Below the pieces are notes generated by a model. That model was given only the letters and a program-made list of their open reading frames with translations. It was not told the DNA's origin and searched no databases. The position numbers and the translations under genes were made by a program. This document shows positions 1 to 39,175 of a DNA stretch of 39,175 bases, one piece after another. This DNA comes from a virus. Position 1 is the stretch's first letter. Every line of letters starts with the position of its first letter. The stretch covers positions 1 through 39,175 of the IMG/VR virus record IMGVR_UViG_3300032053_000200; one strand, written 5' to 3'.

Positions 1-436
1 TTAAAAAAGTATTTACAATTTTTATTCCTTCTAAAGATGTAAGAAATTCACAATTATATACATAATATCTATCAGCATAAAGTGGACCATATTTTAAAGA
101 TGTTATTTTACTGCGTATGCATGAAAATTCTCCTTTAACAATTCTAGGTGTACCTTTTAATGATTTTAATGATCTAAAAGAACAATCAAAATAGTTAGCC
201 TTATTAAAATTTATATAATCTGGAAATTCTTTCAAATTATTAACTTTATCATTAAATAGAAATCTGTCAATATCAATTGTACCATCTATATTTATGCTAT
301 AATGTGATTGATCACTATAACGATTATGTTTTTTTAACCAAACTTCAATTAATTTTGGCAAGCCGATTCCTATATCATAAATAGGATCTGAATTTTCACT
401 AAATTTTTCGTTTATATATTCTTTAACTAATTTCAT
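1..436 (-). CDS. Tag protein with leucine-rich-like repeats (C-terminus outside window)
   Basis: The reading frame starts at an ATG at 434-436 and runs off the left edge of the window, so the C-terminus is missing. The N-terminus reads MKLVKEYINEKFSENSDP followed by IYDIGIG, the shared tag. The body has short repeats of the form 'SLKSLKGTP..VKGEFSC' and 'ITSLKYGP', a leucine-rich-like pattern also found in the tag proteins at 830-1369, 19705-20601 and 38120-38587. No catalytic motif is visible. The leader up to Glu10 resembles a T4 capsid targeting sequence, so the inferred location is the phage head interior. The function of the repeats is unknown; protein binding is the usual role of such repeats. 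Confidence 0.8.
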   Translation of the reverse strand, partial: MKLVKEYINEKFSENSDPIYDIGIGLPKLIEVWLKKHNRYSDQSHYSINIDGTIDIDRFLFNDKVNNLKEFPDYINFNKANYFDCSFRSLKSLKGTPRIVKGEFSCIRSKITSLKYGPLYADRYYVYNCEFLTSLEGIKIVNTFL

Positions 437-461
437 AATATTAGATAAATTGTTATTTGTA

Positions 462-833
462 TTATTTATATTCTTTATATCCCTTTTGTTTAAATATTTT
501 ATATAATGTTTGATGTACTAATCCTGTCATAGAATTTGAATCATCTTTTATAATAGGCTTATTATTAATAAATATGTATTTATAAAGATAATCATCTAAT
601 TTTTCATGATATTTTTGTTTTATGAAATAGCCGTGCATATCATTAATTATATCTTTTGGCATTTGTTTTAAACCGAACATATTTGGTAAAAGTTTTATTA
701 AAAATTTTGCTATATCTTGATAAGTTTCAAAATTTCTTTTTCCATATATTCCTATACCCATATCATGAACAGGATCTGAATAATCATTTGTAAATTTTTC
801 GTTAAGCCAATATTTATAAGTTATGAATTTCAC
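462..833 (-). CDS. Tag protein, 'RNF' helical payload family
   Basis: I choose the GTG at 831-833 as start because it gives VKFITYKYWLNEKF, parallel to MNFTSYKYWLNEKF in the gene just upstream. It also makes a 4-base GTGA overlap with that gene's stop, like other junctions in these arrays. An in-frame ATG at 846-848 would add five residues. The tag is NEKFTNDYSDPVHDMGIG, with one extra residue compared with the others. The payload (KRNFETYQDIAKFL, then MPKDIIND, then a DDYLYKYI segment) belongs to a family shared with 1366-1686, 24298-24630, 34409-34749 and internal modules of two large proteins. No enzyme motif is seen; function unknown, likely a packaged head protein. Confidence 0.75.
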   Translation of the reverse strand: MKFITYKYWLNEKFTNDYSDPVHDMGIGIYGKRNFETYQDIAKFLIKLLPNMFGLKQMPKDIINDMHGYFIKQKYHEKLDDYLYKYIFINNKPIIKDDSNSMTGLVHQTLYKIFKQKGYKEYK

Positions 834-1369
834 TGTTTCATTCCCCAATTATCAATATATTTTTTTAGTTTTATTTCATATTGCCCTATATCATCATAAA
901 TATATCCAGTAACATTACATACTTTTAATACATCTTCATAAGTAAAATATGTAATATTTTTATGAGTATGTCTAAAATCGTTATCGTGCCAGCATACAAA
1001 GTCTCTTGCCTTTTTAGGTGAATACTTTAAAGATTTTAAATTACAATTATTGCAAGAAAAGAATCCTCCTACTTTTTCGGGACATCCTCTAAGAGTAGTT
1101 AAATTCTGATAATTATTTATGTAAAATGCATTATTTACAGTTTTAAATTTTATGTACCGTGGAAGTTCTGTACAATTATCATCTAAATGTATTGTAACTG
1201 ATTTTTCAGCAGAAATAAATAAATTTTTATCAAGCGTATAACTAACAATTTTATGTTCTGCAAGCCATTTTTCAATAAGAGATTTAATTCCAATACCTAG
1301 ATCTTGTACAGGATCTGATTCATCTGTAAATTTTTCATTTAACCAATATTTATAAGATGTAAAATTCAT
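830..1369 (-). CDS. Tag protein with leucine-rich-like repeats
   Basis: A 179-residue protein with N-terminus MNFTSYKYWLNEKF and the full tag TDESDPVQDLGIG. The payload has LRR-like segments: LTTLRGCPEKVGGFFSC, then LKSLKYSPKKARDFVC. The Gly-Cys-Pro and Phe-x-Cys pattern recurs in the paralogues at 19705-20601 and 38120-38587. It overlaps both neighbours by 4 bases or so (stop and start interleaved at 1366-1369), which suggests translational coupling in a tag-gene operon. The aromatic leader YKYWLNE differs from the KLVKEYINE leader of other members but keeps the Leu-x-Glu cleavage signal. Function is unknown; leucine-rich-like repeats usually mediate protein contacts. Confidence 0.8.
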   Translation of the reverse strand: MNFTSYKYWLNEKFTDESDPVQDLGIGIKSLIEKWLAEHKIVSYTLDKNLFISAEKSVTIHLDDNCTELPRYIKFKTVNNAFYINNYQNLTTLRGCPEKVGGFFSCNNCNLKSLKYSPKKARDFVCWHDNDFRHTHKNITYFTYEDVLKVCNVTGYIYDDIGQYEIKLKKYIDNWGMKQ

Positions 1370-1686
1370 GGTTTACTTTTTATATATGCTGCAAGTCTTG
1401 GAAAATAAGGTTCATTTATTTTTCTTTCATTTAATGATACATATTGTCGAGAATATTCTCTTAATTTATCTGCATATACTGGTTTTATATAATATACTCC
1501 ATCATTAGTTAATAGATCCTTTATATTATTTAATTTAAATAGTGACATAGAGACAATACATAACCACTCTATAATATCTTCATCAGATTCAAAATTTCTT
1601 TCATGATATATGCCAATGCCTAGATCTTTTATAGGATCTGATTCATCAGTAAATTTTTCATTAATATATTCTCTAACTAAATGCAT
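1366..1686 (-). CDS. Tag protein, 'RNF' helical payload family
   Basis: A 106-residue protein starting MHLVREYINEKF with tag TDESDPIKDLGIG. The payload reads YHERNFESDEDIIEWL, then a variable middle, then KLREYSRQYVSLNERKI. This matches the pattern of the 'RNF' family members elsewhere in the window. It is the first gene of the left tag cluster on the minus strand. A TATATAAATA element lies about 15-25 bases upstream of its ATG (1701-1710). A bidirectional terminator separates it from the ribonucleotide reductase gene. No known enzyme motif is present. Confidence 0.8.
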   Translation of the reverse strand: MHLVREYINEKFTDESDPIKDLGIGIYHERNFESDEDIIEWLCIVSMSLFKLNNIKDLLTNDGVYYIKPVYADKLREYSRQYVSLNERKINEPYFPRLAAYIKSKP

Positions 1687-1700
1687 TAGTTAATTTCTTT

Positions 1701-1713
1701 TATTTATATATTT
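1701..1713 (-). promoter_or_regulatory. Candidate late promoter
   Basis: On the minus strand this reads AAATATATAAATA, about 15-27 bases before the ATG of the tag gene at 1686. It matches a motif that recurs upstream of tag and head-type genes in this window and resembles the T4 late promoter core TATAAATA. The genome is AT-rich, so single occurrences are weak; the recurrence is the evidence. Confidence 0.45.
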
Positions 1714-1718
1714 AAAAT

Positions 1719-1748
1719 AAAAAAGCTCTAAGTACTTAGAGCTTTTTT
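1719..1748. terminator. Bidirectional intrinsic terminator
   Basis: A perfect 30-base palindrome with core GCTCTAAGTACTTAGAGC is flanked by A6 on one side and T6 on the other. It can end transcription from the reductase gene on the minus strand. It lies between that gene's stop codon and the left tag cluster. Confidence 0.8.
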
Positions 1749-1798
1749 ATTTAGTAGTTTTAAAAATTCTGTATAATCTTGTTAAAATTTTGTTAAAT

Positions 1799-4700
1799 TT
1801 AACAACGACTAAACTCGCACGAATCACAATGCACACAGCCTTCTTCTCTTATAAGATTTCCCGTTAAACATTCTGGACATTTTTCATTTAATTTTTCTTC
1901 TTCAATATAACGGGATAATACTCTTCTACAAGCTGAACTAAATGATGTAATATTTTCATCAACTTTTTTAGCAACATTTAAAATATGTTCAAGAGGAGCT
2001 CCGTGTCTTAATAACATACTTAAAAAAATAGTATGAGCTCTTTGTTCTATACGATTTGCAGCTAATTGAATATTATCAATTTCAAATTCCCCGTTTATAA
2101 ATTTATAATGTCCTTTTTTAATTTTTACAGTTTTTCCTTTAGTATTTTTATCCATTGGAGGATTTTCAAATGCAAAAATTTCATATGGTTTATTTGTATC
2201 TTTCCATAATCCTATAATTACTGCATACTTTATTCCTTCTGCAGTTGTAACATAATAATCTGCTCTTACTTCTTTAGGACGTTTAGGAGCATTGCTTACT
2301 TTTAAATCATCTTCTTCTTTTGTTATTAACACCCCCTGTCTTGATCCTTCTCTATATATAGTACATCCTTTACATCCTGATTTCCATGCTTGAAAATAAA
2401 TTTTATTAACTTCATCTAAAGAAATATTTTTTGGTAAATTATGTGTTACTGAAATACTATGATCTATCCATTTTTGAATAATTCCCTGCATATTAATTTT
2501 TTCAAGATAATCTATACTATGGGATTCTGAACCATTCCACGGAGATTCTACAATTAATTTATTAATAGTTTCATCGGGCAAAGCTTCTATCATTTTAATT
2601 ATTTCACTTAAAGTTTTATCTTGAAAATTTTCAAATAAATGAAGCTTTGTATTTTTAACCCAATTAATAAATTCAGAGTGAAATACTTTGTATTCTTGCC
2701 AACAATCTCCATTATCATCTTTATAATCTATTTTAACTCCGGTTTCATTAGGATTGATTTTTCTTCTTCTTTTATAAAAAATATTAAAAACCGGTTCAAT
2801 GCCAGAGGTTGTTCTTGCTAATATTGCTAACGATCCTGTTGGTGCTATAGATAGATTTGCTATATTTCTTCTTCCATACTTAAGATAGTCATTGTACTCC
2901 TGTGTAGAAAAATGATTGCTAATTACCCTAATAATAAATGGATTTTGAGCTTCTTTATCTGCATTCCATATTGGAAAACATCCTCTTTCTTTGGCAAGTT
3001 GAACCGATTCTTTATATGAATTTACTGCTATAGTTTCAAATACTTTATCAATTAATTTTGTTGCTTCTTTAGAACCATATTTTATTCCAAGCTTTGCTAA
3101 CATATCTCCAAGTCCAAGAACGCCTACTCCTGTTCTTCTGCCTTTTAATAAAACATCTAAAACTTTTTGCCATGTTTTTAATTCAGTTCTTTTTAATTCT
3201 GGATCTTCTGGATCACTTTTTATTTTAGTTATAATATCCTTTACCTTTTCTTCTTCTAGTGACACAATATCATCCATGAATCTCTGAGATACCTTTGTTA
3301 TATCTGCTAGTAAAGCATAATTTATTTTTGCTTTATCTGTATATGGGTAATTAACTATGTTGCTAAGATTAATAGACCCGAGTCTGCAGGAATCATACGG
3401 GGATAGAGGAACTTCCCCGCAATTTTTAATACTTATTCCTGATGATGTTATACATAATGGATCTGAGTAATCTGTTATAACATTATAATTATGATTATCA
3501 TCCACTGTAATATTATATACATTTTCATATCCATAAAATTCTATAGATTTTACTTTATGATTATTAACAACTTGATTTCTAAAATTATCAAATGTTTTAA
3601 ATCTAAAATTATTTTCTAATTTTTGGGGATAACCAATTTCTTTAGCATATCGTCTCCATGCATTTCTAGTTAATTTTCCGTCTCTTGAAAATAATTCTTT
3701 TCCAGCCTTTAATACTTGATCATTAGTTACTCCAAGATATCTTCCATTTGTTTCTCCAGGGTGATGTGCAAAATTAAATTTAAATTTTGCACTCATCTTA
3801 TGATAAGGATTTTTATCACCTCTCATTCTTTCTGTATGAAATTCTATATGTTCATATCTTAACATTTTTTGTAAATTTTCTGGACGATCATTTTTATTAT
3901 TAAAATCATAATGATGTATAGAATATAATTTATGATCTATATTTTCATCTTGATTATAGAATCCATAAATTAAATGATATTGTCTTCTATTTCTAAAATT
4001 TCCGCCCATCATTTTAGCTCCAGTTCGAGATATTTGTCTATATCCATTGGAATCAAATGAATAAAATGGCACTAATGATTCGCCTGGAGTTAGATCTTTT
4101 AATTGTTTATAAGTAAGATTAGACGTTAAAATTTGATGGTCGGGTGTTGCTATTAATTCAGAGCCATCATCTAATTTTAATTTCCATACTTCAACATTTT
4201 TCTTAGTCAAGCGAGGGTTTCTCCCCCATTTAATTTCAGTTTGTCCAGTTTTAGGATTTGAAGAATATACGGGTACATCCTTTTTTTCTTCAGCTAATTG
4301 TTTAATTGATACTGCGTTTCTTCCATCAGCTACTGCTATAAGAGTATTGCCAACAATGCAGGGATTTGTCCCAAGTGTTTCAAAACCAAACTCTTTATAA
4401 CAATCTGCGGGAGATTCTTTAATTATATTATCCCAAAATAAAACACCAGGTTCTGCATTTTTATGAGCTTGTTTTATTATCATATCCCAAATTTCTTTAG
4501 CTTTAACTTTCATTATATAAGAACCGTCTTCTCTTTTATAAAGTTTATTATAAACTATTTGTTCAAGAAAAACTGGTTGATTATCTTGTACAGGCCATCT
4601 TAAAATATAATCATCGTTGGCTTCAACAGCGTGCATAAATTCATCTGTTATTTTAATAGACATATTAGCTCCTGTAACCTTTGTTAAATCATCTTTTTTA

Positions 4701-5290
4701 AGTATAAATTCTTTTATATCTGGATGATTAATATGTGTACTTATCATTAATGCTCCTCTTCTACCATCTTGCGCTACTTCACGCGTAGAACCTGAAAATC
4801 TGTCAGTGAATGATACAGAACCGGTTGAGGTTTGAGCAGCATTATTAACTTTAGAATTTGAAGGTCTTAGACCTTCAATGGTTATGCCTACACCGCCCCT
4901 GCGTTTCATTAATTGAACTAATGATTCATCTATGTTAAATATACCCCCATATGAATCTGCCCCATTATGTATAAAAAAACAATTTCCTAAAGATGAAATC
5001 TGATAAGGATTTCCTAAACCAAAAAGAATAGAACCGCCAGGAATAAAATATTTAAAACTTTCTAAATAATGTTTTATTGTATCTTTAGATAAAGGATTAT
5101 CAAAATTATTTTCCATTCTTAGCAATTCATTAGTAATTCTTTCTATAGTTTCATCAGGATGATTTTCTTCCCTTTTACTATCATTTTTAAGAGCATACTT
5201 CTTTGACCAAACATCGAAAGCCAACGTATCACCAGAAAAATAGTTTAACGCGGCTTCCATAGGCTGTGTTACAGTGTTATCATTACTCAT
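1799..5290 (-). CDS. nrdJ: Adenosylcobalamin-dependent (class II) ribonucleotide reductase with intein
   Basis: It reduces ribonucleotides to deoxyribonucleotides for phage DNA synthesis. The host part is about 850 residues after removing a 313-residue intein (residues 311-623). Visible hallmarks are the N-terminal FDVWSKKYALK segment, SSLGNCFF (Cys104, the likely redox cysteine), the NPCGE finger loop created by splicing, and LSIAPTGS further on. The Cys-rich C-terminus (CPECLTGN, then CVHCDSCEFSRC) is typical of class II NrdJ enzymes, which use vitamin B12 and work without a separate radical subunit. The ATG at 5288-5290 gives the expected N-terminus. The gene is transcribed toward a strong terminator at 1719-1748. 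No small-subunit gene is visible nearby, as expected for class II. Confidence 0.92.
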   Translation of the reverse strand: MSNDNTVTQPMEAALNYFSGDTLAFDVWSKKYALKNDSKREENHPDETIERITNELLRMENNFDNPLSKDTIKHYLESFKYFIPGGSILFGLGNPYQISSLGNCFFIHNGADSYGGIFNIDESLVQLMKRRGGVGITIEGLRPSNSKVNNAAQTSTGSVSFTDRFSGSTREVAQDGRRGALMISTHINHPDIKEFILKKDDLTKVTGANMSIKITDEFMHAVEANDDYILRWPVQDNQPVFLEQIVYNKLYKREDGSYIMKVKAKEIWDMIIKQAHKNAEPGVLFWDNIIKESPADCYKEFGFETLGTNPCIVGNTLIAVADGRNAVSIKQLAEEKKDVPVYSSNPKTGQTEIKWGRNPRLTKKNVEVWKLKLDDGSELIATPDHQILTSNLTYKQLKDLTPGESLVPFYSFDSNGYRQISRTGAKMMGGNFRNRRQYHLIYGFYNQDENIDHKLYSIHHYDFNNKNDRPENLQKMLRYEHIEFHTERMRGDKNPYHKMSAKFKFNFAHHPGETNGRYLGVTNDQVLKAGKELFSRDGKLTRNAWRRYAKEIGYPQKLENNFRFKTFDNFRNQVVNNHKVKSIEFYGYENVYNITVDDNHNYNVITDYSDPLCITSSGISIKNCGEVPLSPYDSCRLGSINLSNIVNYPYTDKAKINYALLADITKVSQRFMDDIVSLEEEKVKDIITKIKSDPEDPELKRTELKTWQKVLDVLLKGRRTGVGVLGLGDMLAKLGIKYGSKEATKLIDKVFETIAVNSYKESVQLAKERGCFPIWNADKEAQNPFIIRVISNHFSTQEYNDYLKYGRRNIANLSIAPTGSLAILARTTSGIEPVFNIFYKRRRKINPNETGVKIDYKDDNGDCWQEYKVFHSEFINWVKNTKLHLFENFQDKTLSEIIKMIEALPDETINKLIVESPWNGSESHSIDYLEKINMQGIIQKWIDHSISVTHNLPKNISLDEVNKIYFQAWKSGCKGCTIYREGSRQGVLITKEEDDLKVSNAPKRPKEVRADYYVTTAEGIKYAVIIGLWKDTNKPYEIFAFENPPMDKNTKGKTVKIKKGHYKFINGEFEIDNIQLAANRIEQRAHTIFLSMLLRHGAPLEHILNVAKKVDENITSFSSACRRVLSRYIEEEKLNEKCPECLTGNLIREEGCVHCDSCEFSRC
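3422..4360 (-). other. Intein inside nrdJ, with HNH-type endonuclease
   Basis: The intein starts at the Cys of CIVGNTLIAVADG (codon at 4358-4360) and ends at Asn of GISIKN, just before the Cys of CGEVPL (codon 3419-3421). Splicing block B is visible as GSELIATPDHQIL. The middle has HHYDFNNKNDRPENLQ, an HNH-like homing endonuclease core. The penultimate residue is Lys rather than the usual His. The insertion point is the NPCGE catalytic loop, so the downstream +1 Cys is both the splicing nucleophile and the likely thiyl-radical cysteine of the reductase. Confidence 0.9.
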
Positions 5291-5360
5291 TTTATATTAT
5301 GGTTTTATTTTAGTTGAATTTAAGAATAAAATATCCTTATAAAATATTTATTCTACATTA

Positions 5361-5375
5361 ACAATTTTTAATTGT
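5361..5375. promoter_or_regulatory. Short palindrome upstream of nrdJ
   Basis: ACAATT-TTT-AATTGT lies in the 106-base gap between the polymerase stop and the nrdJ start. It could be an operator or a weak hairpin. No U-run follows it in the minus direction, so it does not look like a terminator. The rest of the gap is AT-rich with no gene seen. Confidence 0.25.
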
Positions 5376-5396
5376 GAATTTTATTTTATTGGTCCA

Positions 5397-6839
5397 CTAA
5401 TTGATCGAGCTTTGCGCTTCAATTTTTCTCTTTTTAAGAATTTTTTGAAGTTCATCTGCTTCTTTTTCAGCTGCTAACGATATCTTTTTTGATTCTTTTC
5501 TTTGAGAATAATAATTGGATAAAATTTCAGATAACAATGGTTCGTATGATGCATCAAATACTGCTCCGCTATAGGTTTTAATTTCTTTTTCTTTTGGAAT
5601 ATACGTTTTATCTTTAAGTAAGAAATTTTCAATTGAAATTTTAAATTGTCTCATTATTGACGGATAAAGAGAAGCAAAGTCAAAAGAAGCAACCCATGGA
5701 TATAAATTTGGAATTGGTTCAAATACAAAAGCACCTTCATATGTTTCTCTTTCTTTAGATTTATCTTTTTTAGGAAATATTTGATTACGTTTATACGCAT
5801 ATCTAGTTAATGTTGCTTCTAACATTGCGATAGGAGAAAATGCTTGCATTGCTTCAACTTTTGTAATATTTGATAATCCTAAAAATGTTCTCATTGTTTT
5901 TAGTTTAGAATCGATTAATTCTACTAATATTCCATCTATAGCATTATAAAAAACATATTGTGCATAATCTTTATTATATTGATCTTGAAGAGTTCCAGGA
6001 TATTTTACTTTTCTTATACTTAATGCTTCTTCTGCAACAAAATCTAATGTATCATTTTCTTTTACTTCAATATTTTTATCCCATTTTTGATATATTGCCA
6101 TATAATCAACTATTAATTTATGTTGTGGCAACATTATAGTTACATCTTTATTATGATCCTTTATTCTATGTTCATACCATTGACCAGTTGGAGATAACCA
6201 AGATACATCCATATTTAATTTTCTGCAACGATTCATAATATATCTCCAGTCATACCCCCAAAAGTTCCAGCCGGTTACAAGTGGTGCAGACTTAACATAA
6301 TTAAAAAGAAAATCATAAATCATATCAGCTTCATTAACATGATATTTATAAACAAAATTATAATGTTTGTTAAATTTTTTAACATGTTCATTTATATTAT
6401 CTTCAACATATTTACATTCTTCTCCTGTTAAAGATTTACTTCCAAATACTGTTATGTTTGGATATTGTGAAAAGCAAGCAGTAGTTATTCTATTATTTGC
6501 ATGTTCAGGTTCTGCAAATCCTTCATCGGTTACTTCTACTTCAATATCTGCTGCTGCTAAAATAGGCATGTTAGATTCGAATAAATGAGAAGTTAAATTT
6601 TCTCCTGCATCTATAAAAAATTCTTGAATACGATGTCTGTTAAGAAATTGAGTAGGAACTTTTCTTACTGGCTTAAAATCCCAAGAAAGTAAGCCAGGAA
6701 TTCCACTATTTTTTTGAGCGTATAAATATGTATATTGATGATTTGGGGGTATATTTAATTGAGAAAATCCTAATGTACCATCTTTTTTAACATAAGATAT
6801 AATTAATTTGCCTTGCCTCTGTTCTATATTTACGACCAT
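5397..6839 (-). CDS. 43: Family B DNA polymerase, N-terminal fragment (split or truncated)
   Basis: This 480-residue protein carries the proofreading exonuclease and the start of the polymerase domain of a T4 gp43-like enzyme. The exonuclease motifs are visible: Exo I ADIEVE (Asp98, Glu100), Exo II GWNFWGYDWRYI and Exo III YNAIDG. Polymerase motif A, DFASLYPS, is present with Asp387. The protein then stops at IEAQSSIN, before motif B (KxxxNSxYG) and motif C (DTDS), so it cannot be a complete polymerase. No motif B or C coding region is found downstream in this window. It is either one half of a polymerase completed by a second gene elsewhere, as in some T4-like phages, or a broken gene. The intact reading frame favours a split gene. 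Confidence 0.9.
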   Translation of the reverse strand: MVVNIEQRQGKLIISYVKKDGTLGFSQLNIPPNHQYTYLYAQKNSGIPGLLSWDFKPVRKVPTQFLNRHRIQEFFIDAGENLTSHLFESNMPILAAADIEVEVTDEGFAEPEHANNRITTACFSQYPNITVFGSKSLTGEECKYVEDNINEHVKKFNKHYNFVYKYHVNEADMIYDFLFNYVKSAPLVTGWNFWGYDWRYIMNRCRKLNMDVSWLSPTGQWYEHRIKDHNKDVTIMLPQHKLIVDYMAIYQKWDKNIEVKENDTLDFVAEEALSIRKVKYPGTLQDQYNKDYAQYVFYNAIDGILVELIDSKLKTMRTFLGLSNITKVEAMQAFSPIAMLEATLTRYAYKRNQIFPKKDKSKERETYEGAFVFEPIPNLYPWVASFDFASLYPSIMRQFKISIENFLLKDKTYIPKEKEIKTYSGAVFDASYEPLLSEILSNYYSQRKESKKISLAAEKEADELQKILKKRKIEAQSSIN

Positions 6840-6863
6840 ATGTTTTGATTTTATAAAGACGTG

Positions 6864-6896
6864 ATAAAAAAAGATTTAACTTTTTTGTTAAATCTT
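6864..6896 (-). terminator. Intrinsic terminator
   Basis: Stem AAGATTTAAC / GTTAAATCTT with a T6 loop, followed in the minus direction by a run of T (A7 on the plus strand). It sits just after the stop of the gene at 6899-7267 and before the polymerase gene. Confidence 0.7.
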
Positions 6897-6898
6897 AT

Positions 6899-7267
6899 TT
6901 AAATTTTTCCCAAAGAATAAGTATCTAAAAATACACACATTTCTTCTATAGTATTAAACGTATACACTGGAAGGTTTAATAACTTTGCCAATTCTTCTTC
7001 TTTATCGGCACCACTACTTAAAATTTCTACTCCATTTCTTATTGGTCTTATTCTAATAAGTATATTACATAAAGCTAAAAATTCATTATCTAAAATATAC
7101 CAATCATGTTCTTCATGAGGATGTCTTAAATGTTGATAATGAGATAATAATGGTACATATGGAGCATATCCTCTTAGCAACAATTTTTCAGCAACATCAA
7201 TTTGTAAATTTACATTCTCTTCTTTATCTCCATTAGTATAAGGCGAAGCTATATAGATGCGTATCAC
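6899..7267 (-). CDS. Nucleoside 2-deoxyribosyltransferase-like protein
   Basis: A 122-residue protein with N-terminal IRIYIASPYTNGD, followed by NVNLQIDVAEKLLLRGYAPYVP, LLSHYQH and SGADKEEELAKLLNLPVY. This is the layout of the small Rossmann-like nucleoside 2-deoxyribosyltransferase / DUF4406-type family found in many phages. The family transfers or hydrolyses deoxyribose from nucleosides or nucleotides; the actual substrate here is unknown. It lies with nrdJ, dut and the polymerase, which fits nucleotide metabolism. It is followed by a terminator and sits 4 bases after the next small gene. Confidence 0.7.
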   Translation of the reverse strand: MIRIYIASPYTNGDKEENVNLQIDVAEKLLLRGYAPYVPLLSHYQHLRHPHEEHDWYILDNEFLALCNILIRIRPIRNGVEILSSGADKEEELAKLLNLPVYTFNTIEEMCVFLDTYSLGKI

Positions 7268-7271
7268 GTGT

Positions 7272-7496
7272 TTATGAATTTAACTGTTGTACTTCTTTAA
7301 TTGGTGTATCCTCTAATACTTTTAATTCCTTAAGAGTATCTAATGCTATTTTTACATTAGCAGGTGCTAATGCATAATTGCCGGTTTCAGTGTATTGTAA
7401 TACTAATGTTATCATTTCTTGTAAAGAAGATTGGCATACTGGATTATCTGTAAAAGTTGCTTCTAATTTTTGTAATTTTTTTAGATTAAATTTCAT
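7272..7496 (-). CDS. Small protein of unknown function
   Basis: A 74-residue protein starting MKFNLKKLQKLEATF. It is mostly helical in appearance and shows no recognised motif, signal peptide or membrane segment. The start has an A-rich leader (TAAAAATAATATG) and no Shine-Dalgarno sequence, like its neighbours. It is 4 bases from the deoxyribosyltransferase-like gene and is likely cotranscribed with it. Confidence 0.6.
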   Translation of the reverse strand: MKFNLKKLQKLEATFTDNPVCQSSLQEMITLVLQYTETGNYALAPANVKIALDTLKELKVLEDTPIKEVQQLNS

Positions 7497-7517
7497 ATTA
7501 TTTTTATTATTTTAGTT

Positions 7518-7697
7518 TTAATATCTAACATATCCATTAAAAAGATAACATAATGGATTTGAGATCATATACCATAATCTTATTACAAAATTTCTATTAC
7601 TAACAATTTTAATATTTTCATCATTTATATCTATATGCTCATCTAAATTTTCGATAGTAAGATCTTTATTATTTGGAGTATACGTTAAGTTTTTCAT
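7518..7697 (-). CDS. Small protein of unknown function, 59 aa
   Basis: An open frame from the ATG at 7695-7697 to the TAA at 7518-7520, N-terminus MKNLTYTPNNKDLTIENLDE. The first half is acidic and the C-terminus is hydrophobic and aromatic (FVIRLWYMISNPLCYLF), which could touch a membrane or be a buried strand. The leader (AATAAAAAAATAATATG) matches those of the neighbouring genes. I recognise no family. It is supported by its tight fit between two other genes on the same strand. Confidence 0.55.
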   Translation of the reverse strand: MKNLTYTPNNKDLTIENLDEHIDINDENIKIVSNRNFVIRLWYMISNPLCYLFNGYVRY

Positions 7698-7698
7698 A

Positions 7699-7920
7699 TT
7701 ATTTTTTTATTAAAAGATTTAAAAAAGATTTTGCTGCATTATTTGCAATTTTATGAATATCTTCATTATTTAGATAATCATAATTTTTTTCTTTTCTTTT
7801 TCTTGAATATTCATCTTTAAATTGCATAGCTATATTCGCTTGATATGCCATGTAAAGGCTTGGATCCTTTTTTAAGGATTTAGTTAAAGTTTTTACTGCT
7901 TTTTTTAATTTTGTTTTCAT
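7699..7920 (-). CDS. Small basic protein of unknown function
   Basis: I take the ATG at 7918-7920 as start (MKTKLKKAVKTLTKSLKKDP), which places it 4 bases after the dUTPase stop. A longer in-frame reading would run 90 bases into dut and is less likely. The 73-residue protein has a basic N-terminal helix, then SLYMAYQANIAMQFKDEY and a C-terminal helix. The 'YQANIAM' segment looks like a conserved phage small-protein motif, but I cannot name a family. Confidence 0.6.
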   Translation of the reverse strand: MKTKLKKAVKTLTKSLKKDPSLYMAYQANIAMQFKDEYSRKRKEKNYDYLNNEDIHKIANNAAKSFLNLLIKK

Positions 7921-7924
7921 ATTA

Positions 7925-8437
7925 TTATTTTTTATCTGTTGAACCAAAGCCATCTGCACCACGAGTAGTTTCTTTAGCATAAAATTCTTCAGGCTTTTTA
8001 TTTTCTTCAATAAATATAATTGAAGTGTAAATAGGGGTTTCTATAAATTGTAATATTTTTTGTCCTGGAAGAATTTCAACCGAACCAATTCCTGTATATA
8101 TAAGGCTTAAATGAATTTCTCCTTGATATTCATAATCTACAACTTGAGCCCCAAATACAAGTCCTTGTTTTGTAGCTACACCTGATTTATTAGCTGCTAT
8201 TAATGCTCTTCCTGAATTAACCATTTGACAATGAATACCAGAGGGGATAAGAATTCTTTGATTATGTTCTAAAATTATGTTAAATTTAGAAATATTAATA
8301 TTTGGGTTTTTTTCTTTTAAAAGTTCTATAAAATCTGATGTAAACTCAGGAACATAAAAATCAATGCCGGCGTCAAATTTATTTGCACGACTGGGTGATT
8401 TAACATCTCTTATTTTTAAGAATTTAATAGTATCCAT
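7925..8437 (-). CDS. dut: dUTP diphosphatase (dUTPase)
   Basis: It hydrolyses dUTP to dUMP and pyrophosphate, keeping uracil out of DNA and feeding dTMP synthesis. The five trimeric-dUTPase motifs can be followed: AGIDFYVP (motif 1), ANKSGVATKQGL (motif 2, with the catalytic Ser-Gly region), VVDYEYQGEIHL (motif 3), GQKILQFI (motif 4) and the C-terminal RGADGFGST (motif 5). The length of 170 residues is near normal, with a longer insert after motif 1. The start is the ATG at 8435-8437. It is the last minus-strand gene before the plus-strand endonuclease remnant. Confidence 0.93.
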   Translation of the reverse strand: MDTIKFLKIRDVKSPSRANKFDAGIDFYVPEFTSDFIELLKEKNPNINISKFNIILEHNQRILIPSGIHCQMVNSGRALIAANKSGVATKQGLVFGAQVVDYEYQGEIHLSLIYTGIGSVEILPGQKILQFIETPIYTSIIFIEENKKPEEFYAKETTRGADGFGSTDKK

Positions 8438-8511
8438 TTTTTGTTTATTATATAATTATATGAAAACAAAGTTTTAAAAATGACATATAAAAAATATAAT
8501 TTATTATTTTC

Positions 8512-9320
8512 ATGAAAGGATTTCGTAAAAACGAACAAAGCTTATTTATATGCGAAGAATGTAAATTAAGTTTTAGTTCTCAATGTAAATTAACACATCA
8601 CATAAATCTACATCATAATAAAAAAGAATATTATGATAAATGGCTGAAAGAAGAAAACGAAGGCTTATGTAAAATATGTAAAAAAGAAACAGAATTTAGA
8701 TATGTTAAATGGCGAGGATACAAACTATTTTGTAAAAATTGTTGGTCTATTTTTATTAAAAATTGTACAACAGAAGATACTGTATTAAAAAGAAAGAAAA
8801 CTTGTAAAAATATACACGGTTCAGAAACATATAATAATATGAATAAAAATAAATCTACATGTTTAGAAAAATATGGTGTCGATAGTGTTTTTAAATCTAA
8901 AGATATAAGAGAAAAAACTAAACAAACGTGTAGGGAAAAATTTGGAGTAGAAAATCCTACACAAAATATAGAAATTTATAAAAAACAACAACAAAATGCG
9001 CTTTTTGTTAAAAAATTTAGAAATACAAAAATTTATTATAGGGGTTCTTATGAATTAGATTTTCTTGAAAAATATTATAATAAATATCCTGATATTATTA
9101 ATGCTAAATCAATAAAATATAAAGTTGATAAAAAAATAAAATATATTTTCCAGACTTTTATATTCCATCTTTAAATCTTATTATTGAAATTAAAAATTCA
9201 TATCTTGCAAAAAGAGACAGATTAGCTTTACAAGAAAAGAAAAAAGCTGTTTTAGCGTTAAACATCAAATATATTATAATAATAAATAAAAATTATAAAG
9301 ATTTAAATTTTATTTTTTAG
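8512..9320 (+). pseudogene. Zinc-finger homing endonuclease (PD-(D/E)XK/Vsr-like), frameshifted
   Basis: The first frame (8512-9174) encodes 220 residues. They contain a C2H2 finger (CEECKLSF then HHINLHH), a second zinc-binding pair (CKICKKET then CKNC) and repeats such as EKYGVDSVFKS and KFGVENPTQNIEI, typical of phage self-mobile endonucleases. It then goes out of frame at the T4 run near 9146-9149. In the next frame the coding resumes as PDFYIPSLNLIIEIKNSY and continues to the TAG at 9318-9320. That segment is the catalytic D...ExK core. One extra T would restore a single protein. It is either a decayed gene or a sequence error. It is one of very few plus-strand genes, as expected for an inserted mobile endonuclease. 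Confidence 0.75.
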
Positions 9321-9534
9321 ATTGTCCGCTCATAGATAATCCTATTGCAATAGCTTGCTGTCTTCCTTTTTTTGTTTTTGGAACTTTTTTATCAGATTTT
9401 CCTATATGTTGTTCGCCTTCTTTCCAATGGTGCATTACTTTTTTAAATTTTTCTTCTTTTGCCTTTTTTGTTTTAGGCATTTCTTCAGATTCATTAATAA
9501 ATTCATCTAAATTCGAATTAACTAAATTTTTCAT
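9310..9534 (-). CDS. Small basic protein with head-targeting-like leader
   Basis: A 74-residue protein starting MKNLVNSNLDEFINESEEMP. The leader LDEFINE closely resembles the T4 capsid targeting sequence YQEFIAE that ends at a gp21 cleavage Glu. The remainder is Lys-rich (MPKTKKAKEEKF, then HIGKSDKKVPKTKKGRQQAIAIGLSMSG). It looks like the small basic DUF6496-type proteins seen in phages and bacteria. It is likely a packaged, DNA-contacting protein. Its 3' end overlaps the last bases of the plus-strand endonuclease remnant. Confidence 0.7.
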   Translation of the reverse strand: MKNLVNSNLDEFINESEEMPKTKKAKEEKFKKVMHHWKEGEQHIGKSDKKVPKTKKGRQQAIAIGLSMSGQSKK

Positions 9535-9548
9535 ATTAGTTTTTTATT

Positions 9549-11579
9549 TTATATAGTTTTGTTTTCATTAAGTTTTTTAAATTCATCAAATGTAATAATT
9601 TCATGTTCAAATTTTCTTTGAGTCATAGCATTTTGATTAGTAGAACTTTTCTTTTTCTTAAAAGGCGGTTTAACACCCATTTTTTTAGCCATACTCATTC
9701 CCAATTTATCATACGGGTTTAAATTTTCTTCTTCAAGTTTTTTAGTTTTTTTCTTTGCGGTTAACACTTTTTTCTTTTTTCTTTTGGGTTCTCCGCTTTG
9801 AGTGTAAGGTTTTCCACCTATAGTATTTCCCCAATTATCGCCGGAACCAACTCCTCCAGTTTTTGCGGATGGTGGAACTGCATTTCCCATACCAGGAACA
9901 TTACCCAATGTAGCCATAGGAGATGAAACACCACCCATATCTTCATCTAAATAATTATTGTTGAGATTTTTCATATCGATATTTTTATATTTATTTATAA
10001 ATTTTTTAAAATTTTTTGCAGTTTCTGTTTCTTTTATTTTTTTTGAAAATTCGTATGCTTTTTTTAAATCTCCGCCATGTTTTATTAAAAATTTTAATGT
10101 ATCAAACTTATGTTTCCATGCAGCTATTCTCAATAAATCATATTTTTTATCATTAACATTAATGTCTTTTTTATACTGTAAAAATAAATCGGCTAAATCA
10201 AGTTTATCTGCATTTAATAATCTTCCTAATATTTCACTATCAGTTAAACGTTTAATATCTATTCTTATACCTTCAAAATATTTATTTATTAATGGCATTA
10301 CTCCTATGCCCATATCGTGTATAGGATCAGACTCATCTGTAAATTTTTCATTCACACGCTGTCTTACGCGATAGCCCTTTTTCAATAATTTATTATGTAA
10401 TTCATAATGACTAAAAGAAGCTCCAACGTTTCTACCTGTGTTTTTATGATACTTTTTACAATATTCTTCAATTATACCACCGTATTTTGGATTAATCCAT
10501 TTATCTCGATGTCTAATAATATCTATGGGTATTTTTTTTGTTCTTAAAATGTGGGTTAAATATTTTGCAATCCATAAAATTTGTTCAGTGTCATTGTTAA
10601 ATTCTCTTTTTCTGTCAAGTCCTATGCCCATATCATGTATAGGATCAGACTCATCTGTAAATTTTTCATTCACAGATTTTTTAGATTCATCTTTAACATC
10701 TATATAGTAAAAAATTTTTAATGCTTTAATAATTTTTTTAATATTTAATTTTATTTTTCCACTATAACGGTATTTTAGATAATTATTTTGTAATATCATT
10801 TTTTCATTAAAAAGTTTTTGTATATTATTTTGTGATTTGTCCTTTGTATCAATTACATTTTTTATAAATTGATAAATAGCATGTGCTTCGTGCGGATATC
10901 TTTTAGTTGCAAAATACCGTTCTGAGCCATTGTAAGAACTTTCTTCTCCAACTTTAGCATGAAGAATTTCCCAATGATGTATTAATCCTATTTTCATATC
11001 TTGTATAGGATTTGATTCTTCAGAAAATTTTTCGTTAATTAAATTTTCTATTAATCTTGTTTTGATACCCGGAATTGATGCGGCAAGTTTTATATTATGT
11101 GGATCATCATCAAAGAAATCGATTTCATTATATTTTTTAGAAAGTTCAATAAGTATTTTTCTTTTTTCTTCTGCAATACTAATATCTCCTTTATCATCAC
11201 CTATAGTAATAATATTATCAATATCTATGAGAATTCCATTTGTTTTTAAATATTCATATATATACGATTTTACATTTTTATTTCTAGCTGTAAGTATGTA
11301 TATAACGGATGAACTTCTTTCTTGTTTAATTGCATCACTTATATTTTTTAATATTGGCCAAACTTTGTATTTTTTAGCATTAAGAATTCTTTCACCATCG
11401 TTAAATTCTGAAAAATTTAAAGTATCTTTAGGGTGTTTATGATAATAATTATATTCTTTTGATGTTAAAGATTTAAAAGGCGCTCCATATCTATAGACGT
11501 GAATTCTGGCTGTAGTTTTAACAAGACATTCATCAAAATCAAACACATAACACTTTTTATAAATTGTTTTGCTTACCAT
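9549..11579 (-). CDS. Polyprotein: HAD phosphatase + three tag modules + C-terminal structural-like region
   Basis: A 676-residue protein in clear blocks. Residues 1 to about 175 form a HAD-superfamily domain: FDFDECLVKT (Asp14, Asp16), ILTARN and FFDDDPHNI. HAD enzymes hydrolyse phosphates; the substrate here is unknown. Tags follow at about residue 180 (LINEKFSEESNPIQDMKIG), 303 (VNEKFTDESDPIHDMGIG) and 409 (same sequence). The payloads are a helical 'EAH' module, an 'RNF' module and an ankyrin-like module (LLRIAAWKHKFDTLKFLIKHGG). The C-terminus is Gly/Pro-rich then Lys-rich (NVPGMGNAVPPS, KRKKKK) and ends FDEFKKLNENKTI. Cuts after Glu183, Glu305 and Glu411 would release four pieces. It overlaps its upstream neighbour by 7 bases. 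Confidence 0.85.
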   Translation of the reverse strand: MVSKTIYKKCYVFDFDECLVKTTARIHVYRYGAPFKSLTSKEYNYYHKHPKDTLNFSEFNDGERILNAKKYKVWPILKNISDAIKQERSSSVIYILTARNKNVKSYIYEYLKTNGILIDIDNIITIGDDKGDISIAEEKRKILIELSKKYNEIDFFDDDPHNIKLAASIPGIKTRLIENLINEKFSEESNPIQDMKIGLIHHWEILHAKVGEESSYNGSERYFATKRYPHEAHAIYQFIKNVIDTKDKSQNNIQKLFNEKMILQNNYLKYRYSGKIKLNIKKIIKALKIFYYIDVKDESKKSVNEKFTDESDPIHDMGIGLDRKREFNNDTEQILWIAKYLTHILRTKKIPIDIIRHRDKWINPKYGGIIEEYCKKYHKNTGRNVGASFSHYELHNKLLKKGYRVRQRVNEKFTDESDPIHDMGIGVMPLINKYFEGIRIDIKRLTDSEILGRLLNADKLDLADLFLQYKKDINVNDKKYDLLRIAAWKHKFDTLKFLIKHGGDLKKAYEFSKKIKETETAKNFKKFINKYKNIDMKNLNNNYLDEDMGGVSSPMATLGNVPGMGNAVPPSAKTGGVGSGDNWGNTIGGKPYTQSGEPKRKKKKVLTAKKKTKKLEEENLNPYDKLGMSMAKKMGVKPPFKKKKSSTNQNAMTQRKFEHEIITFDEFKKLNENKTI

Positions 11580-12061
11580 ATTTTTATTAATCCAAATCTT
11601 TGTTTATCTATTATATCAAGGTTAAAGGCGGCACTTATATCCCCCATATATTGAACAGTTTTATCTAACTCTTTTTCTTCCAATGTATATGAATATCTAA
11701 ACGATCCTATTATTCCAGCTGAAGTTTTATATAATTTAAAATTAACTATTTCATCACCGCCACGTCCACCAGTATTAAATTTTTTCTCAAATATTTTTTT
11801 ACCCGATTTTATTTTAGAATCAAGTTCTTTTACATGATCATTTTTTATTCCTTTTTCATACACTCCTAAAAAATAAATATTGTTTATTAAAATTCCAAAT
11901 GCTTTTGCAACAATTTCTTTCCAATCTTCATTCATACCTTGCAAAATTCTAGTTAATTGTAAATGTTCAATATCTTTTTTATATGCATTAAGTCCGATAC
12001 CCATATCATAAATAGGATCTGAATTTTCTATAAATTTTTCATATATAAATTTAGCTCTCAT
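11573..12061 (-). CDS. Tag protein, unique payload
   Basis: I start at the ATG 12059-12061, giving MRAKFIYEKFIENSDPIYD then MGIG, because this matches other MRAKFIYE leaders. An upstream in-frame ATG would extend it into the preceding gene. The payload of about 140 residues has LTRILQGMNEDWKEIVAKAFG, a Gly-rich turn (NTGGRGGDE) and SFRYSYTLEEKEL. I recognise no family and no paralogue in this window. The cleavage-like site is I-Y-E. It lies 2 bases after the gene at 12064-12396 and overlaps the polyprotein gene by 7 bases, so these are probably one operon. Confidence 0.75.
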   Translation of the reverse strand: MRAKFIYEKFIENSDPIYDMGIGLNAYKKDIEHLQLTRILQGMNEDWKEIVAKAFGILINNIYFLGVYEKGIKNDHVKELDSKIKSGKKIFEKKFNTGGRGGDEIVNFKLYKTSAGIIGSFRYSYTLEEKELDKTVQYMGDISAAFNLDIIDKQRFGLIKIW

Positions 12062-12063
12062 AA

Positions 12064-12396
12064 TTAAATTATTTTTATCAATAGAAAACAATTGTTGGTA
12101 TCTAAATCCCAAAGTTGAGGTTTAAATACAATTTTAAAAATATTATATTTTTTTATTATTTTATCAACAATTCTGTATAGATCTTTTAAACCTTCGTTAG
12201 AAATAGGAAAACAATCTATTTGTATGAGATTTTCGCCAGGTATATATCTAAAAATATTATTTTCTTCGTTTAGCCATTCTAACTCTTCTTTAAGTTCTTT
12301 TTCAAATTTACGTACTATTTTAGAAACGCCTATGCCCATATCATGAATAGGATCTGATTCTGGCGTAAATTTTTCATTGATAAGTTTGGCTCTCAT
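12064..12396 (-). CDS. Tag protein, unique payload
   Basis: A 110-residue protein starting MRAKLINEKF with tag TPESDPIHDMGIG. The payload is a charged helix (KIVRKFEKELKEELEWLNEE) followed by an alternating sheet/helix pattern (NLIQIDCFP, then LYRIVDKIIKKYNIFKIVF). No known motif is seen. It is the first gene of a tag operon running left to 9549. A good candidate late promoter (12401-12420) and a terminator for the gene upstream (12425-12446) lie immediately before it. Confidence 0.78.
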   Translation of the reverse strand: MRAKLINEKFTPESDPIHDMGIGVSKIVRKFEKELKEELEWLNEENNIFRYIPGENLIQIDCFPISNEGLKDLYRIVDKIIKKYNIFKIVFKPQLWDLDTNNCFLLIKII

Positions 12397-12400
12397 TAAG

Positions 12401-12420
12401 TATTTTATTTATATATTCAA
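12401..12420 (-). promoter_or_regulatory. Candidate late promoter
   Basis: On the minus strand this reads TTGAATATATAAATAAAATA and ends 5 bases before the ATG at 12394-12396. It is one of the best copies of the recurrent TGAATATATAAATAAA-like motif and contains TATAAATA, the T4 late promoter core. It lies directly after a terminator, which is where a new promoter is needed. Confidence 0.55.
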
Positions 12421-12424
12421 ACAA

Positions 12425-12446
12425 AAGGGAGCTTTTAGGCTCCCTT
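12425..12446 (-). terminator. Intrinsic terminator
   Basis: Stem AAGGGAGC / GCTCCCTT with a TTTTAG loop, followed in the minus direction by TTGTTT. It ends transcription from the tatA-like gene. The same GGGAGC core is used in the terminator at 20638-20654. Confidence 0.8.
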
Positions 12447-12465
12447 GTTAGTGTTTTAAAAAAGA

Positions 12466-12630
12466 TTATTTATCTTTTTTTTCTTCATTATCTGTATTAT
12501 TAGTTGATTTTTTAAATTCTTTTATTCCTTGCGCAATTCCTTTCATTAATTCAGGAATTTTTCTTGCTCCAAATAAAAGTATTATAACAAGTAGAATTAA
12601 TAATATTTCTGTTACACCAAATTTTCCCAT
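12466..12630 (-). CDS. tatA: TatA-like twin-arginine translocase subunit
   Basis: A 54-residue frame from the ATG at 12628-12630 to the TAA at 12466-12468, N-terminus [20 protein letters not shown]. It has the full TatA layout: one N-terminal membrane helix (residues 5-20) with a polar residue at position 8 (Glu), the Phe20-Gly21 hinge at the same position as in E. coli TatA, an amphipathic helix ([21 protein letters not shown]) and a charged tail. In bacteria TatA forms the channel-like component of the folded-protein export system. The Glu8 and KIPEL features look like Bacteroidota TatA. No TatC gene is in the window, so it would work with the host's TatC or have another membrane role, such as a holin-like one. 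Confidence 0.85.
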
Positions 12631-12631
12631 A

Positions 12632-14410
12632 TTATTCTTTCTTTATTTTTGTATCATCTTCTTCTCCTATTCCTGAAAAATCTATTTCTGAATCATCTAC
12701 TTCTTCAGAAGGTTCTTCAGTTACTTCTGTATCCTCTTCTGGAGAAACTTCTTCCATTTCAATATCTCCTCCGAACATTTCTTTAACATCTACTCCTTTT
12801 TCTTCTAACCATGTTTTAAGTGTTGGCCAAGAATCTGCAGGAACTTTAATTTTATTTTCTTCAAATTCTGCTGTAGGTTCAATTGTTTCTTCTTCACCTT
12901 CTGGTTTATCTTCTAATTCTGGAGCATTTTCTCCTTGATCACCTAAACTAAGATCATCGCTTGCGCCTAAATCTAAATCATCATCAGCTTTTTCTTCTTC
13001 TGCTTCATCAAGAGATTCTTTTACTTTTTCTTCAGGTTTTTCTTCAGTGTCTAAATCAAGATTATCTGATTTTTCTTCTTCACCTTCAGGTTTTTCTTCT
13101 ATTGGTTCTTCTACGGGTTCTTCTTCTGGGGCTAAAACCTCTTCTTCTTTAGGTTCAACTGGAACTCTTTCTGCTGTAACACCAAGTTCTGCAAGTTCAT
13201 CAATAGCTTCATCTACATCATCTACTGTAATAATAAATTCTGTAATTTCAACTTTTTCTACATTATCATCTTCATTTTCTGGTGTTTCTTCTTCGCCTTC
13301 AGGTTTTTCTTCATCTTTACCACCAAGTTTTTCTAAATCTTCATCAGAAAGTTCATCTTTTTCATCAGCTTCAGTTTCTTCGGCTTCATTTAGATTTTCA
13401 TTTCTGTTATTTTTAATATTTTCAATAATATTTCTCATTCTTTCTTTAACAGATTCTTCTAAAGATTCATCCATATCATTTAAACCTGGACGACCTTTAT
13501 CTTTAAAATCATATTCACGAGTTTTTTCATTTTCTGGACGATCATCATTTTCGTCTAATTCATCTTCAAGGTCTTCATCTTCAAGATCTTCATCTTCAAG
13601 ATCTTCATCTTCAAGATCTTCATCTTCAAGATCTTCATCTTCAAGATCTTCATCTTCAAGATCTTCATCTTCATCTTCAAGATCTTCATCTTCAAGATCT
13701 TCATCTTCATCTTCAAGATCTTCATCTTCAAGATCTTCATCTTTATTTTTGTAATATGTTAAAACGATTTTTTCATCATCTTCTTCATATTCAAATTGGT
13801 CATCTTCTACATGATCTTCATCTTCAAGATTTTCATCTTCATTTTCATCTGAAAATCTATCATCATTAAATTCAACTTCATCTGCAGGACCTTCATTTTC
13901 ATCATAATCATTTGCTTCTACATCATCTTCAAGATCTTCATCTTCAAGATCTTCGTCTTCAAGATCTTCACCATCTATTCTACGTCCATTTAAACTTTTA
14001 CTCATGATATTATTTGCATCATCTTCAAGTTCATTTAAATTAAAAGATTCAGATACATTTAAATCGTTTGTAGGAACAAATTGATTAACTAATCGTTGTC
14101 CTATAGGAGAAAGTTTAAAATAAGTAATTCCATTTTTATTTTCAGTAATGAAATACTTAGAATTTCTTTTAATAAACATATTAGCTGAAGCTACAGTAGC
14201 TCCGCCTTCTTTAAGACCTATAATATACTGCTTTAGATCTCTTTTACTTACTGATGCATTTTCTGCAACAAACGATAACACTTGATTTCTAAGAGGTGCA
14301 TTTGTACCAACTACAATTGGTTGTCTTTCACCATATTTACGTTTCAAAGTTATTGATTTAGATTCGTTTAAAAACTCATTAAGGGTTTTCGGAACATACA
14401 TTTTTTTCAT
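12632..14410 (-). CDS. Acidic head-core-like protein with DLEDE repeats
   Basis: A 592-residue protein starting [19 protein letters not shown], where LNEFLNE matches a head-targeting and cleavage leader (cut after Glu16). Residues about 25-110 resemble a small winged-helix-like domain ([20 protein letters not shown], then [16 protein letters not shown]). The rest is extremely acidic. Its centre is a tandem run of DLEDE units encoded by 15-base DNA repeats, followed by Glu/Pro-rich segments and a final conserved patch ([22 protein letters not shown]). Strong acidity and the leader suggest a prohead core or internal head protein, but no close family is recognised. It ends 1 base before the tatA-like start. 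Confidence 0.75.
13555..13741. repeat. 15-base tandem repeat inside coding sequence
   Basis: The plus strand repeats TCTTCAAGATCTTCA, nearly perfectly, about a dozen times with a few 6-base shortened units. On the coding strand it gives Asp-Leu-Glu-Asp-Glu. All length changes are multiples of 3, so the frame is kept. A smaller cluster of the same unit occurs at about 13925-13970. Confidence 0.9.
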
Positions 14411-14425
14411 ACTATTAACATTAAT

Positions 14426-14450
14426 TTTATTTTATAAGATATATATTCAT
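14426..14450 (-). promoter_or_regulatory. Candidate late promoter
   Basis: On the minus strand a GAATATAT stretch is followed by TATAAAATAAAA (14426-14437), about 16 bases before the ATG of the acidic head-core-like gene. It is an imperfect copy of the recurrent motif. Confidence 0.35.
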
Positions 14451-14485
14451 TTACACCATAACAACTTTGAACGTTTTTGTAACAT

Positions 14486-15865
14486 CTATTTTGCACTTTT
14501 CATTTTATTAATTATATTTTGACCATCTTCTTTAGAATTAACTGGGATTAATATTCCTTCACCTATTACATACCAACCATCTTTTCTTTCTTCTGTTCTA
14601 AGTTCTCCTTCTGTATCAAATTCCTCATCATCTGAAAATTTTAAAGTTTCATTTAAAAATTCATCGTATGTTTGTATATGATGTTGTTCTTTTAAATCAT
14701 CCTTTTCTTCATCATCATTTAATAAAAGTTCATTACTGCCTTGGATTGTTAATTTATTTCCATTTCCTCTAAGAGCTTCTTCTAAATCTTTTTCTTTAAT
14801 TCGACGGTTATGCCCAGCTTTCCACGCTTTAAATCTTGCAGTATCTATATTCACACTGTGTGGAACAGTTTTTCCTGTATAACCAATAAAAAATATTTTA
14901 TTAATTTCTTTAGACCTATCTAACGTATTTACATTTACTAACATAAAATATTTATATATTTTATCTAATGATATTGATTCATTTACATCTTTATCTTCTA
15001 TTATATCATTAAATTCAGATTTATCAAGTAACTCAGCATCATCGTAATTTTCGCGAAGAAACGCAATAATATCAAATTCGTCCCAATCGGGATCATAGTT
15101 AAGTTTTTCAAATGTTTCTGAATTTCCCTCAACAACTTTAGCTCTCCAATCACCATCATCAAAAAGTTTATATATTTTACCTGTAAAATTACTATCTGCA
15201 TCTTTAATTTCTACATAAAATACTTTTTCTTCATCTATTTCATCGTGTACATCTGTAATATCTTTATCATCATCTAATTCTTCTGTATCATCATTTTCAA
15301 CGTCAAGAATATCTTTAGTTTCAACGCTATCGTCTATTGGTTTCAAACCCATATCTTGTAATTGAGAAAGCCATTCATCATCTAATTCATCTTCATTAAA
15401 ATCTAATGTAGTATTATCTTCATCTTCTGCATAAGAAATACTTTCAGCATCCATATAATTTTTAAGATCTTGAAGATCATCTGGTTCAACCATTTCTACA
15501 TTAAACTTTTCTTCATTCAATTGTTTAATATTTAAAATATCGTGATATGATTCAACTTTTGCTGGGCTACCGTTTGCATTAACAGGATTTCCAGCAGTAT
15601 CAACGGTGCCTGTAGGCTTAGGTGTGGTTACTGGGGCTGTTCCAGCCTTAGCGATAGTAGCATTTGCCTGTATTTTTTTAGAAGCATCTAATTGAAGTTT
15701 AGCCATACGTTGTTCAATTTGAGTTTTTTTAACTGTTAATGCATTTATCTGTTTTGTTAAATCTGACAATGCTAATAAATCTGTAGCATATTGTTGTGCT
15801 GCAGCCGGATCAGTAATTGGTATAGCGCCGCCATCTTCATTTACGCTTTTTATTTTATGTAACAT
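14486..15865 (-). CDS. Acidic multi-site head protein (probable core or internal protein)
   Basis: A 459-residue acidic protein with four sites of the form (V/L)-N-E: MLHKIKSVNE (Glu10), IKQLNE (Glu118), KDVNE (Glu296) and TYDEFLNE (Glu406). The last is almost identical in style to the T4 leader YQEFIAE. Cutting there would give separate pieces: an Ala-rich coiled segment (10-118), an acidic segment (119-296), a segment with FFIGYTGKTVPHSVNID (297-406) and a short C-terminal domain (WYVIGEGILIPVNSKEDGQNII). No enzyme motif is seen. The composition and sites suggest a scaffold or core protein processed by the prohead protease. Confidence 0.7.
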   Translation of the reverse strand: MLHKIKSVNEDGGAIPITDPAAAQQYATDLLALSDLTKQINALTVKKTQIEQRMAKLQLDASKKIQANATIAKAGTAPVTTPKPTGTVDTAGNPVNANGSPAKVESYHDILNIKQLNEEKFNVEMVEPDDLQDLKNYMDAESISYAEDEDNTTLDFNEDELDDEWLSQLQDMGLKPIDDSVETKDILDVENDDTEELDDDKDITDVHDEIDEEKVFYVEIKDADSNFTGKIYKLFDDGDWRAKVVEGNSETFEKLNYDPDWDEFDIIAFLRENYDDAELLDKSEFNDIIEDKDVNESISLDKIYKYFMLVNVNTLDRSKEINKIFFIGYTGKTVPHSVNIDTARFKAWKAGHNRRIKEKDLEEALRGNGNKLTIQGSNELLLNDDEEKDDLKEQHHIQTYDEFLNETLKFSDDEEFDTEGELRTEERKDGWYVIGEGILIPVNSKEDGQNIINKMKSAK

Positions 15866-15880
15866 GATTTTAAATTTATT

Positions 15881-16156
15881 TTATAATTTTTTTTCCCAAG
15901 CAGTTATTTTTTCTTCAATTTCTTTAATCTTAGCATTTTTTTCTGCAGTTGTTTTAAATGAACCTGTTTTTTTTGCTTTCACTAATTCAGTTTTTAATGC
16001 TTCAATAGCTTGTTTAGCTTTGCTTACATTATCTTCAACTGATTTTTTAGCTGTTGATTTTTCAAATTTTTCTTTCGTTTTATTAACATTTACCATTTCT
16101 TTATCTTTTTCTTCAAATAATTGGTCTAAAGATTCTACTACTAATTTTGCTCTCAT
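15881..16156 (-). CDS. Small coiled-coil protein with head-targeting-like leader
   Basis: A 91-residue Lys/Glu-rich helical protein starting MRAKLVVESLDQLFEEKDKE. LVVE could be a cleavage site like the LINE and IYE sites after the same MRAK start. The rest (KAKQAIEALKTELVKAKK, then KNAKIKEIEEKITAWEKKL) looks like a coiled coil. It is followed by the acidic protein gene and preceded by a TATATAAATAAAA element. A small head-core component is possible. No family is recognised. Confidence 0.65.
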   Translation of the reverse strand: MRAKLVVESLDQLFEEKDKEMVNVNKTKEKFEKSTAKKSVEDNVSKAKQAIEALKTELVKAKKTGSFKTTAEKNAKIKEIEEKITAWEKKL

Positions 16157-16170
16157 ATTTATATAGTTAT

Positions 16171-16185
16171 TTTATTTATATATTT
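16171..16185 (-). promoter_or_regulatory. Candidate late promoter
   Basis: Minus strand AATATATAAATAAAA, about 14 bases upstream of the ATG at 16154-16156. It carries the TATAAATA core shared with other tag and head-type genes. Confidence 0.45.
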
Positions 16186-16199
16186 TATATTAAATTTTT

Positions 16200-16679
16200 T
16201 TAAGGTACTACTCTATTATTTTTTTCATGTTGGCTTTCATATGTTCCTGCTATTTTGCCAAAATATACAGTATATTTAGATTTAACAGGAAAATTAAAAT
16301 CATATTTTTCATGATGTTGACCTATTGTATTATTTTCAACAGATTTTGTTGATAAAAAATCATATAAATTTGACTCTTTTAATAATTCTATAACATAATC
16401 CCTTTTATAAATTCTTTTATGATTTTTAAAAAGTTTGTTACTATAAAATTGAACTGTGAATCCTCCTTCATATTCTATATGTATATACATGATAGAATTA
16501 ACAATTACAGGTTTATCGGTTGAACGACTCTTAACTGTTGTATATCCTCTTTTTAAATCTATTTCTAATAATTTTTGTATATATTGTTTTAATAATGCCA
16601 CACTACCGATACCAATATCTTGTATAGGATCAGATTCATCTGTAAATTTTTCGTTAATATATTCTTTGACTAATTTCAT
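16200..16679 (-). CDS. Tag protein, unique payload
   Basis: A 159-residue protein starting MKLVKEYINEKF with tag TDESDPIQDIGIG. The payload is mixed helix and strand (LLKQYIQKLLEIDLKRGYTTVKS, then YIHIEYEGGFTVQFYSNK, KYTVYFGKIAGTYE). No paralogue in the window and no recognised motif. Its start shares bases with the stop of the next gene (TAATG), suggesting coupled translation of three consecutive tag genes (17919 to 16200). Confidence 0.75.
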   Translation of the reverse strand: MKLVKEYINEKFTDESDPIQDIGIGSVALLKQYIQKLLEIDLKRGYTTVKSRSTDKPVIVNSIMYIHIEYEGGFTVQFYSNKLFKNHKRIYKRDYVIELLKESNLYDFLSTKSVENNTIGQHHEKYDFNFPVKSKYTVYFGKIAGTYESQHEKNNRVVP

Positions 16680-17440
16680 TAAATTCTCTGTTTATATTTT
16701 TCTATTATATCTCTAAACTCTTCTGGAATTTCATAATAATGATCTTTATCCATAAAATCTTTTGGTATAGTAAGCATATAAACATGACCTTCTTTATCAC
16801 TTCCTGTTCCATATTGAACTTGAGCTCTTAACTTCATCATACTTATACTTTGTAATTGACCAACATTATATTTATCAATTTTAACCATATTTTCTACACA
16901 GAATTTTTTCTCATAATATTGTTCGCCGCTTACATCTACAGGAACTTTATCATAATATCCAATAAATATATAAATATTATTTTCTTTCTCTTCTTTAATT
17001 TTTTTCTTAGTTCTTGACAACTTTTGTAAGTAAATCTCAACTGTTAATAAATCTTGTTGAGAAGGTATATGTCTGTTACCTTTATATATAGTATAACTAA
17101 GTTCATAATTAATAATATATTTTATATCAGTTAGACTTATTCCTTCTGCAAAAGCATCATCTATAATAATTTTAATGTCGTCGTTTGTATTATTTAATCT
17201 ATTGATTAGTTTCGCCTTTGCTGGTGGAAAATATTTTAATTGTATATTTAAAAAGGTTAATGGTTCCATATTTTTACTAGTTTTCATAAAAAAACTGTAA
17301 TCATCAAAAAATATTACATCATCTTCTTTTATGCCTATGTTTTCAAGATCTTTAAGTATTTGATTCTTTTTTCCAATATTCATATCTTTTATAGGATCTG
17401 ATTCTTCAGAAAATTTCTCATATATAAATTTAGCTTTCAT
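16679..17440 (-). CDS. Tag protein, unique large payload
   Basis: A 253-residue protein starting MKAKFIYEKFSEESDPIKD then MNIG; the usual Met-Gly is Met-Asn here. The payload of about 230 residues is the largest single-module one and has the segments DDVIFFDDYSFFMKTSKN, FAEGISLTDIKYIINYEL and NIYIFIGYYDKVPVDVSGEQYYEKKF. I see no catalytic motif that I trust. The start overlaps the previous gene's stop by 4 bases (ATGA). Confidence 0.75.
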   Translation of the reverse strand: MKAKFIYEKFSEESDPIKDMNIGKKNQILKDLENIGIKEDDVIFFDDYSFFMKTSKNMEPLTFLNIQLKYFPPAKAKLINRLNNTNDDIKIIIDDAFAEGISLTDIKYIINYELSYTIYKGNRHIPSQQDLLTVEIYLQKLSRTKKKIKEEKENNIYIFIGYYDKVPVDVSGEQYYEKKFCVENMVKIDKYNVGQLQSISMMKLRAQVQYGTGSDKEGHVYMLTIPKDFMDKDHYYEIPEEFRDIIEKYKQRI

Positions 17441-17919
17441 TTTAATAATTTTTTAATTTTTTTAATAACTTCATATTGATAATCTCTTGCTTTGTAAACT
17501 TTATCTATATCGCCGGTTTTAGCTGCAGCTTTTATACCTGGGTTATCTCTGATCCAATTCTCAACATCTTCGACAAGTGACATTGTTTTTTCCCATATAT
17601 CATAATAAACTTCTGTATAATTATCTTTATCTTTTCTTATTTCATAATTAAAATTATAATCTACTGTTTTTCCGTTTACTTTTGATATGTTTCCTAATAA
17701 AATATTTCCGCTGTAAGTTCCATAATATCCGCCGCCTTGTGCAATTATAACTGTCCCCTTTGGCACTTTTACTTTTTTACGATTAGAAACGTATTCAATA
17801 TCATGCTTAGCAATATACAAATTATTATAATGATAAGGTACTTGTCCTATACCCATGTCATGAATTGGATCTGATTTATCGGTAAATTTCTCATCAATAT
17901 GTTCTTTTACATATTTCAT
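17437..17919 (-). CDS. Tag protein, beta-rich payload
   Basis: A 160-residue protein starting MKYVKEHIDEKF with tag TDKSDPIHDMGIG; the cleavage-like site is I-D-E. The payload starts with a beta-rich part (YIAKHDIEYVSNRKKVKVPKGTVIIAQGGG, an SH3-like look) and ends in helices (VEDVENWIRDNPGIKAAAKTGD). Function unknown. It starts 2 bases after the stop of the ligase/nucleotidyltransferase gene, so the two are probably cotranscribed. Confidence 0.75.
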   Translation of the reverse strand: MKYVKEHIDEKFTDKSDPIHDMGIGQVPYHYNNLYIAKHDIEYVSNRKKVKVPKGTVIIAQGGGYYGTYSGNILLGNISKVNGKTVDYNFNYEIRKDKDNYTEVYYDIWEKTMSLVEDVENWIRDNPGIKAAAKTGDIDKVYKARDYQYEVIKKIKKLLK

Positions 17920-17921
17920 CT

Positions 17922-19700
17922 TTAATCATTGATTACTTTTAAAATCTGACCACTCCAATATCTATATTCAGAAAATATTTTATCTCTTAAATTTACTATT
18001 GGAGGAGGCACCAATTCTGCAAATAATACATAATTATTATTTTCTATTGTTCTAAATGATAATAATTTATCTTCATTTTCAAGTTCTCCTACATTAAATT
18101 TATCACTTACAGCAATACGTCCACCCATTATTTCTTCTTCAAAAAATAACTGCAAAGTTATTTCAGATTTTTTACCTTTGTCTGTAATAATTACTATCGG
18201 TTCAAAATCAGGTCTACAATATTCAAATATTTCTGTTAAATTCCAAGAATCAAGAAGTCCAAATCCTGGTATTAATGCATTATTATCATTCATTAATGCT
18301 TGCATTTGTGCTTTTACAACATCGTCTGAAGCATGAAATTCTTTTCCTTCAACTCTAAATTTATTACTTATACAAAATATGATAACTGGAACATTCCACA
18401 TTTGATTAATTCGCATTACATTATTCATTTGAGCAGTTGTAAATGGTTCAAAAGTTGTAATGTAAACTGCACATGATTTTTCACCCTTTGCTACATCTTT
18501 AATTTTAGGTTCAAATGCTTTTTGAATAGAAGCAATAACTCTCATGTTATCGACATCTGTAGGATTCCTTTTCTTAAATGCATCAACAACTATATTTTCT
18601 GAGCGAGCTTCATTAAGAAATTCAGATTTTTCAAATTTATTAATATAATTATTTATAAGATAAACATAAGAATTAAATTTTTCTACAATTGTTTCAGTTA
18701 ATAATCCAAAGGGTTTTTTATTTTTTCTAAACGATGATAAAATAACTTTAAATAATGCTTCATAAATTGGTGCCGTTTTAATCCACTTTAAGCTTTCTTC
18801 GTTAGTAATAAATTTTTTGTTTAATTTACCATTATAACCGAATTGGGGCGGCATTAAATATTTTGCTTCTATGGTTTCATTAACAGATTTAATTTCACAA
18901 TATTTATTAAATATATCACATACAATATTTATATACATTTCATCTTTTGTTTCAGCTTCTAATATAGGAATATTATAATTATTCATAAATGAATTTAAAT
19001 CAGTAATTATAATATCATAAAAATCGCGTGATTCATTTTCTTTTTCATACGCTTCATTAAGAAGTTCAAATTCATATGATATAATTTGTGCTAATTTATC
19101 TTTTGATTTAATAACTATTCCTTCTATAATATCTTCTTTTGAATATGAATTGTGTAATGTCTTTTCAATCATTTTTGAAAATGTCATAGTTTCACCGTCA
19201 TATTGCTTTGTATCGTATGCAATTAAAAGTTTTTTCTGCTCTTCATCTAATTTACCTTCAAATAAAACAGGTGGTCTTCCCATATATAAAACAGCAGCCC
19301 AATCTTTTACTATATTGTAAGAATAAGATTCATTTGCATAATCTTTACTTTTTTTAGTTACATCTGTTAAAATATATTTTGGTAATTTTGAATATGGAAT
19401 TCTTAAAGGCCTTTCTACTGGAGTATAATATATGCCAAAAAATAAACCTTCAGAAATATTTGCATCTTTTGTTATGATAGGAATTTCAAGAATAGCATTT
19501 TCATAAATATCGGTAAGTGTACGATCAATTAAAGTAATAGGAGTATTATCTTTTTTGTAAAAGATTAAATGATCTCCTTTTTTTTCAAATATTAATCTGA
19601 AAGTATCAATTTTTTCAGTTATTACAACTTCTTCATTTAGTAGAGAATCTACGTACTTTTTCCCTTTTTTTTCCAGGGTTTTTTTAAGCGTATTTAACAT
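17922..19700 (-). CDS. Fusion of a ligase-like nucleotidyltransferase and a NMNAT-fold-like nucleotidyltransferase
   Basis: A 592-residue protein. The N-terminal half looks like a polynucleotide ligase-type domain: motif I as EKIDTFR (Lys30, Asp32, with Thr in place of the usual Gly) and motif IV as EGIVIK. Residues about 365-592 look like a cytidylyltransferase-fold domain with a degenerate signature (YITTFEPFTTAQMNNVMRI). The two halves are separated by KSEFLNEAR, a head-protease-like site (Glu364), and another LNE lies at residue 23. The gene at 32217-34412 has the same two domain types in the opposite order. Ligase-type domains transfer a nucleotide to nucleic acid ends; whether this one is active is uncertain because of the Thr. 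It sits inside a tag-gene operon. Confidence 0.7.
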   Translation of the reverse strand: MLNTLKKTLEKKGKKYVDSLLNEEVVITEKIDTFRLIFEKKGDHLIFYKKDNTPITLIDRTLTDIYENAILEIPIITKDANISEGLFFGIYYTPVERPLRIPYSKLPKYILTDVTKKSKDYANESYSYNIVKDWAAVLYMGRPPVLFEGKLDEEQKKLLIAYDTKQYDGETMTFSKMIEKTLHNSYSKEDIIEGIVIKSKDKLAQIISYEFELLNEAYEKENESRDFYDIIITDLNSFMNNYNIPILEAETKDEMYINIVCDIFNKYCEIKSVNETIEAKYLMPPQFGYNGKLNKKFITNEESLKWIKTAPIYEALFKVILSSFRKNKKPFGLLTETIVEKFNSYVYLINNYINKFEKSEFLNEARSENIVVDAFKKRNPTDVDNMRVIASIQKAFEPKIKDVAKGEKSCAVYITTFEPFTTAQMNNVMRINQMWNVPVIIFCISNKFRVEGKEFHASDDVVKAQMQALMNDNNALIPGFGLLDSWNLTEIFEYCRPDFEPIVIITDKGKKSEITLQLFFEEEIMGGRIAVSDKFNVGELENEDKLLSFRTIENNNYVLFAELVPPPIVNLRDKIFSEYRYWSGQILKVIND

Positions 19701-19704
19701 AATT

Positions 19705-20601
19705 TTATTTTTTTAATTTATTTATTTTGGGATCCATAACTATTAGAACCTCTTCATTATTTACTAATTTACGTATCATGTGCCGAGATGTTATTAATGG
19801 ATTTTTTTTTGCATTTATTCGTATTTTTACATCTTTAGGCAATTTATTTACTTCTTTTATATTATTATTACTAATATTAAATGTTCCTCTTATTTCTTTT
19901 GGCATATAATCTAAATTTTTTAATTTATTATTAGCACAACTGAAATATCCTTTACAGATCTCTGGGCATCCCCTTAAAGATGTTAATTTATTATTTTTAA
20001 GATCACAATAACCTTCAACACTATTAAATTTAATATAATCTGGAAAATTACCTTTCATCATACCATCTAAATCTAAAGATTCAAATATATCTATAGTAAG
20101 ATCATCATTAATTCTGTATTTTGCTTCATTAATATTCATTTTTTTAAGCCAGTTTTTTATTAATACGAGTGAACCTACACCCATATCACGAATAGGATCT
20201 GAATCTTCAGTAAATTTTTCATTTACAGATTCTTTTATTCCGTATATTGGTATTTTAAAAGTATTTCTTAAAACGTTTATTATTTTATCTCTATGTTCTT
20301 TTTTATACAATATTTTTCCATGTTTGTATTCTTCTTTACACATTTTGTTAAAAGCTTCTGGAATAGACATATTTTCATGTAATATAAACTTAAAAAAATA
20401 TGAAAGACATAAAGCATAAGCCTCTGCATATTTTTCTTCTGGAAAATATTTATATCGAATCCTATATGTTTCGTTGTTAGTATATCTAAAAAAATCTTTT
20501 GCAATTTGTTTATAGTATTTCATTCCAATGCCCATATCATATACGGGATCGCTATTTTCAATAAACTTTTCATTAATAATATACTCTTTTACCAATTTCA
20601 C
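19705..20601 (-). CDS. Double tag protein: helical 'EAH' module plus leucine-rich-like module
   Basis: It begins at a GTG (20599-20601): MKLVKEYIINEKFIENSDP then VYDMGIG, with one extra Ile in the leader. Module 1 (residues about 12-128) is helical and resembles the 'EAH' family (PEEKYAEAYALCLSYFFKFIL). A second tag at about residue 126 (SVNEKFTEDSDPIRDMGVG) starts module 2, an LRR-like domain with LTSLRGCPEICKGYFSC and LKNLDYMPKEIRGTFNIS. A cut after Glu128 would give two proteins. It is followed after 4 bases by the ligase/nucleotidyltransferase fusion. Confidence 0.82.
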   Translation of the reverse strand: MKLVKEYIINEKFIENSDPVYDMGIGMKYYKQIAKDFFRYTNNETYRIRYKYFPEEKYAEAYALCLSYFFKFILHENMSIPEAFNKMCKEEYKHGKILYKKEHRDKIINVLRNTFKIPIYGIKESVNEKFTEDSDPIRDMGVGSLVLIKNWLKKMNINEAKYRINDDLTIDIFESLDLDGMMKGNFPDYIKFNSVEGYCDLKNNKLTSLRGCPEICKGYFSCANNKLKNLDYMPKEIRGTFNISNNNIKEVNKLPKDVKIRINAKKNPLITSRHMIRKLVNNEEVLIVMDPKINKLKK

Positions 20602-20610
20602 GTATTATTA

Positions 20611-20630
20611 GATTTATTTTATATATTCAA
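20611..20630 (-). promoter_or_regulatory. Candidate late promoter
   Basis: Minus strand TTGAATATATAAAATAAATC, ending about 10 bases before the GTG start at 20599-20601. A near-perfect copy of the recurrent motif, placed just after a terminator. Confidence 0.55.
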
Positions 20631-20632
20631 TA

Positions 20633-20654
20633 AAAAAGGGAGCTTTTAGCTCCC
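20633..20654 (-). terminator. Intrinsic terminator
   Basis: Stem GGGAGCT / AGCTCCC with a TTT loop, followed in the minus direction by T6. It ends the transcript of the gene at 20689-21246. Confidence 0.85.
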
Positions 20655-20688
20655 TGATTTTAGGTATTTAAGTATTTAAGTATAAAGA

Positions 20689-21246
20689 TTATTTAGTTCT
20701 TACTTTTATAATATATTTCTTTTTAGTCTCTATAGTTTGAGCACTTTCTTTTAGTTCTTTATTAATATTTTCAGAAAATTCATTTAAAGATTTTATAAAA
20801 GATTCAGATATTATACTTGTTATCATATCAGCAGATAGTATATCTTTAAGATTTGAAGCATTAATTTGTTTATACATTTCATCGATAATATCATAAAGTT
20901 TAAATTTAAGATTTGTTTGTCTTAAAGTTTCACTAATAACTGCATATGATTTATCTTTAAGAAAATTCTTTTTCTGTACGGCGGTAGAATTTTCATTTAA
21001 ACTCATTGAACGTTTTAGAAGAAACTTTTCTCCTTTTTCATTTAAGCCTTCTTCATCACTCCAATAATGATTAAGCTCAGTTAAAAAAGAAACTTGAGAT
21101 TCATCATTAAGATCATGAATAGATGTAAGTCCATAATGTTCAAGCATTGCGCCATAGATTTTTCTAAAGCTATCTAATACCATATTTTCTTGTAAGATCT
21201 CTGCTTCACTGACTTTTTCTTTATAAATGGCCGAAAATTTCTTCAT
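20689..21246 (-). CDS. Helical head protein, probable core or internal protein
   Basis: A 185-residue helical protein starting MKKFSAIYKEKVSEAEILQE, where KEKVSE resembles a leader cut after Glu. Further V/L-x-E sites occur within it (EEGLNEKGEKF, MSLNENST). The remainder is charged helix (FLKDKSYAVISETLRQTNLKF, then ISESFIKSLNEFSENINKELKES). The layout recalls prohead core proteins, but I cannot assign a family. A candidate late promoter precedes it and a strong terminator follows. Confidence 0.65.
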   Translation of the reverse strand: MKKFSAIYKEKVSEAEILQENMVLDSFRKIYGAMLEHYGLTSIHDLNDESQVSFLTELNHYWSDEEGLNEKGEKFLLKRSMSLNENSTAVQKKNFLKDKSYAVISETLRQTNLKFKLYDIIDEMYKQINASNLKDILSADMITSIISESFIKSLNEFSENINKELKESAQTIETKKKYIIKVRTK

Positions 21247-21254
21247 AATGTAAG

Positions 21255-21274
21255 ATTTTATTTTATATATTCAT
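21255..21274 (-). promoter_or_regulatory. Candidate late promoter
   Basis: Minus strand ATGAATATATAAAATAAAAT, about 9 bases upstream of the ATG at 21244-21246. One of the best matches to the recurrent motif. Confidence 0.55.
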
Positions 21275-21300
21275 GACATTTTGCGATACTTTTAAAAAAA

Positions 21301-21951
21301 TTATTTTTTCTTAAAATTAGAGGGTACATAATATCCTTTATTATTAAGATCTTGAATATTTTTAATTAATTCTTCTGTTTTCTGTTTATTAGCTTCTTTA
21401 TTTTCAAATGAAAAATGAATAATAGGATCCTCATGAGAAGAATAATGTATATTTTTTAAAGATTCAATATATTTTTCAATAGCTTCTGGCGAATTATTTT
21501 TATAAAACCATTTATTAAATTTATTAATTTCTTTTTCTTTTTTCTTATATAGTATTCTTTCTTCTGAAGATAATTTTAATATTTTACTTATTTTTTTTCG
21601 AGTTTCATCAGATGCTTTTAATGTTGGAATAGAATTAATTAATTCTTTTGCATATGTATAATCTCTTAAAGAAAGTTTTAATTTTTTCTTTTTATTAAAT
21701 ACCATTAAAAAGAAAGCTTGCGCGATTTTTAAATTTCCTTTATAAATATAGGTTAACAATTTATGTATTATGTAATGTTCCTTCGGAATTAATAAAACTA
21801 AATTTGTAATATCATCACTTCCATTTAAACATCTGGGAACAATATGATGATTTTCATAGTATACGTAATTTTTATTATTTCTAGATAACTTTTGTCTATT
21901 TTGTAATCTAGCATTTTCTATAATTTTATCATGAATTTTCTGATAGTTCAT
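21301..21951 (-). CDS. HNH homing endonuclease
   Basis: A 216-residue protein starting MNYQKIHDKIIENARLQNR. The HNH core is YYENHHIVPRCLNGSDDITNLVLL, then KEHYIIHKLL. It is a paralogue of the endonuclease at 26995-27816 (same YEKHHI, NLVLL and HKLLTYIYKG segments) but lacks that protein's NUMOD3-type repeats. Such enzymes cut DNA to spread themselves. It lies between the helical head protein and the plus-strand cargo gene, with no disrupted gene obvious at its edges. Confidence 0.85.
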   Translation of the reverse strand: MNYQKIHDKIIENARLQNRQKLSRNNKNYVYYENHHIVPRCLNGSDDITNLVLLIPKEHYIIHKLLTYIYKGNLKIAQAFFLMVFNKKKKLKLSLRDYTYAKELINSIPTLKASDETRKKISKILKLSSEERILYKKKEKEINKFNKWFYKNNSPEAIEKYIESLKNIHYSSHEDPIIHFSFENKEANKQKTEELIKNIQDLNNKGYYVPSNFKKK

Positions 21952-22115
21952 ATAATTATATATTTTTATTCAAATTAAATATAATAATAATTTTTTATTT
22001 TTTAACAAAAATAATGTTAATGTTCTGTTAAAAATTAAAAAAAAGTAAAAATTGGCATAGTATTTTTATATTATATTAAAACGAAATATTTTTTAACTTA
22101 AATAAATATAATAAA
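21952..22115 (+). promoter_or_regulatory. Divergent intergenic region with likely promoter of the secreted-protein gene
   Basis: 164 very AT-rich bases between divergent genes. It contains TTAACA/TGTTAA repeats (around 22000-22030) and a possible Bacteroidota-type promoter, TTGGC at 22052-22056 with TATATTAAA at about 22072-22080. The assignment is tentative because the base composition makes chance matches common. Confidence 0.3.
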
Positions 22116-23069
22116 ATGAAAAAGCTATTAATTATCTTATCAATGTTATTTTTTTCTATTGTAATGATAGGACAAAATACAGAAATGTCTAACTATGAAA
22201 AATATGTTCTTCAAAAAGAACAAGATACTTTAAATAAAAATCAAATTCAATATGTTACAGACACTATTGTAAAAACTGATACAGTTATTAAATATATAGT
22301 AGCCGATAACACTTATAATGATCAATTTTCTTATAGTGGATCAATAAATCAATTTTATCACGGAGGATTTAATTATTGGTATTATAATAATCCTTGGTAT
22401 TATGATTATTATTATGGATATCCTTATTATGGATATAATTATCCTTATTGGGGGTTTGGATTTTATTTAGGATTTACTTATCCTTGGTATAGTGGTTATT
22501 ATAATTATCCATATTATCCTTATTATTATAGTGGTGGAGGTTCATATTATGGAAATAGCCATCATACATATGCATCTGGATATTATAATGAAGGAAATGG
22601 AATTCCTAAACATAATATGCAATCTCAAAATAGAAATTCTTTTAGCGGAAACAATATTCAGAATAAAAGATCTTATAATGCAAATTCACGAGCATATACG
22701 CCTTCTTATATTACTCCGAGACAATCTTCAAGAGTACAATATAATAATAGTCGTGCTCAGAGTACACCTAGACAATCTGCTCAAACAAATAATATGAGAA
22801 ATTCTTATCCTACGCAATCACGAAATTCAGTTTCAACACAAAGAAACTCAACGCAACGAAGTTATAGCGTTCCTTCACGAAGTTCAAATAATTATTCTTC
22901 TCCAAGAAGTTATGAAAATAGCAGAAGTACTGCAAGTTTTAGTGGAAGATCTTCTTATAGTAATGGATCATCTTATAATAGTGGATCATCTGGAGTAAGT
23001 AGAAGTTCAGGAAGTTCAGGCGGATCTTCTTACAGTAGCGGAGGAAGTTCAAGTGGACATAGAAAATAA
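22116..23069 (+). CDS. Secreted Tyr-rich/Ser-rich protein (cargo or moron gene)
   Basis: A 317-residue protein with a clear signal peptide (MKKLLIILSMLFFSIVMIGQ). A short region TDTIVKTDTVIKYIV follows, then a Tyr/Gly/Pro-rich stretch (residues about 80-150, for example YYYGYPYYGYNYPYWGFGF) and a Ser/Arg/Asn-rich tail ending in SSGGSS-type repeats. It is probably exported to the periplasm or outer surface. The style is that of Bacteroidota low-complexity envelope proteins. It stands alone on the plus strand with its own upstream region and terminator, as morons do. A role in altering the host surface is a guess; no fold is recognised. Confidence 0.8.
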   Translation: MKKLLIILSMLFFSIVMIGQNTEMSNYEKYVLQKEQDTLNKNQIQYVTDTIVKTDTVIKYIVADNTYNDQFSYSGSINQFYHGGFNYWYYNNPWYYDYYYGYPYYGYNYPYWGFGFYLGFTYPWYSGYYNYPYYPYYYSGGGSYYGNSHHTYASGYYNEGNGIPKHNMQSQNRNSFSGNNIQNKRSYNANSRAYTPSYITPRQSSRVQYNNSRAQSTPRQSAQTNNMRNSYPTQSRNSVSTQRNSTQRSYSVPSRSSNNYSSPRSYENSRSTASFSGRSSYSNGSSYNSGSSGVSRSSGSSGGSSYSSGGSSSGHRK

Positions 23070-23070
23070 C

Positions 23071-23096
23071 AAAAAGGAGACGCTGTCTCCTTTTTT
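23071..23096 (+). terminator. Intrinsic terminator
   Basis: Stem GGAGAC / GTCTCC with a GCT loop, followed by T6 and preceded by A5. It ends the secreted-protein gene and may also serve the converging tag gene at 23098. Confidence 0.88.
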
Positions 23097-23097
23097 A

Positions 23098-24294
23098 TTA
23101 ATAAAAATTAAAGAAAGGATCTACATCTATATTAAAATATTTTTTTAATACATTAGCTATATTTACTCTGTCTTCAACAATATCAGGGCGATTCCCCCAA
23201 TAGTTTTCATTATCGCATGATTTCTGAAACTCTTTTTGTAAATTACTATATCCCATATAATCTATTCGTTTAAATAAATCATAAAGAACATATGCATATC
23301 CTTGATGATTTTTATCTCCAAAATAAGTTAAACTTATTTTATCAATATTTCCATTCATTTCTTTTAAAAATATTCGGGCGTGTTGTCCAGGAGATAATCC
23401 TATTCCTAAATCTTTAATAGGATCTGATTCAGGAGTAAATTTTTCATTTACTTTAGTTTTGTTGTTATAAGAATTTTCATATCTTGTTGCAGCTTTAATT
23501 CTTTTATTTGTAAGTTTGTAATCAACCGCAATATGTTTTAATTCAATAGAGTCAAAAGAATTTTTTAGTTTAGCGCCGTTTCTTATAAAAAATTTAGCAA
23601 TATTTAATTTGCCATCCCACACAGCATATCTTAACGCATAACCATTTTTAAATAAACTTTCTTTATTTTTACTTTTATCTACTATGAATTTAATATAACT
23701 TAAAGGCGCTCCTTTATCAGTTAATAACTCTAAAAGATATGGTTCATTTTGTAATATTTGATCCTCTCTATATTCACTATTTGCAGTCGCTAGAAATTTA
23801 GTAACCCAATGACGTATTTTATTCATCGTTCCTATTCCTAAATCCTGTATAGGATCAGATTCTTCAGTAAACTTTTCATTTAAAGATTCGTTTATTTCAT
23901 ATCTAGGATTATCTTTAAATTGAGGCTGTTTCCAATATTCTATTTTAGCTTTTGATATTTTAAAACCTTTTCGCATTAATGCATTATGAAATGCATTATT
24001 AATATCCCAAGTAAAAAAATAATCATTATTATTAAGAGTAATATATTTATGAACATAATTTTCTACTTTACTCCATACAGAATAATCTTTAAAAAATCCA
24101 GTATCTTTTATATTATATAGAATATCTTCTGGGATAGATCCGCCAAATATTGCTGGTAATATATCCCACACAAATTGTAATAATTCTTTTTCTGTTTTAA
24201 AATTTCTTTTCACGTTTACACCTATTCCCATATCATGAACAGGATCTGATTCATCAGTAAATTTCTCGTTTATATATTCTTTAACCAATTTCAT
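23098..24294 (-). CDS. Triple tag polyprotein ('RNF' + ankyrin-like + 'EAH' modules)
   Basis: A 398-residue protein built of three tag modules. Tag 1 is N-terminal (MKLVKEYINEKF, TDESDPVHDMGIG) and leads an 'RNF' module (KRNFKTEKELLQFVWDILP). Tag 2 at about residue 138 (SLNEKFTEESDPIQDLGIG) leads an ankyrin-like module (ALRYAVWDGKLNIAKFFIRN). Tag 3 at about residue 282 (KVNEKFTPESDPIKDLGIG) leads an 'EAH'-type helical module (GYAYVLYDLFKRIDYMG). Cuts after Glu10, Glu140 and Glu284 would give three proteins of about 115-145 residues, similar in size to the single-tag genes. It ends against the terminator of the plus-strand cargo gene. Confidence 0.85.
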   Translation of the reverse strand: MKLVKEYINEKFTDESDPVHDMGIGVNVKRNFKTEKELLQFVWDILPAIFGGSIPEDILYNIKDTGFFKDYSVWSKVENYVHKYITLNNNDYFFTWDINNAFHNALMRKGFKISKAKIEYWKQPQFKDNPRYEINESLNEKFTEESDPIQDLGIGTMNKIRHWVTKFLATANSEYREDQILQNEPYLLELLTDKGAPLSYIKFIVDKSKNKESLFKNGYALRYAVWDGKLNIAKFFIRNGAKLKNSFDSIELKHIAVDYKLTNKRIKAATRYENSYNNKTKVNEKFTPESDPIKDLGIGLSPGQHARIFLKEMNGNIDKISLTYFGDKNHQGYAYVLYDLFKRIDYMGYSNLQKEFQKSCDNENYWGNRPDIVEDRVNIANVLKKYFNIDVDPFFNFY

Positions 24295-24297
24295 TAT

Positions 24298-24630
24298 TTA
24301 ATCTCCTGATTCAAATCCCATTTCTTTTAATATTTTCTGTATTCCTGATCGATACCAACTAAACTCACTTTGTTTTTTGCCATCGATACTAATATATTTT
24401 ATAATATAATCTCCTATTTTAGTGTCATATTTATTTGGAAACCAACTTTCTCGAGATCTTATTATATCTTTTGGTATTTTGTCAGTTCCTAAAATAAAAG
24501 GCAGATGGTCTACTATCCACTGCTCCATTTCTTCTCTTTTAAAATCTCTGGGTACGTTTAAACCTATATTTAAATCTTTTATAGGATCAGATTCTTTAGT
24601 AAACTTTTCATATATAAACTTAGCTCTCAT
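24298..24630 (-). CDS. Tag protein, 'RNF' helical payload family
   Basis: A 110-residue protein starting MRAKFIYEKF with tag TKESDPIKDLNIG. The payload is a clear 'RNF' family member: VPRDFKREEMEQWIVDHLPFI, KIPKDIIRSRESWFPNKY, IGDYIIKYISIDGKK and a final KILKEMGF. Its closest relative in the window is the internal module of the polyprotein at 9549-11579 (IPIDIIRHRDKW). It lies 1 base after the stop of the gene at 24632-25414 and 3 bases before the triple-tag polyprotein. Confidence 0.8.
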   Translation of the reverse strand: MRAKFIYEKFTKESDPIKDLNIGLNVPRDFKREEMEQWIVDHLPFILGTDKIPKDIIRSRESWFPNKYDTKIGDYIIKYISIDGKKQSEFSWYRSGIQKILKEMGFESGD

Positions 24631-24631
24631 A

Positions 24632-25414
24632 TTATCTAGTTGCTCCTGGTCTCATTGAAGGTCTTGGTCTAGGTCTTACTGAACGAGGTGGTTGAGGTGA
24701 TGGCCTTTTTATTAAGCCTGGCACTATTTTTTTTCCTCCACACCCGCAGCCTTCACTTAATGGTTTCATTAAATATTCTTCATTTAATATTTCATCTACA
24801 TGATATTTTAAAAAGCCTTCTTTAAGAAACGGCTGTATTTTTTTTAATGTATCATAATCTTTATTATCTAATGCTTTATCAACTTCTTGGCGAAGATCGA
24901 ATTTACTCATTTTAGAATAATCTTTAACTGCTGAAGGCTTTTGTTTTTCACGACTTTGTCTTAATGCTTTAGCGATTATTGGATCTTCTTCCATTTCTTC
25001 ATCTCCTGGAAGTTGCGTATTAGACACTTCATTTCTATCTTTAACTTCAGGAATAAAATGTTCCATTACGTTATAAATAATTTCATCTCTTCTTTCTTGT
25101 AAAAATTCTATCTCTACATTAAATTGTCTAGAAAATATTTGTAAAAATTTATCTATATACTTATTTAAAAAATCATAAAAAATATCTACAGCCTCTTCTG
25201 CATATATTGCTTTTCCTTTTTGTAATTCATTCTTAAAATGCATCCAATCAGTAGGGGGCACCCATAATTGCATGTTATTATATGCAATTTTAGAAATTTC
25301 TTGAATATCATATTTTTTCTCATTTTCAAATAAAGATTGCATTTCATATAACATATCGCTTGAACTGTTATAGATTTTATCTATACGATTAAAAATTTCT
25401 TTAAAATTTTTCAT
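24632..25414 (-). CDS. Helical protein with Gly-Cys and Pro/Arg-rich tail, probably virion
   Basis: A 260-residue protein starting MKNFKEIFNRIDKIYNSSSD. Residues 1-140 are helical. A charged linker (PGDEEMEEDPIIAKALRQSREK) and a helical segment with KYHVDEILNEEYL follow; EILNE is a possible head-protease site. The tail is unusual: EGCGCGGKK followed by a Pro/Arg-rich basic end (RPSPQPPRSVRPRPRPSMRP), which could bind nucleic acid. It heads a tag operon and has a candidate late promoter just upstream. No family is recognised. Confidence 0.65.
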   Translation of the reverse strand: MKNFKEIFNRIDKIYNSSSDMLYEMQSLFENEKKYDIQEISKIAYNNMQLWVPPTDWMHFKNELQKGKAIYAEEAVDIFYDFLNKYIDKFLQIFSRQFNVEIEFLQERRDEIIYNVMEHFIPEVKDRNEVSNTQLPGDEEMEEDPIIAKALRQSREKQKPSAVKDYSKMSKFDLRQEVDKALDNKDYDTLKKIQPFLKEGFLKYHVDEILNEEYLMKPLSEGCGCGGKKIVPGLIKRPSPQPPRSVRPRPRPSMRPGATR

Positions 25415-25420
25415 AACACA

Positions 25421-25440
25421 ATAATTTATTTTATATATTT
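25421..25440 (-). promoter_or_regulatory. Candidate late promoter
   Basis: Minus strand AAATATATAAAATAAATTAT, about 7 bases before the ATG at 25412-25414, and directly after a terminator hairpin. Confidence 0.5.
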
Positions 25441-25446
25441 TAAAAA

Positions 25447-25475
25447 CAAAAGGCTAAAATATATTTTAGCCTTTG
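25447..25475 (-). terminator. Intrinsic terminator
   Basis: The palindrome AGGCTAAAATATATTTTAGCCT (25451-25472) is flanked by A and T runs. It ends the uvsW-like gene on the minus strand. Confidence 0.75.
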
Positions 25476-27038
25476 TTATAATTTTATTTTAAATCTTTTA
25501 TACGGAAACCCTTTATCATTATAAATTCTTTCTCGTTCTCTAGCGTGGCGCATGAGATAGTTTACTTTTTGATATTTATGACTTCCATATTCAAAATTAT
25601 CAGAAAAATCTATAACTGTAATTACTTCTTTGCCTTCCATCAATCTCATGCCTCTTCCAAGCATTTGTCTTACTTGGTATTCTGATTTCGAACTTTCTAT
25701 AATAAATATATTGTGCAAATTTAAAATATTAATTCCTTCTGCAAAAACTCCGATACTAGCAACAATAATTATATTTTCTTCATCTTCCATTTGTTTTTTA
25801 AAATAATCTCTATTTTCAGCCTTAGTTCCTCCATCTATGTAATAAACTATTTTATCTGTATTTTCTTTGAGCCAATTAAAAATATTTTTTCCATAATCAT
25901 TTTTAATATCTGAAAATAAAACAAGAGAATTTTTTGTAGATTTAGAAATTGTTTGACAAATATATAATAATCTTTTATGATTTGATCTTATTAAATCTTT
26001 TTCAAGATTTAATAATTTTACTCCATCTTTCTGATCTGCGCTTACATTTCTAAGATTATATAATTTCTTTTTAACATCTTCTTCAAGATAATCCATTTCA
26101 ATACCTACAACTTTTACGGGAGTTGCAAAATTTGCAGCAATTAAATCTGCAGATTTTACTACATATACACATGGTCCTAAATATGATTGAACAGTAAAAG
26201 AATCAATTGAACCTTCTTGTGGAAGAGTTCCTGTCATTCCTATATTATATTTTGAATTAAATGATTTTATAATAATATTTTTAATTGAAGTTGTTTTTGC
26301 ATGATGAACTTCATCTATAAATACTGCATCAAATTTTGAAAAGTATTCTAGATCTTTCTTAACTAAAGATTGAAAGGTACCAAATACTATATTAGCTTGG
26401 TCATTATCTTCCTTCTTAGAGCTTCCGAATACACACTGTGACTTCCAGATTGGTTTCTTATTACATTCTTCCTCGTACAAATAAAATTCTTCTTCTGTTT
26501 GAGTTACTAAACTAATGCTAGGCACTACATATAACATTCTGTTTATTTCTTTTTTTTCTAATAAATAGCGAAAAAGTAAAAATGCCATAAGAGTTTTACC
26601 GCCAGAAGTAGATATTTCTTCAATACAAAATTTATATTTTAATACACAAGATACACCTTCAACTTGATAATCACGTGGTTGTTTTTCTGATTCTTCAAAA
26701 TAAGTATTAACCCATTCTATAAAAACGGATTCATCATAATCTTTGTTAAAAAGATATTCTACACCTTCTATTTCAAGAGGAAAGAAAAATTGTTTAGAAA
26801 GTTTTTTAATTTCATCCCAGAGTCCTATAGGAATTCTCAACCATTTATCGACAAAAGAAATTTCAAAACTTTTAGGTTGATAGCTGCTTCTATTACGTAT
26901 AGCGCCCCAATTTATAATTTTTTTTGTAAAACTGTGCTGTAATTGTTCAATTTCTAAAGCAGTTCCATCTACAATGATTAAAAATCTTTTATCTTCACTT
27001 ACTTTTAGTTTCATAATATCCTTTATCATAATCCCCAT
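25476..27038 (-). CDS. uvsW: UvsW-like SF2 DNA helicase
   Basis: A 520-residue superfamily 2 helicase. Visible motifs are RDYQ (about residue 122), STSGGKT (Walker A, 143-149), IDEVHH (DEAH-type box, 241-246), GMTGTLP, then VASIGVFAEGINI and QMLGRGMRL (motif VI). The N-terminal domain before the motor and the overall order match T4 UvsW, which unwinds R-loops and recombination intermediates and helps switch from origin- to recombination-dependent replication. The start is uncertain: the ATG at 27036-27038 or 27012-27014 (MKLKVSEDKRF). Both overlap the end of the upstream HNH gene, which suggests that gene invaded the leader. Confidence 0.9.
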   Translation of the reverse strand: MGIMIKDIMKLKVSEDKRFLIIVDGTALEIEQLQHSFTKKIINWGAIRNRSSYQPKSFEISFVDKWLRIPIGLWDEIKKLSKQFFFPLEIEGVEYLFNKDYDESVFIEWVNTYFEESEKQPRDYQVEGVSCVLKYKFCIEEISTSGGKTLMAFLLFRYLLEKKEINRMLYVVPSISLVTQTEEEFYLYEEECNKKPIWKSQCVFGSSKKEDNDQANIVFGTFQSLVKKDLEYFSKFDAVFIDEVHHAKTTSIKNIIIKSFNSKYNIGMTGTLPQEGSIDSFTVQSYLGPCVYVVKSADLIAANFATPVKVVGIEMDYLEEDVKKKLYNLRNVSADQKDGVKLLNLEKDLIRSNHKRLLYICQTISKSTKNSLVLFSDIKNDYGKNIFNWLKENTDKIVYYIDGGTKAENRDYFKKQMEDEENIIIVASIGVFAEGINILNLHNIFIIESSKSEYQVRQMLGRGMRLMEGKEVITVIDFSDNFEYGSHKYQKVNYLMRHARERERIYNDKGFPYKRFKIKL

Positions 27039-27816
27039 TTATAATGCGTATTAATAAAGAACGATTATATTGAGGATATTTTAATTGTATTTCTTTAAAC
27101 GAAATAATATTACTATCATTTTTAATATTTTCTATTGTTTCTAGCGTAATTAAGTATTTTCTCTTTTTTTCTTTTAATATTTGAATAGTTTTTTTTGTAT
27201 GATGTTTTCCAAAAAATGAATTGTTTTCTTCGTGACGATCCGGCATATTTTGTTTTTGTTTTTGTTTAACTTCTGGCCGTTGCATAGCTAATTTTGTGTT
27301 TATCTTAATTTTTTCAATTGTTTCTGTAGAAAGAGAAATTCCTTTTCTAAGAGAAGGCTTTCCATACATTGGATTTTTTTCTCCTGTTCGTGAATGTATT
27401 CCTTTATTCCACGGGATATGCCCCCTTTTTCTTTGTATAGTTTCTTCGGAATCTTTTCTTCCTTTTTTAATCTTCTTACATTTTTCTATTGTTTCTTTAG
27501 ATACGGGCGTATTTCTATGTAATTCTGTTGTGTATGCATAATCTCTTGATGTTTTAGCACATTTATTAGTTTTTCCATACGTCATTCGATGAAATGCACA
27601 AACTATACTCCTACTTCCTTTATAGATATATGTTAATAATTTATGACAAATATAATGTTCTCTCGCCGTCAATAAAACTAAATTTTCTTTATCATTATTA
27701 CCGTTCAAACATTTTGGAAAAATGTGATGTTTTTCATAATATTTACCTTTGCCTTTAATTCTATTTTCAAATTTTGCCTTTTGAATTATTGCGTCATATA
27801 TCTTTTGATGATTCAT
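26995..27816 (-). CDS. HNH homing endonuclease with NUMOD3-type repeats
   Basis: A 273-residue protein starting MNHQKIYDAIIQKAKFENR. The HNH core is YYEKHHIFPKCLNGNNDKENLVLL, with REHYICHKLL following. Two NUMOD3-type DNA-binding motifs follow (GEKNPMYGKPSLRKG and NNSFFGKHHTKKT), then a helix-turn-helix-like end. It is paralogous to 21301-21951 and overlaps the start of uvsW by 20-44 bases. Homing endonucleases commonly sit next to their cut site in a replication gene. Confidence 0.88.
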   Translation of the reverse strand: MNHQKIYDAIIQKAKFENRIKGKGKYYEKHHIFPKCLNGNNDKENLVLLTAREHYICHKLLTYIYKGSRSIVCAFHRMTYGKTNKCAKTSRDYAYTTELHRNTPVSKETIEKCKKIKKGRKDSEETIQRKRGHIPWNKGIHSRTGEKNPMYGKPSLRKGISLSTETIEKIKINTKLAMQRPEVKQKQKQNMPDRHEENNSFFGKHHTKKTIQILKEKKRKYLITLETIENIKNDSNIISFKEIQLKYPQYNRSLLIRIINGDYDKGYYETKSK

Positions 27817-27819
27817 TTT

Positions 27820-27833
27820 TATTTTATAAATTC
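27820..27833 (-). promoter_or_regulatory. Candidate promoter, variant of recurrent motif
   Basis: Minus strand TGAATTTATAAAAT lies about 4 bases from the HNH start at 27814-27816. It differs from the better copies by one base (TTTATA for TATATA). Confidence 0.3.
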
Positions 27834-27855
27834 ACACTAAATTCATTCATAATGA

Positions 27856-28326
27856 TTATTTTCCGCGAGCTATCTGCTCGATTTCTACTCGACGAGGAAC
27901 TGCAAAAATTATATTATCAATTGTTTGTATAGTACTCGATATAAATTTAGAATGATTATCTAATATTGCTCGTTTCTCAACAAGATCTTGTAAATCAACC
28001 TGAATTCTATTATGTTTTGTAGATTCATTGGGATATCTTACTTGTGTTTTATTAGTATAATAATCTTGACGTTCTGCATAAGAAGAATTATATTTTTTAT
28101 TTACATTTATTAATAAAGAAATAAGATAATGATAGTATTCTACAGCACGCTGACGTTCTGTATATAAATATGTCATTAGCTCAGGTATTTCCATAATTTT
28201 TCTCATTTTTTCAGACATTTGAGCTACTTTATCAGACCACTCTAAACGTTCACGAGAAAATCTATCTTCTAAAGATTCTTCAGGTTTAACCTCAGGATTA
28301 ATATTTAAAAAATCAGATTTTGTCAT
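27856..28326 (-). CDS. uvsY: UvsY-like recombination mediator
   Basis: A 156-residue helical protein. After an acidic N-terminus (NINPEVKPEESLEDRFS) it has long helices (LEWSDKVAQMSEKMRKIME, then YLYTERQRAVEYYHYLISLL) and a C-terminal part (RIQVDLQDLVEKRAILDNHS, FISSTIQTIDNIIFAV). This layout matches T4-type UvsY, which loads the UvsX recombinase on gp32-coated single-stranded DNA. The assignment rests on layout and on its place among uvsW, primase and gp32; sequence similarity is weak by eye. It overlaps the next gene by 14 bases. Confidence 0.6.
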   Translation of the reverse strand: MTKSDFLNINPEVKPEESLEDRFSRERLEWSDKVAQMSEKMRKIMEIPELMTYLYTERQRAVEYYHYLISLLINVNKKYNSSYAERQDYYTNKTQVRYPNESTKHNRIQVDLQDLVEKRAILDNHSKFISSTIQTIDNIIFAVPRRVEIEQIARGK

Positions 28327-28609
28327 TTTTATGTTTTTTATAAAATGTAATTAATTCAAATATACATTTACTTTCTCCTGTACTTGAAAACATATGTTTT
28401 TCTTCAAGATATTCTACCATTTGATCCAGAGATAAAGTATTCCAATTAAAAAATCCAACCTTTAAAGATTCTTCATTTTTTTCTAATTGTTCTTTAGTTA
28501 ATTTCATATTTTTTGTTTCTTGTTTTTCAGTTAATATTTCTGTTACGGTTTTTCCACATTTAATACATTGCGCGCCGTCTAATTCAAACTTATGTTTACA
28601 ATTTTTCAT
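28313..28609 (-). CDS. Small zinc-ribbon-like protein
   Basis: A 98-residue protein starting MKNCKHKFELDGAQCIKCGK. Cys4, His6, Cys15 and Cys18 could bind one zinc ion. The remainder is charged helix (KLTKEQLEKNEESLKVGFF, then LDQMVEYLEEKHMF). I recognise no family. It lies in the replication/recombination operon, between the uvsY-like gene and a small unknown. Confidence 0.6.
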   Translation of the reverse strand: MKNCKHKFELDGAQCIKCGKTVTEILTEKQETKNMKLTKEQLEKNEESLKVGFFNWNTLSLDQMVEYLEEKHMFSSTGESKCIFELITFYKKHKNDKI

Positions 28610-28611
28610 AT

Positions 28612-28779
28612 TTAAAATAATTTAGTGCTCGAATCAATTATTTTATTTTTCTTTTTATGTTCTATTATCTTTATATTTTTTAGTTTTATACGAGTATCAA
28701 GTTTCATATTTACATTAAATTCTGAAATATTATTTTGATCTAAAAAATTAAATTCTAATGAAGTTGTTAGTTTTTCCAT
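28612..28779 (-). CDS. Small protein of unknown function, 55 aa
   Basis: A frame from the ATG at 28777-28779 to the TAA at 28612-28614, starting MEKLTTSLEFNFLDQNNISE and ending in a Lys-rich stretch. It fits exactly between two genes on the same strand (0 and 2 base gaps), which is the main support. No motif is recognised. Confidence 0.55.
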   Translation of the reverse strand: MEKLTTSLEFNFLDQNNISEFNVNMKLDTRIKLKNIKIIEHKKKNKIIDSSTKLF

Positions 28780-29181
28780 TTATTTACTTATATTATATAC
28801 ATTTAAAGCTTCTCTGTAATAGCTATTTATTGATTTTAAAATATATTTAAAAGCTTTATAAGAAAAATTATATTTATATTTTCTTGCTACTTTTAATCCT
28901 TCAACCCAGGCTTGGTATTCTATTAACATTTGATCGTTGTTTACCATTTTTACAAAACTTTCTGTAATTAATGTATGCCCAATTTCATGAAAAAACGCGG
29001 CCCTTTTTAATTCTAAATCATCATATATTCCCAATATAATATCTTCATCTCCAATAATATATGCATTATTTTTTAGATCTCTTTTATTAATTTCAAATTT
29101 TTTAGAAAATCTTATGATATTATTTTTTGTTATGCTGGTGACTTTTAAATTATAATCTCTTGCAATTTCAGTAATTTTCAT
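28780..29181 (-). CDS. HExxH metallopeptidase, ImmA/IrrE-like
   Basis: A 133-residue protein with the zinc protease motif FFHEIGHTLI (His65, Glu66, His69). The N-terminal part (IIRFSKKFEINKRDL, then AYIIGDEDIILGIYDDLE) and an acidic residue after the motif (EYQAWVEG, with Glu and Trp) fit the ImmA/IrrE family of small metallopeptidases. In bacteria these cleave repressors. Here the target is unknown: a host repressor or stress regulator is possible. It sits next to the primase gene. Confidence 0.72.
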   Translation of the reverse strand: MKITEIARDYNLKVTSITKNNIIRFSKKFEINKRDLKNNAYIIGDEDIILGIYDDLELKRAAFFHEIGHTLITESFVKMVNNDQMLIEYQAWVEGLKVARKYKYNFSYKAFKYILKSINSYYREALNVYNISK

Positions 29182-29197
29182 AACATTATCCTTTTAT

Positions 29198-30310
29198 TTA
29201 TATATCGATAATGTCTAGCGGATTATTTGAAAAATATTGTTCAAATCTTGGTATAGGTTTATTATTATGTCGTAAATAAATCATTAAGTCATTTAAATCC
29301 CATTTTATTCTGAACGGAAGTTCTAAATCATTTTTTAGTTTTTCCCACAAAAATACTTCTTCATCATTGTTTATTTTTTCTATACTTTTATTTTTTCCAT
29401 CTTTATCATCATCATAAAAATACCTAACATTTAAATCTAATGGAAATTTTTTATGTGCTCCTGCATTTGCTATAGAATTTTTAAATAAAAAAGAATCTAA
29501 TGGTCCTTCAAACAAGGTAACAGATTTAGCATAATTTACTAAACAAATATTAAATAATTGTGATAATGCGTTTATTTCATCAGGAATTTCTTTTGGATTT
29601 TTTTTCATTAACTCATATATTTTAGTTAATGTATATGTTAAATACTTACTTTCTCTTTTTTTAAATGTTCTTTTTTGAATTCCTAAAATTTTTCCTGTAT
29701 GTGTTAAATTCAATATTATAAGATGATTTAATCTTGGATTATACAAAAATTTTTGAGCATCATATTGTAATCTATTTATTAACCATGGCCATATGGATGA
29801 TCCTTTAGCTTCTTTTAAATCAAAATATTTTATAAATTCTTGACGATCTATTGCATATTTATCTATAGAATCTATATCTAGAAAAAGTGACATATCATAT
29901 TTAATTGCATCTGTATGAGAAGAAAAATCTTCTACACCTTTTGCTATATAATTTATAATACTTAAATTTAAATTAATTTTGTGTTCAGAGAAAAATTGAT
30001 CTATTCTTTTTGATATTCCACAATTATGACATTTATAAAAATGTGCATATTTACCTAATAAAATAAAATTTCCTCGTTTTTTATAATTATTGTGCATACT
30101 ATCTCCGCAATATGTACACGCAAAATTTATACGATCTTTATATACTCGTATCCTTTGTTTTCCTATATTTCCTGGAAATCTATTATTTAGGATAGGTTGT
30201 AATAAAGAAACAAGTTGTTCTTTATATTCTTCTTCGGATACAACATCATCAATATTTGAAAGAGATGAGTTTAAACTCATCTCTTTCAATGTATCAATAT
30301 TAATTGACAT
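29198..30310 (-). CDS. 61: DNA primase, T4 gp61-like
   Basis: A 370-residue primase. The N-terminal zinc-binding domain is visible as ACTYCGDSM and YKCHNCGIS. The TOPRIM catalytic part includes TLFEGPLDSFLF (the Glu motif) and VRYFYDDDKDGK (the Asp-rich metal site). It makes RNA primers for lagging-strand synthesis with the gp41 helicase, which is not in the window. The neighbouring gp32 gene is immediately upstream, overlapping or abutting by a few bases. Confidence 0.88.
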   Translation of the reverse strand: MSINIDTLKEMSLNSSLSNIDDVVSEEEYKEQLVSLLQPILNNRFPGNIGKQRIRVYKDRINFACTYCGDSMHNNYKKRGNFILLGKYAHFYKCHNCGISKRIDQFFSEHKINLNLSIINYIAKGVEDFSSHTDAIKYDMSLFLDIDSIDKYAIDRQEFIKYFDLKEAKGSSIWPWLINRLQYDAQKFLYNPRLNHLIILNLTHTGKILGIQKRTFKKRESKYLTYTLTKIYELMKKNPKEIPDEINALSQLFNICLVNYAKSVTLFEGPLDSFLFKNSIANAGAHKKFPLDLNVRYFYDDDKDGKNKSIEKINNDEEVFLWEKLKNDLELPFRIKWDLNDLMIYLRHNNKPIPRFEQYFSNNPLDIIDI

Positions 30311-30311
30311 T

Positions 30312-31310
30312 TTAAATGCTATTTAAAGCTGCATCTAAATCTCCGCTGATACCAAAATCATTAGAAGTGTTTAGGTCGGGAAGATTAAGATCGGGAAGAG
30401 AAGAAAGATTTCCAAGATTTAAATCATCTATTGATAAATCAGATAATGTAATTCCTGATTTTTGAGAAGAGGCAACAGGAGTATTACTCGATTTGCCAAC
30501 AGTAGGAATAGAATTTCTTACATCTGCATATGCAGATGAAGGAGTTTGACCGGTTACAGCCAAAATTACTTGATTAACATAATCATGTGTTTCTTGATCC
30601 CATTCTTTAAATCCATATTTATTAATATCTGGACTATTTTCTTTTAAGAAAGCAAATACTGTTTCTCTTGGAGTTTTATCATTAATTGGAAGTAATTTTC
30701 CAGTTTTTTGATCAGGAAGTAATAAAGGAATTCTTTTATCAAGAAATCTTGATTGATCATAATTATTAAAGCCAGCAACTTTAGTTACTACTATTGCAAA
30801 AGCTTTTCCATCAAGTAAGTCAAACGGTTCATGAGCTTCACCAATAACTGGTTTCTTTTCGGCTTCTAATTTTTCAAAAATCTTTTTACCAAATTTCCAA
30901 ATCATTAGTTTTCCTTCTACATCTTTATTTTGGTCATCTTTAATAACTTGAATAATGGCTGTAAAAGAATGTCTCCTGCTAAATATTTCAGATTTTTTTT
31001 GTTCTTGAATTGATTCGCTTTTACGAAGTTTAAAGAACATATCTTGAAGAACAGAGGGCTTACCAATAGATGAAGGACAATCAATAAATCTTCCACGATT
31101 TGTTACAGGATCTACTAGCCAGCTTACCCATTTTTCAAAAATGGAATGCTGTGGGTCTTGCCAATTTGCTACAAATCTTATTACTGATTTATAGACTCCG
31201 TTTTGCCCGCGATCTGCAGTTGGACTATATTCAGTTAAATTTTTAATTTCATTTCCGACAATTTCAACCTTTGGGTGAAAAAGCGCGTTTAAATCATAAG
31301 TGTTTTCCAT
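30312..31310 (-). CDS. 32: Single-stranded DNA-binding protein, T4 gp32-like
   Basis: A 332-residue protein with the features of gp32: an OB-fold core (residues about 35-230; YKSVIRFVANWQDPQHSIFEKWVSW, with RRHSFTAIIQVIKD) and a flexible acidic C-terminal tail (DLSIDDLNLGNLSSLPDLN, ending DLDAALNSI) that in T4 recruits replication partners. The zinc-binding Cys cluster of T4 gp32 is not evident. It coats single-stranded DNA in replication and recombination. The leader carries UUAAA-type repeats like the T4 gene 32 operator. Confidence 0.88.
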   Translation of the reverse strand: MENTYDLNALFHPKVEIVGNEIKNLTEYSPTADRGQNGVYKSVIRFVANWQDPQHSIFEKWVSWLVDPVTNRGRFIDCPSSIGKPSVLQDMFFKLRKSESIQEQKKSEIFSRRHSFTAIIQVIKDDQNKDVEGKLMIWKFGKKIFEKLEAEKKPVIGEAHEPFDLLDGKAFAIVVTKVAGFNNYDQSRFLDKRIPLLLPDQKTGKLLPINDKTPRETVFAFLKENSPDINKYGFKEWDQETHDYVNQVILAVTGQTPSSAYADVRNSIPTVGKSSNTPVASSQKSGITLSDLSIDDLNLGNLSSLPDLNLPDLNTSNDFGISGDLDAALNSI

Positions 31311-31320
31311 AATCTTTAAG

Positions 31321-31360
31321 TTTAATTTAGTTTAATTTAATTTAATTTAATTTAGTTTAT
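31321..31360 (-). promoter_or_regulatory. UUAAA pentamer array in the gp32 leader (candidate autoregulatory operator)
   Basis: On the mRNA strand eight consecutive pentamers of the form NUAAA, five of them UUAAA, end 11 bases before the gp32 start codon. In T4, gp32 represses its own translation by binding UUAAA-type repeats in the unstructured leader next to a pseudoknot. I do not see a clear pseudoknot here by eye. The position and sequence fit autogenous control. Confidence 0.65.
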
Positions 31361-31367
31361 TAGATAT

Positions 31368-32078
31368 TTAGTTTTTAAATTTACATTTATCTCCATGATA
31401 TTTATCATACCATGATAAAGCTATAAGTTTTGAGCAATGTTCACCTTTTTTCTTTTCTTGTTTTTTTCTATTTTTAGCTGCTATTTTTAAATTTTTTAAA
31501 TGTTCTTCAGAATGTTTTTTTCCTTTTCGAGAATTAGATAATTTTAAATATAATTCAATTTCTTTTTGATGTGCAATTATTTCTCCATATTTTTCGATCC
31601 AGATTTCATATACAGTTTTTCCATACATCCCATTTTTATTACCACTAGAAATTCCCATATGGGAATTTCTATTTTTTATTTTAGACTCTTCAGAAGCAGG
31701 AATATTTCTATTCCATGCAATTTGCCCCATATGAGATTCTTTTAGATGTTTTCTATGTTCTTCTGAAAAATGTGTTATAGTATTTTTGTACATTCCGCCT
31801 GTTGGACTTATATTATAACCCATTGGTGATATTGTGTTAAATTGTTTAATATATTTTTCTTGAGCGTCAAACGCTTCTTTTCTGGTCAAAAACCATTCTA
31901 AAATCTCTTTAAAAAACAGATATTCTCCATATATACTTACTGCATGTCGAAATGCATTTCCACTTCCTAAATAATAATATTTTTCCTTTGGATTTATTGT
32001 ATGATCGCCTACGTATTGTTTTCCATTTATCAGATTAGTGGTTACGTAGACATAATGAATATGTTGTTTTTCTTGCAT
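31368..32078 (-). CDS. GIY-YIG homing endonuclease
   Basis: A 236-residue protein. The GIY-YIG core is present as HYVYVTTNLINGKQYVGDHT, with FRHAVSIYGEYLFFKEIL and EAFDAQEKYIKQF (catalytic Glu region) following. NUMOD3-like motifs come next (SSGNKNGMYGKT, SRKGKKHSEEHLKN), so DNA recognition is by the C-terminal half. It lies directly upstream of gp32 and just before the UUAAA leader, a common target site for phage homing endonucleases. A weak candidate promoter is at 32121-32140. Confidence 0.88.
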   Translation of the reverse strand: MQEKQHIHYVYVTTNLINGKQYVGDHTINPKEKYYYLGSGNAFRHAVSIYGEYLFFKEILEWFLTRKEAFDAQEKYIKQFNTISPMGYNISPTGGMYKNTITHFSEEHRKHLKESHMGQIAWNRNIPASEESKIKNRNSHMGISSGNKNGMYGKTVYEIWIEKYGEIIAHQKEIELYLKLSNSRKGKKHSEEHLKNLKIAAKNRKKQEKKKGEHCSKLIALSWYDKYHGDKCKFKN

Positions 32079-32120
32079 TTAGCCTTTTAGATATTTAGTA
32101 TTTTAGCGCTTTAGTACTCT

Positions 32121-32140
32121 TTATTAGATTATATATTCAT
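32121..32140 (-). promoter_or_regulatory. Candidate promoter, variant of recurrent motif
   Basis: Minus strand ATGAATATATAATCTAATAA, about 45 bases before the endonuclease start at 32076-32078. It keeps GAATATATAA but loses the downstream AATAAA. The remaining bases of this 138-base gap (32079-32216) show no gene. Confidence 0.3.
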
Positions 32141-32216
32141 GAAAATACATAAAGTTTTATATATATAATTAAAATTCTGTTAAAGTTATAAGTATTACTG
32201 GGTATACACATAAATA

Positions 32217-34412
32217 CTATTTTTTGCTCCATCCTTTAATAATATTGGGGCTAAAATTAGCGTATGAAAATTCATTCCTATCTACAAGTTTTACAACATT
32301 TCCGTGTATATCAGAAACGGCAAAGCCTTCTTGAGATGTAGATTTAAATTCACCAGTAATAGTTTTAAGATATGTTTCAAACTTTCCTATGTTATTTAAT
32401 TTTTTAATAAATACTTGTTTAATATCGGTGATCATGATTATTACTTCAATTACTTTTTCAAGTATATCTGATAATTCTTTTATTTTTTGTACAATATCTT
32501 TACTTTTAATAATTAAATCTTTTTTTCCCTTAATAGATTTCTTTTTTTCTGATTCTTTTTTAAATCTATTTGATACGAAATTAATAAATTTATAAACATA
32601 ATCCTGTGTATCAATTATTGTTTGGGAATTTCTAATTAAAAGGTTTTGAAATATCATGAATAATGAAATTATTTCTTTATCATTTATTAATTTATTATAA
32701 TTTTCAGATGAAATTAAACTATGTTTTACTAAATTTTTTACAGCATCTAATTGTGATTTTATTGAATCACTTTCTTCTTTTGTTAAAGTAATTATTCCAG
32801 CTAAAGATTTAATGTATGGATCTGTCATAAAAACCTTTGGATTTTTTTGTAATTCATCAATATTAACATTGTAACTAGCACTTACATTAGTCAACGAAGT
32901 TCCTGTATATTTTGTATGCCAAACTACTCCAATATCAGCTTTTGAAATTTCTTTTCCTATATTTGAATCTTTATTAATTTTATAAATTATTGTATTGGGA
33001 TGAAAACTATAAGTTTTTTCATCTTCTATAAGAGTATCAGAGTCAAATAAAAAATCACCTTGCCAAATTTCATTTTCAGGAATTTTTAAAGATGTAATAT
33101 ATTTTAACATTAATTTTAATTTATATGTAAGATCTTTTCTATCTCCATAAAATTTTTCTATATCGTTATCAGAAAACATTATTTTTCTATTTTTTGCAAA
33201 TAATGCTTTAATAGCAAGACCTGGCTTTTTTAATTCTGAAAATTTAGACCAAACAAATACACTGGGGGCTCCGTCAAATTTAATTGAAAGTTTAATATTA
33301 TCTTTGTTTGTTTCTCCTTTAAGTTGTTTATAGAGATTTTCAAACGTATATATTACCCAATCTATTGCTTCTTTTCCTTTAAAAACAAGATCTTCAGCAT
33401 GAGTCATATGAATATTAGTCTGAGAAGTAATAGATTCATCTAAAGCCAAAAAATTATTAGGATGTTTAATATCTATATGTAAATCATGTAAAATTTCTAC
33501 AACTTTATAAATATCAACTTTAGTGAAAAGTTTTTTAAGAATTTTGTTATATGTTTTTTGAATTCCGGCTTGGGAAAAATTTTGATCATAATCTACAAGT
33601 TCTTTAAAAAAAACATATATTAAATGAGCTTCATTATAAAACGCAGGATCATAAAAATATCTAATTGAATTTTGTACACTTGTATTATGTCCTAGAATTT
33701 GACGTTCTTTTTTCCAAAATTCAATTATACCAATGCCCATATCCTGTACAGGATCTGATTCATCAGAAAATTTTTCATTTATACTTTCTGATATAACTAT
33801 TTGTGTTGTGTCCCATATTTTTTTAATAATATTTTCTGCATACCCTGGATAATTTGTTCTAAAATTATTATAATCATCATTTAAAATATCTTGCCTTAAA
33901 ATTGATGCAGAAATAGGCATTCCATCATATTCATCAGTTCTATCTTTATATAGAAGTGGTTTAGTATCTACTAACAATTCTACTACTTCTGCATTTTTAA
34001 GCTTAGTATTAACGTATCTTCCATTAGGACTAAAATCTCTAACAAATTTTTCTACTCTATCATAATCTTTTCCCTTTTTAACTCCTCCCATAGCGTATAT
34101 ACCCGGTTTAGCAGTTTCCATATACTTATATGCTGTTAATATTGGCGATGGATATATTGTAGCTTCAATTGATACATTGTGCAATTTATGTAATAATAAT
34201 TTCGCCACTTCGATAGCTTCTTTTTGAGTAACTCCGTTACGAACGCCTGGTCCTATAAGAACTTTAACTTCTTTAACATCTGGTTGATTTGCATAACGAT
34301 TAATGAGATTTACATGAGCAGCATGCATAGGTTTATACGACCCGGGCAATAATACAATTATATCTTTATTAAAATTTTCGTTAATCCAATATGTATAAGG
34401 AATCAGTTTCAT
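32217..34412 (-). CDS. Nucleotidyltransferase + tag module + ligase-like fusion
   Basis: A 731-residue protein. Leader MKLIPYTYWINE is followed by a cytidylyltransferase/NMNAT-fold domain: LLPGSYKPMHAAHVNLI (residues 22-37, the GxFxPxHxGH-type motif) and MPISASILRQDI, the ISxTxxR-type motif. A tag at about residue 211 (SINEKFSDESDPVQDMGIG) leads an 'EAH' helical module. Residues about 340-731 resemble a ligase-type domain: IKFDGAPSVFVW (motif I, Lys378, Asp380, Gly381) and motifs IV and V as QEGFAV and VKLVDRNEFSYANF. This C-terminal part resembles a DUF6267-like phage family. Predicted cuts after Glu12 and Glu213 would free the enzymes. The gene at 17922-19700 shows the same two domain types in reverse order. 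Confidence 0.82.
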   Translation of the reverse strand: MKLIPYTYWINENFNKDIIVLLPGSYKPMHAAHVNLINRYANQPDVKEVKVLIGPGVRNGVTQKEAIEVAKLLLHKLHNVSIEATIYPSPILTAYKYMETAKPGIYAMGGVKKGKDYDRVEKFVRDFSPNGRYVNTKLKNAEVVELLVDTKPLLYKDRTDEYDGMPISASILRQDILNDDYNNFRTNYPGYAENIIKKIWDTTQIVISESINEKFSDESDPVQDMGIGIIEFWKKERQILGHNTSVQNSIRYFYDPAFYNEAHLIYVFFKELVDYDQNFSQAGIQKTYNKILKKLFTKVDIYKVVEILHDLHIDIKHPNNFLALDESITSQTNIHMTHAEDLVFKGKEAIDWVIYTFENLYKQLKGETNKDNIKLSIKFDGAPSVFVWSKFSELKKPGLAIKALFAKNRKIMFSDNDIEKFYGDRKDLTYKLKLMLKYITSLKIPENEIWQGDFLFDSDTLIEDEKTYSFHPNTIIYKINKDSNIGKEISKADIGVVWHTKYTGTSLTNVSASYNVNIDELQKNPKVFMTDPYIKSLAGIITLTKEESDSIKSQLDAVKNLVKHSLISSENYNKLINDKEIISLFMIFQNLLIRNSQTIIDTQDYVYKFINFVSNRFKKESEKKKSIKGKKDLIIKSKDIVQKIKELSDILEKVIEVIIMITDIKQVFIKKLNNIGKFETYLKTITGEFKSTSQEGFAVSDIHGNVVKLVDRNEFSYANFSPNIIKGWSKK

Positions 34413-34749
34413 TCTTTATTTTTATTTTTACTTAAAATTAATGTTTTAAGTCCTTCAGGATATAATCGATCTATTTTATTATTTTTTATAGTAATATATT
34501 TTTCACAGTAATCTCTTAATTGATCGTAATATGTTTGTATAAGTATACCCAATAATTGATTTGGTTCAATAATATTTTTTTGTTTTTTTACATTTAATAA
34601 CGTTGGAATAATTTTGTAAAGCCATTTATGAAGTTCATCATAAGAATTAAAATTTTTATGAGAATTAATTCCAATTCCTAAATCTTTAATAGGATCGCTA
34701 TCTTCAGTAAATTTTTCTAATAACCAAGATTTATATGAAGAAAATGTCA
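34409..34749 (-). CDS. Tag protein, 'RNF' helical payload family
   Basis: I take the ATG at 34747-34749 (MTFSSYKSWLLEKFTEDSDP) because it matches MNFTSYKYWLNEKF; an upstream in-frame ATG would add 12 residues. The tag follows as IKDLGIG, and the cleavage-like site is L-L-E. The payload (SHKNFNSYDELHKWLYKIIP, then LRDYCEKYITIKNNKIDRLYP) is an 'RNF' family member, more divergent than the others. It overlaps the nucleotidyltransferase gene by 4 bases (ATGA). Confidence 0.75.
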
Positions 34750-34756
34750 TATATTT

Positions 34757-34774
34757 GTTTTTATTATATATTCT
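34757..34774 (-). promoter_or_regulatory. Candidate late promoter
   Basis: Minus strand AAGAATATATAATAAAAA, about 8 bases before the ATG at 34747-34749, near the recurrent motif. Confidence 0.4.
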
Positions 34775-34798
34775 TAGTAAAAACAAATATATAGAAAT

Positions 34799-35731
34799 TT
34801 AATTTTCTACGTAAAGTTCTTCTACATAACCTTCACGTAACCAAAATGGATATCTGTATTTAAGAATTTTTGTAGGTTTAAAAATATCAATTACTCTAAA
34901 TTCATTAATTTCATGATTAATGCTTAAAAGCATTGGTGTGCAATCACTATTTACATATTTTTCTGCATCTTCAATTAACATTTCTGTTAACCCGTCATTA
35001 TTTATCATTATATCAAAGCGATGTTGCGGAATATTTTTAAAATCAGATGCATGCAATAATTTTAATGAATTTTTATATTTTAAATCAAATGGATTGTTTT
35101 TATCTCCTGATAATATTATATCTCTTTCGGGTAAATTTTTGTAAAGAAAGTACGTTTGAATAGCATTTGCATGAGCTAAATCTATAGTTGTATAATCTTT
35201 ATAGCCGACTTTATCTAAATAATATCCTAATATACCCATGCCTGCTCCTATTTCAATAATTGAAGAATTTTTATCTGGACATAATTCAATTATTCTTTTT
35301 AAAATCCAAAGATAGTAACAATGTCTATCTGATATCATTCCATAGCTAGTTGGACATGTAGTCCAATTACCAATAAATGAAGGCAAAGATATTTTAAATC
35401 CGATTGCCTTTTCAATCATTTTTAATGCTTGTTCGTTAAATATCGATTCATCTTTTAGTTCTGGATAATTTAAATTATTAAAAGATTGATTAATCTCAGT
35501 ATAACGTGGATTTTCTATTCTTATTGCACCCACTGCTATAGCTAAATTTCTAATTGTATTTTTACTTAATGTTAATGCATACCCATACGTTAATTTATTC
35601 CAAAGCATATTTTCAAGAGTATCTTGATTTATTTCAATATCTTTTACATAAGATATAGCCCATTCCCATACACGACTTTTTTTATCTTTATTAATATTTT
35701 TATCAAATATTAACCTAATTCGATCTATCAT
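34799..35731 (-). CDS. Class I SAM-dependent methyltransferase (sugar methyltransferase-like)
   Basis: A 310-residue protein. The SAM-binding motif I is SSIIEIGAGMGILGYYL (about 157-173), followed by DYTTIDLAHANAIQ and DIMINNDGLTEML. The N-terminal 110 residues are helical and unlike a standard methyltransferase; the shape resembles the putative sugar O-methyltransferase family. It is paired with a second, C-methyltransferase-like gene 7 bases upstream. The substrate is unknown: a capsule or lipopolysaccharide sugar, a nucleotide sugar, or a modified phage DNA base are possible. Confidence 0.72.
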   Translation of the reverse strand: MIDRIRLIFDKNINKDKKSRVWEWAISYVKDIEINQDTLENMLWNKLTYGYALTLSKNTIRNLAIAVGAIRIENPRYTEINQSFNNLNYPELKDESIFNEQALKMIEKAIGFKISLPSFIGNWTTCPTSYGMISDRHCYYLWILKRIIELCPDKNSSIIEIGAGMGILGYYLDKVGYKDYTTIDLAHANAIQTYFLYKNLPERDIILSGDKNNPFDLKYKNSLKLLHASDFKNIPQHRFDIMINNDGLTEMLIEDAEKYVNSDCTPMLLSINHEINEFRVIDIFKPTKILKYRYPFWLREGYVEELYVEN

Positions 35732-35738
35732 AAAATTG

Positions 35739-36941
35739 TTATATGATTGTTATATCAGGAAACATTATTATAAATTTGCCAAAATATTCTTTTCGTAAAG
35801 ATTCAATAATATAATCTTTAAAATTATGAGCTAATATTAAAATATAATCTGGCTGCTTTTCTTTGAGAATATCTCTGTTTACAACTTCTATTCCTGTTCC
35901 AGGCACAAATTTTCCTTGTTTTTCAGGAGTATCATCGATAATGAAATCAATTGTATTAAAATCAAGATCACATGTATTTAGAAAAACACATCCTTTAATT
36001 GCCGCACCAAATCCTGCAATCGATTGTTCATTGCGTCTAATATGTTTAAAGAAATCTTTAAAATCTCTTATTTTTCGATGTATATTTTCTCCCCATTTGA
36101 TACAATATTCATTTGTTATAAATTTTTCAAGATTTAAAAAAGATTCTACAGAATCTTTTGGAATGCGCGAGCTTTTTTTAGCGCTTATAACTCTAAGAGT
36201 TCCCGTATGTATATCATGATAAGAAACGCTTATAATATAAAGACCTTCTTGCTCAAATAATTGTTTTAACGCGGTTAAACAGTAATAATATACATGCTCA
36301 TGATATGCTTGATCATAATAATTATTTATAAAGGTAGATAATAAATATGGAAATTCTAAACACCATATTCCATCATCTTTTAAATTATTATAAATTCCTT
36401 TAACAAAAGATCTTAACGGTTCTGTATGTTGAAATACATTGGTTGAAGTTATTAATTTTGCGTTTTTAGGAAAAATTGTATTTTCTCCAAAATATTCATT
36501 AATTAATTCTATTCCATTATTTTTGTTAACTTCTATAAAACTTTTACTACATTCCACGTTAAGAAAATTTAAATCGGGCCTTTTCTTTTTAAATTCTAAA
36601 AGCAAGCTTCCATCATTTCCACCTATATCAGCGACTAGTTCTCCTTTTGTAAGATAAACATAATTTTGTACAAAATCAATCATTTTACTACAGTGATCAA
36701 GATAAGGTTTACTTATACTTGAATGATATAAATAATTAAGATATATGTCATCTGAATTTACAGTTTGTGTTAAAGATACTAATTTACTTTCTGTAAAAAA
36801 TTGAAGAATCATAGGATATTTGATAGCGTTTGTTGATTCTTCGCGTGTTAAACTAAGATTTCCTTCAATGGGAATCATGCCTAAATCAAGAAATTCATTT
36901 ACATTATTACTTCCTGTTATAGGGCATTTCTCTATTTTCAT
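35739..36941 (-). CDS. Sugar C-methyltransferase-like protein
   Basis: A 400-residue protein in the layout of nucleotide-sugar C-methyltransferases: a short N-terminal part beginning CPITGSNNVNEFLDLG (only one of the usual zinc cysteines is kept), a Rossmann SAM domain (GELVADIGGNDGSLLLEF, about 100-117), the AYHEHVYYY catalytic segment (about 209-217), and a C-terminal domain (IAGFGAAIKGCVFLN, then FIIDDTPEKQGKFVPGTGIEV). In antibiotic and O-antigen pathways these enzymes methylate a 4-keto sugar carbon. It is probably cotranscribed with the methyltransferase at 34799-35731. Confidence 0.85.
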   Translation of the reverse strand: MKIEKCPITGSNNVNEFLDLGMIPIEGNLSLTREESTNAIKYPMILQFFTESKLVSLTQTVNSDDIYLNYLYHSSISKPYLDHCSKMIDFVQNYVYLTKGELVADIGGNDGSLLLEFKKKRPDLNFLNVECSKSFIEVNKNNGIELINEYFGENTIFPKNAKLITSTNVFQHTEPLRSFVKGIYNNLKDDGIWCLEFPYLLSTFINNYYDQAYHEHVYYYCLTALKQLFEQEGLYIISVSYHDIHTGTLRVISAKKSSRIPKDSVESFLNLEKFITNEYCIKWGENIHRKIRDFKDFFKHIRRNEQSIAGFGAAIKGCVFLNTCDLDFNTIDFIIDDTPEKQGKFVPGTGIEVVNRDILKEKQPDYILILAHNFKDYIIESLRKEYFGKFIIMFPDITII

Positions 36942-36972
36942 AATTTATTAAAATTAATATATTAATATTATA

Positions 36973-37683
36973 CTAAATTTGTGATAAAGTTTTTAATAAA
37001 TCAACAAGTTCTGGTTGAGGATGACAATCTGTTTTTTGAGATGCTGGTCTATATGATACATGACTCCATATTCCGGGAGTACCATTTAGAGCTCTTTGCG
37101 ATACATCCCATATATCTTCATTATAGTCTAATGGTATATTATATTTTAATTTCCAGTATAAGATAAGCTCTCCAAGTGTCTGAAGTTGTGATAGAGAATA
37201 TTTTTCAAAATAATTATATCCTCTAAATTTATTTGGATAATATTGTAATGGAACGGCTACAGAATTTCCATAATAAGTATAATATTTTCCCATAATTGTA
37301 TGGATCATTTTATAAGAACCATCTGGATTTTTTCCAAATTGTTTTGTAGTTCCATCACCTGCAATAAGCCAACCCCAATTATCTATTTCAACACCAATGG
37401 AATGTCTATCTAAATTATGATTACCCGCTGCTAAATGATAAGCCCAATATTTTGAAGAAAACAATTGCCACGGGGTGCCCGCTCTGTCAATAATAATTGC
37501 TACAGCAACATTATCTTTTCCAGTTTCCCAAGTTTCAATATCTCCTTCTATGCCATCTCCGGAAACCGTATGATGAAGTACTATTTGTGTTTTAGTAAAT
37601 TCTTCTTTAAAAATTTTATTTTCTGGGTATGGTACAACTTGTATTTTAGATAAATCGATAGGTTTTAATTCATTCCAATTCAT
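36973..37683 (-). CDS. N-acetylmuramoyl-L-alanine amidase endolysin
   Basis: A 236-residue amidase_2-type protein with KTQIVLHHTVSGDG (zinc ligand His37 or His38), SIGVEIDNWG and SHVSYRPASQKTDCHPQPEL, which supplies the second His and the acid/Cys ligand. It cuts the bond between N-acetylmuramic acid and L-alanine in peptidoglycan. No signal peptide is seen, so it would need a holin or other export to reach its substrate. It is followed by the methyltransferase pair and preceded by a small unknown gene. Confidence 0.9.
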   Translation of the reverse strand: MNWNELKPIDLSKIQVVPYPENKIFKEEFTKTQIVLHHTVSGDGIEGDIETWETGKDNVAVAIIIDRAGTPWQLFSSKYWAYHLAAGNHNLDRHSIGVEIDNWGWLIAGDGTTKQFGKNPDGSYKMIHTIMGKYYTYYGNSVAVPLQYYPNKFRGYNYFEKYSLSQLQTLGELILYWKLKYNIPLDYNEDIWDVSQRALNGTPGIWSHVSYRPASQKTDCHPQPELVDLLKTLSQI

Positions 37684-37698
37684 AGTTAATTATTTATT

Positions 37699-38025
37699 TT
37701 ATGATTTATAGGCTGTTTTTAGGGCCAAATTCCATAGCGGAGTAAATTCAAATCCATTATCGTTTCTTTTTATAAAGCCTAATTTCAAATATAAAGATAT
37801 CATGGAAGCTGCAGTTTCTTTAACTTCTGCTAAACAATCTTTTACTTCAACATCGCTTAAAACTGGTGTTGCTCCAGTATCAATTTTTTTAGTTATTCGT
37901 CCTTTAATACTCAAATATAATAATTCTCTTGTCATTAATGGCAATGTTAAATAAGTATCAAAATCACCATTTTTAATTCTTTGTGTAATTTTATTTAAAA
38001 ACACATCGCTATTAATATTTTTCAT
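37699..38025 (-). CDS. Small protein of unknown function
   Basis: A 108-residue protein starting MKNINSDVFLNKITQRIKNG. It looks helical (LPLMTRELLYLSIKGRI, then EVKDCLAEVKETAASMISLYL) and ends with a possible winged-helix-like segment (LGFIKRNDNGFEFTPLW). No family is recognised. It lies 15 bases before the amidase and is the last minus-strand gene before the strand switch. Confidence 0.6.
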   Translation of the reverse strand: MKNINSDVFLNKITQRIKNGDFDTYLTLPLMTRELLYLSIKGRITKKIDTGATPVLSDVEVKDCLAEVKETAASMISLYLKLGFIKRNDNGFEFTPLWNLALKTAYKS

Positions 38026-38119
38026 AGTATTTATTTTAATTTATTTATCCAGTATATAAGTATATTTATATATAATTATTATACATTAACAATTATTTAA
38101 CAATAGATATATAATTTAT
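38026..38119 (+). promoter_or_regulatory. Divergent intergenic region at the strand switch
   Basis: 94 AT-rich bases between a minus-strand gene and the plus-strand tag array. It contains TATATAAG and TATATATAATT elements and two TTAACA boxes (around 38081-38105). Promoters in both directions are expected here; the exact sites cannot be fixed. Confidence 0.3.
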
Positions 38120-38587
38120 ATGAAAATAGTTAAAGAATATATTAACGAAAAATTTACAGATGAATCCGATCCGATACATGATATGGGAATCGGATTACAA
38201 CACAAAATAATTAAATGGATTAAACATATAAATATAAAATCCGCAAATACTCATTGTGATGGTATAAAACACTATACAATAAACAACGATGGAACTATAG
38301 ATTGTGTAGGATTTGTTGCTTTACCAGATGATTGCGGAAATTTACCAGATTATATACAATTTAATGAAATACAAGGAGATTTTATAATAACTAAGTGTGG
38401 TATGACAACACTTAAAGGTTGTCCTAAAAAAGTATATGGAGAGTTTGATTGTCGTGATAATAAATTAATATCATTAAAATATTGTCCTAGTTATGTTGAA
38501 AGAAAATTTCTTTGTTATCATAATAATAAAAATTTTTCTAGAGAATATATATTAAGACATTGTAAAGTAGCAAATAAGACATTGTAA
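38120..38587 (+). CDS. Tag protein with leucine-rich-like repeats, 3' end altered by a duplication
   Basis: A 155-residue protein starting MKIVKEYINEKF with tag TDESDPIHDMGIG. The payload has a beta-rich opening (HYTINNDGTIDCVG) then LRR-like units (MTTLKGCPKKVYGEFDC, then LISLKYCPSYVERKFLC). It is closely related to the genes at 1-436 and 830-1369. A perfect 22-base tandem duplication at the 3' end shifts the frame; the current C-terminus is HCKVANKTL, while removing one copy would give HCKVANLNIFIPIHI. It is the first of three plus-strand tag genes. Confidence 0.82.
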   Translation: MKIVKEYINEKFTDESDPIHDMGIGLQHKIIKWIKHINIKSANTHCDGIKHYTINNDGTIDCVGFVALPDDCGNLPDYIQFNEIQGDFIITKCGMTTLKGCPKKVYGEFDCRDNKLISLKYCPSYVERKFLCYHNNKNFSREYILRHCKVANKTL

Positions 38588-38597
38588 AGTAGCAAAT
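38554..38597. repeat. Perfect 22-base tandem duplication
   Basis: AAGACATTGTAAAGTAGCAA (plus AT) occurs at 38554-38575 and again at 38576-38597. It spans the stop codon of the tag gene. Twenty-two is not a multiple of three, so the duplication changed the reading frame. Confidence 0.95.
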
Positions 38598-38640
38598 TTA
38601 AATATTTTCATTCCAATTCATATTTAATTATTTATAGTTA

Positions 38641-39054
38641 ATGAAATTAGTTAGAGAACATATAAACGAAAAATTTACAGATGAATCAGATCCTATACAA
38701 GATATGGGCATTGGAATGATTCAAAAAATTAAAGATTGGCTCAATCATATTACACGTATATATGGTCATTATAATATTGTAGATTATAAAATTAACAACG
38801 ATGGTACAATAAATGCAGATAGAGTAGATATATCTTATCCGGAAATAACCACACTTCCAGAATACATAAAATTTAATGTTATAACAACCGATTTTTGTTG
38901 TTGTTTTAAAAGTATTGAAACTATACAGAAAAATGGTCCTAAATATGTTGGAGGAAATTATAAAATATATCAAAAAAGAATAACTATTAAAGAACAAGAT
39001 GTTAGAAATATATGTATAATTAAAAGAAATGTTATTATAAAAAGAGAATCATGA
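38641..39054 (+). CDS. Tag protein, degenerate leucine-rich-like payload
   Basis: A 137-residue protein starting MKLVREHINEKF with tag TDESDPIQDMGIG. The payload begins like that of the neighbour (IKDWLNHITRIYGHYNIVDYKINNDGTINAD, here split by 20 residues) with PEYIKFNVITTDFCC, but the Gly-Cys-Pro units are reduced to one (IQKNGPKYVGGNYKIY). It appears to be a diverged, shortened copy of the LRR-like family. Its stop overlaps the next tag gene's ATG (ATGA at 39051-39054). Confidence 0.8.
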   Translation: MKLVREHINEKFTDESDPIQDMGIGMIQKIKDWLNHITRIYGHYNIVDYKINNDGTINADRVDISYPEITTLPEYIKFNVITTDFCCCFKSIETIQKNGPKYVGGNYKIYQKRITIKEQDVRNICIIKRNVIIKRES

Positions 39055-39175
39055 AATTGGTTAAAGAATATATAAATGAAAAATTTACAGATGAGTCTGA
39101 TCCTATAAAAGATATGGGTATTGGTATAGATGAACAGATTAAAAAATTTATGAAAAATGACATCGAAGAATATGA
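39051..39175 (+). CDS. Tag protein (C-terminus outside window)
   Basis: Starts at the ATG 39051-39053 and runs off the right edge. The visible part is MKLVKEYINEKF, tag TDESDPIKDMGIG, then IDEQIKKFMKNDIEEY. The payload family cannot be judged. The 4-base overlap with the preceding stop continues the coupled arrangement of tag genes, showing that the array goes on past the window. Confidence 0.8.
   Translation, partial: MKLVKEYINEKFTDESDPIKDMGIGIDEQIKKFMKNDIEEY

What the first reader, a model, noticed from the sequence alone, without database searches (positions are those of the whole stretch)
17922..34412. Two fusions of a ligase-like domain and a NMNAT-fold domain in opposite orders, both with head-protease sites
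At 17922-19700 the ligase-like domain (EKIDTFR, EGIVIK) comes first and the degenerate nucleotidyltransferase last, separated by EFLNE. At 32217-34412 the nucleotidyltransferase (GSYKPMHAAH, ISAS) comes first, then a tag module, then the ligase-like domain (IKFDGAPS, QEGFAV). One keeps intact motifs where the other has changes (KIDT, FEPFTTAQ). The pair may act together on nucleic acid ends or on NAD/RNA-cap chemistry, and may be carried in the head. The function is open.
Basis: partly seen in the sequence, partly recalled or inferred. Interest (0 to 1): 0.75.

Follow-up and report, generated by a model that had tools for sequence, protein, structure and literature searches.

The report
Head-packaged ligase–adenylyltransferase fusion enzymes
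A giant T4-like phage carries two proteins that each join an RNA-ligase-like domain to an NAD/CoA-synthesis-type adenylyltransferase in opposite orders, and comparison with hundreds of phages shows a widespread enzyme pair, probably packed inside the phage head, whose substrate is still unknown.

Summary
In detail: both genes lie on the minus strand. P0001 (17922-19700, 592 aa) is modelled as an RNA-ligase fold (residues 1-218, Z about 14 to Naegleria RNA ligase and T4 Rnl2) plus an NMNAT/PPAT fold (407-576, Z 14.5 to NadD). P0002 (32217-34412, 731 aa) is a PPAT/NMNAT fold (Z 14.3), a repeated 'INEKFSDESDP' tag module, then Pfam DUF6267 (E 1e-69).

DUF6267, of 'unknown function', keeps ligase-type motifs I, IV and V in 114/114 relatives, including Lys378; its fold was not matched separately. 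A homologous adenylyltransferase lies on the same strand, usually next door or fused, in 107 of 124 DUF6267 loci, normally after DUF6267; the window's clade reverses this. Both families start with T4-type capsid-targeting sites (112/122, 104/118). The adenylyltransferase is reported in cyanophage virions. The P0001 family is partly degenerate: motif-I Lys is often lost, and the window's clade lost the HxGH site.

Best reading: head-packaged, protease-processed nucleotidyltransferase pairs ejected with the DNA, probably acting on nucleic-acid ends. Carriage is well supported; the substrate is a guess. New variant of a known kind: the pair exists in cyanophages; the enzymatic reading of DUF6267 and the repeated re-pairing appear undescribed in the papers searched.

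The parts
17922..19700 (-). P0001, 592 aa: RNA-ligase-fold domain, linker with cleavage-type site, degenerate NMNAT/PPAT-fold domain
19047..19700 (-). P0001 residues 1-218, RNA-ligase fold (T4 Rnl2 / Naegleria Rnl / T4 Rnl1 / tRNA ligase)
   Evidence: Foldseek 2hvq E 8.3e-7; VIA Z 14.3, 183 aligned, rmsd 3.2 to 6vt1_A
19596..19616 (-). P0001 motif I EKIDTFR (Lys30; usual Gly replaced by Thr)
   Evidence: Glu29 invariant, Lys30 lost in many relatives
19107..19127 (-). P0001 motif IV IEGIVIK (192-198)
18600..18620 (-). P0001 interdomain linker site FLNE/ARS (361-367), candidate head-maturation-protease site
   Evidence: [LI][NSDH]E in 13/13 near relatives' linkers against 2.0 in shuffles; low pLDDT 359-393
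17973..18482 (-). P0001 residues 407-576, NMNAT/NadD/PPAT fold, HxGH replaced (TTFEPFTTAQ 415-424)
   Evidence: VIA Z 14.5, 158 aligned, rmsd 3.0 to 5vir_A; intact site in distant relatives
32217..34412 (-). P0002, 731 aa: PPAT/NMNAT-fold domain, tag module, DUF6267
34371..34388 (-). P0002 N-terminal capsid-targeting-type site WINE/NF (9-14)
   Evidence: family enrichment
33780..34367 (-). P0002 residues 16-211, PPAT/NMNAT fold with HAAH (24-33) and ISAS (167-170)
   Evidence: VIA Z 14.3, 157 aligned, rmsd 2.6 to 5h16_A; TIGR01510 E 7e-5
33459..33797 (-). P0002 tag module (206-318): SINE/KFSDESDPVQDMGIG plus a small helical domain
   Evidence: absent from the homologous fusion in G004
32220..33458 (-). 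P0002 DUF6267 domain (319-731), predicted covalent nucleotidyltransferase
   Evidence: PF19782 E 1.1e-69; pLDDT mostly above 90; motif conservation
33279..33281 (-). Codon of Lys378, motif I (IKFDGAPS), candidate covalent lysine
   Evidence: Lys in 114/114 relatives
32316..32333 (-). P0002 motif IV QEGFAV (694-699), E695/G696 invariant
32280..32297 (-). P0002 motif V VVKLVD (706-711), K708 invariant

Best explanation
The two genes encode head-packaged, protease-processed nucleotidyltransferase fusions. P0002 joins a HIGH-superfamily adenylyltransferase (PPAT/NMNAT fold) to a DUF6267 domain that I predict forms a Lys378-nucleotide intermediate, as RNA/DNA ligases and capping enzymes do. P0001 is a second, partly degenerate arrangement: an RNA-ligase fold followed by an NMNAT-fold domain that lost its catalytic signature in this clade. 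Short [LI]NE sites (N-terminus, interdomain linker, tag) recruit them to the prohead core and are cut by the T4-type S77 protease; the products are ejected with the DNA and act at the start of infection. The most likely targets are nucleic-acid ends, such as RNA or tRNA broken by host defence, or phage DNA ends. Shown here by computation: folds (both P0001 domains, the first P0002 domain), motifs, family-wide association, targeting-site enrichment. Inferred: DUF6267 chemistry, cleavage, ejection. Guessed: the substrate.
For: Folds: P0001; P0002. DUF6267: K378, D380, G381, P383, E695, G696, K708, Q451 and D453 invariant in 114 sequences. Association: of 124 DUF6267 loci, 100 have a separate same-strand adenylyltransferase gene (97 with DUF6267 first) and 7 a fusion, in both orders. 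Capsid-targeting-type N-termini: DUF6267 112/122 (19.8 expected), adenylyltransferase 104/118 (37.9 expected). S77 protease and Gp23-type capsid protein in relatives G001 and G004, capsid protein site HALNE/A. Virion data: T4-GC190 cytidylyltransferase found in cyanophage virions (PMC3037559); S-CREM2 gp154 (an adenylyltransferase of this family, starting MKNFSSFLTE) and gp156 (Pol-beta-type NTase) found in virions (PMC10665884). Nucleic-acid ends: partners in neighbours or fusions include Pol-beta-type NTases, a kinase of the zeta-toxin/AAA_33 type and a third ligase-like family.
Against: No sequence-level link of DUF6267 to known ligases: profile scores lie at or near control level and HMMER finds no ligase in Pfam or PDB. 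The fold searches of the P0002 model listed only the other domain. P0001 relatives often lack the motif-I lysine. P0002's own HxGH is HAAH. P0001-family proteins show no N-terminal targeting enrichment (39/89 against 38.4). The virion MS authors themselves warn that detected enzymes may be contaminants. DUF6267 itself was not found in any virion list seen here.
Confidence: 0.5

Rival explanations
1. The adenylyltransferase makes a cofactor (NAD, dephospho-CoA or similar) early in infection, for example to restore NAD depleted by host defence; the ligase-like partner is secondary or uses that cofactor.
For: Best fold matches are PPAT, NadD and NMNAT; the S-CREM2 authors suggest NAD modulation.
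Against: No nicotinamide phosphoribosyltransferase gene was noticed among the window ORFs (read by eye; not searched for). The recurrent partner is a ligase-like or Pol-beta-type NTase rather than a cofactor enzyme. The HxGH signature is altered in both window proteins.
Confidence: 0.2
2. Both are internal head proteins that reuse enzyme folds structurally; P0001 in particular is a pseudo-enzyme.
For: Motif-I lysine lost in many P0001 relatives, adenylyltransferase site lost in the window's clade and the domain absent in others.
Against: DUF6267 keeps K, DG, EG and K in 114/114 and the adenylyltransferase keeps H33, S168 and R173 in 100/100, which points to catalytic or at least ligand-binding selection.
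Confidence: 0.2
3. The pair modifies proteins rather than nucleic acids, for example AMPylation of a host protein at entry, analogous to T4 Alt ADP-ribosylation.
For: Head carriage fits the Alt precedent (T4 Alt annotation); Pol-beta NTases in polyvalent phage proteins were proposed to modify proteins (PMC5512222).
Against: RNA-ligase-fold enzymes are known for nucleic-acid or cap substrates (established family knowledge); no protein target is indicated.
Confidence: 0.1

Closest known systems
T4-GC71 (DUF6267) and T4-GC190 ('cytitidyltransferase') of T4-like cyanophages, including the S-PM2 fusion; phrog_455
   Same: Same two domain families, adjacent or fused; GC190 found in virions. phrog_455 already covers DUF6267 then adenylyltransferase in one profile; BFVD holds a 591-aa S-PM2 protein matching the model over 412 columns, rmsd 2.7.
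   Different: Usual order is DUF6267 first; the window has the adenylyltransferase first with a tag module between. Pfam and PHROGs assign no function to DUF6267.
T4 RNA ligase 2 (Rnl2) and RNA ligases of the same fold
   Same: P0001 1-218 has the same fold; motifs I and IV are recognisable in the window's clade.
   Different: Motif-I Gly is Thr; lysine not conserved across the family; fused to an NMNAT-fold domain instead of an Rnl2 C-terminal domain.
NMNAT / NadD / PPAT (HIGH superfamily)
   Same: Fold of both adenylyltransferase domains.
   Different: HxGH altered to HAAH (P0002) or lost (P0001); attached to ligase-like partners.
T4 internal head proteins and Alt (capsid-targeting sequence, gp21 protease)
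   Same: Short N-terminal [LI]xE sites; S77 protease and Gp23-type capsid in relatives.
   Different: Different enzymatic cargo; a lineage-specific repeated INEKFTDESDPIHDMGIG tag used 22 times in 39 kb.
Polyvalent phage proteins (PMC5512222)
   Same: Multi-domain enzymes thought to be injected with the DNA; the third ligase-like family sits in giant multi-domain marine phage proteins with an adenylyltransferase and a kinase-like domain.
   Different: The passages seen do not describe this pair; that paper's full domain list was not read.

Membership tests
DUF6267 (PF19782) | Pfam profile above curated cut-off | tested here: met
   236 bits, cut-off 27
Covalent (lysyl-nucleotide) nucleotidyltransferase superfamily, for P0002 DUF6267 | Motif I KxDG, motif IV EG, motif V K conserved | tested here: met
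   114/114
Covalent (lysyl-nucleotide) nucleotidyltransferase superfamily, for P0002 DUF6267 | Ligase core fold | tested here: inconclusive
   Whole-model search filled by the other domain; profile comparison at control level; no separate model could be made
Covalent (lysyl-nucleotide) nucleotidyltransferase superfamily, for P0002 DUF6267 | Lysine-nucleotide intermediate | not testable with these tools
   needs biochemistry
RNA ligase fold, for P0001 N-domain | Fold match over most of the domain | tested here: met
   Z 14.3 to 6vt1_A, 14.0 to 2hvq
RNA ligase (active enzyme), for P0001 | Motif-I lysine conserved in the family | tested here: not met
   Lys30 present in the near clade but replaced by Asp, Asn or Val in many relatives
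NMNAT/PPAT (HIGH) fold | Fold match | tested here: met
   P0001 Z 14.5, P0002 Z 14.3
Active HIGH adenylyltransferase | T/HxGH and SxSxxR-type signatures | tested here: inconclusive
   P0002: HAAH and ISASILR, so the Gly is changed; P0001: signature lost
T4-type capsid-targeted internal protein | N-terminal [LI]xE site, with S77 protease in the phage | tested here: met
   P0002 WINE at 9-12, families 112/122 and 104/118; protease found in relatives G001 and G004, the window being only a fragment. P0001 itself: linker site only
T4-type capsid-targeted internal protein | Presence in virions and cleavage | not testable with these tools
   only literature on homologues

The most novel reading that the evidence does not exclude
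Phages repeatedly pair a HIGH adenylyltransferase with a second, covalent nucleotidyltransferase from at least three ligase-like families not linked to each other by sequence (DUF6267, the P0001 family, and the family of L012 4653-5915) and load the pair in the head as an entry-stage kit. The partners might even be chemically coupled, for example a ligase that uses NAD and an NMNAT that remakes NAD from the released NMN.
Probability: 0.2. Interest if true: 0.8.

Novelty: new variant of a known kind. Interest (0 to 1): 0.55.

Why it matters
DUF6267 is a Pfam family of unknown function found in hundreds of phage contigs. A testable prediction (a Lys378-type covalent nucleotide, head carriage with the neighbouring adenylyltransferase) would assign chemistry to this family and to a cyanophage core virion protein (T4-GC190), and would add nucleotidyltransferases to the short list of enzymes that phages inject with their DNA.

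Tried and rejected
Direct Pfam/NCBIfam/PDB sequence hits for P0001: only sub-threshold RNA_ligase. DUF6267 against T4 Rnl1, Rnl2, T4 DNA ligase and the third ligase-like family by hhalign: not significant; the alignment to the third family has motif I in register, but the score is within controls. A first hhalign run used a wrong global setting; its negative results are discarded. A P0002 single-sequence search of viral contigs found nothing, so an alignment was used. A mixed alignment for P0002 misaligned the adenylyltransferase rows (A3) and was not used for folding; the first domain of P0002 was therefore folded with very few relatives and has lower confidence. No paper on DUF6267 or on the tag sequence in the held library. 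Assembly chimera rejected: related junctions occur in independent contigs (G001, G004). The VIA list for the P0002 model shows no ligase chain among its rows; this says nothing about the DUF6267 part.
Full report
Check.

P0001 (592 aa). A model from 48 related sequences (pLDDT 81) matches T4 RNA ligase 2 first in PDB (Foldseek E 8e-7). VIA-align gives Z 14.3 to Naegleria RNA ligase and 14.0 to T4 Rnl2 for residues 1-218, and Z 14.5 to NadD for 407-576. Between them lies a low-confidence linker (359-393) with FLNE/ARS. In 13 near relatives every linker holds an [LI][NSDH]E site, against 2.0 expected from shuffling; the relatives are not independent, so this is supportive only. In the wider family of 67 sequences Glu29 is conserved, but the motif-I lysine is replaced in many; the adenylyltransferase signature is intact in distant members (GRFQPFTLGH in LR756500), lost in the window's clade, and the domain is absent in others. 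P0001 is therefore best read as a partly degenerate enzyme.

P0002 (731 aa). Residues 16-211 match PPAT/NadD (Z 14.3). Residues 333-722 are DUF6267. Among 114 DUF6267 sequences the residues K378, D380, G381, P383, Q451, D453, E695, G696 and K708 are invariant. Their order and the strand pattern of the confident part of the model fit motifs I, III, IV and V of the ligase/capping superfamily. This is motif evidence: no sequence profile link was significant and the fold of that part was not matched on its own.

Association. Among 124 loci examined (a few are overlapping views of the same contigs), 100 have a separate adenylyltransferase gene on the same strand, 97 of them downstream of DUF6267, and 7 are fusions: DUF6267 first in S-PM2 and two metagenome contigs, adenylyltransferase first in the window and in G004 (three rows are views of G004). 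PHROG 455 already spans both domains. The window's clade thus reverses the usual order. In G004 the fusion has no tag; in G002 the two domains are separate overlapping genes, each with its own LNE start; in G001 and G003 the same adenylyltransferase and tag are followed by a stretch with a Pol-beta-like motif (GSAGKKDISGDIDLAL) instead of DUF6267 (motif read by eye, no Pfam hit). A third ligase-like family (L012 4653-5915; EKxDG invariant in 68 sequences) is also fused to an adenylyltransferase in Microcystis phage Mel-JY01 and lies in giant multi-domain marine phage proteins with an adenylyltransferase and, in most of those read, a kinase-like P-loop domain.

Head carriage. DUF6267 and adenylyltransferase proteins begin with sequences such as MKFVDFITE or MKSFRQYVTE; [LIFVM]xE occurs in residues 4-22 of 112/122 and 104/118 proteins, against 19.8 and 37.9 expected from internal windows. 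This resembles the T4 capsid-targeting sequence cut by gp21 (established knowledge of T4). P0001-family proteins show no such N-terminal enrichment (39/89, 38.4 expected); their site is in the linker. Relatives G001 and G004 encode an S77 prohead protease and a Gp23-type capsid protein whose N-terminus carries HALNE/AAMGG. The cyanophage homologue T4-GC190 was reported as an experimentally determined virion protein (PMC3037559). In S-CREM2, gp154 (3 peptides) and the neighbouring Pol-beta-type gp156 (6 peptides) were detected in virions (PMC10665884), with the authors' caveat about contamination.

Mechanism. Best reading: the proteins are drawn into the prohead, cut at [LI]NE sites, and ejected with the DNA; P0002 forms a lysyl-nucleotide at Lys378 and works with its adenylyltransferase domain; P0001 is a related but eroded arrangement. 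The neighbourhood of kinase, Pol-beta-type NTase and ligase-like proteins recalls RNA-repair sets described in jumbo phages (PMC7824862), which is why nucleic-acid ends are my first choice of substrate. I put head carriage at about 0.8, the covalent chemistry of DUF6267 at about 0.75 and the nucleic-acid substrate at about 0.4; the single confidence figure given is for the general scheme.

Novelty. Parts of this are known: the pair and one fusion exist in annotated cyanophages and in PHROGs. New here are the reversed order with an inserted tag, the enzymatic prediction for DUF6267, the degenerate P0001 counterpart, and the repeated pairing with three ligase-like families. I found no paper on these points in the held library, which is not exhaustive.

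Noticed in passing
window, 22 places, e.g. 16605-16676, 23398-24291, 38123-38194: The 24-residue tag of the type KLVKEYINEKFTDESDPIHDMGIG occurs 22 times, at N-termini and inside ORFs, followed by different small domains; dozens of matches to it in the 405-kb relative G001 but none in the G004 locus held (L005). It looks like an amplified, lineage-specific head-targeting tag; no held paper contains the sequence variants searched.
   Followed up: partly
window 1799-5290: A ribonucleotide-reductase-like ORF of 1163 aa seems to hold an intein (CIVGNTLIAVADGRN ... GISIKNCGEV) with an endonuclease-like stretch; read by eye only.
   Followed up: no
window 21301-21951, 26995-27816, 31368-32078, 8512-9174: Several HNH- or GIY-YIG-like homing endonuclease-like ORFs between genes; read by eye only.
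   Followed up: no
L016 1501-3402 (contig G003; same in G001): Adenylyltransferase plus tag fused to a stretch with a Pol-beta-like NTase motif in place of DUF6267, i.e. partner exchange at the same junction.
   Followed up: partly
L263, L266, L270 (marine contigs): Multi-domain proteins of about 1700 aa with a P-loop kinase-like or HD-like start, an adenylyltransferase (GRFQPFGPHH) and a third ligase-like domain, with many [LI]xE sites inside: possible head polyproteins.
   Followed up: partly
L007 2920-3975 and similar genes upstream of DUF6267: A conserved upstream gene (phrog_1462 or other unknown families) also often starts with a capsid-targeting-type peptide; some carry a TDF...SLKSG stretch that recalls PD-(D/E)xK nucleases (the nuclease resemblance is recall only).
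   Followed up: no
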